From Bolinopsis microptera (lineage: Eukaryota; Ctenophora; Tentaculata; Lobata; Bolinopsidae), in contig NC_087084.1 in assembly GCF_026151205.1 (NCBI RefSeq), positions 2,327,345 through 2,391,344 on the forward strand: 64,000 nucleotides of DNA. The letters run 5' to 3'. The position numbers and the translations under genes were made by a program. The notes beneath the pieces were generated by a model. The model searched no databases, was not told the origin of the DNA, and worked only from the letters and a program-made list of their open reading frames with translations. Of the stretch, positions 1 to 64,000 are shown piece by piece (positions within the stretch are counted from its first letter, which is position 1; every line of letters begins with the position of its first letter).

Positions 1-41
<41 letters not shown>

Positions 42-62
42 CTCTCTCTATCTATCTCTCTC
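1..62. repeat. (TC)n microsatellite
   Basis: Almost pure TC dinucleotide repeat, drifting to TATC at its right end. It is a simple repeat with no coding content and may continue left of the window. Confidence 0.9.
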
Positions 63-237
63 ATACCACAAATGCGCCATAAATGGCAGATTATAGCAGG
101 ATTACTTCTTCTTTTAACGTAACACGCATAGCGAAGATTTAATGATTCTTCGCGCGAAAAACGCGCGCGCGCGTCTGTGACGGTTTCAGTGTAAAGTCGG
201 TTTTAAAGTAATGCAATATGTATGTACTACGGCTTTA

Positions 238-1868
238 AATCGGACCCCTTAAATTATAGACCAGTTTCATTAACTTGTATTTTGTGCAAAGTGTATGAAA
301 AGTTGGTGAGAGCACATGTATTAAATTTTCTAGAACATCGAATTTCGAAGCATTAGCATGGATTTGTTAAGGGTAAATCGTGTTTATCTAATCTTTTAGA
401 AACATTTGATTACATTCTTGACATTTTAGATGAAGGTGCCCCGGTTGATCTTCTATACTTTGATTTTAGTAAGGCATTCGACACAGTCCCCCACTTTAGA
501 CTTCTGTCTAAATTGGAAGGCTTTGGTGTCAAAGGAAAGGTTTTAGATGTTATTAAAGATTTTCTGACAGACAGGACTATGAGGGTTTCTGTAGAAGGAC
601 AATGGTCCGAGGTTAAACATGTTTTATCTGGTGTTCCTCAGGGGTCAGTTCTAGGCCCTCACCTATTCATTCTGTATATTAATGATTTGCCTGACCTTTT
701 AAAAAATAAGATAAAGTTATTTGCTGATGATCTTAAATTAATTGGTAATGCAGCTAACCACGGTAGTGTTGCTGAAGATATCGAAGAATTAGAAGTTTGG
801 GAAAGTATTTGGCTTTTACAATTTAATCCTGCCAAGTGCAAAGTAGTGCACATTAATTTTAACAACAATCCTAATTTAAATTATAAGGTAAATGGTATAG
901 AACTTGAAGTATCTGCACAGGAAAAAGATTTGGGGGTTATTACCCATAGCTCCCTGCTTTGGAACGAACAGATCAAAGCATGTATCGCTAAGGCAAATCG
1001 TATGATTTGTTGGATTGTAAGGAATTTAGTTATTAGAGAAAAGGTTGTTATGATTGCTATATATAAAGCTTTAATAAGACCTCATCTTGAGTATTGTGTC
1101 CAATTGTGGAATCCACCTGCGGCTCATGGAAGTTGGGGGACTGTTTTGGAGCTGGAGAGCGTCCAGAGGCGGTTTACCCGTCTGATTGATGAGGTGGGTA
1201 CTCTTCCGTACAGCCGTAGACTGGAAATCCTCAATTTGACAACGCTGGCAGAGCGGCGAATACGTGGGGACCTTATTGAAGCTTTTAAGGTAATTAATGG
1301 TATGACTGATTATGGTTCAGACTTGTTCAGACCAAGCAGATCAGGTCTTAATCTGGTTTCATCCAATAGATGTAGTAAAAGTATGACAAAGGTCAAAAAT
1401 ATCCAGAAGTCTTTTCTCCCGGAGCGAGTTATTCCATATTGGAACAAACTCCCTCCGGACGTCAAGAACTCTGTGACAGTTTTAGGTTTTAAAATTAAAT
1501 TAGAAGGATATAAGATAGATATGATTTCTAAAAGTATTACAAATGATTGCTTTTTTTGGAATGTTTCTAATGAAGTTTTAGTAAGAATTGAGGGAGCCAG
1601 TTATGTCAGTAATAAAGAGAAACATAACAATTATCTTTGGTTCCATCCTTATGTGGCAAAGAAGCATTTTATAAATCTTTATTCCACTGGGAAGTTTTTA
1701 AAATAGGATAATGTTTTTGATGAAATTGTTTTTAAATATTGTATTTGATAATTAATTAATGTTGGTGGGGAAATATTTATTATATATTTTTTCACACAGT
1801 GCGATGATAGTTTGTAGACATGTGTGATGATGTGATGTCATAAATTTTACTTTACTTTACTTTACTTT
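238..1868 (+). mobile_element. 5'-truncated CR1/Jockey-type LINE with broken reverse transcriptase
   Basis: The reading frame starts inside the RT fingers (NYRPVSL, KVYEKLV), continues through FDFSKAFDTVPH, GVPQGSVLGP and the catalytic FADD box, and then through the thumb/maturase-like region (YKALIRPHLEYC, LPPDVKNS) to a stop at 1704-1706. An in-frame TAG at 354-356 interrupts the conserved HGFVKGKSC block where Gln is usual, so the copy is dead. No endonuclease lies upstream, which is the usual 5' truncation of LINEs. The 3' UTR ends in a short (TTTAC)n tail near 1845-1868, taken as the 3' terminus. It lies upstream of, and is unrelated to, the host gene at 3267. Confidence 0.85.
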
Positions 1869-3266
1869 ATACCTAGGTTAGTCCTAATCACAACATTCAT
1901 TCGTCATTAAACATTTGTTAACACCAGTGGGAGATCAGGAGTTATCACACCCCTATTTTTTTTATTGAAATCTTTCAAATCAATCAATTACATACAAATT
2001 TACACAATGAATGAACAACATTAAATCTTCTCAAAAGTAGACTCCGATAAAATCAGATTTTCTAGGACAGAATGTATGTAATCAAAGGACCTGAGGGTCA
2101 CCAAAACACTGATTTTGAGAGCAAAATGCACCTCCTGCACAAGTATGGGCCCAAGGAAAATATACCTGTTAATCACAGCCTAAATGTAGGTCGAAGGACC
2201 CATGCGATAACATAGTTATCACATGGATAGTTATCGTATGGGTAGTTATCACATGGGTAAGTTACATTATATTAGCGTAAACAAGAGTGAGAGAAAAACT
2301 TTTACATAACAGACATTTATACAATGATCATGGGAGAATAAGTTATTGAATCCTGAAAATGTCATGATTAAGTTTGTCAGGGCATGCCTATCAAGTTGCA
2401 GGAGTTACACTAGTCCATTTCCGCAGAACCATGGGCCGAAACATACATACTGTTACGCTGTTTAAGATGTCATTTTCTAAGGATGTGCCAGAAATAATTT
2501 CCTTTGTATATTTAAGGGATTGTTTATTAAACAAGCGTGGCATACATTTGTCCAACCTCTCCTCCTAACATGTGACTGAACCTTTAGTTTAGGTGACATA
2601 GCTGCACCAGGGATATAAGTTTCAAGCAGGTATATACTCAGCTAATAGGTATTCTGCTATACTCATGGAAAAATAAAATCAAGATAAAGTTACAGCTAGT
2701 CATCATGCAGTTTAGCTGTACAATATTATAGCTATGGTTTTGCATTTGTATATTTATTATGACATGAACGCTGAACAGCTGCAGTGGTAAACAGGGCTCT
2801 GCAGGCAAATCATCAAGTGAAGACAATACCTATGATTGTATATAATATTTATTAGGAGTTACAGAGGTGCAAAAGCCCACTGCCCACAGCAATAAGTAAT
2901 TTAGATCTTAACCTGATCAACACTCCTGGATCATAAATTCTCACGGAGTGTTTGTTTGGTGGAGGCCTGGACTACTTATTGCAGTGATGTGAGTATTTCA
3001 AGTATGTTGTAACATAATGTGGAAAGTGTATTTTCAAAGTTGCGCCGCGTGCGGAATCTTTACATACTGCGAAGGGGGGTTTTTTAAATTCTACCCTTCT
3101 AAAATGTTTACAGTTTTATTCATTTATTGTATTGGTTTATATATTGTTAAGGATGTCTAACCTTACAGCTAAACAATGACCATCATTGCTGAAATTATCT
3201 GTGCATATTGTTTGAATATTATTCTTCATTAAAGACCATATTGTGATTTCCCAAGACTATTTCAGC
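1869..3266. other. Intergenic / 5' region of the DNAAF8-like gene, no gene seen
   Basis: No convincing exon on either strand. A small run of diverged repeats (GTTATCACATGG-like) lies at about 2190-2260, and short inverted repeats around 2930-2955. A weak 3' splice site (tatttcag) ends at 3265, one base before the ATG at 3267, so the gene may have a noncoding first exon somewhere in this stretch. I could not place it or a promoter. Confidence 0.5.
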
Positions 3267-4484
3267 ATGAGTGATGATATTGTGGTGATGGAAGATGGTG
3301 AAAAGCATGGTCTACCAGCATTTCAGCGATCACGTCAGATCACAGACATATTTACAAATGTGGAGAGCATTCTTCCGAGCATGGATTTTTCAGACAATGA
3401 GACTGAGGATGATGATGACTCAGAATCTGTTAGTATTGATCATGAATCCTGAATTCATAAAAAAAACATCGACTTGATTTTGCTTAAATTGCCAATTGGT
3501 ATTCAACTATTAAATTCATCTTATCCTGTTAGGTTGAAGTTGTGACTCGGGAGTATAAACCTGTCATCACTCATGTCTCCAACAAAATTGAGGAAATAGA
3601 CAAGTCTGGTGATATCAACATTGAAGATGTCACCATTTCGGAGGAGTTTGAAAGTGTCAAGAATATTCATGGTAAATTTAAACACCCCTCATTATGGAGG
3701 TTTTACATTGCAACTTATCTTATCTATAGCTTTTGATGTATTCAATGTTCAGAAAATCATATTAAGAATTTGGTGATGTGTAATTATAATAATGAATCCT
3801 ATCAGAGCAAAAGGCCGAAAAAGAAATTACGGAACTTAGTGTTCACAGCTTCATTGACTCTCTTGTTTGCCAAATCGCTGAACAACCACCCTCTAAAAAG
3901 GTTAGTACTGATTTAGTAAAACCCTGATTTAGTGCGTCCCAATACTGCAAACCGCTGTTTATCACGGCAATTATCTTCCCAAATTAAGAATTAACATAAT
4001 ATAAAATATATATAAAATTGCGATTTATTACACAGACCCTGATTAACCACAGCTTTTATCTTTCCCCAAAGTCCGCAGTAAATCGGGGTTTTATATCATA
4101 TTATTAAAGTGTCAAAGAGACATAAGTGGTGTTGTTCCAGATTGGGATACCTAAGAATCGAATTATATTCTGTTCAGTGTGAAAACTTTCTTTTAAATTG
4201 ATTGTCAATAAAAATTGAGTCAGATCACTAAAGTTAATTCTGCGGTTTCAAATTAATTTTATGCTTTGTTTAACAAAAGCTACCTTGTGTTCATAAGTAT
4301 TGTTCTGATTAAAAGTGTTGGTTCATCTGTTTATAAACACTGAGATTAATTAAATTATGATTAATTATGATTATAATTATAATTAATTCACAGGCTCCAG
4401 ATTACAAGTTGGAGAATAACACAGATCTAGATCTCGATCAACTTATTGGTCTGTTGGAAAGCAGTCACGACATAAAAATTGAAG
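3267..4484 (+). CDS. DNAAF8-like exons 1-4 (N-terminal acidic region)
   Basis: Four exons: 3267-3428 (ATG start, SDDIVVMEDGEKHG, ending phase 0 at GTTAGT), 3533-3671, 3806-3900 and 4394-4484. The ATG is the first in frame and follows a possible 3' splice site directly. The peptide is rich in Asp, Glu and Ser, with helix-like stretches (SFIDSLVCQIAEQPP, DQLIGLLESSHD). The LPSxD block followed by an acidic run is the main reason for the DNAAF8 suggestion. The intron after 4484 is 2.6 kb and contains the complete lyase-like gene on the opposite strand. Confidence 0.75.
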
Positions 4485-7400
4485 GTTTGTTGTTAAATTA
4501 ATATATTATTATTATATGAGTACATCAAAACTGTGGTACTATTCTTAACAGATACCCACTAGCCTCAAAGTTATCAGTCGTATATTTTGATAAACATATA
4601 TCACAATAATCTGTGAACATTTCAATCGTTCAAAATCATTACTAATATGCATATATCAAGATTATTTAAAATCTGACAGTTTTACCAACTAATTTTCTTG
4701 TAAAATACTTTATAAAGAAAAAAAGCACACGTTCCCATCAGTAAATAGCTGGTGAAAGTTGAATGAGTTTCCGCAGGGGCTTTATATTTGTCCACCATGT
4801 CAATGAACCGTCCTTCACTTCCCACTTTGTTTAAATTTCCTTTCAGCATCCTTTTCTGGGTATCTGTCAAGTCACTCAGTGGTTTTGTAGGAGGACCCAT
4901 AGGAAGACCTGTAAGAAATAAAATATTAAGATATTAACCCTGTAGGCTTACAGTGTACCTAGCACATCGTTAGTCGTATCAAATGTATAATTTTATGGTA
5001 TTATGGACCATGCACATTTATCATGTATATATGATGTACATTTGCCATATTTTTGCCTAATATCGGTGAATTTTACTCACCTACAAAATCCATAACATGG
5101 GTCAAAGAAGACATGAGTTCTTGGTCTACTATGATCGATTCCATGAAACCTTCCAAATCGTTTTGTATTACCTGTATAATGTTTTCAGTCATCTGGAAAT
5201 CGATTTCTAAAAACTATTGAGCTATGTAAAAACATTAAACTGATAATATCTTACTGTGTATAAAACGAGACGATATATATCTGTTGCCACTTTACTGACA
5301 CCACGACTTTCCGTCGAATGCTTGGGTCGAATGCTTTTATATGGGTTTGAGACCAGTATGAAGCAAATCGGAAAATATATAAATATTGTCTCTTGACACC
5401 ACTTTAGTGTTAGACCTGCTATGTTTGACTAGGGTATCAATAATTCCGCTTATAATATTTAGTGTATTTACCCTACACAAACCTTTGCTTTTCTGATGTC
5501 ACCCCTAAGCACGAGATCAACAATCCGCACCATGACACCGTTCACAAAGTTAGTTGGTCCCGTAATGAGAGACACTTCAGCTCCCTGAGTCTGGGCACCT
5601 ACAAGTGTCATGTTCGGGAACCCGAGAAATATCTTTAGATCCAGTTTCACCTTAATTAATTAATCAGTTTCACCTTAATTAATTAATTGGTTGATTAAGT
5701 TTCATCTGAATCAGAGGAGAGTTTTACAAAATACTGTGACAGCATGTTAACAATTCATAAAACGGTTTTAAACTCTTTGTTATGCTTATTTTTGGTATAG
5801 TTCCCTTATTTAGTGGTATTCATGAAATGAGGGTATTCGAGGTTTGCTTAATCAATATCTTACTAATTTCTTGTAAACACTTTCGTCATTGGCAGTGTAC
5901 TTTAAGCCAATGAAATTGCTAAGTCTTCTTTTGAGATTCTTCATAAGTTCGACTACATCATACTGCAGCCTTGTCAGCGAAGGAAAATGGTAGTACAGAA
6001 CTGGCTTTCCATTGCAGGCCTCTCCTTAGAAAGTAAAACATTATTCGGCAATGAAGTCTTAAAAATGTCAACCAGTTCAAACTTCAACTTATCATAAATG
6101 TGGGTCTTAGAGCCTAGCGCACACTGAAATATTTCTAATCATAATTTGATCTGACCTGCATCACACAGGAACTGGAGTAGTCCAGTGTAAGTGAAGTAAG
6201 GGTAGAACATGGGAGTGGAGAGCATAATCCCATCAACTCCTTCCATACCAGATAGGATCTCACACAGAGATAAGGTGTCTTGGTAGTTTACCCCACCTGT
6301 TGAATCATTCAAACTATGGGATCTCCCTTTAACTATCGTGAAAAATACTACTGTTGACATCATAACGTGAGATTTTTTTAAATATTCGAAAATATATGAA
6401 AATTTTTGAAAATGTTTGAGGAATAGTCATTTGTCTCTACCTGCATGAATGATGACAGCGATACGTCGATCAGCAGCTACAATGAAAGCTCTTGCTACAG
6501 CTAGTCTCTCAGTATTGGATAGCAGTAAACCCTGCCCTGCTGATCCACCAACTAGAATACCTAGATATACAGGGTGGTAATTTAATCAGGGCCACCTTTT
6601 ATATTCTGATTTCGATCCTGAACCTATGCTGGCAAGTTTACTCCCTAAACAACGAAAACTTATCATAACAAAGTTTAAATTATTATTTTGACAAACCGGT
6701 CACTCCTGAGTTGATGAGGTGGGTAATGTAACTGGGGATGATAGAATAGTTCACATTCCCTTCCTCGTTACGTGGTGTGAAGACGGGGGCCACATACCGG
6801 GCTGATAAGATCTTATCTCTGGTGTCCAACATTCCCGGTTAAAACATTTCCTTGTGGTTTTGAAAGAGGAAAATACACAGCTCTGTAGGACAAGCAGTCA
6901 CAAGTAGTCACAAGTAGTCAAAAGTAGTCACAAGTAGTCACAAATACTCACAAGTAGTCACAAGTATTCACAACTGGTCATGGTCACTGCTAAATAAACA
7001 GCACGATTAATCCTCTTCAAGACTACTCTAAAGGGGTAACATTCTCATTAACTGATCTCTGTTCACAGATAACAACTGTATTTTCAGAAGCAGAACACGA
7101 TAGTGACGAAGAAAGTGACAGCAGCACCAGTACTATCGTAATGGACGAGCTAGCTAGGTACTAACTACTAGATACTGTTATGTGTTGTTCAGATAACCAT
7201 AAGTTGTGGTTAATTCTACTCAGCGCTGCAATATTTTAAACATTAACTGCAATGAATACCGTACTTGTAAATTGTAAAACTGATTTTATATTCAATTACT
7301 AAATAGTGTTAGTGTGTTACTTATGGATTTATCAAAAAGGGCACCAATTTGTGATGTAATATTGGGGGAGGTCAATTTTGGCTAATTTTGGATTTCTTAG

Positions 7401-10400
7401 TGGATTTTCTTAGTGGATTTTCTTAGTGGATTTTCAAAAGTGGCCATAATTAGGGTGTCCATAATTAGCCAAAATTAGCCAAAATATACAAAAAATATAC
7501 AAAAAATGTTTTCAGGATTGCTGAAACGTATGATGGACTGGACAACACGCCTGCCACCCCACGTGCAACCACTCCAAACAGCCGTTCCAGCACTCCTAAC
7601 AACAAAGTAACAACACCTAACAACAAAATAACAACACCTAACACCAACCCAACAACACCTAAAAACCAAGATAAGAGTGAGCACGAAGCAAGAAGCTCCG
7701 TATTGGCTGATTTCTCTGAGAGTGCAGGTCAGTGCGTGGATTGAACTTGTTAGATAAGGAATTGTAAAATTGAATAAGGGTGTTGAATTTCTTGGCTAGA
7801 ATTTCTGAATAATATTACAGTTGAACAGCATTTTTTGAAATTATAAACCACGAAACATGAATCACTTTGAAGATATTAGTTGTTTTAAATCATACGGTCT
7901 TCTCTTTTCTATCTCATCCCATATTTTTAAAAGTTCGAATATTTATACACAATATAGATCATAATATCATTCCTATCTAAAAATTACCTTAAAATCGACA
8001 AGAGTATTTTATTTTGCTTTTATTTTGATTTTACAGGATCTCCAGATAAGACTAAAAGAGATACAGTTCTAATAGATCTACTTTTACAGGATCTCCAGAT
8101 AAGACTAAAAGAGATACAGTACTAATAGATCTACTTTTACAGGATCTCCAGATAAGACTAAGAGAGATACAGTACTAATAGATCTACTTTTACAGGATCT
8201 CCAGATAAGACTAAAAGAGATACAGTACTAATAGATCTACTTTTACAGGATCTCCAGATAAGACTAAAAGAGATACAGTACTAATAGATCTACTTTTACA
8301 GGATCTCCAGATAAGACTAAAAGAGATACAGTACTAATAGATCTACTTGTAAAAGGATCTCCAGATAAGACTAAAAGAGATACAGTACTAATAGATCTAC
8401 TTTTACAGGATCTCCAGATAAGACTAAAAGAGATACAGTACTAATAGATCTACTTTTACAGGATCTCCAGATAAGACTAAAAGAGATACAGTACTAATAG
8501 ATCTACTTTTACAGGATCTCCAGATAAGACTAAAAGAGATACAGTACTAATAGACCTACTTTTACAGGATCTCCAGATAAGACTAAGAGAGATAAGGTAC
8601 TAATAGATCTACTTTTACAGGATCTCCAGATAAGACTAAAAGAGATACAGTACTAATAGATCTACTTTTACAGGATCTCCAGATAAGACTAAAAGAGATA
8701 CAGTACTAATAGATCTACTTTTACAGGATCTCCAGATAAGACTAAGAGAGATACAGTACTAATAGATCTACTTTTACAGGTTCTCCAGGTAAGACTAAAA
8801 GAGATACAGTACTAATAGATCTACTTTTACAGGATCTCCAGATAAGACTAAAAGAGATACAGTACTAATAGATCTACTTTTACAGGATCTCCAGATAAGA
8901 CTAAAAGAGATACAGTACTAATAGATCTACGCCCCACTACACCTGAACCTACACTAAGACGATCTTCCAGGGTAAAGAAGTTTAACGAGTTATCTGTTTT
9001 TAGCCAGTTATTTTTATTAGCCAGTCTTGAGCTTGTCTTTCTAGACTGTTTACGCGAAAAAAGTTGTTACGTTTATCATATTTTTGTCTGAATCGCGTAA
9101 AAAGTTTACGCGATTATTGAGACGAAAAATATGATAAATGTTATGAAATAATGAAAAATTATGCACATCGGTCTTGCATGGTAAATCAGTCAGTACGGAA
9201 AGTTAATAAGTAAAGATCCTATGTTGACCAGTTCTTTCTGAAACACAAGTTCATGTGCATGCTATCTGAATACAATATATGTACACATTTCATCCACTAC
9301 ACAAGCATTACTTCTACAATATGATGGTGTGTTGAGAGCAGCTTGTCAAGTACACTACAGGCATTATTGTCAATCTCCGAGCTTGTACAAATGAAAGTCC
9401 AGGTTCTAAGACGTTGATTTATTTATAGTAACAATTATTGGTCGTGACGGATAATGTTATTTTCAGAGGATTGTTCCGCCGTATTTGACGAAAAAGTTAC
9501 AAAGAGCCCCTTCAAGTGACAGGTAAATTAGCTGTCAAGGGAGAAAGTTGTGATATGGAATTTAAAGGAGCCTACTTAGTACTTATTGGCTGAATTTTCG
9601 ATCGAAAGAAACGTTTAAAATGACAATTATAGAATTATATATTGTATATGTTTCACAACAGTTTTTGGATGGTGGTGACCTTTGGTTGTTTTACATATTT
9701 ATGTATAATCTATAATAATAATATTGCAATTTATTTCTTATTTTAATTTCAGTGATGACGAGACCGAAGACATTGCTTGGGAAAGTATGAGAAGAAACAT
9801 GAAGAGTACTTCATTTTTTCCTTCTTCTAAATCTTGTGGCACCGATGAAAAGATAGACTCTCCCTCGACTAAACCTACAAGTGTGTCAACTGGTGTTTCA
9901 ACTCAAAGTTCTGGTGTTTCAACCCAAAGTACCGGAGTTTCAACTCAAAACACCGGAGTTTCAACTCAAAACACCGGAGTATCAACTCAAAGTACCGGAG
10001 TTTCAACCCAAAGTTTTGGTACTTCAACTCAAAATAGGATTTCCCTAAACAGAAACTCCGGAAACATCTCCACAACTGTCAACTCCAATTTTATTATCCA
10101 GGAAATGAACGGCTCAACAAGGGTTCTTAAATCATCAACAGAACTTAACACTACAACAGTTCAAACGAACGGATCTGCAACTGGGCGAGCTACTTTCTCA
10201 GATGATCAAAGTAATAAAGAAGACCTCCCATCCAATCTGAAAAGAACTGCTAGAACGAGATCCAAAGAAGGAAAGAGACGTTTAAAAAGAACATCAGACG
10301 AAACAAATGATCCAGAGAAGGCTTCAAACAAGAACAACACCGCTCACATCATAAACAAGAAGTGTGTCGCTTGGGCAGATGTAGTTGACAATAATCAAGG

Positions 10401-13400
10401 TAACGAAAACGAAATCGTCAAACAAAAGGATAATGCTCAAAACAAAACTCAAAAACAGATCGAGGATGAAATAATCGTAAAGAAGAAAAAAGAAGAAGGA
10501 GCGATCTTGAAATCACAGCGGTTGGAACAAATGAGAGTAAGAGAAAAACGGGCTGAGTACCGTAAGTAACTTATATATGTATAATACGTTTTTGTTAAGT
10601 TTGTTACACTATTAGATCATTCATGGCAATCATCCTACTATTGATTATTGAGTTATAAAAATTACCTGAGCTCCGGGAATTATCAAGCGGAGCCCGAAGA
10701 GCCGAAGGCATTATTATATTATAATATTTTCCGGTTCTCCGATTGGAAGGGGTGTAATCCGATACGTGCGCATGATACAATATAGTGTCTAATATATAGA
10801 ACGCCAGTGTTATTTGTTTTACAACTTGCCGCCAGCCAGTCTGAGGTCTATGCTGATAATACCTTGGCTTCCCTTGCGGGATATATCGGCAAATTATCAG
10901 CTCTCAGTGTCCGAGACTTTTAGTGGATATATATACATATCACCGGAGACTCGCGGGCGGAACAAAATATTGCACGCGCACGCGCGTGCAATATTTCATA
11001 TGTCCCCGAGGGCGCTAGCCCGAGGAGGACATATTTTCGTATAGCACGGAGGGCCCATTGGGCCCGAGTGCTATACGATTTTTCCGCCCGCGGGTCGAGG
11101 TGATGTGGATTATATCCACCAGCGGGCGTATTACAGTTAATATATAATTTTATAAATAAACAATGGAGCTTGTATAAAAGTCAACTATAGAAAAGGTCGC
11201 CACTAATTGTTGTAACCATGGTAACACGTCACGTGTTCAATGTAAGCCAATCATAAAGGGCTGTGTCGTATATAGGGGCTGGAGATGCACTGCATTCCTG
11301 GGCCGTGGGAATAATGAATGTAATGTCAGTGACGATGAATATCAATAATATAGGGGGATTATAGTGCTGATGTGTATCATTATGTAGTGTGTTATAATAA
11401 CTTTGATATATATCAAAGTATCATGTCATCTGATCACGAGCTGCATGAGCAGCCCTACCGGACACAAAAATAAAATGTATATAATATAGTCAGTGTAATA
11501 AGGAATTTCGAATTCACATGGATACAATACAGAAACTGAAAATATTTTAGAGAACTCCGGGCGATATTGCTACTGGTCAAATTAAATGTCACTTGTTAGC
11601 GGGCTATATCATGAGCGGGCTGTAGAGATATCGGGCCCTTTGACAGCGGGCTGGTGAGAGCCCGCTATGCGAAAAAGCGCACGCTGGTGGATATAATTCC
11701 CGGAAGGTATTATACCTTTAATAATAGCTTACACGAATGATATTCACCAGGAATAGTTAAAGACATCATTATTATGCCTCCACAATTGTTGTGCTGTATA
11801 GTTTGAATCCACATTTGCATTGTTCTGATTGGTAAAATTTAGTTTTCTTTACATAAAGAAACGGTCCGATCATAACCTGAAAAAAAATATTTGAAAACCT
11901 GATTCCTTCAGGGACGAGACTGGAAGAACAGAACCGAGACCGGTCATCCACCCAGCTTATCCTTGACATAGAGGAGAGTTACAGTGAAAGATTACACGAT
12001 GTGTCAGAAGACATGTTGGATAGCTGCACTGACCAACTACTGGTACTACAACTTATGATAGATAACCAAGGTGCGCGGGGCTAAAGTTTTGTTAATAAGT
12101 TACCTATTTTAAGTTTCTTAGTTTCTGTCATGTATCATATTATTAAGATATTACATTTTTATGATGTTGCGTTATGTTCTGATGATATAAATCAAGAGGC
12201 TTGCATATAATGAACATATTGACACGGGTGCAGAGTTGAGTCTGTACGGAACCTAGTAGTTTCAGATCCTTGTTTAACTTGCCGTACAGCAAGGTCATCC
12301 ACTACTTTAGCCCGGCGAGGCACATAACTCCCTCTACAACTCCATGACAAATGTTTCATATATACTAGCCGAGTTCACAAGAATATATCCTTGTGTTTGA
12401 GAAGAGCTCGTTAGAACTGCTTCCTTTCCCTTCAGTATCCCACAGTCTCTCGAGTTTCGTAACTGCCAGAGAACTCTCTTAAACAATTACTAGACTCGGT
12501 GATTATAAATCAAGAGGCTTGCATATAATGAACATATTGACACGGGTGCAGAGTTGAGTCTGTACGGAACCTAGTAGTTTCAGATCCTTGTTTAACTTGC
12601 CGTACAGCAAGGTCATCCACTACTTTAGCCCGGCGAGGCACATAACTCCCTCTACAACTCCATGACAAATGTTTCATATATACTAGCCGAGTTCACAAGA
12701 ATATATCCTTGTGTTTGAGAAGAGCTCGTTAGAACTGCTTCCTTTCCCTTCAGTATCCCACAGTCTCTCGAGTTTCGTAACTGCCAGAGAACTCTCTTAA
12801 ACAATTACTAGACTCGGTGATTATAAATCAAGAGGCTTGCATATAATGAACATATTGACACGGGTGCAGAGTTGAGTCTGTACGGAACCTAGTAGTTTCA
12901 GATCCTTGTTTAACTTGCCGTACAGCAAGGTCATCCACTACTTTAGCCCGGCGAGGCACATAACTCCCTCTACAACTCCATGACAAATGTTTCATATATA
13001 CTAGCCGAGTTCACAAGAATATATCCTTGTGTTTGAGAAGAGCTCGTTAGAACTGCTTCCTTTCCCTTCAGTATGACAGAATATTGCGATAAAAGATCAT
13101 GCTCTATAATAAAATACTGTACTTAACTTTGGTACCACTCTTAATTCTTATAACACTATTTCTCTGCCCCCACTATTTCCATACCTCATTTCATACTTAT
13201 ATTTGTTATTAAATTATCATTTAAATTATCATTTAAATTATTATTTAAATTATTATTTAAATTATTATAATTAAATTATGTATAATTCAAATTATCATTT
13301 AAATTGTTATAAAATAATTATTTTATTATTCCAGGAGAGTTATCCTCGCTACCACCAGAATACTACTCATACTGTTACAATGACATACCAACAGTTAGCT

Positions 13401-16400
13401 ACTACGGTACCGAGGGAGTTCTAACTTGGATGCTTACCTCTCAGAATAAGCCATTCCAAGTGATCGCTGCTAGACTTACTTTTATCAAGTTAGAAGTTAT
13501 TTGTATTAAGTTATATTAAGTTATATTAAGTTTTTTATATTAGCACATTTTATAGTAATCTGTAGTTTGGAGAGTGCTGTTTTGTCAACTCTGATAGGTT
13601 ATTAAATATGGGTACTAGTTTTTAAGACAGGTGCCAACTTGAATATACTGTAACCTGGTTAGCAGCTTTACTGAAAAGAAAAAAGCGATCTCTTAAAATT
13701 CCCTCTTGAACAAAAAACACACTCTGTATAAAATGTCCATGTCTCAACGATCCACCAAATAGTTTATTTCAGCAATTGTTTGACGTACGTGTTCCTGGTG
13801 AAGAGTTGCTCGAACCCTATCTCCTCTACTTTCTATAAAGATGTCGGACTGTACCTCTCCTCTCACTCCATAGCTCAGTCAGATCCCCAACTCTTCAAGT
13901 GAGAATACCACCAACTTTTAATAAAAGAAATGTGTTCTCCATTCTGATTTCATATCTGTTTTCTGATTTCATATTTTGTAAACCTCTTAAATCGGTTGGC
14001 CGTTCGCGTCAGCCAGTTTCTTACCAGTAGTAACTTACCAGTAGTTACCAGTAGTTACTTACCAGTAGTTACCAGTAGTTACTTACCAAAGTAATCATTC
14101 CCAGATCCACTCTACTGAACCCACGTGACTACCCGCTCTGTGAACCACTAAACAAGTTGTTCCTGGTATCTAAATACAACAAGAACTTGTGCACGTGGTT
14201 TACTGCTCAGCCTGCTTGGTATACGTGTAACTTGGCTCACGATAAGGTCAGTTCTCATTTCTATACGTGTAACTTGGCTCACGATAAGGTCAGTTCTCAT
14301 TTATATACGTGTAACTTGGCTCACGATAAGGTCAGTTCTCATTTCTATACGTGTAACTTGGCTCACGATAAGGTCAGTTCTCATTTATATACGTGTAATT
14401 TGGCTCACGATAATGTCAGTTCTCATTTATATACGTGTAATTTGGCTCACGATAAGGTCAGTTCTCATTTCTATACCTGTAACTTGGCTCACGATAATGT
14501 CAGTTCTCATTTATATACGTGTAATTTGGCTCACGATAAGGTCAGTTCTCATTTATATACGTGTAATTTGGCTCACGATAATGTCAGTTCTCATTTATAT
14601 ACGTGTAATTTGGCTCACGATAAGGTCAGTTCTCATTTCTATACCTGTAACTTGGCTCACGATAATGTCAGTTCTCATTTATATACGTGTAATTTGGCTC
14701 ACGATAAGGTCAGTTCTCATTTATATACGTGTAATTTGGCTCACGATAAGGTCAGTTCTCATTTATATACGTGTAATTTCTATACGTGTAACTTGGCTCA
14801 CGATAAGGTCAGTTCTCATTTATATACCTGTAACTTGGCTCACGATAAGGTCAGTTCTCATTTATATACCTGTAACTTGGCTCACGATAAGGTCAGTTCT
14901 CATTTATATACCTGTAACTTGGCTCACGATAAGGTCAGTTCTCATTTATATACCTGTAACTTGGCTCACGATAAGGTCAGTTCTCATTTATATACCTGTA
15001 ACTTGGCTCACGATAAGGTCAGTTCTCATTTATATACCTGTAACTTGGCTCACGATAAGGTCAGTTCTCATTTATATACCTGTAACTTGGCTCACGATAA
15101 GGTCAGTTCTCATTTATATACGTGCAACTTGGCTCACGATAATGTCAGTTCTCATTTATATACGTGTAACTTGGCTCACGATAAGGTCAGTTCTCATTTA
15201 TATACGTGTAACTTGGCTCACGATAATGTCAGTTCTCATTTATATACCTGTAACTTGGCTCACGATAATGTCAGTTCTCATTTATATACGTGCAACTTGG
15301 CTCACGATAAGGTCAGTTCTCATTTATATACCTGTAACTTGGCTCACGATAAGGTCAGTTCTCATTTCTATACGTGTAACTTGGCTCACGATAAGGTCAG
15401 TTCTCATTTATATACGTGCAACTTGGCTCACGATAAGGTCAGTTCTCATTTCTATATGTGTAACTTGGCTCACGATAAGGTCAGTTCTCATTTATATACG
15501 AGTGCAATTTTTAAGTTAGAATAACAAAAGTAACGAGTCAGTTTTGAAAATGGGTTTTACTTATTGGTTTTAAAAATGTACCGATAAGAGAGGAGAGTGT
15601 ATGATGTTAAGTCTGAGTTCTACAGATTTGCAGAGCGCCCTGCTGTCACATGTCTGTCACATGTCTATACAATACATGTCACATGTCTATACAATACATG
15701 TCACGTGTTGTCACGTGTCTATACAATACATGTCACATGTGGTCACATGTCTATACAATACATGTCACATGTGGTCACGTGTCTATACAATACATGTCAC
15801 ATGTCTATACAATACATGTCACATGTGGTCACGTGTATATACAATACATGTCACATGTCTATACAATACATGTCACGTGTTGTCACGTGTCTATACAATA
15901 CATGTCACATGTGGTCACATGTCTATACAATACATGTCACATGTGGTCACATGTCTATACAATACATGTCACATGTGGTCACGTATCTATACAATACATG
16001 TCACATGTGGTCACGTATCTATACAATACATGTCACATGTCTATACAATACATGTCACATGTGGTCACGTGTATATACAATACATGTCACATGTCTATAC
16101 AATACATGTCACGTGTTGTCACGTGTCTATACAATACATGTCACATGTGGTCACATGTCTATACAATACATGTCACATGTGGTCACATGTCTATACAATA
16201 CATGTCACATGTGGTCACGTATCTATACAATACATGTCACATGTTGTCACATTTCTATGATACAATCACTCTTCCAGGTTAACGAAGTCCACGGTACAAA
16301 GACAAAACAGAGGATGACACTGTCAGAGATACAGAACAACGTGTCCCCTGTTTCCAGTACTGAGTTCTGTGTTTCCACATTGGCTGGGGGCATTCTTACT

Positions 16401-19400
16401 TCTCAGGTATATAATATCAACATTCAACATAGACTGACAAAATTTTCTTATCGTCATTACATTTTGTTCGAAGTGGAACCTACCAAAAATCTACATACGG
16501 TTTCCTGAAAAATCTGTACGATTTCCTGAACGTTTACAAACGTTAAAATCTTATTGTTAATTATGTATATAATAATTGTTTTATGTATAATTAATAATTA
16601 AAAATCACTTACTCTGAGTAAATTATAGAACGTTCCGAGTGCAACTGATTTTCAGGCGGGTTTATTCTACGTGTTGTCGAGTATACGTGATACCCAGCTG
16701 GAGATATCAGCACTTAGACTGGTACAAACTGTATATACTGGAGTATACTGGAGTATACTAGAGTATACTAGAGTATACTGTCCGAGTATACTGGAGTATA
16801 CTGTATATACTGTATATACTGAAGTGCAACTGATTTTCAGGCGGGTTTATTCTACGTGTTGTCGAGTATACGTGATACACAGCTGGAGATATCAGCACTT
16901 AGACTGGTACAAACTGTATATACTGGAGTATACTGGAGTATACTGGAGTATACTAGAGTATACTAGAGTATACTGGAGTATACTGGAGTATACTGTATAT
17001 ACTGTATATACTGAAGTGCAACTGATTTTCAGGCGGGTTTATTCTACGTGTTGTCGAGTATACGTGATACACAGCTGGAGATATCAGCACTTAGACTGGT
17101 ACAAACTGACACATCTCAACAAACTCTTTGTCTGGTACTGTCAGGGTACTCGGCTATTGGCAAATGGTCAGGTAGGAATACATTAGTTGCTAGTTACTAA
17201 TTAGTTATTAGTTGCTAATTAGTATAGACATGAGTTACCTCCATGCCAGGGCATTCAACCTGGGATGAAATGAATGAAATGAGGTATCTATATCCCGCTT
17301 ATATGATTAACCAACAGCTCAAGGAAGGTGGTTAACCATGTCAGAGCGGCTGACTGTGAGTGATGTGAGCAAATGTGCAAAAATGAACAAGAGTATAACT
17401 CAATATAAGGCTAAGATTCATCTTTAGATTAAGATATTGCTTTCATACATTCGGTGAAATATGCACGTTCGTGTTATAATTTTCTAGCATTGTATATCGT
17501 CACCTACAAATAGAAAGGGCTTATGTCGAAAAATGTCGTTTTGAGATAATCAATAAAAACCTATTTACGGAAATGGAAAAAATGACTGGCCTACACTCTG
17601 AAAATGTTCCTGAAGCTTTTCAATTAATTGGGGTAATTGATTTAATTTTGACATAGGCCCTCATAGGCCCTTTAAAAAAATATTCAATACATAGGCCACT
17701 CTTAATTAATTGAAACATCTTACATGTGAGAATCGGTACAGGGCGTATGTGTACATAGGTCCTTTTAACTTTTCAAATTATTTCTTTAAACATCACATTC
17801 CAACAATTTGTTAGGGCATATGTTGACTTAGGCCCTTTCTACTTTTCAAAAACATCACACCTCAACAATTTGTTAGGGCATATGTTGACTTGGGCCCTTT
17901 CTACTTTTCAAAAACATCATCAAAAACATCACATTCCAACAATTTGTTAGGGCATATGTCGACATGGGCCCTTTTTATTTTATCAATATCAGTAGCAGTT
18001 CAGTTTATTGAAAAAGGACTATGTTAATATAGGCCCTTTTAAAAAATTAGAGATATTCAATTTTCACCCAATTGACTTTATATTTGGGGATATGGTAGGT
18101 ATGGTTCCACAGATTATCGTGCTGGTATAGCTTTTTAAAAGGGCCTATGTCGACATAAGCCCTTTCTATATTTTGTAGGTGACGATATATCTATATTATA
18201 TTTTAAACTTGACGAAATTTCCCCGGCAACGGGGACATAGAAGAAAAAACACCGAAAATCGACCTCAAAATGACCCTCTGGTGATGCCAAACCCAGCTCG
18301 CAAATGGAGTTGAAACCTCGCCATTTTTAGCAGGGTTGTAGAAAAAGGATAGGAATAGGCTATAGCATTCTTAGAATTTTGATTTAGGCTTTAGATTTTT
18401 TATAATTAACGTCGGAAGTGAGGTTAAATAATCGTTAGAATAATGGCGTTATTTAAGCAAAGGTTTACTGCGCTGTTGCGTAGCAACGATAAAAATGCAC
18501 GTGTGCGAGCAACCACAGATTAACAACGCGCGTTGTTATGCTGTATGATACGTCATAATTTCAAAACTAGCTCACATTTACGCTTACGCTATGACTTCTT
18601 ATAACTTTGTTTGTGATTGCAATATTTTGATGCAGTAAAAAGTATCGATACTTTTTTTTCGATACTAAATTCGCTAGAGCTACACACAATGCTGACATGA
18701 CGCCGCGCACACACAATCAACAAAAATATTGTTGTTTTCTAATTACGCAAATAACTTTGCGCAGTTAAACATTTTAATTGCCTGGCAATAATTCAATTGA
18801 CTGTCATTCTCGATTGAAATATCAGAATTTCACAACTAGCTCACATTTACCCTCATGACGCTATATACCTATATATATTTATAACTTTGGTTGTGATTGA
18901 AATTTTTTGATGCGGTAAAAAGTATCGTTTTGGGGCTATATGATGAAGAGAAATTAAAAAATAACTGATGCTTAAAATTTCCTCGAACAAAGCTTTCGAC
19001 TAGCGGCGGGTTTCTAGTAGTATATATTATATAGATATAATCATAGTATATATATATATAATTTCGTTCTGTGTAATTATAAAATCAAAATAAAGAACAT
19101 TGGGTTGATTGCAGATGTTGATTCCCTCAATATTACGCCCCACTATTTCAGATAAACTAGGAGCTGTGGACAGGGAACTGGCTCTGCGAACCAACTCCAA
19201 CAGTGTGCGAGCTGTACTGACTCAGCTGGATATAGACCAGTTCTCACTCACTAACACCAGAACATCTGATAAAACCAGGTAATTGTGTGACGTCACGTGA
19301 TGAGCAGTGTGACGTAACGTGATGAGCAGTGTGACGTCACGTGATGAGCAGTGTGACGTCACGTGATGAGCAGTGTGACGTCACGTGATGAGCAGTGTGA

Positions 19401-22400
19401 CATCACGTGATGTGCAGTGTGACGTCACGTGATGAGCAGTGTGACGTCACGTGATGAGCAGTGTGATGTCACGTGATAAGGTGTGGCGTAACGTGAGAAA
19501 TTGTGTGACGTCACGTGATGAGCAGTGTGACGTCACGCGAGGAGTTATATACACATTATACAGGTGTTTTATTGTGCGGTGTACAATCTGTCCAGCTCAT
19601 TATTTAGATATTATAACAATTAATCTAACAGCAACCTCCCCAGACAGGAACTAGCCCGCTACTTTGGGTACAGATTCCAGGACGCAGCTCCCCCCAGAAC
19701 TTCTGAACCTACCTACCCTCTCGTCTTCGAACGGTCCTACGATTACTTCTTCCTTCTGGTATCACCCCTCATTTCACCATCTCTGTTGGGGGAGATATTA
19801 TCTGTTCTTCAGGATAGTGGTGTTTCTTTGCTCGGTTAGTTTTACTCGGGAATCGTTTCGTTTGTGTTCTTACACCCTAATACGGCCACAGTTATTTAGC
19901 CACAGTGTAGTTCTTCTTGTAAATAATGCATTATCCGTACAAATTTGATCAAGAACTTGGCTTCTGAAATAAGCAACATTTTTTTGCGTTTCATCATAGC
20001 CCATAAATTTAAAATGCAAACTGTTAAACTATTTTCTAGGCGTTAGAAGAAGTAGACTAAACTACAGGAAATGTGTTGGACTGGGACTATCTGAATGTCA
20101 GACGAAAGTGTTCTCTAAGTTTAACGGAACTCCCCTCACCTCACCCTCACTATCTAGTTCTAATGGTTCTACTCCTGGAGAAGAAAGACAGTTCTTCCCT
20201 CAGGTGGGACTTTTCAATCATGTCGTCACTTGTTTCATGATTTATGATATCACATGTTTTGTGATGTTTTATCTTAAATGCGAATAGTGCTTTGGAAATC
20301 ATGATTGATAATTCCATTCAGCATGATTTTGCTTTGATGTTTATGAATTTTCTCTGCAGTTTATATGCACAGTGCACGGTGCATTTCGCCACCTTTGAAA
20401 TGCTAAGCACCGTCACTAGGGTAACATATCTTAACCACGTGACATGACGTCACACTACGTGACTCGCCCACGTGACTCGCCCACGTGACGTGTATTCACA
20501 TAACCATTACTCTCAGAACTTTACAACGGACGCGTCCCCCTCACAACCCACCTTGGCTTCCACCGTCCTGTTCCTGTCCAAACGTAACGGTATCTACCAC
20601 TCCCGTCACCTGGTAAAGGAACTGAAAACACGGGTAGTTGATGTTAACATGAGTCATACCTTGCAGACTTCCGATACTTTTAATAGCAGGGAACAGCTGT
20701 CAGGTTTGTGATATTATCTGAGATATAGTTATTAGTCGCGTGATTCATGACGTCACCTGTTTCATGACGTTATGTGTTTCATGACGTCACCTATTTTCGT
20801 GACGCAAAATCGCTTCAAGACTCATTTTTTTCACATATTTGTACGATAATCATGAGATAATACCTTCAGATCCCTATCTGTATTTTGAGATAGTGCCGCA
20901 TTCTGAGAACAACCTGTGGAATGTTGGTGGTCAGTTTGGTCTTATGCCGGAGAGGAAAACATTCGACTTCTTCATGTCTCACAAACAGGTGATTGAGGGT
21001 ACAAAATCTGTATTTTACATGGTAAAATTATTTCTTATTATATCTGTAGTGACTAAATTTATGGTAGACTAAATTTACCGTAAATATTTTTTGCCGCGAA
21101 TATGCCGCGATTTTCGAAGTTTTTGTTGCTATTTTCTTTTGTCCTTGTGTGGCTCTGTCTGATTTCCCGAACAAATTCAAAATTTTCACGAAAATTGTTA
21201 CCAAAAAAAGTAGCTCATTATACGTATTACGTAATTGTGAAATCAATTATATTTTATTCATTACGTGCCTCAGAACTGTGTCGGTACTTTGGGGTGGTAT
21301 TTTTAGTTTAAATCACTCTCTTCGCTAGCCTCACCACTCTTAAATCAGGGTTTTTCTCAGTCTACTCAACAAAATATTGTTATCAGATCACATAGGATAG
21401 TCGTATATAATCTGACTTTTCTCTCGCTAATAATCCTTTCCCGACCCCGTGACTCTGCCAGCTACTATCACGTGACTATGATATAGTAACTGTTTTCTCC
21501 TCGTCATGAGGAGGTAAGGAGTTATTATGTATTTTGCGCACTACTTTTTTACATCAATTTTGTCTCTATAACTTTTTATGTCCTATGCATACACTCCTTG
21601 ATAGTTATCTTGATCTAGTATCTTTGTTTCACACAATAGAGCATAAGTTTTGTGGTTTATCCACTGGGCTTAGATTTTGTGTCTGAGCTACCAAATTTTC
21701 TTATTATTATTTATTATAATAAATATATTTGAAGTAAACAAATCTGGTCGCAAACAAACAAATTATGCTGGATGAATTATTACTAGCAGGAAGACTCAAG
21801 AGACTGAAATAATTAAATTTTGGGCTCTAAAATCCCTATTCCTTGGCCTATTTTTTATTTTTTCATGCTGATTTGAAAAGCATAAAAGCATTCGACCCAG
21901 TCAAAAAAGTTTCAGTTGTATTTCTTTTACGGTTTTTTTACGGAAAGTCACATTAAAGTTGATGCCGTGGTGTCAGTAAAATGGCACGGATCCATCCATA
22001 TAGAATATATATATATATATAGTCTCGCTTTATATATAGTAAGATGAACCAAATCTGCGATAGAGTAGCATACCCATAAAGTGGTTTGTACGGAGTAATC
22101 CTCTCCCGACCCCGTGACTCTGCCAGCTACTATCACGTGACTATGGAATAGGAACTTTTTTCTCCTCGTCATGATGATGGATTATCAACCAAATCTGCGA
22201 TAGAGTAGCACAGTGGCGTAAGGTTGCCTGTTGGCCCCCAATTTTAGTCACTTTTTTCGAATTTCCGAGACCATTTTCCATTCCATTTATTTGATTTTTC
22301 CATTATTTAGCTAGTTTTGTTGTTTCCCATTTCGCACATAAATTCATACTTTAAAAGTTTAAAGTCAGGCATGTTGATTAAATGATTTATTACATTTAAT

Positions 22401-25400
22401 GTCTCCCTGTTTGAATTCTAACGACGAGCCAAGATTACATCCATCAGTTACATTACATAACATCAAATTTCTTAGTTCATGCAGTAGGATCCTGTGTACA
22501 GTTAGCAATATTTAACGGTTTATTATAACATAATATAGCAGCAGTTTTAAAAGTTCAATTCTAGAATTAAACTAGATGCAGATAGTACTGCCTGATGGGA
22601 AAAGGAAGTAAGAGAATGTTAAAACATAAAAGCAGTGGATTACACGTTTAATAGTCAAAGTAGCTCAGCAGTAGGAACGCGAACGGTGATGTCACTATAT
22701 TAATTATAAACAATGTAAGCTCAATAATATTCATGTCAAAATTCTGACTAAATTTATGGTAGACTACATTTGTCGTTTTTAAGGTATATTATACCGTAAA
22801 TATGTTTTTTCCGCGAATATGCCGCGATTTTCGAAATTTTGGTTGCAATTTTAACAATTTTAGGTCATCGCAGCGCCGCGATTTTTGGCCTAAATAATCA
22901 CGATTTTCTTTTGTCCTTGTGTGGCTCTATCTGATTTCCCGAACAAATTCAAAATTTTCACGAAAATTGTTACCAAAAAAAGTAGCTCATTATACGTTTT
23001 ACGTAGTTGTGAAATCAATTATATTTTATTCATTACGTGCCTCAGAACTGTGTCGGTACTTTGGGGTGGTATTTTTAGTTTAAATCACTCTCTTCGCTAG
23101 CCTCACCACTCTTAAATCAGGGTTTTTCTCAGTCTACTCAACAAAATATTGTTATCAGATCACATAGGATAGTCGTATATAATCTGACTTTTCTCTCGCT
23201 AATAATCCTCTCCCGACCCCGTGACTCTGCCAGCTACTATCACGTGACTATGATATAGTAACTGTTTTCTCCTCGTCATGAGGAGGTTAGGAGTTATTAT
23301 GTATTTTGCGCACTACTTTTTTACATCAATTTTGTCTCTATAACTTTTTATGTCCTATGCATACACTCCTTGATAGTTATCTTGATCTAGTATCTTTGTT
23401 TCACACAATAGAGCATAAGTTTTGTGGTTTATCCACTGGGCTTAGATTTTGTGTCTAAGCTACCAAATTTTCTTATTATTATTTATTATAATAAATATAT
23501 TTGAAGTAAACAAATCTGGTCGCAAACAAAAAAATTATGCTGGATGAATTATTACTAGCAGGAAGCCGTATAACCCTAAATGGTGTCAAGACTCAAGAGA
23601 CTGAAATAATTATGACCTATTTAAATCGCGTTTTTGACACCACTTGGGGGTCCAAATTTTGGGCTCTAAAATCCCTATTCCTTGGCCAATTTTTTATTTT
23701 TTCATGCTGATTTGAAAAGCATAAAAGCATTCGACCCAATCAAAAAAGTTTCAGTTGTATATCTTTTACGGTTTTTTTGCGGAAAGTCACATTAAAGTTG
23801 ATGCCGTGGTGTCAGTAAAATGGCACGGATCCATCCATATAGAATATATATATATATATAGTCTCGCTTTATATATAGTAAGATGAACCAAATCTGCGAT
23901 AGAGTAGCATAGCCATAAAATGGTTTGTACGGAGTAATCCTCTCCCGACCCCGTGACTCTGCCAGCTACTATCACGTGACTATTGAATAGTAACTTTTTT
24001 CTCCTCGTCATGATGATGGATTATCAACCAAATCTGCGATAGAGTAGCACAGTGGCGTAAGGTTGCCTGTTGGCCCCCAATTTTAGTCACTTTTTTCGAA
24101 TTTCCGAGACCATTTTCCATTCCATTTATTTGATTTTTCCATTATTTAGCTAGTTTTGTTGTTTCCCATTTCGCACATAAATTCATACTTTAAAAGTTTA
24201 AAGTCAGGCATGTTGATTAAATGATTTATTACATTTAATGTCTCCCTGTTTGAATTCTAACGACGAGCCAACATTACATCCATCAGTTACATTACATAAC
24301 ATCAAATTTCTTAGTTCATGCAGTAGGATCCTGTGTACAGTTAGCAATATTTAACGGTTTATTATAACATAATATAGCAGCAGTTTTAAAAGTTCAATTC
24401 TAGAATTAAACTAGATGCAGATAGTACTGCCTGATGGGAAAAGGAAGTAAGAGAATGTTAAAACATAAAAGCAGTGGATTACACGTTTAATAGTCAAAGT
24501 AGCTCAGCAGTAGGAACGGTGATGTCACTATATTAATTATAAACAATGTAAGCTCAATAATATTCATGTCAAAATTCTGACTAAATTTATGGTAGACTAC
24601 ATTTGTCGTTTTTAAGGTATATTATACCGTAAATATGTTTTTTCCGCGAATATGCCGCGATTTTCGAAATTTTGGTTGCAATTTTAACAATTTTAGCTCA
24701 TCGCAGCGCCGCGATTTTTGGCCTAAATAATCACGATTTTCTTTTGTCCTTGTGTAGCTCTGTCTGATTTCCCGAACAAATTCAAAATTTTCACGAAAAT
24801 TGTTACCAAAAAAAGTAGCTCATTAATCATTATACGTTTTACGTAATTGTGAACATTTTGTATCAATATATTTTATTCATTACGTGCCTCAGAACTGTGT
24901 CCGTACTTGTGGTATAATTAGCCAGCATTTTGGGAATCGGTTGCGTGTTTATTTTTTCATAGCCAATTTGACAATTTTTAACGCCGTCTTAGGAATCCTT
25001 AGTTTTAATACACGCTAAATAGTACAATTTTACATTGTCTCCGTTAACAGAGTTGTCTTTGTTGATATTTATTTTAATGAAAGCGGGTAATTTACCCGCA
25101 TACATTGAAAATAAATTTCACCTGCTGGGTAAATAATATTCTGTTTTAACGAAACATTCTTGTAATGATCAGGTTACATTCTGTCGAACATGCAAACGAA
25201 CAACAAAACGCTATATGCTATCAGAGATAATGAGGAGCGGTCACTTCTTATATTGTGGAACTTTATAGTTATTCTGTCGTCACTTATAGGGGACAGTATC
25301 ATTTTGATAGCGACTATTAAGTACAAAGCCATCAAACTCCATAAAGTGATAATAACAGTAATGCAACACATGGCTGTTTGTGACTTATTACAAACAGTAT

Positions 25401-28400
25401 TCAGAGTGTTCCCTGGTACTCTGGCAATAATATCAGATCGTTCGGTTTTTGGAGTGTTACTCTGTCATGTGCAGGACAATGTTGGCTGGGTTTGCAATTT
25501 CGTGACAGTGCTTCTGACATGTGCTATGACCACTCTGAAACTGATAATAGTGAAGTATCCTCTGAGAACTAGTGCCTGGTCTACACGGTTAGGACATAAA
25601 ATCTGTTCTGCTGTGTGGCTCTTAGCACTTGGTGGGTGCACTCCAGCACTAGTATTGAACATGCTTTACATCAGAGACACAATCCACTTTGACTACATAG
25701 TCTATATTTGTCATTATGATCTCGGCTCACCCAGTGTACCAACCTGGTTCCCATGGTACTTTATTATCAGTGGTGCTGTGTTCGGTATCCTCCCCTCCAC
25801 CATACTCATCCTTACATCAGTTCTCCTCCTGATCGTGGCTAGTAGAGCTGCCTCCCGACACGGAATAAAAATGAGATGGGGAGGTGTGATGACAGTGCTG
25901 CTCACTGTCGGAGTGTTCTTTATATCTTACCTGCCATTCATTGCGACAAAACATTGGGGAGTTAAATACAGCACCACTTCCATTCGAGTAATGTTGTATC
26001 TCACTTACCTGAATATAATGTCTAACTTCTTTGTGTACTCCCTTACTGTGAGAAGTTTTAGACATTTCCTAAAAGTGAAGACATCCGAACTCTTTACCTT
26101 AATGAGGCTGTCCATGCAAGGAGGACGACAACTCCAACAAAGACATCAAAGACCAGTCGGGCAGAGACCATATCCAAGGCAAGATCCTCCAGAGGTGCAA
26201 GGTGATGATATCCTAACTCCTGCTGTAGAGCTACAAGGAATGCAGTTACAGGAAGATGAGATACAACAAAACTTCCCAGATATTGTGGATACGCCCGTTT
26301 AGTGTTCAATGAGACAGCTTCGTAATATTTTATGCATGAAAATGAAACTGCATTACTTATTACATAAATTATGTATCATAGTATTAGTGTTTCATTAATT
26401 GTACAATTTGTCATGTTCTTTCAATGTGACCTTCGATTTAAGAATCTTTACGGTGTCTTTTCTTATAATTTGCTATTCTTTTTTAACTTTTAAAAATTGA
26501 AAATGTTTCAATATTACCAATAATTACAGAACATTTCATTATTTTAACATCGTTCATAAGTTTTTGATAACTAATTGTTTTGTATCGATAAATGTAAATT
26601 ATGTGTTGCTTTTATCCTAGAATGGTGATTAGATCAAGTTAAATTAGTTAAAATGTAATTAAAATGTTTTGTGCGATAATGTTGAAGAAAAATTTGATTT
26701 ACTTTCATTGAAAATTATTTTGAAATCTTTCTAAGGTGACAAAATTTGCCTTTTATTTCGATTTCCGACATATTTTAACATATTTCAGCATATTCAACAC
26801 ATTTAACATAAACTTCAGGACACATTTTAACATATTTCAGCATATTCAACACATTTTACATAAACCTCAGGACGTGATAACAGAGAAATGTGACTTAGAA
26901 CAGATAGTGTTCGTAGCTCTTATCGGTAAAGATGTGGCCGCTACAGCTGGGCGCGAGATACACGCTTTCGTTCATTTCTGTGGTATGTTTCGTGAATTTT
27001 ATAGTCTTTTCGTGATGTTGTTCATGTCTACAAAAAACTCTTAGTATTTTCAATTAGTATATTTATTAATCAGAAATGTTCATCAGAAACATCACAACAA
27101 TGCGACCCATAAATAATGTTCCTATCCGTATATTACATATCTATATAATTATATTCAACTAACAGAGCAACTTAACTTTTCACAGACACGTTGGGAATAG
27201 AGGTACCAGAGAATGAGACAGGTCAGCTGGAACTGTTGGGAGTTAAACTCATCAGTAAACTTAACTCCTTCCAAGCTAGAGAAGTTACTCAGTACGAAGT
27301 GGGTGATCCACATTGGAAGAGTGACATTCAGTTCCTTCAGACAGGTACTTTGGGTGACGTCACCAAGTTTTTACCGCAGTATTTCTATTTCTTGCATATA
27401 ACTATTTAATACCTTTAACTCTTTGTGTCTTCGTTGATGATTAGGGACTGTCAATAAATAAATCATGTTTTCAAATATCAATTTATTACTGAACAATAAA
27501 AATCACATCAACCGAAACATTTTCCTTATCTTTTCAGTGCCCATAATCTCTCTGCTGTTCCGAGGAATCAACGCTTTCCAAATTATCAAACAGCTCCTCT
27601 CCCGCTCCACCACGTGCACTACTCCCAGCATCAGATCACGTGACGATACGCCTGCACGTGGGCGTGGATCACGTGACCATTGCAGCAGTATCATGTCAGA
27701 GACACCAGAACATGCGTACAAGCTAGCCAGTCTGCTGTTCTTTGAGAAGGAACTGTACAGTGACGAGATCATGAGGCCTAAACAATTACATCTACCCCCA
27801 CCCAGGACTCATGTTAATAGTATCATCAGCAAGGAGGGTGGGTACTTTCTGATCAACCACTAATTATATCAAAAATCATGCTATATTTTGTTGCCGGATA
27901 ATTGTTCATTATGTCAAATAAAGTTTAGCTATTTGCGCCCTAAAGCGAACCCTACCACCAATACTCTGAAACCAACTTTATTATTTCTCATTACCCAGCT
28001 CTTACCCCTCTAACCCCTCTAACCCCTCTAACCCTTCTAACCCCTCTAACCCCACAAACCCCTCTAACCCCACAAACCCCTCTAACCCCTCTAACCCCAC
28101 AAACCCCTCTAACCCCTCTAACCCCACAAACCCCTCTAACCCCACAAACCCCTCTAACCCCACAAACCCCTCTAACCCCACAAACCCCTCTAACCCCACA
28201 AACCTCTCTAACCCCACAAACCCCACAAACCCCTCTAACCCCACTAACCCCTTTAACCCTTCTAACCCCTCTAACCCCACAAACCCCTCTAACCCCACAA
28301 ACCCCTCTAACCCCACAAACCCCTCTAACCCCACAAACCCCTCTAACCCCACAAACCCCTCTAACCCCACAAACCCCTCTAACCCCACAAACCTCTCTAA

Positions 28401-31400
28401 CCCCACAAACCCCACAAACCCCTCTAACCCCACTAACCCCTTTAACCCCACAAACCCCTCTAACCCCACAAACCCCTCTAACCCCACAAACCTCTCTAAC
28501 CCCACAAACCCCACAAACCCCTCTAACCCCACTAACCCCTTTAACCCCACAAACCCCTCTAACCCCTCTGACCCCTCCACAGGAAGACACCACTTATCAG
28601 ACCTACCTGACAGACTAGTCTACCAATCAGAGGGGATACTGAAGAGCATGTTAGCTCCTCCCAGGCTACTCGCCTCTATCTTAGTGACGTCACAAGTTAA
28701 TCATTTTGGCAAGATACTCAAGAGGTTGGAACAAGAAGGTTAGAGGTGTAGACTGTCATTTGTGGTTCAACTCTTGAAGGATTAGATAATATATATTATT
28801 GTTAGCAAAGAAATTGTGTCTACTTTAGCTTTATTACTATGTTTTGATTTGTCGAAATTATTTCAAATGAGCACATTCTACTGTTGGTGTAGGTAAGTAA
28901 AGTTTTAATTAAAAAGTAACCAATCACACCCCTCCTCCAGAGTTTACAGTAGTAGGAGTACACCTAACACGTGACACGGACAGCATTGTGTTCTGTGTAC
29001 AAGCAGAGAACTGTATCTACAAGCTGCTGCAGCTGGTTGGACCTAAAGATCTTAAGGAGGCTAAATCTTCCCATCAGTTCTCGTTGAGGGCTTCTTTTGC
29101 TACACACTCCGACTCTTTTTATGGTATTATTACATAAAATAAAAGTTCTAAACAAGGGATAGTTAAAAACAACGCCCAAGTTTAATCTTTCCCTAAAACA
29201 CATAACTAAATATCAAAACTTCATTGTAGTTTCTGCCAATATCTCTTGTCATAAGCTCTTGTCAGATCAAAAATATTATTCATAGAAAGATTTCTTTTGC
29301 TACAAACTCCGACTCTTTTTATGGTATTTTAGTTTTTAATCAGCTTAACCCGAATACGATTAAATCTTTAAAAATTGATATTTCATGCTAACGACGTTAT
29401 AAACAATAAAGTTTTCATGAGATGTAATGGTCTAAAATTATTAATTTCAGCGTCCCCGACTTATAATGACAGTGTCACTGATGTAAAGAGATATTTCCCT
29501 GATGGACTGTGTTGTGCCAACACTCTTGATATGCAGGCTGAGGGGGTAGGTTCCTTACCATTAATACTAATTATCTATTCTTCATTATCATAAATCAGTG
29601 TTAAAGAAGATACCCTTACCCGGCCTGTATAGGCTATAATTCATTTTGCTATTCTATTTTATTTTATTGCGCTGTCTTCACAAATCCAAAGATAACACGG
29701 CGCCACCACGACGTCAAGTCAAATTCTCTATAAAACTTCCTCTTTTCACTCAAGAATAATAATTCCCAATGCTTCAGATTCCTCACTCCTACATAGACGA
29801 GTTGGTGAATACAGCGAGCGCTAGGAGATACGTATCCAGATCATATCCCTTGAAGCCTCTCCTCCAGACGGTGTGTGTTGTGTTTCCTCCTGATTTACTG
29901 AGACCCGCCAAACACATGCGCCTATCACCTGCTAGTCAACTCATCACGTAAGTTCTCCTGTCTTACCTTTCATTATTTTACCTTTCATTATTTATATACA
30001 GGGTGGCCCAAAAGTGACTACCCACACGCAACCTTTTAATAACTCACGTAATTCGTCTCCAAATTGCACCAAAATTTCAGAGATTATAGATATGGGTCAA
30101 ACCTAGATTTCCTGAAAGTTTCGTAAGCCACGCCCAATTACAGTGGGCGTGGCGTGACACTCCCTTTTTTCACTAATGTCTTCATAAAATGAGAAAGCTT
30201 TAAGATAAGTACTGAACATTTTTGCACACATTTGGCTTGATAATTTAAAACCTTTTCCAAAGTTTCAAGTTCATTGTTCAAAATTTGGCTGAGTTAAGAC
30301 TTAGTCTTAAGACCATTTCAAAATACATCGGATACGAGATCCGAGCACTCAGTCAGTGATCTCGTCACTTCATGGTTAAATATGGCCTGTTTGGATCACA
30401 TGCACCGCTTGATTGGTTGCAGCCTGCTTATGGGCCGGCCTATACAGCTGACAGGACCTAAAACGTTATAACACGAATTAATGGTGGTGTCACCGTTTCA
30501 GGGCTTGTTAGCCCTGCTAGTCACAGGTTCGTTCCTTACAATCAATAAAAAGGAATGAACCATCTATGCTGTAAAAAACACTCAGTTCATTTTGTTTATT
30601 CATTTCAAAATATTTTGTTACTTTAGCCGTGTAAAATGGTGAAAATTTTACAATTTGGATACTCAATTATTCACCTTAAAAATCATTCCTCACCATTATT
30701 CACCATTAAATTTCACCATTAAATTGATGTCTGTCTAGATAAAAAGTAAGTTGGAGTCAGCCCATGTAACAAATATTGTTAGTGCAGTCATTACTTTTCT
30801 TACATGGCAATGTTGCAATCTGGGAGGGGCTCTACTGCTCTTATCTCAAACTCAAAGTACGCTACTGTTTTAATTCTATGGCTGGAATGTTGGTATAATT
30901 TCCACTTGAGTAGCTCAATCCTTTACGCCCAGGGCTCCGATTTCTGAGTTCTGACACTGCAATTATTAATAGCTTCATACCAACTCACGGCACATATCTT
31001 CAGTGATTTTATAATGCAATGGCTTGAGTTACAAAATATTCTGAAGATATTGGGAAATGAAGTTACACGTACATCTGATAAAGATAACACTATACAATAT
31101 AATTTACAACCTTTTGTTACCGTGTGGGAGCGATTTATGCTGTTAAAAAACACTCAGTTCGATAAAAGAATTATCAGCTTGATAATTTAAAACTTTTCCC
31201 AAAGTTTCAAGTTCATTGTTTAAAATTTCGCTGAGTTATGACCATTTCAAAATCCATCGGATACGTGATCCGAGCACTCAGTCAGTGATCTCGTCACTTC
31301 ATGGTTAAGTATGGCCTGTTTGGCTCACATGCCCACTGTAATTGGGCGTGGCTTACGAAACTTTCAGGAAATCTAAGTTTGATCCATATCTATAATCTCT

Positions 31401-34400
31401 GAAATTTTGGTGCAATTTGGAGACGAATTACGTGAGTTATTAAAAGGTTGCGTGTGGGTAGTCACTTTTGGGCCACCCTGTATTATTCAATAATATTATA
31501 TTATTCAAATATACAATATTTCATTATTTTCATCAGCAATATCGTGCATTAAACTATTAAAATCTTGTTTTATTGATATTTCTGATTGGGACAACGTACT
31601 GTTAGATTAGATGATACTCAATAATGACACTAGTTAATTGTTTTGAGAGTGAGCTAATTAATTAATTAATTGTGTAATTACACAGGATGATACAGAGTTG
31701 TCAGTTTGAGATAGTGAATGTGCGGCTGTTGACAATACCCACACTCCAGATACAACCCTTCAGAACTCTCTTTAAAGTGCACTACGAGGTTATTAAGCTA
31801 TTGATCAAGTGATTGATTAAGTAATTAAGTTATTCATAAATAAATTAAGTAATTAATCAAATAAGTGATTCATCGTTAAAAGAAGATCAACGAAAATGTT
31901 CTGTTTGATTTCAAGTGATTGTTTGGAATTTTCTGATTTGTTGGTAAGGCTATCTTCTGATTTTTAGTACAGTTTAAAATAAACCTAGACCGAGTAAGTT
32001 ATATTACCCTCATGTCTCATCTTATAACCTTTCAGTTGAGTCAGACTTTCGTTAACAGACCCTGTCTTTTATTGGTGCTTCAAAGAGAAAACGCAGCCTC
32101 CTGCTTTTCACAAATCTTGCAAGGGTTAGTTTTACTTACTTGTACTTGATTAGGTCTCCTCAATCATTCGAGTGGCCTGCACCAATGAACTCCCGTTTGT
32201 GACGTATCATCTCCCTCCAAAGTTTTCGGTCACTAGCCATCTTGCTCGCTCCTTCTAGGTCTATGTCAGTGTTTCCTGTAAACGATGCAGCATCTTCCAG
32301 CAAACATTTCCTCCAGTTCTTTCTTGGACGGCCCCTAGATCTTCTCCCATGGGCAGGGGTCCAGTTAAGCAGGTACTTAGGAAGCCTAGTGTCTGGCATT
32401 CTGGTGACATGGCCAAACCAACGCAGGCGGTTTGCTCCTATGTACGTCTCTACTGGATTTATCTTTGCACGCTCCAGCACTTCAGTGTTTCTAACCCGAT
32501 CGAGCCATCTTATCCTAAGTATTCTCCTCAAGCAACGCTGATGGAACACCTCAAAGCGATGTAGCTGCTTTTTGGTTGTGTTCCAAACCTCACTACCATA
32601 TAACAATATTGTCAAAACCGCTGCCTTATAAATCCTGATCTTTGTATAAGACTGGATGTTGCGGTTTTTCCATATATTACTCAGTTGATTGAAGGCTCCG
32701 GAAGCTTTCTGAATCCTAGCTGACAGCTCACGGTCGATAGTACCGTCGCTGGAAATAATTGTACCTAAGTACGTAAAGTCACTAACTTGCTGCACTGGCG
32801 TGTCTTCAACAGTGATGTTCACTGTGGCTTCTTTCGTGTATGGCCGTTGAGAGGTTGCTTTACCAATGACCATAGCCTCAGTCTTTTTACCATTGATTCT
32901 AAGACCTCCCTGGGCACCATACATACACAAAAGGTCAGTTGTTTCTTGAAGACCTTCCTCGCTGTTATCCAGTACAGCCATGTCATCTGCATAATCTGTA
33001 TCTAACACAGTGATATCATCAACGAGCGGACTGATAGATCTTTGAAGAACCGCTCCGTGGGACACCACTTTGTTGCTTTCTGTTCTCTCAGCAGCCACAT
33101 TGAGGCAGACATTAAAAAGTGGGGGACCCTGAATGTCTCCTTGGCCACTGCCTGAACTTACTTCAAACCATTCTGATAGTTCACCATTGTGTCTAACAGC
33201 ACTAACAGTTCCATTAAAGAATGCCTGTATTATTCGAATATATTTACATGGCAGGCCATAATGACTGAAAGCTTTCCAAATATAATTCCTGTCGATGGAA
33301 TCAAAAGCTGCCTTGAAGTCCACAAAATTTACATACAGGGGGAGATTATATTCAATGCAGTTATGTATAATAGTGCGGAGTGAATAAATCTGATCAATGC
33401 ATGATCTGTTCTTTCTAAACCCACACTGATTGTCTCGTAGCAGACTTTCTAAACCGTCACTCATGCGTTGTAATATGATGATTTGATACAGTTTAGATGC
33501 TGTAGATCTTAGAGTGATCCCCCTATTATTGGAGCAATGAGAGGTATCACCCTTCTTTGGTACAATTATCACGATGCCTTTCAACCAGTCGTCAGGCACT
33601 GCTTCTGAATTCCAAACTTTAGAGAACAATTTCTCCATCCTATCCACAAGACCACTTGCCCCATACTTTAACTGCTCATTAGAGATTTCGTCAATCCCAG
33701 AACTTTTGTGATTCTTTAATTTTTTGAGACAGTTTAAAATCTCAAGTCTTGTGGGGGGACCATCACCATCACCAAGATAAGGAAAGCATGGAACCACTTC
33801 AAGATGGTCCAGGTCAGACATATCCGCATTCGTGGGAGGAGGGTTTAATAGCTCCGAAAAATGTTCTCCCCATCTCTCTCTCTGAGCAGAGGGATCAGCA
33901 ATCAACTTCCCGGATTTGTCTCTTACAGCAGTTGATTTTCGATTCTTCTTACCGGACAGTGTTTTTATCCGTTGCCAGACTTCCCTTTGACGGCCATGGA
34001 CAGCAGCTGTTTCCAGATCTGCTGCAACTCTAAGAGCCCAATTCTCGTCGTCTTTCCTGCAGCTCTTTTTGACAAGTTTGTTGGCCCGAGAATACTCGCT
34101 CCTATTGTTGTTGTCATTAGGCGCCATTTGTTTAATCTTACTGCGTTCTGCAATAAGGGTTTTTGTCTCCTGAGACAAATGCTGCTGCTTTCTGCGCCGG
34201 GGGCGCTCACCCAGTACCTCCATAGACACTTCTTTAATAGTATCCTTAACTAATGTCCATTCTCCATCAAGATTCTCCTCCATTGGTAGGCAGCTAAAAC
34301 GATTTTGAAGAGCAATGCAGTACTCTTCAACCTTGGACTGATCTCTAAGATTCTCAATCGCTGGAGATATCCTACGAGAGGCGTTCATTTTTTGAACTGC

Positions 34401-36471
34401 CATAAGTTTGACTCTAAATTGACCCCGAACCAAATAATGATCGGAGCCAATGTCTGCACCCCTGCATGATCTTACGTCAAGTAGAGAGTGACTCCACTTG
34501 GTAGAAATACAGACATGGTCAATCTGATTTACTGTGCGGCCATCTGGAGACTTCCAACTTCCTTTATGAATATCACGATGCTGGAAAAGCGTCCCACCGA
34601 TTGTCAACTGATGTAATGCACAGAAATCTAATAGTCGAAGGCCGTTGTCATTTGATGAAACGTGAAGGGAATGCTTACCAATCACACCGGACCAAGCTGA
34701 GTTATCTTGGCCAATGCGAGCATTTAGATCTCCAAGTAAAAACTTCACGTCATGAGCTGGTAGTTCATCAAATGCCCCAGATAGCTGCTGATAAAAGTCA
34801 TCCTTTACCCCGACTGCTGCATCCTCAGTTGGAGCATAAGCTATCACAATCGAAATGTTGATATGTCGACTGTGCAGCCTCGCTGCAAGAATACGTTCTG
34901 ATATCGGACTGTATGAAATCAATGAATTTTTAGTCTTCTTCGAGAGGACTAAACCTACCCCTTGTCGTCTGTACCCATCACTTCTTCCTGAGTTAATAAA
35001 GAGGGACCCATCATCCAAGGTAACCTCACCAGTGCCGGGTCTGTGCGTCTCTGTCAGCCCCAAGACATCCATTTTATATGCTGACATATTCTGTGACAAT
35101 TCATACAGCTTTGAGGAACTGCTCTCCAATGATAACACATTCCACGTTCCCACATTAATGCTGTGTTTGATAAAGTTGCACGGGAGTGCTCTCCCCTTCT
35201 CCGGGTCCACATGAGTGATATGCTGTGAACTAATAACACTGTTGAAATAAGGCGACTTCTTTGTTCTCATCTGCACACTGGGGTCCTTGCGGCTTTGCCC
35301 AGAGCACTTCATCCTGGCTACACCCCTCCTTGAACTCCGAGAGTCACTACACTTTTGGTTATTCATTGATGTTTCAGTAGCTATTTTAAGGTTGAAGGGT
35401 AGCTGGCCCCTCGAACCTGGTAGTTTTTTGTCGACCTTTACTGGTCTAGATCCATAGTTTTTTGTTGCACCTCATCTGTTTAAACTGGAATCACCCAGAA
35501 CAGATTACTGTACTTAATAGTGGCACCTCGTAAAGGGTGTACTATGGTCATTGAAATAGGAGAGGTTATAAGTTACACGATCACTATTTCCTGAGATTAT
35601 AAAAATCTCTTGCCACCAAGTTTTAGAAATTATTAATAATTTCCATTTCCCTCGTTAAAATTGGCTTATTCTGATTTCTCATTCTTTGTTGGATCAACAT
35701 TAAAACGGTTTCTTACTTGAAACCAGAATATGCTAACCAGGAATTCTATTCAGATATTCGAACACCAACAACAGGAAACTTTTAGACTCTTACGATCACA
35801 TGATGCTGACGTCAACCAATAAACAAACGGTAAGTTTCTTATGATGTTGGTTCTTGCCATCAGTCTGAGTTAATTATCACGGATCGGGACATTCAATTTA
35901 ATGTTTCTGGGGCAAAATTTGTAGCGTTTCCATTATCCTCGTAATCGAGCACTGTCGCAATAAATGGAAAAACTATAAATTTTGCCCCAAAATAATTGCG
36001 TGGAATTTCATGGTTTTTGGACATATTTGAAGAAGCAAGTTGAGCGAAGATCTGGATCAACAAAACTTTGGTCTTTACCGCTGTAAAGCCAAAGTTTCGG
36101 TCTCATCCGCAAAAAAAACTTGTTAAGTTTCGGTCTCATCCGCAAATATTTGTAAACGTAGCGCGCTTGATTTTGTTGAATAAGAAAGCACTTTGTTTTT
36201 GCATTCAGTGTAACATGGAAATTTTGGTTCATAACATTATATCGATCGGTTTGCGCGCGAAATCGAATTATTTATTCTGGAATCTCAGAATTAAGATCAA
36301 AAGTTGCTCTTGAAAATCTATTTCCTTTCCAATTCTAGTATATATATCTGATAATTTAGCTTACTAGCTTATAATCAATAATGCTCAATCTATTTTCAGT
36401 GCGAAAATCAAATCAAGTTCTTCTTCGACTTTTTACCTGACCGCTGTAAAGACCAAATGGAGATACAGTGA
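3267..36471 (+). CDS. 31-exon DNAAF8/C16orf71-like gene with degenerate NDP-kinase-like modules (whole gene)
   Basis: Exons: 3267-3428, 3533-3671, 3806-3900, 4394-4484, 7088-7157, 7516-7727, 8886-8971, 9467-9522, 9753-10561, 11912-12070, 13335-13488, 13773-13898, 14105-14246, 16278-16406, 17033-17171, 19152-19278, 19644-19834, 20040-20203, 20517-20703, 20870-20988, 26871-26982, 27186-27344, 27538-27837, 28583-28738, 28941-29123, 29451-29545, 29778-29947, 31686-31788, 32036-32124, 35754-35829, 36400-36471. All junctions are GT-AG with matching phases and the sum is 4872 nt (1623 aa plus stop). The N-terminal half is acidic and low complexity; a short motif (LPSMDFSDNETEDDDD) resembles the LPSLDSDS start of DNAAF8. 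The C-terminal half is a chain of NDPK-like folds without the active-site histidine motif (NxxHGSD). By family inference the protein is cytoplasmic and acts in axonemal dynein assembly. The exon chain is firm; the family name is moderate. It could instead be another NDPK-repeat ciliary protein. The exon 11 donor (13488) is the least certain boundary. Confidence 0.75.
4682..6832 (-). CDS. NPL: N-acetylneuraminate lyase-like protein, 7 exons, 354 aa, nested in an intron
   Basis: Exons on the minus strand: 6832-6697 (ATG), 6560-6441, 6296-6156, 6024-5864, 5650-5483, 5192-5081 and 4908-4682 (TAA). Phases match throughout and the total is 1065 nt. It is a TIM-barrel Schiff-base aldolase related to animal NPL, which cleaves sialic acid to N-acetylmannosamine and pyruvate. 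The start (APVFTPRNEEGNVNYS), the YYHFPSLT block with the likely catalytic Tyr144, IGLKYT with the Schiff-base Lys174, and the MGPPTKPL motif near the C-terminus all align with animal NPL. Three things are odd. The GTTGE/GSTGE pyruvate-binding motif reads GSAGQ (51-55). The GVDEQ sugar-binding motif reads GFPNM. The C-terminus carries about 30 extra residues with a hydrophobic segment (YLLMGTCAFFLYKVF), whereas the human enzyme is soluble. Reaction specificity is therefore uncertain, and it may be a membrane-anchored relative with another substrate. Confidence 0.85.
6888..6973. repeat. CACAAGTAGT minisatellite, ~10-bp unit
   Basis: About eight imperfect copies of CACAAGTAGT/CACAAGTATT lie between the lyase start codon (6832, minus strand) and the next DNAAF8-like exon (7088). 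They fall within the likely 5' region of the lyase gene. Confidence 0.85.
7088..10561 (+). CDS. DNAAF8-like exons 5-9 (disordered, repeat-rich middle)
   Basis: Exons 7088-7157 (EAEHDSDEESDSSTST), 7516-7727 (Thr/Pro/Asn repeats such as TTPNN), 8886-8971 (SPDKTKRDTVLIDLRP), 9467-9522 (IVPPYLTKKLQRAPSS) and 9753-10561. The last opens with SDDETEDIAWESM, carries GVSTQ(S/N)(S/T) heptads and ends in a charged helical segment (EQMRVREKRAEYR). Composition implies intrinsic disorder with a coiled-coil-prone end that runs on into the next exon (RLEEQNRDRSSTQLILD). Exon 7 begins at the last of about 17 tandem copies of its own 3' splice site; only this last acceptor keeps the frame. Confidence 0.8.
8037..8930 (+). 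repeat. 53-bp minisatellite, ~17 copies, each carrying a 3' splice site
   Basis: Each unit is the first ~45 nt of exon 7 followed by intron-like ctacttttacag. It therefore contains a TACTAAT branch-point-like element, a short pyrimidine stretch and a cag acceptor. Units are nearly identical; a few differ by one base and one is 54 bp. The seventeenth copy continues as the real exon at 8886. Because 53 is not a multiple of 3, use of an upstream acceptor with read-through quickly meets a stop. Confidence 0.95.
9880..10033 (+). repeat. Coding 21-bp repeat (GVSTQ heptads) in exon 9
   Basis: Seven or so in-frame 7-residue repeats of the pattern GVSTQS/NS/T sit inside exon 9 of the DNAAF8-like gene. 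The unit is 21 bp, so copy-number change would not shift the frame. Function unknown; probably a flexible linker. Confidence 0.9.
10672..11704. mobile_element. ~1.03-kb non-autonomous TIR element in an intron
   Basis: The ends are inverted copies of TCCGGGAATTAT (10672-10683 and 11693-11704) with partial extension outward. The interior has no transposase frame. It is more GC-rich than its surroundings and full of palindromes, including a large nested one at 10923-11119. It sits in the intron between DNAAF8-like exons 9 and 10. I infer a MITE-like DNA element; superfamily not assigned. Confidence 0.65.
10923..11119. repeat. Nested palindrome: outer stem enclosing three hairpins
   Basis: The outer arms (10923-10961 and 11083-11119) are imperfect inverted repeats sharing GTGGATATA and CGGGCGGA blocks. 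Between them lie three further inverted repeats in series: 10967-10994 (ATATTGCACGCG arms), 10998-11034 (ATATGTCC arms with an inner GGGC/GCCC) and 11038-11077 (CGTATAGCAC arms with an inner GGGCCC pair). Folded, this gives a cloverleaf-like multi-stem structure within the TIR element. Confidence 0.85.
11912..14246 (+). CDS. DNAAF8-like exons 10-13 (helical linker into first NDPK-like module)
   Basis: Exons 11912-12070 (RTRLEEQNRDRSSTQ ... DQLLVLQLMIDNQ), 13335-13488 (LSSLPPEYYSYCYND, VSYYGTEGVLTWML), 13773-13898 (CSNPISSTFYKDVGLYL) and 14105-14246 (PRDYPLCEPLNKLF ... TCNLAHDK). The 13488 donor (AA/GTTAGA) is inferred from the phase needed by the next exon; a second donor about 20 nt downstream has the same phase. 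Exon 13 ends at the first of about 31 tandem copies of its own 5' splice site; any later donor would add whole 14-residue units. Confidence 0.7.
12188..13074. repeat. 318-bp tandem repeat, 2.8 copies
   Basis: Units start near 12192, 12510 and 12828 and look identical over their length; the third stops about 50 bp early. No open frame or splice signals were recognised. It lies in the intron between DNAAF8-like exons 10 and 11 and is probably a recent satellite-like amplification. Confidence 0.95.
14219..15510 (+). repeat. 42-bp minisatellite, ~31 copies, each carrying a 5' splice site
   Basis: The unit encodes YTCNLAHDK(V/N)VSSH-like peptides and contains gataag/GTCAGT (in several copies gataat/GTCAGT), the donor that ends exon 13. 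At 42 bp (14 codons) the array stays open for its entire length in two frames. One partial unit interrupts it near 14776. The array begins within exon 13 and runs into the intron. Confidence 0.95.
15643..16257. repeat. ~32-bp minisatellite rich in ACATGT/CACGTG, ending 20 bp before a 3' splice site
   Basis: Units alternate CTATACAATACATGTCAC with ATGTGGTCAC/GTGTTGTCAC spacers. Nearly every unit contains CACGTG- or CACATG-type E-box cores and short palindromes. Open frames across it encode only the periodic peptide and are not taken as genes. The array ends just before the acceptor of exon 14 (16278). Confidence 0.9.
16278..20988 (+). CDS. DNAAF8-like exons 14-20 (NDPK-like modules)
   Basis: Exons 16278-16406, 17033-17171, 19152-19278, 19644-19834, 20040-20203, 20517-20703 and 20870-20988. 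Sequence blocks match NDP-kinase topology: LEISALRLVQTD and LCLVLSGYSAIGKW resemble the strand pair before the Kpn loop, and DKLGAVDRELALRTNSNSV resembles the LGPTDPxxA...SLRA segment. TSDKTRQELARYFGYRF resembles the SPEAAxREIxFFF end, and FLLVSPLISPSLLGEILSVL and TLASTVLFLSKRN resemble new module starts. No NxxHGSD active-site histidine is present, so kinase activity is unlikely; a scaffold role is inferred. Exon 15 is preceded by two decoy copies of its own start. Confidence 0.7.
16640..17032 (+). repeat. Two decoy copies of exon 15's 3' splice site and 5' exon part (~185-192 bp period)
   Basis: The segment gcaactgattttcag plus the first ~80 nt of exon 15 occurs at 16656, 16841 and 17033, separated by short TATACTGGAG repeats. 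Only the third copy continues into the rest of the exon (GACACATCTC...). Use of the first two would shift the frame. Confidence 0.9.
17493..18189. mobile_element. ~0.7-kb MITE with ~38-bp terminal inverted repeats
   Basis: The left end TATATCGTCACCTACAAA...GGGCTTATGTCG is matched by its reverse complement at 18150-18189. The interior has no transposase frame and repeats the motif AGGGCATATGTCGACATGGG-like several times. TA-rich flanks are compatible with a TA target site. It lies in the intron between exons 15 and 16 of the DNAAF8-like gene. Confidence 0.85.
18190..19151. other. Intron 15 remainder, diverged direct repeat, no exon
   Basis: A ~90-bp block (CTAGCTCACATTTA ... GTAAAAAGTATCG) occurs twice, at about 18566-18654 and 18834-18932. 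Nothing coding was seen before the acceptor at 19151. Confidence 0.6.
19283..19541. repeat. 22-bp minisatellite, ~12 copies, with fused CRE and E-box
   Basis: The unit GTGTGACGTCACGTGATGAG contains TGACGTCA overlapping TCACGTGA, i.e. a CREB/ATF-type palindrome fused to a bHLH-type E-box. It starts five bases after the donor of exon 16 (19278). Copies toward the right end are diverged. Confidence 0.95.
21049..24905. repeat. ~1.7-1.8-kb tandem repeat, two full copies and a partial third
   Basis: Copies begin with GACTAAATTTATGGTAGACT at 21049, 22745 and 24581. The first two are highly similar over their whole length, with small indels (for example ~40 bp extra near 23565). The third stops near 24905. 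Each full copy contains an ~85-bp block twice (CTCCCGACCCCGTGACTCTG ... CTCCTCGTCATGA). No convincing gene lies inside. The block fills the intron upstream of the GPCR. Confidence 0.9.
25190..26302 (+). CDS. Intronless divergent class A-like 7TM receptor (GPCR)
   Basis: A 370-aa single-exon frame with seven hydrophobic segments. TM1 is about residues 22-43 and carries GDSIIL in place of GN. TM2 carries MAVCDLL with the conserved Asp, and a cysteine (LLCHVQ) sits at the TM3 start. At the end of TM3, DRY is replaced by LKL followed by IIVKYPLR. TM6 contains FISYLPF, and TM7 has SNFFVY in place of NPxxY. The tail is Gln/Pro/Asp-rich. The fold is clear, but the ligand is unknown and no subfamily is assigned; the altered DRY and NPxxY suggest a lineage-specific orphan group. 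It lies on the plus strand inside the 5.9-kb intron between DNAAF8-like exons 20 and 21, which fits a nested (possibly retro-derived) gene. The recent segmental duplication starts immediately after its stop codon. Confidence 0.85.
   Translation: MQTNNKTLYAIRDNEERSLLILWNFIVILSSLIGDSIILIATIKYKAIKLHKVIITVMQHMAVCDLLQTVFRVFPGTLAIISDRSVFGVLLCHVQDNVGWVCNFVTVLLTCAMTTLKLIIVKYPLRTSAWSTRLGHKICSAVWLLALGGCTPALVLNMLYIRDTIHFDYIVYICHYDLGSPSVPTWFPWYFIISGAVFGILPSTILILTSVLLLIVASRAASRHGIKMRWGGVMTVLLTVGVFFISYLPFIATKHWGVKYSTTSIRVMLYLTYLNIMSNFFVYSLTVRSFRHFLKVKTSELFTLMRLSMQGGRQLQQRHQRPVGQRPYPRQDPPEVQGDDILTPAVELQGMQLQEDEIQQNFPDIVDTPV
26871..36471 (+). CDS. DNAAF8-like exons 21-31, left copy (C-terminal NDPK-like modules)
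   Basis: Exons 26871-26982, 27186-27344, 27538-27837, 28583-28738, 28941-29123, 29451-29545, 29778-29947, 31686-31788, 32036-32124, 35754-35829 and 36400-36471 (TGA). NDPK-like blocks: LELLGVKLISKLNSFQA, PIISLLFRGINAFQIIKQLL, SIVFCVQAENCIYKLLQLVG with KDLKEA...SLRASFATHSDSFY, and TVCVVFPPDLLRPA, FEIVNVRLLTI, RPCLLLVLQRENAASCF. The close, ENQIKFFFDFLPD, matches the NDPK C-terminal REIxFFFP pattern. The 35754 acceptor is preferred over one at 35741: it keeps the frame open into exon 31, gives the NDPK-like end, and makes the one base difference from the right copy synonymous. Catalytic residues are absent. Confidence 0.8.
27991..28582 (+). repeat. 18-bp pyrimidine-rich minisatellite forming the 3' splice-site tract of exon 24
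   Basis: About 590 bp of CCCCTCTAACCCCACAAA-type units end directly in ctccacag at the acceptor of exon 24 (28583). The equivalent tract in the right copy (about 43821-43909) has only a few units. Long frames across the array are artefacts of the repeat. Confidence 0.95.
29124..29330. repeat. ~200-bp insertion duplicating the end of exon 25 and its donor
   Basis: Compared with the right copy, the left copy has ~200 extra bases after the exon 25 donor. They end in a second copy of TTCTTTTGCTACA...TTTTTATG/GTATT, i.e. the last ~33 nt of the exon plus its 5' splice site. The second copy is out of use if the first donor is taken. Confidence 0.8.
29999..31480. mobile_element. 1.48-kb Tc1/mariner-type non-autonomous element with ~148-bp TIRs
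   Basis: It begins CAGGGTGGCCCAAAAGTGAC and ends in the reverse complement; about 148 bp of inverted repeat differ at only two or so positions. TA flanks both ends, as expected for this superfamily. The right segmental copy lacks it. The interior has direct repeats (about 30215-30401 and 31168-31332) and no intact transposase, so it depends on other copies or contains a nested insertion. Confidence 0.9.
32135..35618 (-). mobile_element. Full-length RTE-like non-LTR retrotransposon
   Basis: The insertion is flanked by the 7-bp target duplication AGTTTTA (32128-32134 and 35619-35625); the right segmental copy has the empty site with one AGTTTTA. It is in antisense orientation in the intron between exons 29 and 30. 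The 5' UTR is about 250 bp and the 3' UTR about 25 bp with no poly(A), which fits RTE-type elements. The intact ORF and clean target duplication indicate recent mobility. Confidence 0.9.
32160..35366 (-). CDS. Endonuclease-reverse transcriptase of the RTE-like LINE (1068 aa)
   Basis: The single ORF starts at ATG 35366. An APE-type endonuclease occupies about residues 70-320: GTWNV at 73, TETH at 105, GDLNA at 212, DH at 283 and SDHYLV at 308. The reverse transcriptase follows, with IVPKKGD near 600, FVDFKAAFDSID near 681 and the catalytic YADD at 792-795. The C-terminal region has YLGTIISSDG, GSEVWN and the GRRSRGRPRKNW basic block typical of animal RTE-like families. No stop or frameshift was seen, so it may be competent for target-primed reverse transcription. 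Confidence 0.95.
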   Translation of the reverse strand: MNNQKCSDSRSSRRGVARMKCSGQSRKDPSVQMRTKKSPYFNSVISSQHITHVDPEKGRALPCNFIKHSINVGTWNVLSLESSSSKLYELSQNMSAYKMDVLGLTETHRPGTGEVTLDDGSLFINSGRSDGYRRQGVGLVLSKKTKNSLISYSPISERILAARLHSRHINISIVIAYAPTEDAAVGVKDDFYQQLSGAFDELPAHDVKFLLGDLNARIGQDNSAWSGVIGKHSLHVSSNDNGLRLLDFCALHQLTIGGTLFQHRDIHKGSWKSPDGRTVNQIDHVCISTKWSHSLLDVRSCRGADIGSDHYLVRGQFRVKLMAVQKMNASRRISPAIENLRDQSKVEEYCIALQNRFSCLPMEENLDGEWTLVKDTIKEVSMEVLGERPRRRKQQHLSQETKTLIAERSKIKQMAPNDNNNRSEYSRANKLVKKSCRKDDENWALRVAADLETAAVHGRQREVWQRIKTLSGKKNRKSTAVRDKSGKLIADPSAQRERWGEHFSELLNPPPTNADMSDLDHLEVVPCFPYLGDGDGPPTRLEILNCLKKLKNHKSSGIDEISNEQLKYGASGLVDRMEKLFSKVWNSEAVPDDWLKGIVIIVPKKGDTSHCSNNRGITLRSTASKLYQIIILQRMSDGLESLLRDNQCGFRKNRSCIDQIYSLRTIIHNCIEYNLPLYVNFVDFKAAFDSIDRNYIWKAFSHYGLPCKYIRIIQAFFNGTVSAVRHNGELSEWFEVSSGSGQGDIQGPPLFNVCLNVAAERTESNKVVSHGAVLQRSISPLVDDITVLDTDYADDMAVLDNSEEGLQETTDLLCMYGAQGGLRINGKKTEAMVIGKATSQRPYTKEATVNITVEDTPVQQVSDFTYLGTIISSDGTIDRELSARIQKASGAFNQLSNIWKNRNIQSYTKIRIYKAAVLTILLYGSEVWNTTKKQLHRFEVFHQRCLRRILRIRWLDRVRNTEVLERAKINPVETYIGANRLRWFGHVTRMPDTRLPKYLLNWTPAHGRRSRGRPRKNWRKCLLEDAASFTGNTDIDLEGASKMASDRKLWREMIRHKREFIGAGHSND

Positions 36472-38313
36472 TGAAGAACTTCAAGAATGTTGTTCGATGA
36501 ACAATATAGCGGCAACTTATTGATAGCTGACGAGCTTTGAATATTTGCCAATCAGTGCGTTTGAATACTGGTGGGGATTTGAATTATATTTTCTTGGACA
36601 CATTTCATGACCACGATTTAACTTTCACCCAAGACCACTGATTTGTGTCAAAACAATTAATATAGTTTGACTAGTTACCAATATTTAGATGTATGATCGA
36701 CTGAGCGCTCTTTCCTTGATATTATGGAGAATCATTCGCCTTAAATTTCTTAGTGTTTCAGGGGCCTCAGTTCCAAATGAACAAAAATGGTGTTAGTTGG
36801 CCCCGAAACCTGATCGTATATATTTAAATTTTTGGAGCATTGTTTAAGCTCATCGATCCTGAGACCTCGCAAGTGACCTACACTCGTAATTCGTATATTC
36901 CTAGTTTTCTACATTTTATAGCTGTCTACGTGTATAGATTGTAGTATTATATTTAGCTCAGTGCCAGTTTGTAACTTATATAAATTTGTACAGATGTTTG
37001 TAGAAACTTTTATATATGAAAATGTCGTTAACTATTTATTTTCAATTTATAAAGACAATAGATTTGCTTTTCAAGAAACTCACAGGAGACTTCTTTCCTA
37101 TATGGCTGATCATGATCAGAGAAATAATACTATCGATTGATGGTTCCTTTAAGTACAAATCTACAGAATATGTAATTTGAGCAGAAATATAGTATGGGGG
37201 TATTCTACCTAATATGGGGAAATAAATTGAAGACTCATCCAATATTTATTTAAATTAACAGTTTGGATTTTCTAAAACCACAGATGCTCACAAACACTCA
37301 TACATCAAATGCGAGCATTACCTATATTACAATATGGATGGAGGTTCGTTAATTAAAGAAACTATAACACTGACTTACAACTAACAGCATATGTTTAGAT
37401 AATTATCTAGTAAGAATCTAGCTAAGGCGACCAGTGAATACTGAATAACAGTCTGTTTTCAATAGAACATTGTAAAACCAGCTCACGTTGAACGGCTTGG
37501 AGAAAATAAGCACACTTTCACAAATAAAACGAGCAATTCTGTCTACTTTTAGATCACACCAACAAAAATTAAAAAGTTACTGAACCCGAATCTGGTTTTA
37601 AAAAAGGATTGAGACTCTGCCAAGAATTAAAATCTAAAACAGGGCACGGACATACATATGTTAGAATTATATGGGAAAAAATTTGAAAAGTTCGACTAGT
37701 CTCCACTATCTGATCCATCAGACGGTCTTTTAAAAACCGTATAGCCATTTATTTGTGTTTTTTTCAAAATCAGTGGTTTTTGTTAGACAACCATTGAGAA
37801 GGAGACACGCCGAAATTTTACAACTTTGCCTTTCATGTACATTGACTCGCAAAATATAATAAACACAAAAGTTTACATTTTCATAAAGTAACCCTTTGGC
37901 AACAGTCTCGCATATCAAAAATGTGGACAAAAGTGGAAATTATCGTCTTTACTGCTGCCGTTAGGGCGATTTTACTTCCTCTTGAACAATACATGCTGTA
38001 CAATCTCTTCCTACATACTAATACATAGTAACAAAAATAAAAATAACAACGAAATATTTTATAATTATCATTCAACACACTGAGCAGTCTGAAAAGCTAA
38101 AATCTGAACTCTGAACAAAAGACATGTTGTGTTCCTAACATGCTCTGATAATTTATTAATTTAATAACTAAAGCATCTAATTGTTCATCAACCAAAGAAA
38201 AACTATAACTTTGCACAAATTGGGAAAAGAAAACTTATTCTACCAGCTAATAATGATACATAACGAATTTGTTAATTATCATCCGGGTCGGGGAGTGTCA
38301 TCACGAATTTTCT
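36472..38313. other. Shared 3' intergenic region between the convergent genes (left copy)
   Basis: Lies between the DNAAF8-like stop and the orphan PLXDC-like terminal exon. It is nearly identical to 46546-48372 in the right copy. Short frames on both strands are not conserved in any meaningful way and none looks like an exon. It should contain the 3' UTRs of both genes. Confidence 0.6.
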
Positions 38314-38475
38314 TCATTCACGGTTGACAATAGGGCAGAGCGTGGATCGCTCCTGAATACGTCTTGAAGAATTGAACAACTGCAGAAGAAAAGCAGCGGT
38401 GAACGTCTGTCTAAATACCAGACTCGGTCGTGTCTTCCTTGTATTGTACGCTCTCGACTTCCAGAATCTTCGGTA
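38314..38475 (-). pseudogene. Orphan, frameshifted copy of the PLXDC-like terminal exon
   Basis: The exon after tttcag reads YRRFWKSRAY like the working copy (48483-48542). It then gains 5 bp (a TGTAT-like duplication near 38442) that moves the frame, replaces EDTTESGI-stop with an unrelated ~40-residue tail, and ends at 38314. It is a by-product of the segmental duplication: no other PLXDC-like exons accompany it, so it should be non-functional. Confidence 0.8.
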
Positions 38476-38586
38476 CTGAAATAAACAAAGATTAGTGTTT
38501 AGTGTAATTATGACTTGCATTTTGCAAGTGGTCTGTACTTAACGAATCGGATCATTGCATGACCATTGACGGTCATGCACGTGTAA

Positions 38587-39555
38587 GGTAGCTCAATGTA
38601 CGAGTGTACTGATGTGCACGTGTGCGCGGCTCCGACTGGCACTTGTGGTAATAAATAACCATGAGCTGATATAATGATTTCCCGCCAAATATGAAACAGC
38701 TAGTACTGTGTCTTCTAGAATGTTCGCTGGGATGTTATGAAAGCTTAAGACAGATATTTACTAATCCACAGTTCAAATCTTTGACGATGAAATTGTATGT
38801 AAACGCATGTTATAGGTATTATAATAGTTGAAATTTATAGATGTTTAGCTACCGAGCTGGTTGCGTGATGTTGAGAAGTTTGTTGATTTCTGCATTTTCG
38901 AAACGTTCTTTTTTCGAAAAGGAACGCAAAGCCGTTTCCTGTCAGTCCGACTAACATTATCAAACTGAATAGTTTTCCCTGATGAAGATGATAGCAGTTA
39001 CATCGTCAAAACAATGTATTGAGTTACAGAAAATGAATAGCAGCCGGTTTACACTTTACAGAATTGCACATGATATATTATATATACATGACACAGGGGC
39101 TCCGTCACCAAGCTAGACGATCGAGCAGACGAAACAGCTGACAGAGAAAATACAAGAAGTGATTCCGAGCGGGTGTAAGAAGGGTGTAAAGTATAGGTAG
39201 CTCAATGTACGAGTGTGCACGTGTGCGCGGCTCCGACTGGCACTTGTGGTAATAAATAACCATGAGCTGATATAATGATTTCCCACCAAATATGAAACAG
39301 CTAGTACTGTGTCTTCTAGAATGTTCGCTTGGATGTTATGACAGCTTAAGACAGATATTTACTAATCCACAGTTCAAATCTTTGACGATGAAATTGTAAA
39401 TGTATAGGTATTATAATAGTTGAAATTTATAGATGTTTAGCTACCGAGCTGGTTGCGTGATGTTGAGAAATTTGTTGATTTCTGCATTTTCGAAACGTTC
39501 TTTTTTCGAAAAGGAACGCAAAGCCGTTTCCTGTCAGTCCGACTAACAAACTGAA
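38587..39555. repeat. ~370-bp direct repeat pair
   Basis: The block TAGCTCAATGTACGAGTGT ... CCTGTCAGTCCGACTAAC occurs at about 38587-38965 and 39191-39555 with few differences. It lies between the two segmental copies and contains no recognisable gene. Confidence 0.85.
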
Positions 39556-40109
39556 GGGTGTTCCCACAATCCGGTCCGAGGTCCGGTTAACTTAAGCAGC
39601 TGTGAGCTGTTTAAGTGAAAGCGAGTGGCAGATAGATGTAAAACTCTGCAGCTGCAGAACGAGAAGTGTCCTGCCTACTTATTCCTCAAACTAGCTCTTT
39701 CCTAGTTTACACCGGAGACGCCATATAGAGAATTTCCTTGGATAGCTGTCACGTGACAGTCACGAGATATCGATTGAGCGCGTTTACTGGTTGAATATAT
39801 AGCGCGTGATATTGAGCTATTATGCAGAGCCATTACGGACCATATAAGGCGTAATTAAGAGCTGCAGCTAGCTCGGTCTCTATCACTTTCACTAGCTGCA
39901 TCTAGCACGTGATATTTGCACAGCTAATTACACGCCTTATACGGTATAATCAACAGGTAGAGCTAGTTCTCGGTGTGTCGCTGGGTAGCCGTGCGTGCGT
40001 GCAAGGTAAATATTTTGTAAACAATGTTAGTATAAAGATAACTTTTGCTTGGATATAAACATGCAAGTGTGAGGTAGCATAGTTGGCAGTGCACTGGTTT
40101 GTTGCTCAG

Positions 40110-40467
40110 ATGGGTGAGAGCAAGGGTTTGTCTGAACCATCCTCGAAATCGTTGTTACCTAGCTAGTAACTTGGTGATTGAACAGAGAGTGGAAAACCAG
40201 ACGAAAGTAAAGATGAAGTCTCGGGGACCGGGGAAGCGGCTGATGATGGGCAAGAATAATTAAAGCGCCCTAGGCCGCTCCCCAAACCAGACCAATAACA
40301 CATTTTCTGAAAATTTCTAATTTTCGAGGTAAAACTCAAAATAAAAACGACAAAATAGGCATATTTGTATGTTGTAGTAATATCATCAAATTTCTTAGAT
40401 CTAGATTTCTAATTTCCTTTACGCTTTAGAACTGGAAGAACTGGTGAACCTGGTGGAGAGTGAAAGA
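40110..40467 (+). other. Possible small exons of an unrecognised gene
   Basis: Two exon-like pieces: an ATG frame at about 40110 (MGESKGLSEPSSKS) and a cleanly bounded 39-nt piece, 40429-40467 (LEELVNLVESER), with ctttag before and GTAGTT after. They have exon-like composition but I could not link them in phase or to a family. They could be decayed fragments of duplicated exons. Confidence 0.25.
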
Positions 40468-40593
40468 GGTAGTTTATATGGCAGGACATGACAGGTACGG
40501 GTGCATGTTTATTGATATTCTCCCTGTTGATTTTTTATATTCACGATGTCAATCTTTCGCAGCTCGGCGCGGCGTGGCCCAGTGGTGAATTTC

Positions 40594-40702
40594 GTTACTG
40601 GGCCGTGCTCAGCCTGTCATTTTACCTGGGGACCCCAGGCTATTATGTTCATAAACATAATAAAGATTTGGCGAAATGACAGGCTGAGCACCGCCCAGTA
40701 AC
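40594..40702. repeat. Fold-back element with 29-bp arms and inner hairpins
   Basis: The arms 40594-40622 (GTTACTGGGCCGTGCTCAGC...) and 40674-40702 are inverted copies with a single mismatch. Inside lie CCTGGGGACCCCAGG (40625-40639) and TTATGTT...AACATAA. It may be a foldback transposon remnant or a structured RNA; nothing decides between them. Confidence 0.75.
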
Positions 40703-42042
40703 CTGTCATTCCGCCTAATATCTATTCGTATGATTATGAACAGAAATAATATATAACAGCATGCTGCATGAGGACCCGGCAGGTTCTGGTTAGCATCTTG
40801 CCGATCTTACGCCGAAATTGTGGATTGCAAAAAACATTATTTGCGCGGCCGATTAGTTCTGACGTTAGCTATAGAGGTTCTTTCACAACTTAATACCTAT
40901 TTTTTGTGGTATTATTATTGATTATATGGACGTATTAAATATGAAAATAAATTTGTTGAAACCCTAAAATTTTTTTGAAATATCTAAATCGATTTTTCGA
41001 AAATACTTGTGTATGCGTGTCTGATAATTTCATTAAATAAAAAACAATCCATATTCCCCTTCCACGTGTTTAGATAAGTTAGAAACTACTTTTTAACATA
41101 AACAAGCTATTTTGACCTCTGACGTGCAGTCTTTTATTTATATTGTTTTGTTTTGAACAAGTAAAATAGATCCGATTAATCCGTTTGTCGTTTTAGAACT
41201 TGAACCGTAGAAATCAATTTACAATTTTAATTTGACCATTTATTGAACTTCATTAAACAGGATAGTAGATCGAAGCTGTTACGGGGATTGTCTGCTCGAT
41301 ACACCAGAGTCATCAGACATGTCTTAAAAGACGTATTTTTGGCCCCTGAATCGATTGGGGATAGTGGGAAGTGTTAAAAATGGGGTTAACCCGGTTTTAT
41401 TTTGAAAAAACCGATTTTTTGCCCCAAAAATGGCCATTTTTTGAGGTTTTTTAGAAATTTCGACAGGTTAATTCAATAGAAAAGCTTGCATATTTTGGTT
41501 TCTTGTACATTTTCATTTGCCGCACTAGCTAATATCAATATAATAAGCACGCACAAGAGTTAACCCGGTCAAAATAAAAAACCTCCAAAAAAATGTTTTT
41601 TTGCGCGCTAAATTTTTTCGGCTCTTTATACATCCACAATGAAATATTTTTGCCCACAAAGTGTTTTAATACTGTTCAATAATACTATTGATAGTTTTTC
41701 AGCGTCAAAACAAGTTTTGAAAGCGGAAGAAAAAATTATATTTTTCGTGGTGCTGAGCACTTTGAAAATTGTTGAATAAAATCGAGCGCTACCGTAAAAT
41801 TTTAGTAACCCTTCCCTGAAACTCATTTAAGTTTTTGTACCGTTAGTGTTTTGTCCTTTTCTGAAGTTCATGCCTTCTCTGGCTTAATTTCATTTAATAT
41901 TGTTTAATACAGTACAGTAAAGTGTTTTATAATAGTAGAGTGCCATTTCTAATACTTCAATGTTACATTGTTGAGATACCTTTACTTGGCTGATTACTTT
42001 TTGTTAATACAATTTCTCCAATTTAGTATTGCATTGCTTATA
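40703..42042. other. Spacer between the segmental copies, no gene seen
   Basis: AT-rich, with many T-runs and stops in all frames. No exon, TIR or tandem array was recognised. It ends at the left boundary of the right segmental copy. Confidence 0.6.
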
Positions 42043-45000
42043 TGTTCAATGAGACAGCTTCGTAATATTTTATACGTAAAAATGAAACTGCATTACTTAT
42101 TACATAAATTATGTATCATCGTATTAGTGTTCCATTAATTGTACAATTTGTCATGTTTTTTTTTTCAATGTGATCTTCGATTTTAGAATCTTTACGGTGT
42201 CTTTTCTTATAATTTGCTATCATTTTTTAGCTTTTGAAAATTGAAAATGTTTCAATATTACCAATAATTCAATATTACCAATAATTTTAACTTTTAAAAA
42301 TTGAAAATGTTTCAATATTACCAATAATTACAGAACATTTCATTATTTTAACATCGTTCATAAGTTTTTGATAACTAATTGTTTTGTATCGATAAATTAT
42401 GTAAATGTGTTGCTTTTATCCTAGAATGGTGTTTAGATCAAGTTAAATTAATTAAAATGTAATTAAAATGTTAATTAGATTAAAATTTTGTGTGATAATG
42501 TTGAAGAAAAATTTGATTTACTTTCATTGAAAATTATTTTGAAATCTTTCTAAGGTGACAAAATTTGCCTTTTATTTCGATTTCCGACATATTTTAACAT
42601 ATTTCAGCATATTCAACACATTTAACATAAACTTCAGGACACATTTTAACATATTTCAGCATATTCAACACATTTTACATAAACCTCAGGACGTGATAAC
42701 AGAGAAATGTGACTTAGAACAGATAGTGTTCGTAGCTCTTATCGGTAAAGATGTGGCCGCTACAGCTGGGCGCGAGATACACGCTTTCGTTCATTTCTGT
42801 GGTATGTTTCGTGAATTTTATAGTCTTTTCGTGATGTTGTTCATGTCTACAAAAAACTCTTAGTATTTTCAATTAGTATATTTATTAATCAGAAATGTTC
42901 ATCAGAAACATCACAACAATGCGACCCATAAATAATGTTCCTATCCTTATATTACACATATATATAATTATATTCAACTAACAGAGCAACTTAACTTTTC
43001 ACAGACACGTTGGGAATAGAGGTACCAGAGAATGAGACAGGTCAGCTGGAACTGTTGGGAGTTAAACTCATCAGTAAACTTAACTCCTTCCAAGCTAGAG
43101 AAGTTACTCAGTACGAAGTGGGTGATCCACATTGGAAGAGTGACATTCAGTTCCTTCAGACAGGTACTTTGGGTGACGTCACCAAGTTTTTACCGCAGTA
43201 TTTCTATTTCTTGCATATATAACTATTTAATACCTTTAACTCTTTGTGTCTTTGTTGATGATTAGGGACTGTCAATAAATAAATCATGTTTTCAAATATC
43301 AATTTATTACTGAACGATAAAAATCACATCAACCGAAACATTTTCCTTATCTTTTCAGTGCCCATAATCTCTCTGCTGTTCCGAGGAATCAACGCTTTCC
43401 AAATTATCAAACAGCTCCTCTCCCGCTCCACCACGTGCACTACTCCCAGCATCAGATCACGTGACGATACGCCTGCACGTGGGCGTGGATCACGTGACCA
43501 TTGCAGCAGTATCATGTCAGAGACACCAGAACATGCGTACAAGCTAGCCAGTCTGCTGTTCTTTGAGAAGGAACTGTACAGTGACGAGATCATGAGGCCT
43601 AAACAATTACATCTACCCCCACCCAGGACTCATGTTAATAGTATCATCAGCAAGGAGGGTGGGTACTTTCTGATCAACCACTAATTATATCAAAAATCAT
43701 GCTATATTTTGTTGCCGGATAATTGTTCATTATGTCAAATAAAGTTTAGCTATTTGCGCCCTAAAGCGAACCCTACCACCAATACTCTGAAACCAACTTT
43801 ATTATTTCTCATTACCCAGCTCTTACCCCTCTAACTCCTCTAACCCCCTTTAACCCATATAACCCCACAAACCCCTCTAACCCATCTAACCCCTCTGACC
43901 CCTCCACAGGAAGACACCACTTATCAGACCTACCTGACAGACTAGTCTACCAATCAGAGGGGATACTGAAGAGTATGTTAGCTCCTCCCAGGCTACTCGC
44001 CTCTATCTTAGTGACGTCACAAGTTAATCATTTTGGCAAGATACTCAAGAGGTTGGAACAAGAAGGTTAGAGGTGTAGACTGTCATTTGTGGTTCAACTC
44101 TTGAAGGATTAGATAATATATATTATTGTTAGCGAAGAAATTGTGTCTACTTTAGCTTTATTACTATGTTTTGATTTGTCGAAATTATTTCAAATGAGCA
44201 CATTCTAGTGTTGGTGTAGGTAAGTAAAGTTTTAATTAAAAAGTAACCAATCACAACCCTCCTCCAGAGTTTACAGTAGTAGGAGTACACCTAACACGTG
44301 ACACGGACAGCATTGTGTTCTGTGTACAAGCAGAGAACTGTATCTACAAGCTGCTACAGCTGGTTGGACCTAGAGATCTTAAGGAGGCTAAATCTTCCCA
44401 TCAGTTCTCGTTGAGGGCTTCTTTTGCTACACACTCCGACTCTTTTTATGGTATTTTAGTTTTTAATCAGCTTAACCCGAATACGATTAAATCTTTAAAA
44501 ATTGATATTTCATGCTAACGACGTTATAAACAATAAAGTTTTCATGAGATGTAATGGTCTAAAATTATCAATTTCAGCGTCCCCGACTTATAATGACAGT
44601 GTCACTGATGTAAAGAGATATTTCCCTGATGGACTGTGTTGTGCCAACACTCTTGATATGCAGGCTGAGGGGGTAGGTTCCTTACCATTAATACTAATTA
44701 TCTATTCTTCATTATCATAAATCTTTCATCAAGATACCCTTACCCTATCTAGGCTATAATTCATTTTGGTATTCTATTTTATTTTGTTGCGCTGTCTTCA
44801 CAAATCCAAAGATAACACGGCGCCACCACGACATCAAGTCAAATTCCCTATAAAACTCCCTCTTTTCACTCAAGAATAATAATTCCCAATACCTCAGATT
44901 CCTCACTCCTACATAGACGAGTTGGTGAATACAGCGAGCGCTAGGAGATACGTATCCAGATCATATCCCTTGAAGCCTCTCCTCCAGACGGTGTGTGTTG

Positions 45001-48000
45001 TGTTTCCTCCTGATTTACTGAGACCCGCCAAACACATGCGCCTATCACCTGCTAGTCAACTCATCACGTAAGTTCTCCTGTCTTACCTTTCATTATTTTA
45101 CCTTTCATTATTCAATAATATATATTATTCAAATATATACAATATTTCATTATTTTCATCAGCAATATCGTGCATTAAAATCTTGTTTCATTTCTGATTG
45201 GGACAACGCACTGTTAGATTAGATGATACTCAATAATGACAGTAGTTAATTATTTTGAGAGTGAGCTAATTAGTTAATTAATTATGTAATTACACAGGAT
45301 GATACAGAGTTGTCAGTTTGAGATAGTGAATGTGCGGCTGTTAACAATACCCACACTCCAGATACAACCCTTCAGAACTCTCTTTAAAGTACACTACGAG
45401 GTAATTAAGTAATTGATCAAGTGATTGATTAAGTAATTAAGTTATTCATAAATAAATTAAGTAATTAATCAAATAAGTGATTCATCGTTAAAAGAAGATC
45501 AACGAAAATGTTCTGTTTGATTTCAAGTGATTGTTTGGAATTTTCTGATTTGTTGGTAAGGCTATCTTGTGATTTTTAGTACAGTTTGAAATAAACCTAC
45601 ACCGAGTAAGTTATATTACCCTCATGTCTCATCTTATAACCTTTCAGTTGAGTCAGACTTTCGTTAACAGACCCTGTCTTTTATTGGTGCTTCAAAGAGA
45701 AAACGCAGCCTCCTGCTTTTCACAAATCTTGCAAGGGTTAGTTTTAGAAATTATTAATAATTTCAATTTCTCTCGTTAAAATTGGCTTATTCTGATTTCT
45801 CATTCTTTGTTGGATCAACGTTAAAACGGTTTCTTACTTGAAACCAGAATATGCTAACCAGGAATTCTATTCAGATATTCGAACACCAACAACAGGAAAC
45901 TTTTAGACTCGTACGATCACATGATGCTGACGTCAACCAATAAACAAACGGTAAGTTTCTTATGATGTTGGTTCTTGCCATCAGTCTGAGTTAATTATCA
46001 CGGATCGGGACATTCAATTTAATGTTTCTGGGGCAAAATTTGTAGCGTTTCCATTATCCTCGTATTAGAGCATTTTCGCAATAAATGGAAAAACTATAAA
46101 TTTTGCCCCAAAATAATTGCGTGGAATTTCATGGTTTTTGGACATATTTGAAGAAGCAAGTTGAGCGAAGATCTGGATCAACAAAATATAAACTTGTTAA
46201 GTTTCGGTCTCATCCGCAAATATTTGTAAACGTAGCGCGCTTAATTTTGTTGAATAAGAAAGCACTTTGTTTTTGCATTCAGTGTAACATGGAAATTTTG
46301 GTTCATAACATTATATCGATCGGTTTGCGCGCGAAATCGAATTATTTATTCTGGAATCTCAGAATTAAGATCAAAAGTTGCTCTTGAAAATCTATTTCCT
46401 TTCCAATTCTAGTATATATATCTGATAATTTAGCTTACTAGCTTATAATCAATAATGCTCAATCTATTTTCAGTGCGAAAATCAAATCAAGTTCTTCTTC
46501 GACTTTTTACCTGACCGCTGTAAAGACCAAATGGAGATACAGTGATGAAGAACTTCAAGAATGTTGTTCGATGAACAATATAGCGGCAACTTATTGATAG
46601 CTGACGAGCTTTGAATATTTGCCAATCAGTGCGTTTGAATACTGGTGGGGATTTGAATTATATTTTCTTGGACACATTTCATGACCACGATTTAACTTTC
46701 ACCCAAGACCACTGATTTGTGTCAAAACAATTAATATAGTTTGACTAGTTACCAATATTTAGATGTATGATCGACTGAGCGCTCTTTCCTTGATATTATG
46801 GAGAATCATTCGCCTTAAATTTCTTAGTGTTTCAGGGGCCTCAGTTCCAAATGAACAAAAATGGTGTTAGTTGGCCCCGAAACCTGATCGTATATATTTA
46901 AATTTTTGGAGCATTGTTTAAGCTCATCGATCCTGAGACCTCGCAAGTGACCTACACTCGTAATTCGTATATTCCTAGTTTTCTACATTTTATAGCTGTC
47001 TACGTGTATAGATTGTAGTATTATATTTAGCTCAGTGCCAGTTTGTAACTTATATAAATTTGTACAGATGTTTGTAGAAACTTTTATATATGAAAATGTC
47101 GTTAACTATTTATTTTCAATTTATAAAGACAATAGATTTGCTTTTCAAGAAACTCACAGGAGACTTCTTTCCTATATGGCTGATCATGATCAGAGAAATA
47201 ATACTATCGATTGATGGTTCCTTTAAGTACAAATCTACAGAATATGTAATTTGAGCAGAAATATAGTATGGGGGTATTCTACCTAATATGGGGAAATAAA
47301 TTGAAGACTCATCCAATATTTATTTAAATTAACAGTTTGGATTTTCTAAAACCACAGATGCTCACAAACACTCATACATCAAATGCGAGCATTACCTATA
47401 TTACAATATGGATGGAGGTTCGTTAATTAAAGAAACTATAACACTGACTTACAACTAACAGCATATGTTTAGATAATTATCTAGTAAGAATCTAGCTAAG
47501 GCGACCAGTGAATACTGAATAACAGTCTGTTTTCAATAGAACATTGTAAAACCAGCTCACGTTGAACGGCTTGGAGAAAATAAGCACACTTTCACAAATA
47601 AAACGAGCAATTCTGTCTACTTTTAGATCACACCAACAAAAATTAAAAAGTTACTGAACCCGAATCTGGTTTTAAAAAAGGATTGAGACTCTGCCAAGAA
47701 TTAAAATCTAAAACAGGGCACGGACATACATATGTTAGAATTATATGGGAAAAAATTTGAAAAGTTCGACTAGTCTCCACTATCTGATCCATCAGACGGT
47801 CTTTTAAAAACCGTATAGCCATTTATTTGTGTTTTTTTCAAGATCAGTGGTTTTTGTAAGACAACCATTGAGAAGGAGACACGCCGAAATTTTACAACTT
47901 TGCCTTTCATGTACATTGACTCGCAAAATATAATAAACACAAAAGTTTACATTTTCATAAAGTAACCCTTTGGCAACAGTCTCGCATATCAAAAATGTGG

Positions 48001-48647
48001 ACAAAAGTGGAAATTATCGTCTTTACTGCTGCCGTCAGGGCGATTTTACTTCCTCTTGAACAATACATGCTGTACAATCTCTTCCTACATACTAATACAT
48101 AGTAACAAAAATAAAAATAACAACGAAATATTTTATAATTATCATTCAACACACTGAGCAGTCTGAAAAGCTAAAATCTGAACTCTGAACAAAAGACATG
48201 TTGTGGTTCTAACATGCTCTGATAATTTATTAATTTAATAACTAAAGCATCTTATTGTTCATCAACCAAAGAAAAACTATAACTTTGCACAAATTGGGAA
48301 AAGTAAACTTATTCTACCAGCTAATAATGATACATAACGAATTTGTTAATTATCATCCGGGTCGGGGAGTCATCACGAATTTTCTTCATTCACGGTTGAC
48401 AATAGGGCAGAGCGTGGATCGCTCCTGAATACGTCTTGAAGAATTGAACAACTGCAGAAGAAAAGCAGCGGTGAACGTCTGTCTAAATACCAGACTCGGT
48501 CGTGTCTTCCTTGTACGCTCTCGACTTCCAGAATCTTCCGTACTGAAATAAACAAAGATTAGTGTTTAGTGTAATTATGACTTGCATTTTGCAAGTGGTC
48601 TGTACTTAACGAATCGGATCATTGCATGACCATTGACGGTCATGCAC
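42043..48647. repeat. Segmental duplication, right copy (6.6 kb)
   Basis: Corresponds to 26303-38580 without the LINE, the mariner-type element, the minisatellite expansion and the exon 25 insertion. It starts at TGTTCAATGAGAC and ends at GGTCATGCAC beside the same inverted repeat. Introns differ from the left copy by scattered substitutions and small indels (for example an extra ~50 bp of AATATTACCAATAATT repeat near 42270). Confidence 0.95.
42690..46545 (+). CDS. Headless second copy of DNAAF8-like exons 21-31
   Basis: Exons 42690-42801, 43005-43163, 43359-43658, 43910-44065, 44268-44450, 44578-44672, 44898-45067, 45298-45400, 45648-45736, 45875-45950 and 46474-46545. Every splice site and frame is intact. 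Compared with the left copy I find about six coding substitutions, one of them amino-acid changing (Lys to Arg in exon 25). No 5' exons or promoter were recognised upstream, so it is either an alternative 3' half reached by long splicing from exon 20, a transcribed fragment, or a very young unitary remnant. The sequence alone does not decide. Confidence 0.75.
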
Positions 48648-51600
48648 TGCACGCTGAACAATCTGCATGCACTGATCTGAGAAGCGCGGCGCGCGCTTAT
48701 CTCGCACGCCGCGCGCGATATATTTGTACGCGCGCGCACGTTGTGCTGACAAAGCACTTAATAGAATATTAAGCGCGGATTCCTGACGTCCAGAAAGAAT
48801 GCATTCTTTTAAAGGAAAACCTGGATCATACAAACATCTAAACTGTTCAAATAACCAAACAATGTGGTATACATTACATACATTAGCATGTGTTTATATT
48901 CCCCACTACCCATAGGCCACAAAATATTCAACAGCCATTTGACACCAAGCGCCAGCACCTTCAACTGTCCCCAGCAGCTAATGTGGCTCAAATATTTCTT
49001 ATTACAGGGTTCAATAGATAATTAATTTAGATCAGTGCTTCTAGCTGCGTTTACCAATACAATGGACATGTAATGGACATGTAATGACCAAAGTCCAAAA
49101 CAGAATGTTCAACTTTTAAAGGGGGGGGGGGGGGGGGGGGGGGGCCAATGGGTATTTTTTTAGTTTTTTGTGAAACTTGATTTCGAGATAGTTGAGAGAT
49201 AGTTGACCAACAAACTAGGACCAGTGACCGAACTTTTGAGGGGGTCATATCCCGGACCCCAACCGCCAAACGGTACGCGCAGGGCAGCCACGCCCATATT
49301 CGGTCCAAATTAGGCCCAATTTACCTAGCCAAAAACCCTGAACATGCCCAAAACCCAGGTTTATGGTGCTCTACTTGTAGCTAGTGGTCTCCTGAACTTG
49401 TATATGAAATTTCATCAAGATTGGACAACAAAATGACTGAGTTATGAGCCAAAAACCATATGCCCATATTTGGTCATACGCACCAAATTTGGTAGATTTC
49501 GTCCCATAAATTGGTCAAATATCAATATTTTTGAATGAGACTTACTTTTTATGAAAAGTAAGCCTAAACTACATATTCTCTGTAAGTTATAGCTTTATAT
49601 CTGTTTAAATGTGGATACTAAGGCGAAAAAACCACAAAAAATGAACTAAATTGCCCGTATCTTGGTTCGCAAAGTTTCACAACCCCCAATACAAACTCGA
49701 TTAATCAAAGGATCACGTACCATCTTGTTCCTGTCCAGGTTTTACATTTTTTAAAGCATGGATACATTTTCAGGCTATTTCCCCCACTGTTAACTTAACA
49801 CTACAGGATGACTCAACGAGAATTTTGAGATTATAAAAATGATAAATCTTTTTATGAAGGAGCAAATTTTTAAAGATGAACAATTGCTAACATACCTTGA
49901 TATTGCTAAAAAACATACCTAAAATTGCTAACATACCTTGATATTGCTAAAAAACATACCTAAAATTGCTAACATACCTTGATAAGCCACAGTCCACTGG
50001 GGGTTGTTGGGTTCCTGTAAGCGTACACTGACCACCCCACAAATATCATAACAATAAGGAGGATCAGAGTTACAATGAATCCTATCAGGGCTCTAACTGC
50101 TGTGTTCGAACCTGCGGTCACGTGGTTTTCAGAAAATATAGAAAATTTGAGAAAAAACTTTAAAATGTAACTTACTACCTTACTCGGGAATATTATGACT
50201 GGGATAAAGTGGTGGATTTTGGAAAATTCCGCCATATTTTTCCCGGTCATTAATTTTCCCCGTCATAAATTAACCCGCTAAAATATTCCCGAGTAAGGTA
50301 AATACATATATTGTATATATTAACTTACCGCTACACTTGTAGTAGATATTGAGCGTCTTATCAGCTCCAGGGCACGGGTCCGAACCAAAGAATGTTTGAG
50401 TAGCTCTGTAAATATTTCCATTGTTACTCTTGCAACTCTTGTGTGTGGTAATGAACAAGTTTCACCTGCTCAGCAAAGATGTATTTATATATTATTTTGA
50501 GCTTTGACCTTGAATTCTTTACATTTTTCGCTCAGGGAGGTGAACAACATGACTTATTTGCCAATTTTTTAGCTGTATCACGAGTAGGAAGATTGCATGT
50601 TAACTTGTCGTCTTGGCAAGCTTATTTGATGCATATCTATTATGTAATTATTCACATGATAGTGATCATATGCTCCATTATCTATATATAGTGGTCATGT
50701 GATATGGTCACGTGGTGTCATGTGATATGGTCACGTGGTGTATCTACAGATTTGGCTCTGCTCTTAGTCTGACCACCACCACACAAATTATTATCATATC
50801 AATACATTGTAAGATAATATGATTAAGCCCAGTTGAAGATAGTGGATTAAGTAATTAAACAATTAAGCAATTAAGGTAATCAAGTTAATTAAGGGATTAC
50901 TCACTGGACAAAACACTTGGTTTTGTGGTTGCACATCTCTGAGACCTTTTCTTTAACCATGTTGTTATCATACGCACACTTCTTGTTTCCGTTTGGAGAT
51001 TTGGAGCTTTCACAGAAGGACCTGGTGGGTTTGAGAGACTGATCAGTTAATTAGTCATAATCACTTAATTTCAATCTTACATAATAATATTAAGTTCAGT
51101 CGGTTATAATCCAGTGATTGTTCTAGTAAAATTCGTTATTCGCCAGCTCTTGTTGGTTATTAGAGTTTCCCCAGAATTCAATCAAGCCACACACACATCC
51201 GCATTCCGCACCAAGATACATTATATATTATTTAGATAACAAACCACAGATTAACATTCAATGATTAGTTCAAACTAGTCCCACTGTGTAAAATCCGGAT
51301 TGGAGTATTATTTATGAGTCGCATTGTTGTAATGTATTCTGTGTAAAATTATCTTTATCCCGGTTACTGCGACAAGTAAAAATGCTCTTATTAGGGAAAG
51401 GAGTTTACTCGACGTTTCAATGTAACTACATCGTATTCATGATCTCAAATTATTTGTTATATAGTAGTGTTGAAAGTATTAAAACATTTATTATTAAAGA
51501 TAATTTTACACAGAATACAGTCCCACCGTGTTGGGTTGGGTTGGTATGAATGGCGATAACCAATACAGGGTCTTCCACTTCCAACAGACACTGGATGTTC

Positions 51601-54600
51601 ACTGTTCAGTTTCGTGAAAACAACCAATCACAGCTCAACATGACATCACTTCTAACACTTAACAGCTCAACTAAACTTATATCACCTAACTAATTACCTA
51701 GTACTAATTACCTACTAATTACTTACTAATTACCTACTAATTACCCAACTATCCGGTAGTTAAACCTGGACACAATGTTAGCTGTCTCTCTCTAAAGACA
51801 CACTAGTGCTCTAGTGCGTGATAACTCCCTTGGGGATTACAATTGATAATGCGGTTAAATATGTCCTCTTATAAAGCTTATATATAAAGCTGTAACACTA
51901 GATAATATACAGGTAACTGTAAATATAGAGACCTACTCAAGACTTCAATAATTGTGTCTCAATATTTGACTTGGTGGTATTATCCTTTGTAGGACAGTTG
52001 GATAATGGATATGCATAAAACTCGAATTAACGATAAGATCCTAAGATACTGTGTTTATATTCTGAGGTTTAATAAGTTAGAAGTATTCCACTTTCAACAC
52101 GTTGCTTATCGGCGAGTTGGTGGTTACGAACGAATAACGATCAGTATAAGTAAATCAAGAACTACACTAATAATAAGTAACAATTAATATAATTATTACT
52201 AATATAAAGATAAATGGTTAATTAGCATAAAAGATATTTAACCAATTAGTTTACAGCAACGACCAATAAGGCTCTGTGAAAAAAAGTGCACCCTTTAAAA
52301 GGTCCATGAAAATAGTTATTTATTCGTAACGCAGAACACTTGTATTTCTAGATAGTATTATAAAAATTAAACAGTTATGATTATTACTCCTTGTTAATTT
52401 TGTATTTACAATAATTCATCAATTTTGATTCATTAGAGTACTAATCATATTAGGTACTGATGCCTGATGGTTAAAGAATTTAAAGAAAATGATGGTTAAA
52501 GAAAATATTCTACCAGCGTTATAACCTTACTTAAAGATGTATTTGAAGTCTACCACTTATTCGTTGCCTGATAACGCGAAATAATGATTCTTGAATTATC
52601 GCTCCTTATCAGCTAATTATTTACTAATTATTTACCCGTGATAATTCATTCTGCTGAAGCTGGCCTCCTCTATCATAAGGGTGTCTGCTCCTGAGCACAC
52701 TATAGCTGTTTTAGATTCCTGGCATAACACCATCTCGTACGCTCCTGAACATAATTATGTTAATTAGTAGATACTTAGCATGATTGGTAGTTAATTAGTA
52801 TTATCAGTCAGCATTAGAACCAGAAGGTAAGTAAATAACAGCGTAAAAAGTATTTTCGAAATGGTAAAAATACTGTAAACATTTGAAGTTTGCGAAGCCG
52901 CTCTGATAAAGAAATCTGAGGACGCCGCTTTTTCCTTTCTCCGAACTCCGCGGTAAATCGGGGTATTACTGTCCGATTAAGCGTACAGTTTGGAGAAAGA
53001 TAAACATTACGGTTATTAGGGTTGTGAGGTAGATTGGGGTTGTGACTTTTGTGTCCAAGCCAGATGGTTTTCTACCGCACAGTAATGATTAAATGGTTCC
53101 CAGTCATGACTGACAAGCACTCAAGTAAGGGGTAAATAGGGGGATCCTCACAAGCTTGCTTGAGATCAGCCGACAAAGGATCGTGTAATGTAATACCATA
53201 ATACCTTTGCTACAGAGATTGCGAGAAGCACAAAATTAAGCCAATGTATTGTGTATTACAATGTATTATGTATATTATAATAATGCACGAAGGTTTCTTC
53301 ATGATAGAAGTGTAGTAATTTGATACACGTTGCTCATCATGGCCAATCAGTAGGCGTTTGAATTTTGATAATAATATGTCGCTAAGACACACGTAAAATT
53401 ATCAGTGTTCAGTGTTCATGACGTTTTTGATTTGATCTATTTATGTTAAATACATATTTTATAATTATTTGATAAAGTTATTACATTCGTAAACATTGAC
53501 TGGCTAATTAAATAAACCAGTCCCCAAAAAAAAGAAGTTTCGGGGACAACGTCTTGAGTACATTATAGAATTAAAAATTTAGACATTTTTAAATATTTTG
53601 GGGTACGGTAAATCGCCCGGTTTTACTGTAATTGGAAGGTGGATAGATAAAACCATGGGGCATGGTCATGATTGAGACCATGTTACAAGTAAGAAAGTAA
53701 AACAACATCAGGATTCAGGAAAGGGTACCCACTACCTATTGTATGGGAGGAAGAAAGAAGAAAGAAGAAAGAAGATAATTTTGTGAGTGTAATATTGTAG
53801 AGTGTAGAGGTACAAAGCTGCGGGTCGCGGGATTTGAGTATCACAAAGCTTTAAAAACTGTTTCTATAAACCCAATGTATAGTAATATAGTGTTTATAGA
53901 ACTACTAGTTACTGACCAGACTTTACTTCCTATTTAGAGCGTTTATGCGTTACTCAGTACACCCCACTAGTACATACATTACAATACAAATGTTTCATTG
54001 GCTATTTCAGTTTAGAGGAACGAACGTTACGAAGGCCATTTGTTTATATATTATACAGCCACTCCCAGCTTTCTTCATGACCTTGTGACATTAACGATCC
54101 AGAAATATACTGGACATTTTTGGAGTTTACAAGTTATCGTTTTCTGTATAATTAATTATAGGGTATCAAATCGAATTATGAAATTTCCGGAAATAGGGAA
54201 TGATTAATATCCGACTGTGATACTATGATGCAGTATGTAAGATGCAGTATGTAATATGCAGTATGTAATATGCAAGTTACATTCTATTCATTTTATCACA
54301 GTTTTGGATTTTCTTATTTCACCACAGATTATGATTGATGGGCTAGACAGTGAAACACGCAAATTATGTAGTGTATACTTCGTAAGATTACATTATTAGC
54401 TACAATGGAATTAAGTTGGTTAGTTTAATTAGTACTAAACAAATGAAGATCTAAAATGCCTCAAAAAATCGAGAATCAAATAACCTTATAAAAAAATACA
54501 CGTGGTAAATGGAAATGAACTACACAAAAATATAGCTTCAAAAAATGAATTAAAAACTAAGAACCTTATCTTTCAACTATGCATCTATTTAGACCCAAGC

Positions 54601-57600
54601 AATTAGTTCTATACTTCTCAATATACCTAAATTCCTCCCTATTTAATCCCCCAGGGTTACATTCTTTCAAAATGGCAAATTTATAGTTGTCAATAGTAAA
54701 AATGTCACTGTGATGTTCATAGGCATGAATCGAAAGGGCTGATTTATTACGATCCTCTACTTTAAAAGAAGCTCTGTGTCCAGAGCTTGTTATTTCACCA
54801 CGAAACAGTAGACACTAAAGCTAGAGCTATATAAAATATTTCTTTATGCGTATAAATACAAATGCGTGTGCTCCATTGTCTTGAATTTAATAATATCACG
54901 GCGTCTTCGCGTTTGACTTGGGATATACAATATCTAGAGTATGCTACAAATCGATTATAACCTTTAAGCAAATCCTATTTTGTACCAAATGGCCTTCAGT
55001 CAAAAAAGAAATTCTTTCAAATTCATTGTAAAGGTAATCCTTATTTAACCATCACCTTAATAATCTCAGAATGTGTGTGTGTCTGATCGTCTGTCTGTCT
55101 GTCTGTCTGTCTGTGCGTGTGTAATTTCCCGGTAAGAGTTACGGGACTGGTTTTTTCGGTATAGTGCCGACAAAACTCTGACGAAGCCGATAAGCAATTT
55201 TTTTTAAATCGGCCGGTGGTAAGTGGTTTAATTGATGGTTTTGTACCATAAATGTTACATAAAATGGCTTGAGCAGCTTAATCAAGTTACGGGGCTCGCT
55301 CTCTCCCATTACTGCATAATATTATGTAGCGTTGGTACGAATAGATCATAACTACGTGCTGTCATGGGTACTTTAAACTTATTAGGGGAAGGAGCGCTTA
55401 TAGCGGTCTGTTTGAACTGTAGAGAGAGTTCATACTTTCATACGGCAATGAAATGTATGTTTTCAAATATGCGGGTGTGGTGCGGAGTTAATAAGGGTTA
55501 ATTTCTATTGATTTTAAGATACTATTGTCTAAGATACTATTAGATACGTGACGGCACTCCGAATAGAATTGCTCACCTAATGCGGGTTTTGACTCAGTGG
55601 CTAAATACTCCTACCCTTTTTAACTGCGGCAGTGAAATCCCGGCCGAAGGCCGGGTTACACTAGTATTCATATAATAATGCCGTTGAAACCTAAATCAGG
55701 GTTATGAGTACCTTATCAATTGAAGTTTTTAAATATTGAAATACTTATATACATAAATAAATTCTTACATTTGTTACACGCTTCGACGTTTTAAATATAC
55801 CCAACAAAGATGTACATGGACATGTAAGTCATTCAAGCGAGACTTAGTGTGGAAATATTAAACTTATGCAGTTTTAAATCAGTTTAAATTCCTTATCAAT
55901 ACAGCGTATTGAAGCTTTAAAACTTTGAATACTTTTAATCCAGGGGGACTGTTAAAAAACACACGTTACACATAACGTACGCAATAGATAATAACTTAAT
56001 AATGTAATACGTGAGCGTATTGTGTTATTTTAAGAAAATGTATGTTTTTTGGACAAACGGAAAGAAAACTACTTGGGTGTAGAAAAAAACTACTCGAAAT
56101 TCTCGGACCATTTTAATCGAAAGATGTATTCCAAATCAAAGAGTATTCCAAATCAAATTATAACATGAGACGAGAAAGTAACCTCGCTACAACGTCCTTT
56201 TGAGTTCTGTATTTTATTTTCGACGGAGCAAAAAAATGCCGCGATTATAATACATTGTTGGTTTGACATTCAGAGTTTCACAGTGGTTAACATTTCATTT
56301 AGATAATATATGGTGCCTGGTAACATGTAATTATATAATATATGCTTTCCCTTAAACCAGCCAATGATTTGTAACAGCTTTATAGCTTTATTAGGACTTC
56401 ATAGCAAATGCTAAGATATCACACAATGCACTGTGAAATAATGATAGAATTATAATTTCACCAGTGCTTGAAGTGATATTTCGTAAATTTAAGTGCTTTG
56501 AAAGATGCTGAAGACAGTATTAATAATTATCCTGAAGAAGAATGCCCAAAATGTCAGCAGTTTAGCCAGTAATCACGAAGAGTGATTAAAAAGTGTGATC
56601 TCAAGTGTGATCACGAAGAGGAATATAAAATCAGGGTTGCTTGAACTCCACATACCCTTATGCGGCCTTGACTTAGCACCTGGGATTTGTATTGCATCTG
56701 CCGTACCGTCTGCTGCAAGATATTATCACATATCAACATAATATCACAATCACATAATATCATTTAAATCTTACTCAGCTTATCGTCTATCTGTTGGTTA
56801 GCAAAATGCGAATATACACTGATTAGGAGGACCACATTGATAGAATACTTGGTCCATTCTACAGAAAATTGTGCTTGGAAACTACTATAGCATAAGATAT
56901 ATTTAGCTCATCTGACTTAAAGATAAGGGCAAAATGTACAGCTAATATGTATGTAATGGTTATTGTATTGTCTATCATAATTGCTTAATAATATATGGTT
57001 GCCTTGAAATTGGCTCAAGTAAAGTCAATGCTTAGCCAAAACATGTAAGGAACCTGTAAGGAACATGACTTAGAATGAGTATTGATTTGACATTATTCAT
57101 GACATTCTGATAAACACTCATCATCTGAACACTACCCTCTGAAGCAACCCTTTCTATTTCTAACGATCTGTAACTCTGTAATGACCTTGATTGATGATTT
57201 GAACGATTTTTCTGTAGAAGCCTCTTATTGCCATAAGATGACAATGTAATCGATCTTATCGCCATAACTCCATAAGATGACAATGTAATCGAAAAGTCAA
57301 TAGTCTCGACAGGACGTGTGCCAAAGATAGATTTGCACTGCTTTTATACGTGTGATAGAAGCGAGTGATATAGAATTCGCTACTCCCCTAATAATAGTAT
57401 TGGGGGAGGAAATTGGAAAACTTATCAGATTTACATTTTTACCTTAGATATAATAGCAAAACTTGGCCAAAACGTAACTTTAGGTAATAATATGTTAACG
57501 ACCCCCAATGAGCCAGTCAGTTCAGAGAGATATCCCAGCAACATTGTTAACTATATAATTTGATGGAATCATGACGTTCTTCACATGTAGCTTCATTATA

Positions 57601-60600
57601 AGACACACCTACAAAAGGTTACACTAATTACAACACTACAACTCTATTACATTTATTGAGAATTATGTAATGTAGCGTGATGGAAATATTTCCCAGTGTA
57701 AACTCGGTCACAAGCCCTAGTTTGTTGGTCAATTGCTATCTCCAAATCAAATTTCACAACAAAAATCAGGGTGAACCCTACCCCCTTAATTAGTTACACT
57801 GGGAAATGGCATGGTTAATTGGTTAGGACGTGTTTAGTGTATACAGGAATGTAGAGAATTTTCATATCAGGAAAGTGCGGAAAGCTAAGCGTTTAGATTC
57901 AAAGCAGATATTTAGCAAAGCGCAATTTCTTTGTTTCTTTTTTTCTAAAGAACAAACTACTAGCAAGTTACCACTGTTAAGCAGGTAACTTTTATTGGCA
58001 CGATCAACGCTAAACTTTGTTTTTATTGGATTTGGAGCTTTCATTAAAAGTAAGCATGATAAAAACTTACAATAGTAAGTGGAGTCTAGTTTAGATTCCT
58101 CAGTAACGTTAATAAGATGCCAAGATTCCTCAGTACCAATCTCAGGCTCTGTAACGACTTTTTTAGGCTCTGTAACGACTTTTTTAGGCTTTGTAACGAC
58201 TTTTTTAGTGACATATTTAGGTTCCTCAGTGCCAATCTTAGGCTCAGTGGTGACTTTTTCAGGTTCATGAACAAATTTTTCAGGCTTAGTGACAAATCGA
58301 TGAGGCTCTGTGATGACGTTCTCAGGCTCTGTAACGACTTTTTTAGGGTCGGTGATGACTCTTTCAGGCTCTGTAACTATTTTATTATGCTCTGAAACGA
58401 AATGATGCATGTCAGTTACTGCATTTTTGTGCTTGGAATGCCGATGATTATCACCAGAAACTGTGTTTTGAGCTTCAGAATCTTGGTTAGTTGAAGGAAC
58501 ATGGTTAGTGGCGGTTTCTTTAGGTTCTGTTTTTGGTTTAGTCGTAGGATCCGCCACCCAATCTGGAAAAAGGAAACTAGCAAATAGTTATCAATCTTAC
58601 ACCATTATTTGAAGTTTGAACACATATTACCGCAAGAAAAAGGTTATGGGTCCTGTAAAATGGCAAAGAAAAGAGTAGTGCGGAGTGCCCTGGACTAGCG
58701 TCAAATAATCGGATTATCCTAAGCAGGAGCAAAGTTTTCAGCGCCTCTTGGCAGCTGCAGCTGAATGCAAAAATCATATTTTCGTATCTAGTTATTCTAG
58801 CTACGCTTTCTTATTTAGATAGTTAACTTAACTATTAAAAAAGTTAAGTTTGTACTGCATCTTTGCATCTTACTAGTTGAACCAAAACTCGCCACAAACT
58901 GATTTCTCCATAGAAGTATTAAAACTAACCGAAGTGGTTACCATATTTAATCTAATCGAAGAAATTGTCAGATTTAGGGTTTGCTAGGCTCCATGATAAT
59001 GTTCAAAATAATATGTTGATCACCCTTCGACAAGGACCCGGACGATAGGCTTGTCATTCTCGGTATTTCTGGAGCGAGCATCGCAAGCTTTGATCCCAAA
59101 AATAACATTTGACTTGTATTACTTGTGTAATGGTAACCTTTTACATATTTGCAAGATGCAAAACATTCGTGATCCGAATCATCGTCAAACAATTCAATCC
59201 AGTCACCGATATACTTATAGCATCTCACCTATTATAAAGTTATAAATAACTGCACCGAAATAGATACATTGCGTAATATTATAATAAATTTGACTATTAT
59301 AATAATATAATGAATAAAAATAGCGCGAATGAAGCTATATTACAGTTCAATGCAGTTAGATGAAAACGGCAAAATGTTTGCTTTTTGCCTACAAGTATCA
59401 TATTATTAATTCTTATTGTCATTATAATACATTTGTAACCTATTAAATACATTTCATGTGACCCTAAATTATCCACATGTCCCCACATTATGTGGTTTAG
59501 TTTCATCTGACTGAGCAGCTGGTAATAACGGTTTAGTCTGAGGACGCACAGTATAATAAATGTTACTGTAAGGCTAGAGTTTCCTTTTGTAAGAAGTGGT
59601 AGTGGTATTACCGGTGTGTTCAAGATAAAAATTCGACCTCACGGTGCAGTGGTATGACATAAACCATATTTGAATCGTCCGTTCATTGAATTAAATATCA
59701 AAATCAGTTAATAATGTAGGGTATTAAACTTCTTAATACAGTTCTAACTCCACCCCTTTAATATCAAGACGATTAGTGATTATTTATCAACCCTGCGTTT
59801 TGTGGAGAGGGTACTAAATTGAAGTCATTTTCACCGACACCATGGCAAAATCAAATTCAAATAAATAACGAATGGCACGCTGCGGAAATATGTTTTGTAT
59901 TACGAATCATAAACTGTGTCGGGCAACGAGAATTATTATATTATTTTGGGATTTTTAATTTTTGTCGCCCGCAAGATTGCTTGACAGTACCTTAATAGAT
60001 AGGGTACTTACTGGTACAGTGGGGTGCCATATGTTTTCGTTATTCCTAACGGCGCGAGTTTGCGTGCAGGTCACGTGATATTGTTAGCAGTGAGTGTAAT
60101 TACGAGTCTCTGGATAATGTACGTACGTTGTGGTGAGCTGGTGAGTTTTGGTGAGTTGGTGAGAGAGTTGAGCGTAACTTCGGATCCCCCTGTAATGTGC
60201 TCAAACAATACATTCGTGGATATAGGTTACTAGGCAGTAACTAGGTAGTAACTAGGTAATAACTAGGTAGTAACTAGGTAGTAACTAGGTAGTAACTAGG
60301 TAGTAACTAGGTAGTAACTAGGTAGTAACTAGGTAGTAACTAGGTAGTAACTAGGTATTTATAACTTATTGGTGAGAGCTTTGAGCCCAGTGAAGGATTT
60401 TCTAGGTTCAGTAACAACTTCCTTGGGTTTTGTGATGACTTTTTAGGCTCTGTAACGACTTTTTACTTTTTTAGGCTTTGTAACAAAGTTAGTGGTCACA
60501 AATTTACCAGGCTCTGGGATGACTTTTTTCAAAACCCAAAATAGTTCAAATAAATAACGAATAGCACGCTGCGGAAATATGTATTGTATAACGAACAATA

Positions 60601-63600
60601 AACTGTGTTTAGCAACGTAGCTTATAGTGAGAATTATTATATTATTTTATAATTTATACATTAAGTTTAAAAGTGTGTTTAATATAAATATTAGGCTCAT
60701 CTGTAATACAATATTATAATGTCCATTATAGGTGTCCTGTAAATTATGAAACATCGAAAACAAAATACAGCTAATCAACGAGAAATCACATAGATGTGCT
60801 CGCGAAACATACGCGGTCTTAATTATAGTCAACACTTGCGTGAAGTAATCAGAATGTTAGTAACCTTGCATTCATCGATAAACTAGCATAAACTTTATTT
60901 ATCATGCATCTTTTCAGCTGCTTGAAAATCTCAGAAATTAATGCATATTTTATACAGCTCATGTTAAATAGCTTAAAGGAAGCAAGCTAAAGAAAGCATT
61001 GTAAATTTAAAAATTGTATTAATTAATCAATTAAAACGCACCTTTATCAGTTTTAGGAGGTAAAGCAGCCTCGCTCTCATTGGGACACTCCGTAGCCTGT
61101 GTAACGGAGTTGTCAGGCTCGTTACACTTTCCTGTTATCCAGTTCTGTTTCCAGCGAGATGTTCCGTCACTGCACCTGCACACGTGTTGTTACAGAGACC
61201 AGAGATACACAAACAATGAACGGGCCGGGTTAAAACAGATAAGAGACCAGAGAAACACAAACAAATAGGGCTGGGTTAAAACAGATAAGAGACCAGAGAA
61301 ACACAAACAAATAGGGCCGGGTTAAAACAGATAAGATACCAGAGAAACACAAACAAATAGGGTCGGGTTAAAACAGATAAGAGACCAGAGATACACAAAC
61401 GATGAACAAATAGGGTCGGGTTAAAACAGATAAGAGACCAGAGAAACACAAACAAATAGGGCCGGGTTAAAACAGATAAGAGACCAGAGAAACACAAACA
61501 AATAGGGCCGGGTTAAAACAGATAAGAGACCAGAGAAACACAAACAAATAGGGCCGGGTTAAAACAGATAAGAGAGCAGAGAAACACAAACAATGAACAA
61601 ATAGGGCCGGGTTAAAACAGATAAGAGAGCAGAGATACACAAACAATGAACAAATAGGGTCGGGTTAAAACAGATAAGAGACTGCAGGCGAGTGTGTTTA
61701 CCGTATATAATATGTTATAGAGTCAATAGCTGTTATTGTAACATAAATAAATAAATAATAAATTCTAACACTTATTGAACGCTTTGGCATAAATAATAAA
61801 ATATAAGAAATATAATAAAATGTAATAAAATAATAACTCTGTATAAAATTGCAGTTATTAAACTAGCTAGACTAAATAACGGTGATGCCTTATCAAATTA
61901 TGGGTTTCTAGACACCCAGTATATTGATAACCAAATATTTATAACTTGACTTGAGGTGTTAGTGACATTTAAACATATTTAGGGGATGGCTGAGCAATTG
62001 TCCAAATAAAGCTATGATTGAACCACGAATTTGTCGCTAGTAGCAGTATACGAAGGAAGGTGGATTCCGGCTAGGATCGTTGGTGCTAACTGCTAAGTTA
62101 TATATCATAACTTCAGCTAAAACTTCTGATAAAAAGCCTGTGACTAATACAGGTAGTCTCTCGACACGAAACTTTTTTTAAAAGTATACTGTAAACATTA
62201 ATATTTGAACATCATCTGGGAATGTTAAAAAAACAACTACATAATTAAAATAAACATTAAATTAGTAATGTTTTAGTTTAGAGTGAGACTTACTGTTGCA
62301 AGTAATTAGTGACGTTTTGCAGTTAACAATTAAAGTTGGACTTACTGTTGCACGTAATAAGTAATGTTTTGCAGTAAACAATTAAAGTTGGACTTACTGT
62401 TGCAAGTAATAAGTAATGTTTTGCAGTTAACAATTAAAGTTGGACTTACTGTTGCACGTAATAAGTAATGTTTTGCAGTTAACAATTAAAGTTGGACTTA
62501 CTGTTGCAAGTAATAAGTAATGTTTTGCAGTAAACAATTAAAGTTGGACTTATTGTTGCAAGTAATTAGTAATGTTTTGAAGTTAACAATTAAAGTTAAA
62601 CTTATTGTTGCAAGTAATAAGTAATGTTTTGCAGTAAACAATTAAAGTTGGACTTATTGTTGCAAGTAATTAGTAATGTTTTGAAGTTAACAATTAAAGT
62701 TAAACTTATTGTTGCAAGTAATAAGTAATGTTTTGCAGTGAACAATTAAAGTTGGACTTACTGTTGCACGTAATAAGTAATGTTTTGCAGTTAACAATTA
62801 AAGTTGGACTTACTGTTGCACGTAATTAGTAATGTTTTGCAGTTAACAATTAAAGTTGGACTTACTGTTGCAAGTAATTAGTAATGTTTTGCAGTAAACA
62901 ATTAAAGTTGGACTTACTGTTGCACGTAATTAGTAATGTTTTGAAGTTAACAATTAAAGTTAAACTTATTGTTGCAAGTAATAAGTAATGTTTTGCAGTA
63001 AACAATTAAAGTTGGACTTACTGTTGCACGTAATAAGTAATGTTTTGCAGTTAACAATTAAAGTTGGACTTACTGTTGCACGTAATAAGTAATGTTTTGC
63101 AGTAAACAATTAAAGTTGGACTTACTGTTGCACGTAATAAGTAATGTTTTGCAGTTAACAATTAAAGTTGGACTTACTGTTGCACGTAATAAGTAATGTT
63201 TTGCAGTTAACAATTAAAGTTGGACTTATTGTTGCACGTAATAAGTAATGTTTTGCAGTAAACAATTAAAGTTGGACTTACTGTTGCACGTAATAAGTAA
63301 TGTTTTGCAGTTAACAATTAAAGTTGGACTTACTGTTGCACGTAATTAGTAATGTTTTGCAGTAAACAATTAAAGTTGGACTTACTGTTGCACGTTTGGG
63401 CACCAACTACAGTTAAATGTAGTCTCTAACGTTGCACAAGCTGCACAACTCTGTGCGGTGGCGCAAGCTGAAATTATTATAAATTAATAATTTAAATTTA
63501 ATACTTAATATATATAAAGCAAATCATTTTTTTTTTCAAGCCTCATATTTCTTCGTGTCCAAAGGCAACACATTATTATAAATTTTAAAAATTAGAATAT

Positions 63601-64000
63601 TCCGCTGTTGTCAAAGCTGTCTCGACATAGTTGTCATACATTTAGAAGTGCCAACACTAAATTTCGACAACTACCTATTTTCCATAATGTGTTGTGAAAA
63701 ATTTCAAAGATGCGTCGATTGTTTCTAAAAGTTGGATGTCGAAAATGCAGACGTACGACAGTCGACACCTCGTATTTTTTTGCCATGTACAATATTCTAT
63801 AATATATTCATTAAATTGCGTAATCTTAAAGTTAATATGCTGTCTGAATTCTGAAAAGATTTTCGATTTTGTGACCCTCAAGATTGCTTGACAGTACATT
63901 AATTGTAGATTTAACTTACTGGTGAGAGCGTTGAGCATAACTTCGGAGCCCACCGTTATGTGCTCAAACGGTACATCAACTTTGTGGTATTCGTGGATAT
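48483..64000 (-). CDS. PLXDC: PLXDC-like type I membrane receptor with PSI and SUEL-type lectin domains (3' part, 10 exons)
   Basis: Minus-strand exons: 64000-63920 (partial, runs off the edge), 63467-63386, 61175-61042, 58562-58071, 56712-56656, 52744-52636, 51021-50905, 50405-50329, 50111-49978 and 48542-48483 (TAG). All phases match. Order: IHEYHKVDVPFEHIT, as in the region before the PSI of PLXDC1/2; a PSI domain (CAACATLETTFNCSWCPNVQ, then CSDGTSRWKQNWITGKC); a stalk of about 160 residues with KVVTEPE-type repeats. Next comes a galactose-binding SUEL/rhamnose-binding-like lectin domain (MVLCQESKTAIVCSGAD, FCESSK, KCFVQATQTFFGSDPCPG, NIYYKC), one TM helix (ALIGFIVTLILLIVMIFVGW) and a short tail (NPTTPSGLWLIK, YGRFWKSRAYKED). 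Family members bind extracellular ligands at the cell surface. The lectin domain is not part of the vertebrate PLXDC layout I know. Confidence 0.8.
49121..49144. repeat. Run of 24 G
   Basis: Homopolymer G tract on the plus strand just beyond the right segmental copy. It can form G-quadruplexes and is length-unstable, so the exact count may be unreliable. Confidence 0.95.
49893..49980 (-). repeat. ~44-bp tandem repeat carrying the PLXDC-like TM-exon donor
   Basis: On the minus strand the TM exon ends ATCAAG/GTATGTTAGC. The downstream intron repeats the same ATCAAG/GTATGTTAGC junction, with GTATG-type variants, about twice more in tandem. Another case of a 5' splice site inside a tandem repeat. 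Confidence 0.85.
51022..52635. other. PLXDC-like intron, no exon seen
   Basis: Contains short CTACTAATTAC repeats near 51695-51745 and AT-rich sequence. I see no exon or mobile element in it. Confidence 0.55.
52745..54565. other. PLXDC-like intron, no exon seen
   Basis: Mostly AT-rich. A GAAAGAA run lies near 53750 and an ATGCAGTATGTA repeat near 54230. Nothing coding was recognised. Confidence 0.5.
54566..54811 (-). mobile_element. Fragment of a Penelope-like element (GIY-YIG domain C-terminus)
   Basis: The minus-strand frame reads LLFRGEITSSGHRASFKVED, KSALSIHAYEHHSD, FAILKECNPGG and REEFRYIEKYRTNCLG up to a stop at 54566. The KSALSxHAxEH pattern, ILK block and final Tyr/Glu-Asn region match the GIY-YIG endonuclease end of Penelope-like retroelements. 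The RT part is missing, so this is a 5'-truncated remnant in an intron of the PLXDC-like gene. Confidence 0.55.
55061..55655. other. (GTCT)n microsatellite and hairpin-bounded repeat-like block
   Basis: A GTCTGTCTGTCT run lies at about 55085-55115, followed by TTTCCCGGTAAGAGTTACGGGA. The right side has a perfect hairpin CCCGGCCGAAGGCCGGG (55639-55655) followed by TTACACTAGTA. The layout looks like a diverged interspersed repeat, but I could not define its ends. Confidence 0.4.
56713..58070. other. PLXDC-like intron, no exon seen
   Basis: Short tandem pieces such as CATAAGATGACAATGTAATCG twice near 57230-57290. No further exon was recognised. Confidence 0.5.
58100..58400 (-). repeat. Coding TEP(K/E)KVV repeats of the PLXDC-like stalk
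   Basis: About ten in-frame units of the form KVVTEPE/VITEPE/FVTKPEK occur within the 58071-58562 exon, with a 24-27 bp period. They are rich in Thr, Pro, Lys and Glu, consistent with an extended, possibly O-glycosylated stalk between the PSI and lectin domains. Confidence 0.85.
59965..60226 (-). pseudogene. Decayed copy of the PLXDC-like exon preceding the PSI exon
   Basis: 60156-60226 matches the exon at 63920-64000 (ATATCCACGAAT, TTTGAGCACAT, GAAGTTA, CTCAAC). It has a ~14-bp deletion, a lost donor and stops. About 110 bp is inserted before the matching intron sequence (CAAGATTGCTTGACAGTAC, also at 63882). It is a remnant of an older internal duplication of this gene. Confidence 0.7.
60228..60358. 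repeat. 11-bp GTAACTAGGTA minisatellite, ~11 copies
   Basis: Near-perfect tandem units directly adjoining the decayed exon copy at 60156-60226. No coding content. Confidence 0.95.
60390..60530 (-). pseudogene. Decayed copy of the PLXDC-like stalk exon
   Basis: The minus-strand sequence still reads KKVIPEPGKFVT, FVTKPKKV and VITKPKEVVTEP in different frames, with frameshifts and stops between them. It matches the repeat stalk at 58100-58400 and, with the decayed exon at 60156-60226, marks an old partial duplication. AAATAACGAATAGCACGCTGC here also repeats sequence at 59863. Confidence 0.7.
61193..61690. repeat. ~46-bp minisatellite, ~10 copies, abutting a 3' splice site
   Basis: Units AGAGACCAGAGAAACACAAA...GGGCCGGGTTAAAACAG lie just upstream (minus-strand sense) of the acceptor of the PLXDC-like exon 61175-61042. 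A shorter variant carries an AATGAACA insert. Frames across it are repeat artefacts. Confidence 0.95.
61691..62284. other. PLXDC-like intron, AT-rich, no exon seen
   Basis: Contains AAATAAATAATA-type simple sequence near 61750-61830. Nothing else was recognised before the next array begins. Confidence 0.55.
62285..63385 (-). repeat. 52-bp minisatellite, ~21 copies, each carrying the PSI-exon 5' splice site
   Basis: On the minus strand each unit holds GTGCAACA/GTAAGTCCAAC, the same junction that ends the PSI exon at 63386, followed by ~35 bp of intron. Several units have ACAATAAG in place of ACAGTAAG, which removes the GT and with it the donor. The array starts exactly at the true junction and extends ~1.1 kb into the intron. 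Confidence 0.95.
63468..63919. other. PLXDC-like intron, no feature
   Basis: AT-rich intron between the partial first exon and the PSI exon. Its left-strand end includes CAAGATTGCTTGACAGTAC, the sequence also found with the decayed exon copy near 59968. Confidence 0.6.

Follow-up and report, generated by a model that had tools for sequence, protein, structure and literature searches.

We found that the ctenophore Bolinopsis microptera carries tandem arrays in which up to about 30 copies of one splice signal follow one another, and that, in two unrelated genes, such arrays overlap splice sites or adjoin them. They are a new case of the 'mirage' type of array known from amphioxus, a name that an earlier, sequence-only reading of this DNA had not given them. 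The window, by which we mean the whole stretch of 64,000 nucleotides that was analysed (contig NC_087084.1, positions 2,327,345 to 2,391,344), was searched with TRF and the arrays were compared with gene models. Sixteen tandem arrays in it are 100 bp or longer. Seven of these have a splice junction inside, a further five have an edge no more than 20 bp from a junction, three neither contain nor approach one, and one is entirely exonic. Junctions of both kinds were hit: donors in the arrays that begin at 14220, 49882 and 62287, and acceptors in those that begin at 8029, 16638, 26767 and 42586. The earlier claim that arrays sit at splice sites in two unrelated genes on opposite strands held overall, but failed for an 18-bp unit at 27991 and for a junction placed at 15643. 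One of the genes, gene A, is left unnamed: the 376 residues searched matched no family in Pfam, and a PDB match that would have made it a nucleoside-diphosphate kinase was weak (E 0.11).

Arrays that contain acceptors

The array at 8029..8930 (plus strand) consists of 17.0 copies of a 53-bp unit, with 97% match. The unit joins the final 8 nt of the intron (TTTTACAG) to the initial 45 nt of the exon, and the exon part includes TACTAAT. The array holds 17 acceptors, 15 of them with a score of at least 10.4 and one with a score of 0.6; TACTAAT and TTTTACAG are each present 16 times. Frame analysis showed that just one of the 17 acceptors, the last (8886), opens a stop-free exon in the correct phase. 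The exon that would use it, 8886..8971 (plus strand), was placed by frame and phase; its coding score is weak and it was missing from two automatic gene-model runs.

The second acceptor array, 16638..17108 (plus strand), has 2.5 copies of a 185-bp unit and acceptors at 16656, 16841 and 17033. The exon that starts at the first of these is free of stops but out of phase (516 vs 139 nt), use of the second would bring two stops, and the last fits; one of three is usable. The sequence-only reading had described both of these arrays, as 53 bp x about 17 at 8037 and about 190 bp x 3 at 16640, and TRF and frame analysis agreed with it. It had overlooked the array at 26767..26873 (plus strand, 52 bp x 2.1), which contains acceptor 26871, and a segmental copy of that array at 42586..42692 (plus strand), which has the same length and also an acceptor inside. 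In the 26767 array the upstream acceptor copy brings four stops, and the last of the two copies is the usable one.

Arrays that contain donors

The array at 14220..15500 (plus strand) is built of about 30.5 copies of a 42-bp unit, made of 27 nt of exon end and 15 nt of intron start. Its 30 donor copies comprise 23 of AAGGTCAGT and seven of AATGTCAGT, and all 30 are in phase 0 and add no stop. Any donor of this array could be used without a frame shift. The unit also contains AAGGT, and its best acceptor score is 5.3. In the gene model, the exon that ends at the first donor copy is 14105..14246 (plus strand); in a further model, made on collapsed sequence, the donor falls in the single retained copy of the array.

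On the minus strand, the array at 62287..63395 has 21.3 copies of a 52-bp unit that joins 10 nt of exon end to 42 nt of intron. Its 22 donor positions read GT in 16 cases and AT in six. The neighbouring exon, 63386..63467 (minus strand, donor position by frame analysis), encodes the first half of a PSI domain. Alone it scored 20.7 bits against the Pfam PSI profile, and joined to exon 61042-61175 through the first donor copy it scored 24.1 bits and covered positions 2-51 of 52. Thus, the first donor copy appears to be the one that is used, because joining by it completes the domain. The models for the placement counts given below entered this exon as 63388-63467, which left the counts unaffected. 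A candidate donor array lies at 49882..49984 (minus strand, 41 bp x 2.5) and holds five donor-like GGTATGTT. All three donor arrays had been recognized earlier from the letters, as 42 bp x about 31 at 14219, 52 bp x about 21 at 62285 and a unit of about 44 bp at 49893.

Frame or domain evidence is telling for four of the junction arrays. In each of them the usable copy adjoins the intact exon: it is the final acceptor or the initial donor of the array. Many, not all, units retain AG or GT, and the duplicate copies are mostly alike, with a few dead ones. It might be argued that not all called junctions are genuine splice sites, and that the coincidence comes partly from reading a consensus into repeats. 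The unsupported junction at 15643 and the weakly coding exon 8886-8971 fit such a view. However, for four of the seven arrays with a junction inside, the PSI domain and the phase fits give support that does not depend on any consensus, and we consider this explanation hardly credible.

Arrays beside junctions and away from them

Two further arrays adjoin junctions as the sequence-only reading had said, at 19283 and 61193. The array at 19285..19544 (plus strand, 22 bp x 11.9) begins 6 bp after donor 19278, and the array at 61194..61682 (minus strand, 46/53-bp units) lies 18 bp upstream of acceptor 61175. A third, 15644..16258 (plus strand, units of 22, 32 and 54 bp), was thought to abut a junction at its start, 15643. 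The gene models support no junction there; it is the opposite edge that comes within 19 bp of acceptor 16278. This array occupies much of the intron that remains downstream of the 42-bp donor array. Additionally, the array at 13209-13323, which had been overlooked, ends 11 bp before an acceptor.

The 18-bp tract at 27991 had been taken for an acceptor unit. It is instead a pyrimidine-rich array of 18 (9)-bp units just upstream of an acceptor (27999..28577, plus strand), with 34 CTAAC, which resembles a branch point, and no AG; it stops 5 bp before the acceptor. In its segmental copy (43820..43904, plus strand) the array is 85 bp long rather than 579 bp, and the flanks are 96-97% identical. Other arrays speak against the claim: those at 12186-13074, 17788-17919 and 60229-60357 have no junction in or near them, and those at 9895-10014 and, shorter, 7595-7670 are purely exonic.

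Placement of arrays relative to junctions

The sequence-only reading had judged that chance placement of so many arrays on junctions was unlikely. This stood for arrays close to junctions in the window; it did not clearly stand for junctions contained in arrays, and the excess was not significant in unselected sequence. The window was itself picked for this feature, and its placement values rest on hand-checked gene models. For arrays of at least 90 bp, with introns of up to 3 kb and the segmental duplicate counted once, a junction lay inside 5 of 13, vs 3.11 expected (P 0.16). Containment thus stays near random expectation because the introns are short. With large introns included, the count was 6 of 14 vs 1.94 (P 0.005). 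When arrays with a junction inside or no more than 20 bp away were counted together, there were 10 of 13 vs 3.96 expected (P 0.00015).

For unselected sequence we used 260 kb from three other chromosomes, with predicted junctions. Among arrays of at least 90 bp, a junction was inside 1 of 9 (1.5 expected) and inside or within 20 bp of 4 of 9 (2.1 expected, P 0.13). Among those of at least 40 bp the values were 2 of 24 (3.1 expected) and 8 of 24 (4.8 expected, P 0.087). When all sequence was pooled, five arrays contained a junction vs 4.2 expected, and 12 of 19 had one inside or within 20 bp vs 5.4 expected (P 0.0014). The unselected and pooled figures come from an automatic gene model with repeat masking, which lacks most of gene B as well as the junction at 8029; the hand-checked models include both. 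The gene finder was overly permissive in its initial run and was retuned, and the earlier model with masking was preferred because retraining with the third sample admitted simple repeats. An earlier placement test, which permitted exon placements and used coarser periods, gave 7 of 19 inside vs 3.34 (P 0.026) and, for distances of up to 20 bp, 12 of 19 vs 4.82 (P 0.0003) in pooled sequence, and 2 of 7 vs 0.90 and 3 of 7 vs 1.33 (P 0.12) outside the window.

Compared with their own introns, intronic arrays of at least 90 bp showed a weak excess near intron ends: over all sequence, 5 of 18 lay in the outer tenth (1.8 expected, P 0.028), and outside the window 3 of 12 did (1.2 expected, P 0.11). 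Kolmogorov-Smirnov tests of position in the intron gave P 0.15 and 0.27, respectively.

These results bear on the possibility that junctions are preferred seeds and that arrays grow from intron ends, either because low-complexity polypyrimidine and branch-point stretches start them or through a process linked to transcription or splicing, such as R-loops. The surplus of arrays no more than 20 bp from junctions, seen in the window and in pooled sequence, argues for this, as do an 11-bp x 59 array in the unselected sample that begins 2 bp after a predicted donor, two more arrays there whose ends lie 10 and 11 bp upstream of predicted acceptors, and the 27999 array, which is itself repeated branch-point-like and pyrimidine sequence. 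However, the unselected sample is not significant by itself, and splice scores of array units outside the window did not exceed those of dinucleotide shuffles (26 arrays, KS P 0.16 for donors and 0.24 for acceptors). We regard preferred seeding as possible but rather unlikely. Unit-level donor scores had looked higher than those of random genomic segments (36 arrays, KS P 7e-5); against dinucleotide shuffles the signal shrank to P 0.012 for all 40 arrays and to the above 0.16 for the 26 outside the window (donors within the window, P 0.011), and these scores were dropped as evidence.

Splice motifs in arrays genome-wide

Triples of donor motifs were far more frequent in the genome than their reversed controls: 1491 matches vs 12 for the donor 8-mer AGGTAAGT, and 785 vs 11 and 696 vs 38 for two others. 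They were not consistently above closer controls, which were mutually discordant (AAGATRAGT 137, CAGATRAGT 121 and AATGTRAGT 776 matches, the last as many as AAGGTRAGT). We therefore do not treat the excess as decisive; additionally, a single 32-bp family, present at two places, accounts for about half (51) of the places listed for the donor 8-mer. Among the matches listed (about 100 places per motif, loci counted by eye, sizes of contigs C4-C7 assumed), AAGGTRAGT arrays were about sevenfold denser than AAGATRAGT arrays, whereas CAGGTRAGT and CAGATRAGT had similar loci per Mb. The first of these was the best among several comparisons, and its P of about 0.001 is therefore optimistic.

For acceptors, no clear excess in arrays was seen genome-wide against reversed and TTTTCAAG controls. 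The motif TTTTCAGG had 367 matches vs 93 when reversed and vs 50 for TTTTCAAG, but it formed four loci over about 60 Mb among the matches listed, no denser than TTTTCAAG (16 loci, whole genome). In the sequence read it was about 10 times commoner outside arrays than inside (29 vs 3).

The donor counts would suit the idea that repeated donors are under selection, either because rows of U1 sites help exons to be recognized or prevent premature polyadenylation, or because the 42-bp array yields length variants. That all 30 of its donors are in phase with no stop added also speaks for selection. Against it are the disagreement of the closer controls, the stops or altered phase that other copies bring in the 8029, 16638 and 26767 arrays, the 62287 unit, whose 52 bp are not divisible by 3, and the weak or dead copies in the 14220 (7 of 30) and 62287 (6 of 22) arrays. 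Selection for repeated donors is thus very improbable.

Model

We propose that these are ordinary minisatellites, formed by tandem duplication across borders and tolerated because the exon-proximal copy is spliced; on present evidence this is probably correct. Some arrays may begin when, in a compact genome, a duplicated stretch happens to straddle an exon-intron border. They could then expand through slippage or unequal exchange. We infer that splicing uses the last acceptor or first donor, beside the intact exon, and that the other copies turn into intron. Exon definition, the pairing of acceptor and donor across a short exon, would be a likely cause of this choice. Border arrays would survive because duplicate signals are harmless when that copy is spliced. 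Copies that are mostly similar, with a few dead ones among them, match the expectation of neutral turnover. The different lengths of the 27999 array in its two segmental copies, containment close to random expectation and the amphioxus precedent described below also favour this model.

Several observations count against ordinary minisatellites: the surplus of arrays within 20 bp of junctions, both in the window and pooled, which plain chance does not give, the excess of containment with large introns and in the earlier placement test, the AAGGTRAGT density among the matches listed, and the tolerance of the 42-bp array for any donor. The sequence-only reading had suggested either a process that amplifies junction sequence or selection that tolerates or favours duplicated signals. 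No need for such a process was demonstrated; tolerance is the simpler part of that interpretation and agrees with the frame data.

Comparison with known systems

Introners are repetitive sequences linked to introns, of which near-identical copies are inserted as introns in many genes. The 53-bp unit is different in that it is confined to its own locus and is not a dispersed family: all eight scored matches in a search of the genome (264.65 Mb, 232 contigs) lay within its own array.

Amphioxus mirages are reported as minisatellite-like tandem duplications across 5' or 3' exon-intron borders, with examples in Adh3, the globins BflGb6 and BflGb9, TnC and PGBD5; as described there, many but not all units carry AG/GT signals and copy number varies (PMC3087553, PMC3902484). 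According to one of these reports, RT-PCR shows that normal splicing is undisturbed (PMC3087553). The units described here likewise span borders of both kinds and often retain the signal. They differ in reaching 30 units, in that a stretch of 64 kb has several of them, spread over two genes, and in that amphioxus splicing has been observed whereas these arrays are known from DNA.

In the human tandem-repeat genes UBC and VCX3A, dual-specific splice sites are reported, through which the number of copies may be chosen (PMC10809524). There, too, tandem units bear splice signals, but a single AGGT acts both as donor and as acceptor, and introns span a whole number of units, whereas the arrays here each repeat mainly donors or mainly acceptors. 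Tandem genomic duplication is also reported to give rise to introns, by duplicating splice-competent sequence (PMC4974935, PMC2891723). In the present case existing introns are enlarged, and a new intron was not demonstrated.

It is distinctly unlikely that, in this lineage, intron ends are true hot spots for the birth of minisatellites, that hundreds of genes carry ladders of splice sites, and that some in-phase ladders give graded protein lengths. If so, such genes would depend on exon definition to choose the outermost copy, and the 42-bp array with its 30 donors would exemplify a graded set. Should arrays favour junctions across the genome, new introns and alternative exon ends would arise from them. 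The arrays also illustrate how introns lengthen, and how a junction duplication that would be harmful elsewhere can be absorbed. Finally, ladders of near-identical sites offer a natural experiment: among 17 acceptors or 30 donors, which site wins, the first, the last or the one nearest the exon?

Results

The window (C13:2327345-2391344) was placed within the 264.65 Mb, 232-contig genome that we searched. Genes were predicted from sequence with a small self-trained gene finder and hand checks. The models predict a long gene A on the forward strand (about 3.5-46.5 kb) and a gene B on the reverse strand (about 48.5-63.5 kb) with a SUEL lectin domain (about 50.3-51.0 kb) and a PSI domain (61.0-63.5 kb). 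We treat the SUEL lectin and PSI regions as parts of a single gene; the models leave them unlinked.

Tandem Repeats Finder (TRF) reported 16 arrays across the whole window with a period of at least 10 bp and a length of at least 100 bp. Judged against the hand-checked models, seven contain a junction, a further five end within 20 bp of one, three lie away from any junction and one is entirely exonic. Junction arrays are a real feature, of an already known kind. The sequence-only reading, which placed minisatellites on exon-intron junctions, had listed the arrays starting at 8029, 14220, 16638, 49882, 62287, 19285 and 61194 correctly. Its acceptor-unit call at 27999 was wrong in kind, as that array lacks any AG, its junction at 15643 had no support, and it overlooked the arrays at 26767, at 42586 (the copy of 26767) and at 13209.

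The units of three arrays were dissected. The 8029 unit joins 8 nt of intron end to 45 nt of exon start, the 14220 unit joins 27 nt of exon end to 15 nt of intron start, and the 62287 unit joins 10 nt of exon end to 42 nt of intron. These arrays look like duplications across a border that were then amplified. By chance the exon portion of the 8029 unit includes TACTAAT, a good branch point, so that most copies are nearly complete 3' splice sites.

Frame analysis was used to ask which copies can serve. Of the 17 acceptors at 8029, the last alone yields an exon that is free of stops and in phase with its neighbours. At 16638, the first acceptor avoids stops but differs in phase, the second brings two stops and the last fits; at 26767 the last acceptor alone fits. 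At 62287, the first donor together with the acceptor at 61175 completes the PSI domain at 24.1 bits (Pfam cut-off 23.1), compared with 20.7 for the first exon alone. Therefore, the usable site adjoins the intact exon in these four arrays; the exon-proximal copy is the usable one, as predicted from frame or domain fit. Array 14220 is of a different kind: each of its 30 donors lies in phase 0 without introducing a stop, so any of them could yield a readable product.

Inner copies resemble one another, and some are dead or weak. AT replaces the donor GT at 6 of 22 positions in 62287, AAT precedes GT at 7 of 30 donors in 14220, and one of the 17 acceptors in 8029 is broken. A segmental duplication (26.3-38.6 kb against 42.0-48.6 kb, the first copy interrupted at 32.1-35.6 kb) has an identity of 95-99% in its main pieces and 93% in one short piece. 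Between the two segmental copies the 27999 array differs in length (579 bp against 85 bp); the 26767 array is equally long in both.

With exons and introns this short, a random one-unit interval often meets a junction; the median length of predicted introns was 284 bp in the window and 218 bp and 905 bp in two samples. The base test in the window covered arrays of at least 90 bp and introns up to 3 kb, with one segmental copy dropped (n=13); ten arrays contained a junction or lay within 20 bp of one (3.96 expected, P 0.00015) and five contained one (3.11 expected, P 0.16), these and the other window P values being optimistic because the window was picked for this feature and array-side junctions were hand-checked. 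With introns up to 1 kb, the corresponding counts were 9/10 against 5.09 expected (P 0.006) and 4/10 against 4.06; with all introns, they were 11/14 against 2.48 (P 0.00005) and 6/14 against 1.94 (P 0.005). In the unselected sample (260 kb from three other chromosomes, automatic gene models), the counts were 4/9 against 2.10 (P 0.13) and 1/9 against 1.51 when arrays had to reach 90 bp, and 8/24 against 4.81 (P 0.087) and 2/24 against 3.12 when 40 bp sufficed. When window and sample were pooled at 90 bp or more, 12/19 arrays contained or neared a junction (5.41 expected, P 0.0014) and 5/19 contained one (4.15 expected). Conditioned on their own introns, pooled arrays fell in the outer tenth in 5/18 cases at 90 bp or more (1.8 expected, P 0.028) and in 9/57 at 40 bp or more (5.7 expected, P 0.11). 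The earlier claim that chance placement is unlikely holds in part: proximity within 20 bp is in excess in the window, containment is near expectation with introns up to 3 kb, and the unselected sample shows no significant excess. Arrays may modestly prefer intron ends.

Genome-wide, we counted three motif copies separated by gaps of 15-45 or 20-50 bases, with the reversed motif as control. Donor triples gave 1491 matches against 12 reversed (AGGTAAGT), 785 against 11 (CAGGTRAGT) and 696 against 38 (AAGGTRAGT); one-base-off controls gave 137 against 28 (AAGATRAGT), 121 against 12 (CAGATRAGT) and 776 against 211 (AATGTRAGT). Acceptor triples gave 367 against 93 (TTTTCAGG) and 50 against 15 (TTTTCAAG). 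Among the matches listed, AAGGTRAGT had seven loci on contig C1 alone and AAGATRAGT six from C1 to C8:11.8 Mb, a ratio of about 7 (P about 0.001, contig sizes assumed). CAGGTRAGT had nine loci up to C5:13.8 Mb and CAGATRAGT ten up to C6:14.5 Mb, five of them one 18-bp family, and AATGTRAGT had five up to C4:0.8 Mb, four on C1, again among the matches listed. On these counts, the donor excess is suggestive for one motif and absent for another.

Discussion

Work on amphioxus describes 'mirages', minisatellite-like duplications of exon-intron boundaries in Adh3, globins, TnC and PGBD5, which affect both 5' and 3' borders, are unstable in length and leave splicing regular by RT-PCR (PMC3087553, PMC3902484). 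Human tandem-repeat genes with dual-specific splice sites (PMC10809524) are a cousin of the window's arrays. A literature search of limited reach found no mirages outside lancelets. Our best reading is that a duplication over an exon-intron border would be tolerated through use of the exon-proximal splice site, with splicing predicted from sequence.

Several minor features accompany the arrays. Units of 21 bp (seven codons) lie in predicted coding sequence at 9895-10014, 7595-7670 and 58144-58374; such units would fit selection on the reading frame within exons. In a piece of the comparison sequence (L032, 3817-4468), an 11-bp x 59 array begins 2 bp past a predicted donor and occupies most of an intron; by eye, the gene concerned has von Willebrand-like repeats. 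Arrays with 18-bp spacing form inverted pairs 4-7 kb apart at C1:16.63, C3:20.38, C6:7.63 and C6:12.49 Mb (positions only), an arrangement that resembles mobile-element ends.

The segmental duplication covers the 3' half of gene A, whose 3' end may exist in two alternative forms or as a fused double tail. Nested in an intron of gene A on the opposite strand is a DHDPS/N-acetylneuraminate-lyase-like gene (4731-6326, reverse strand; Pfam DHDPS), and another intron holds a 377-aa single-exon frame, GPCR-like by eye (25169-26302, forward). An intronic block occurs in two tandem copies (21131-23064 and 22903-24912) with 97-99% identity. Frames at 32160-35471 (reverse) and 357-1706 (forward) resemble retroelement reverse transcriptases by eye.
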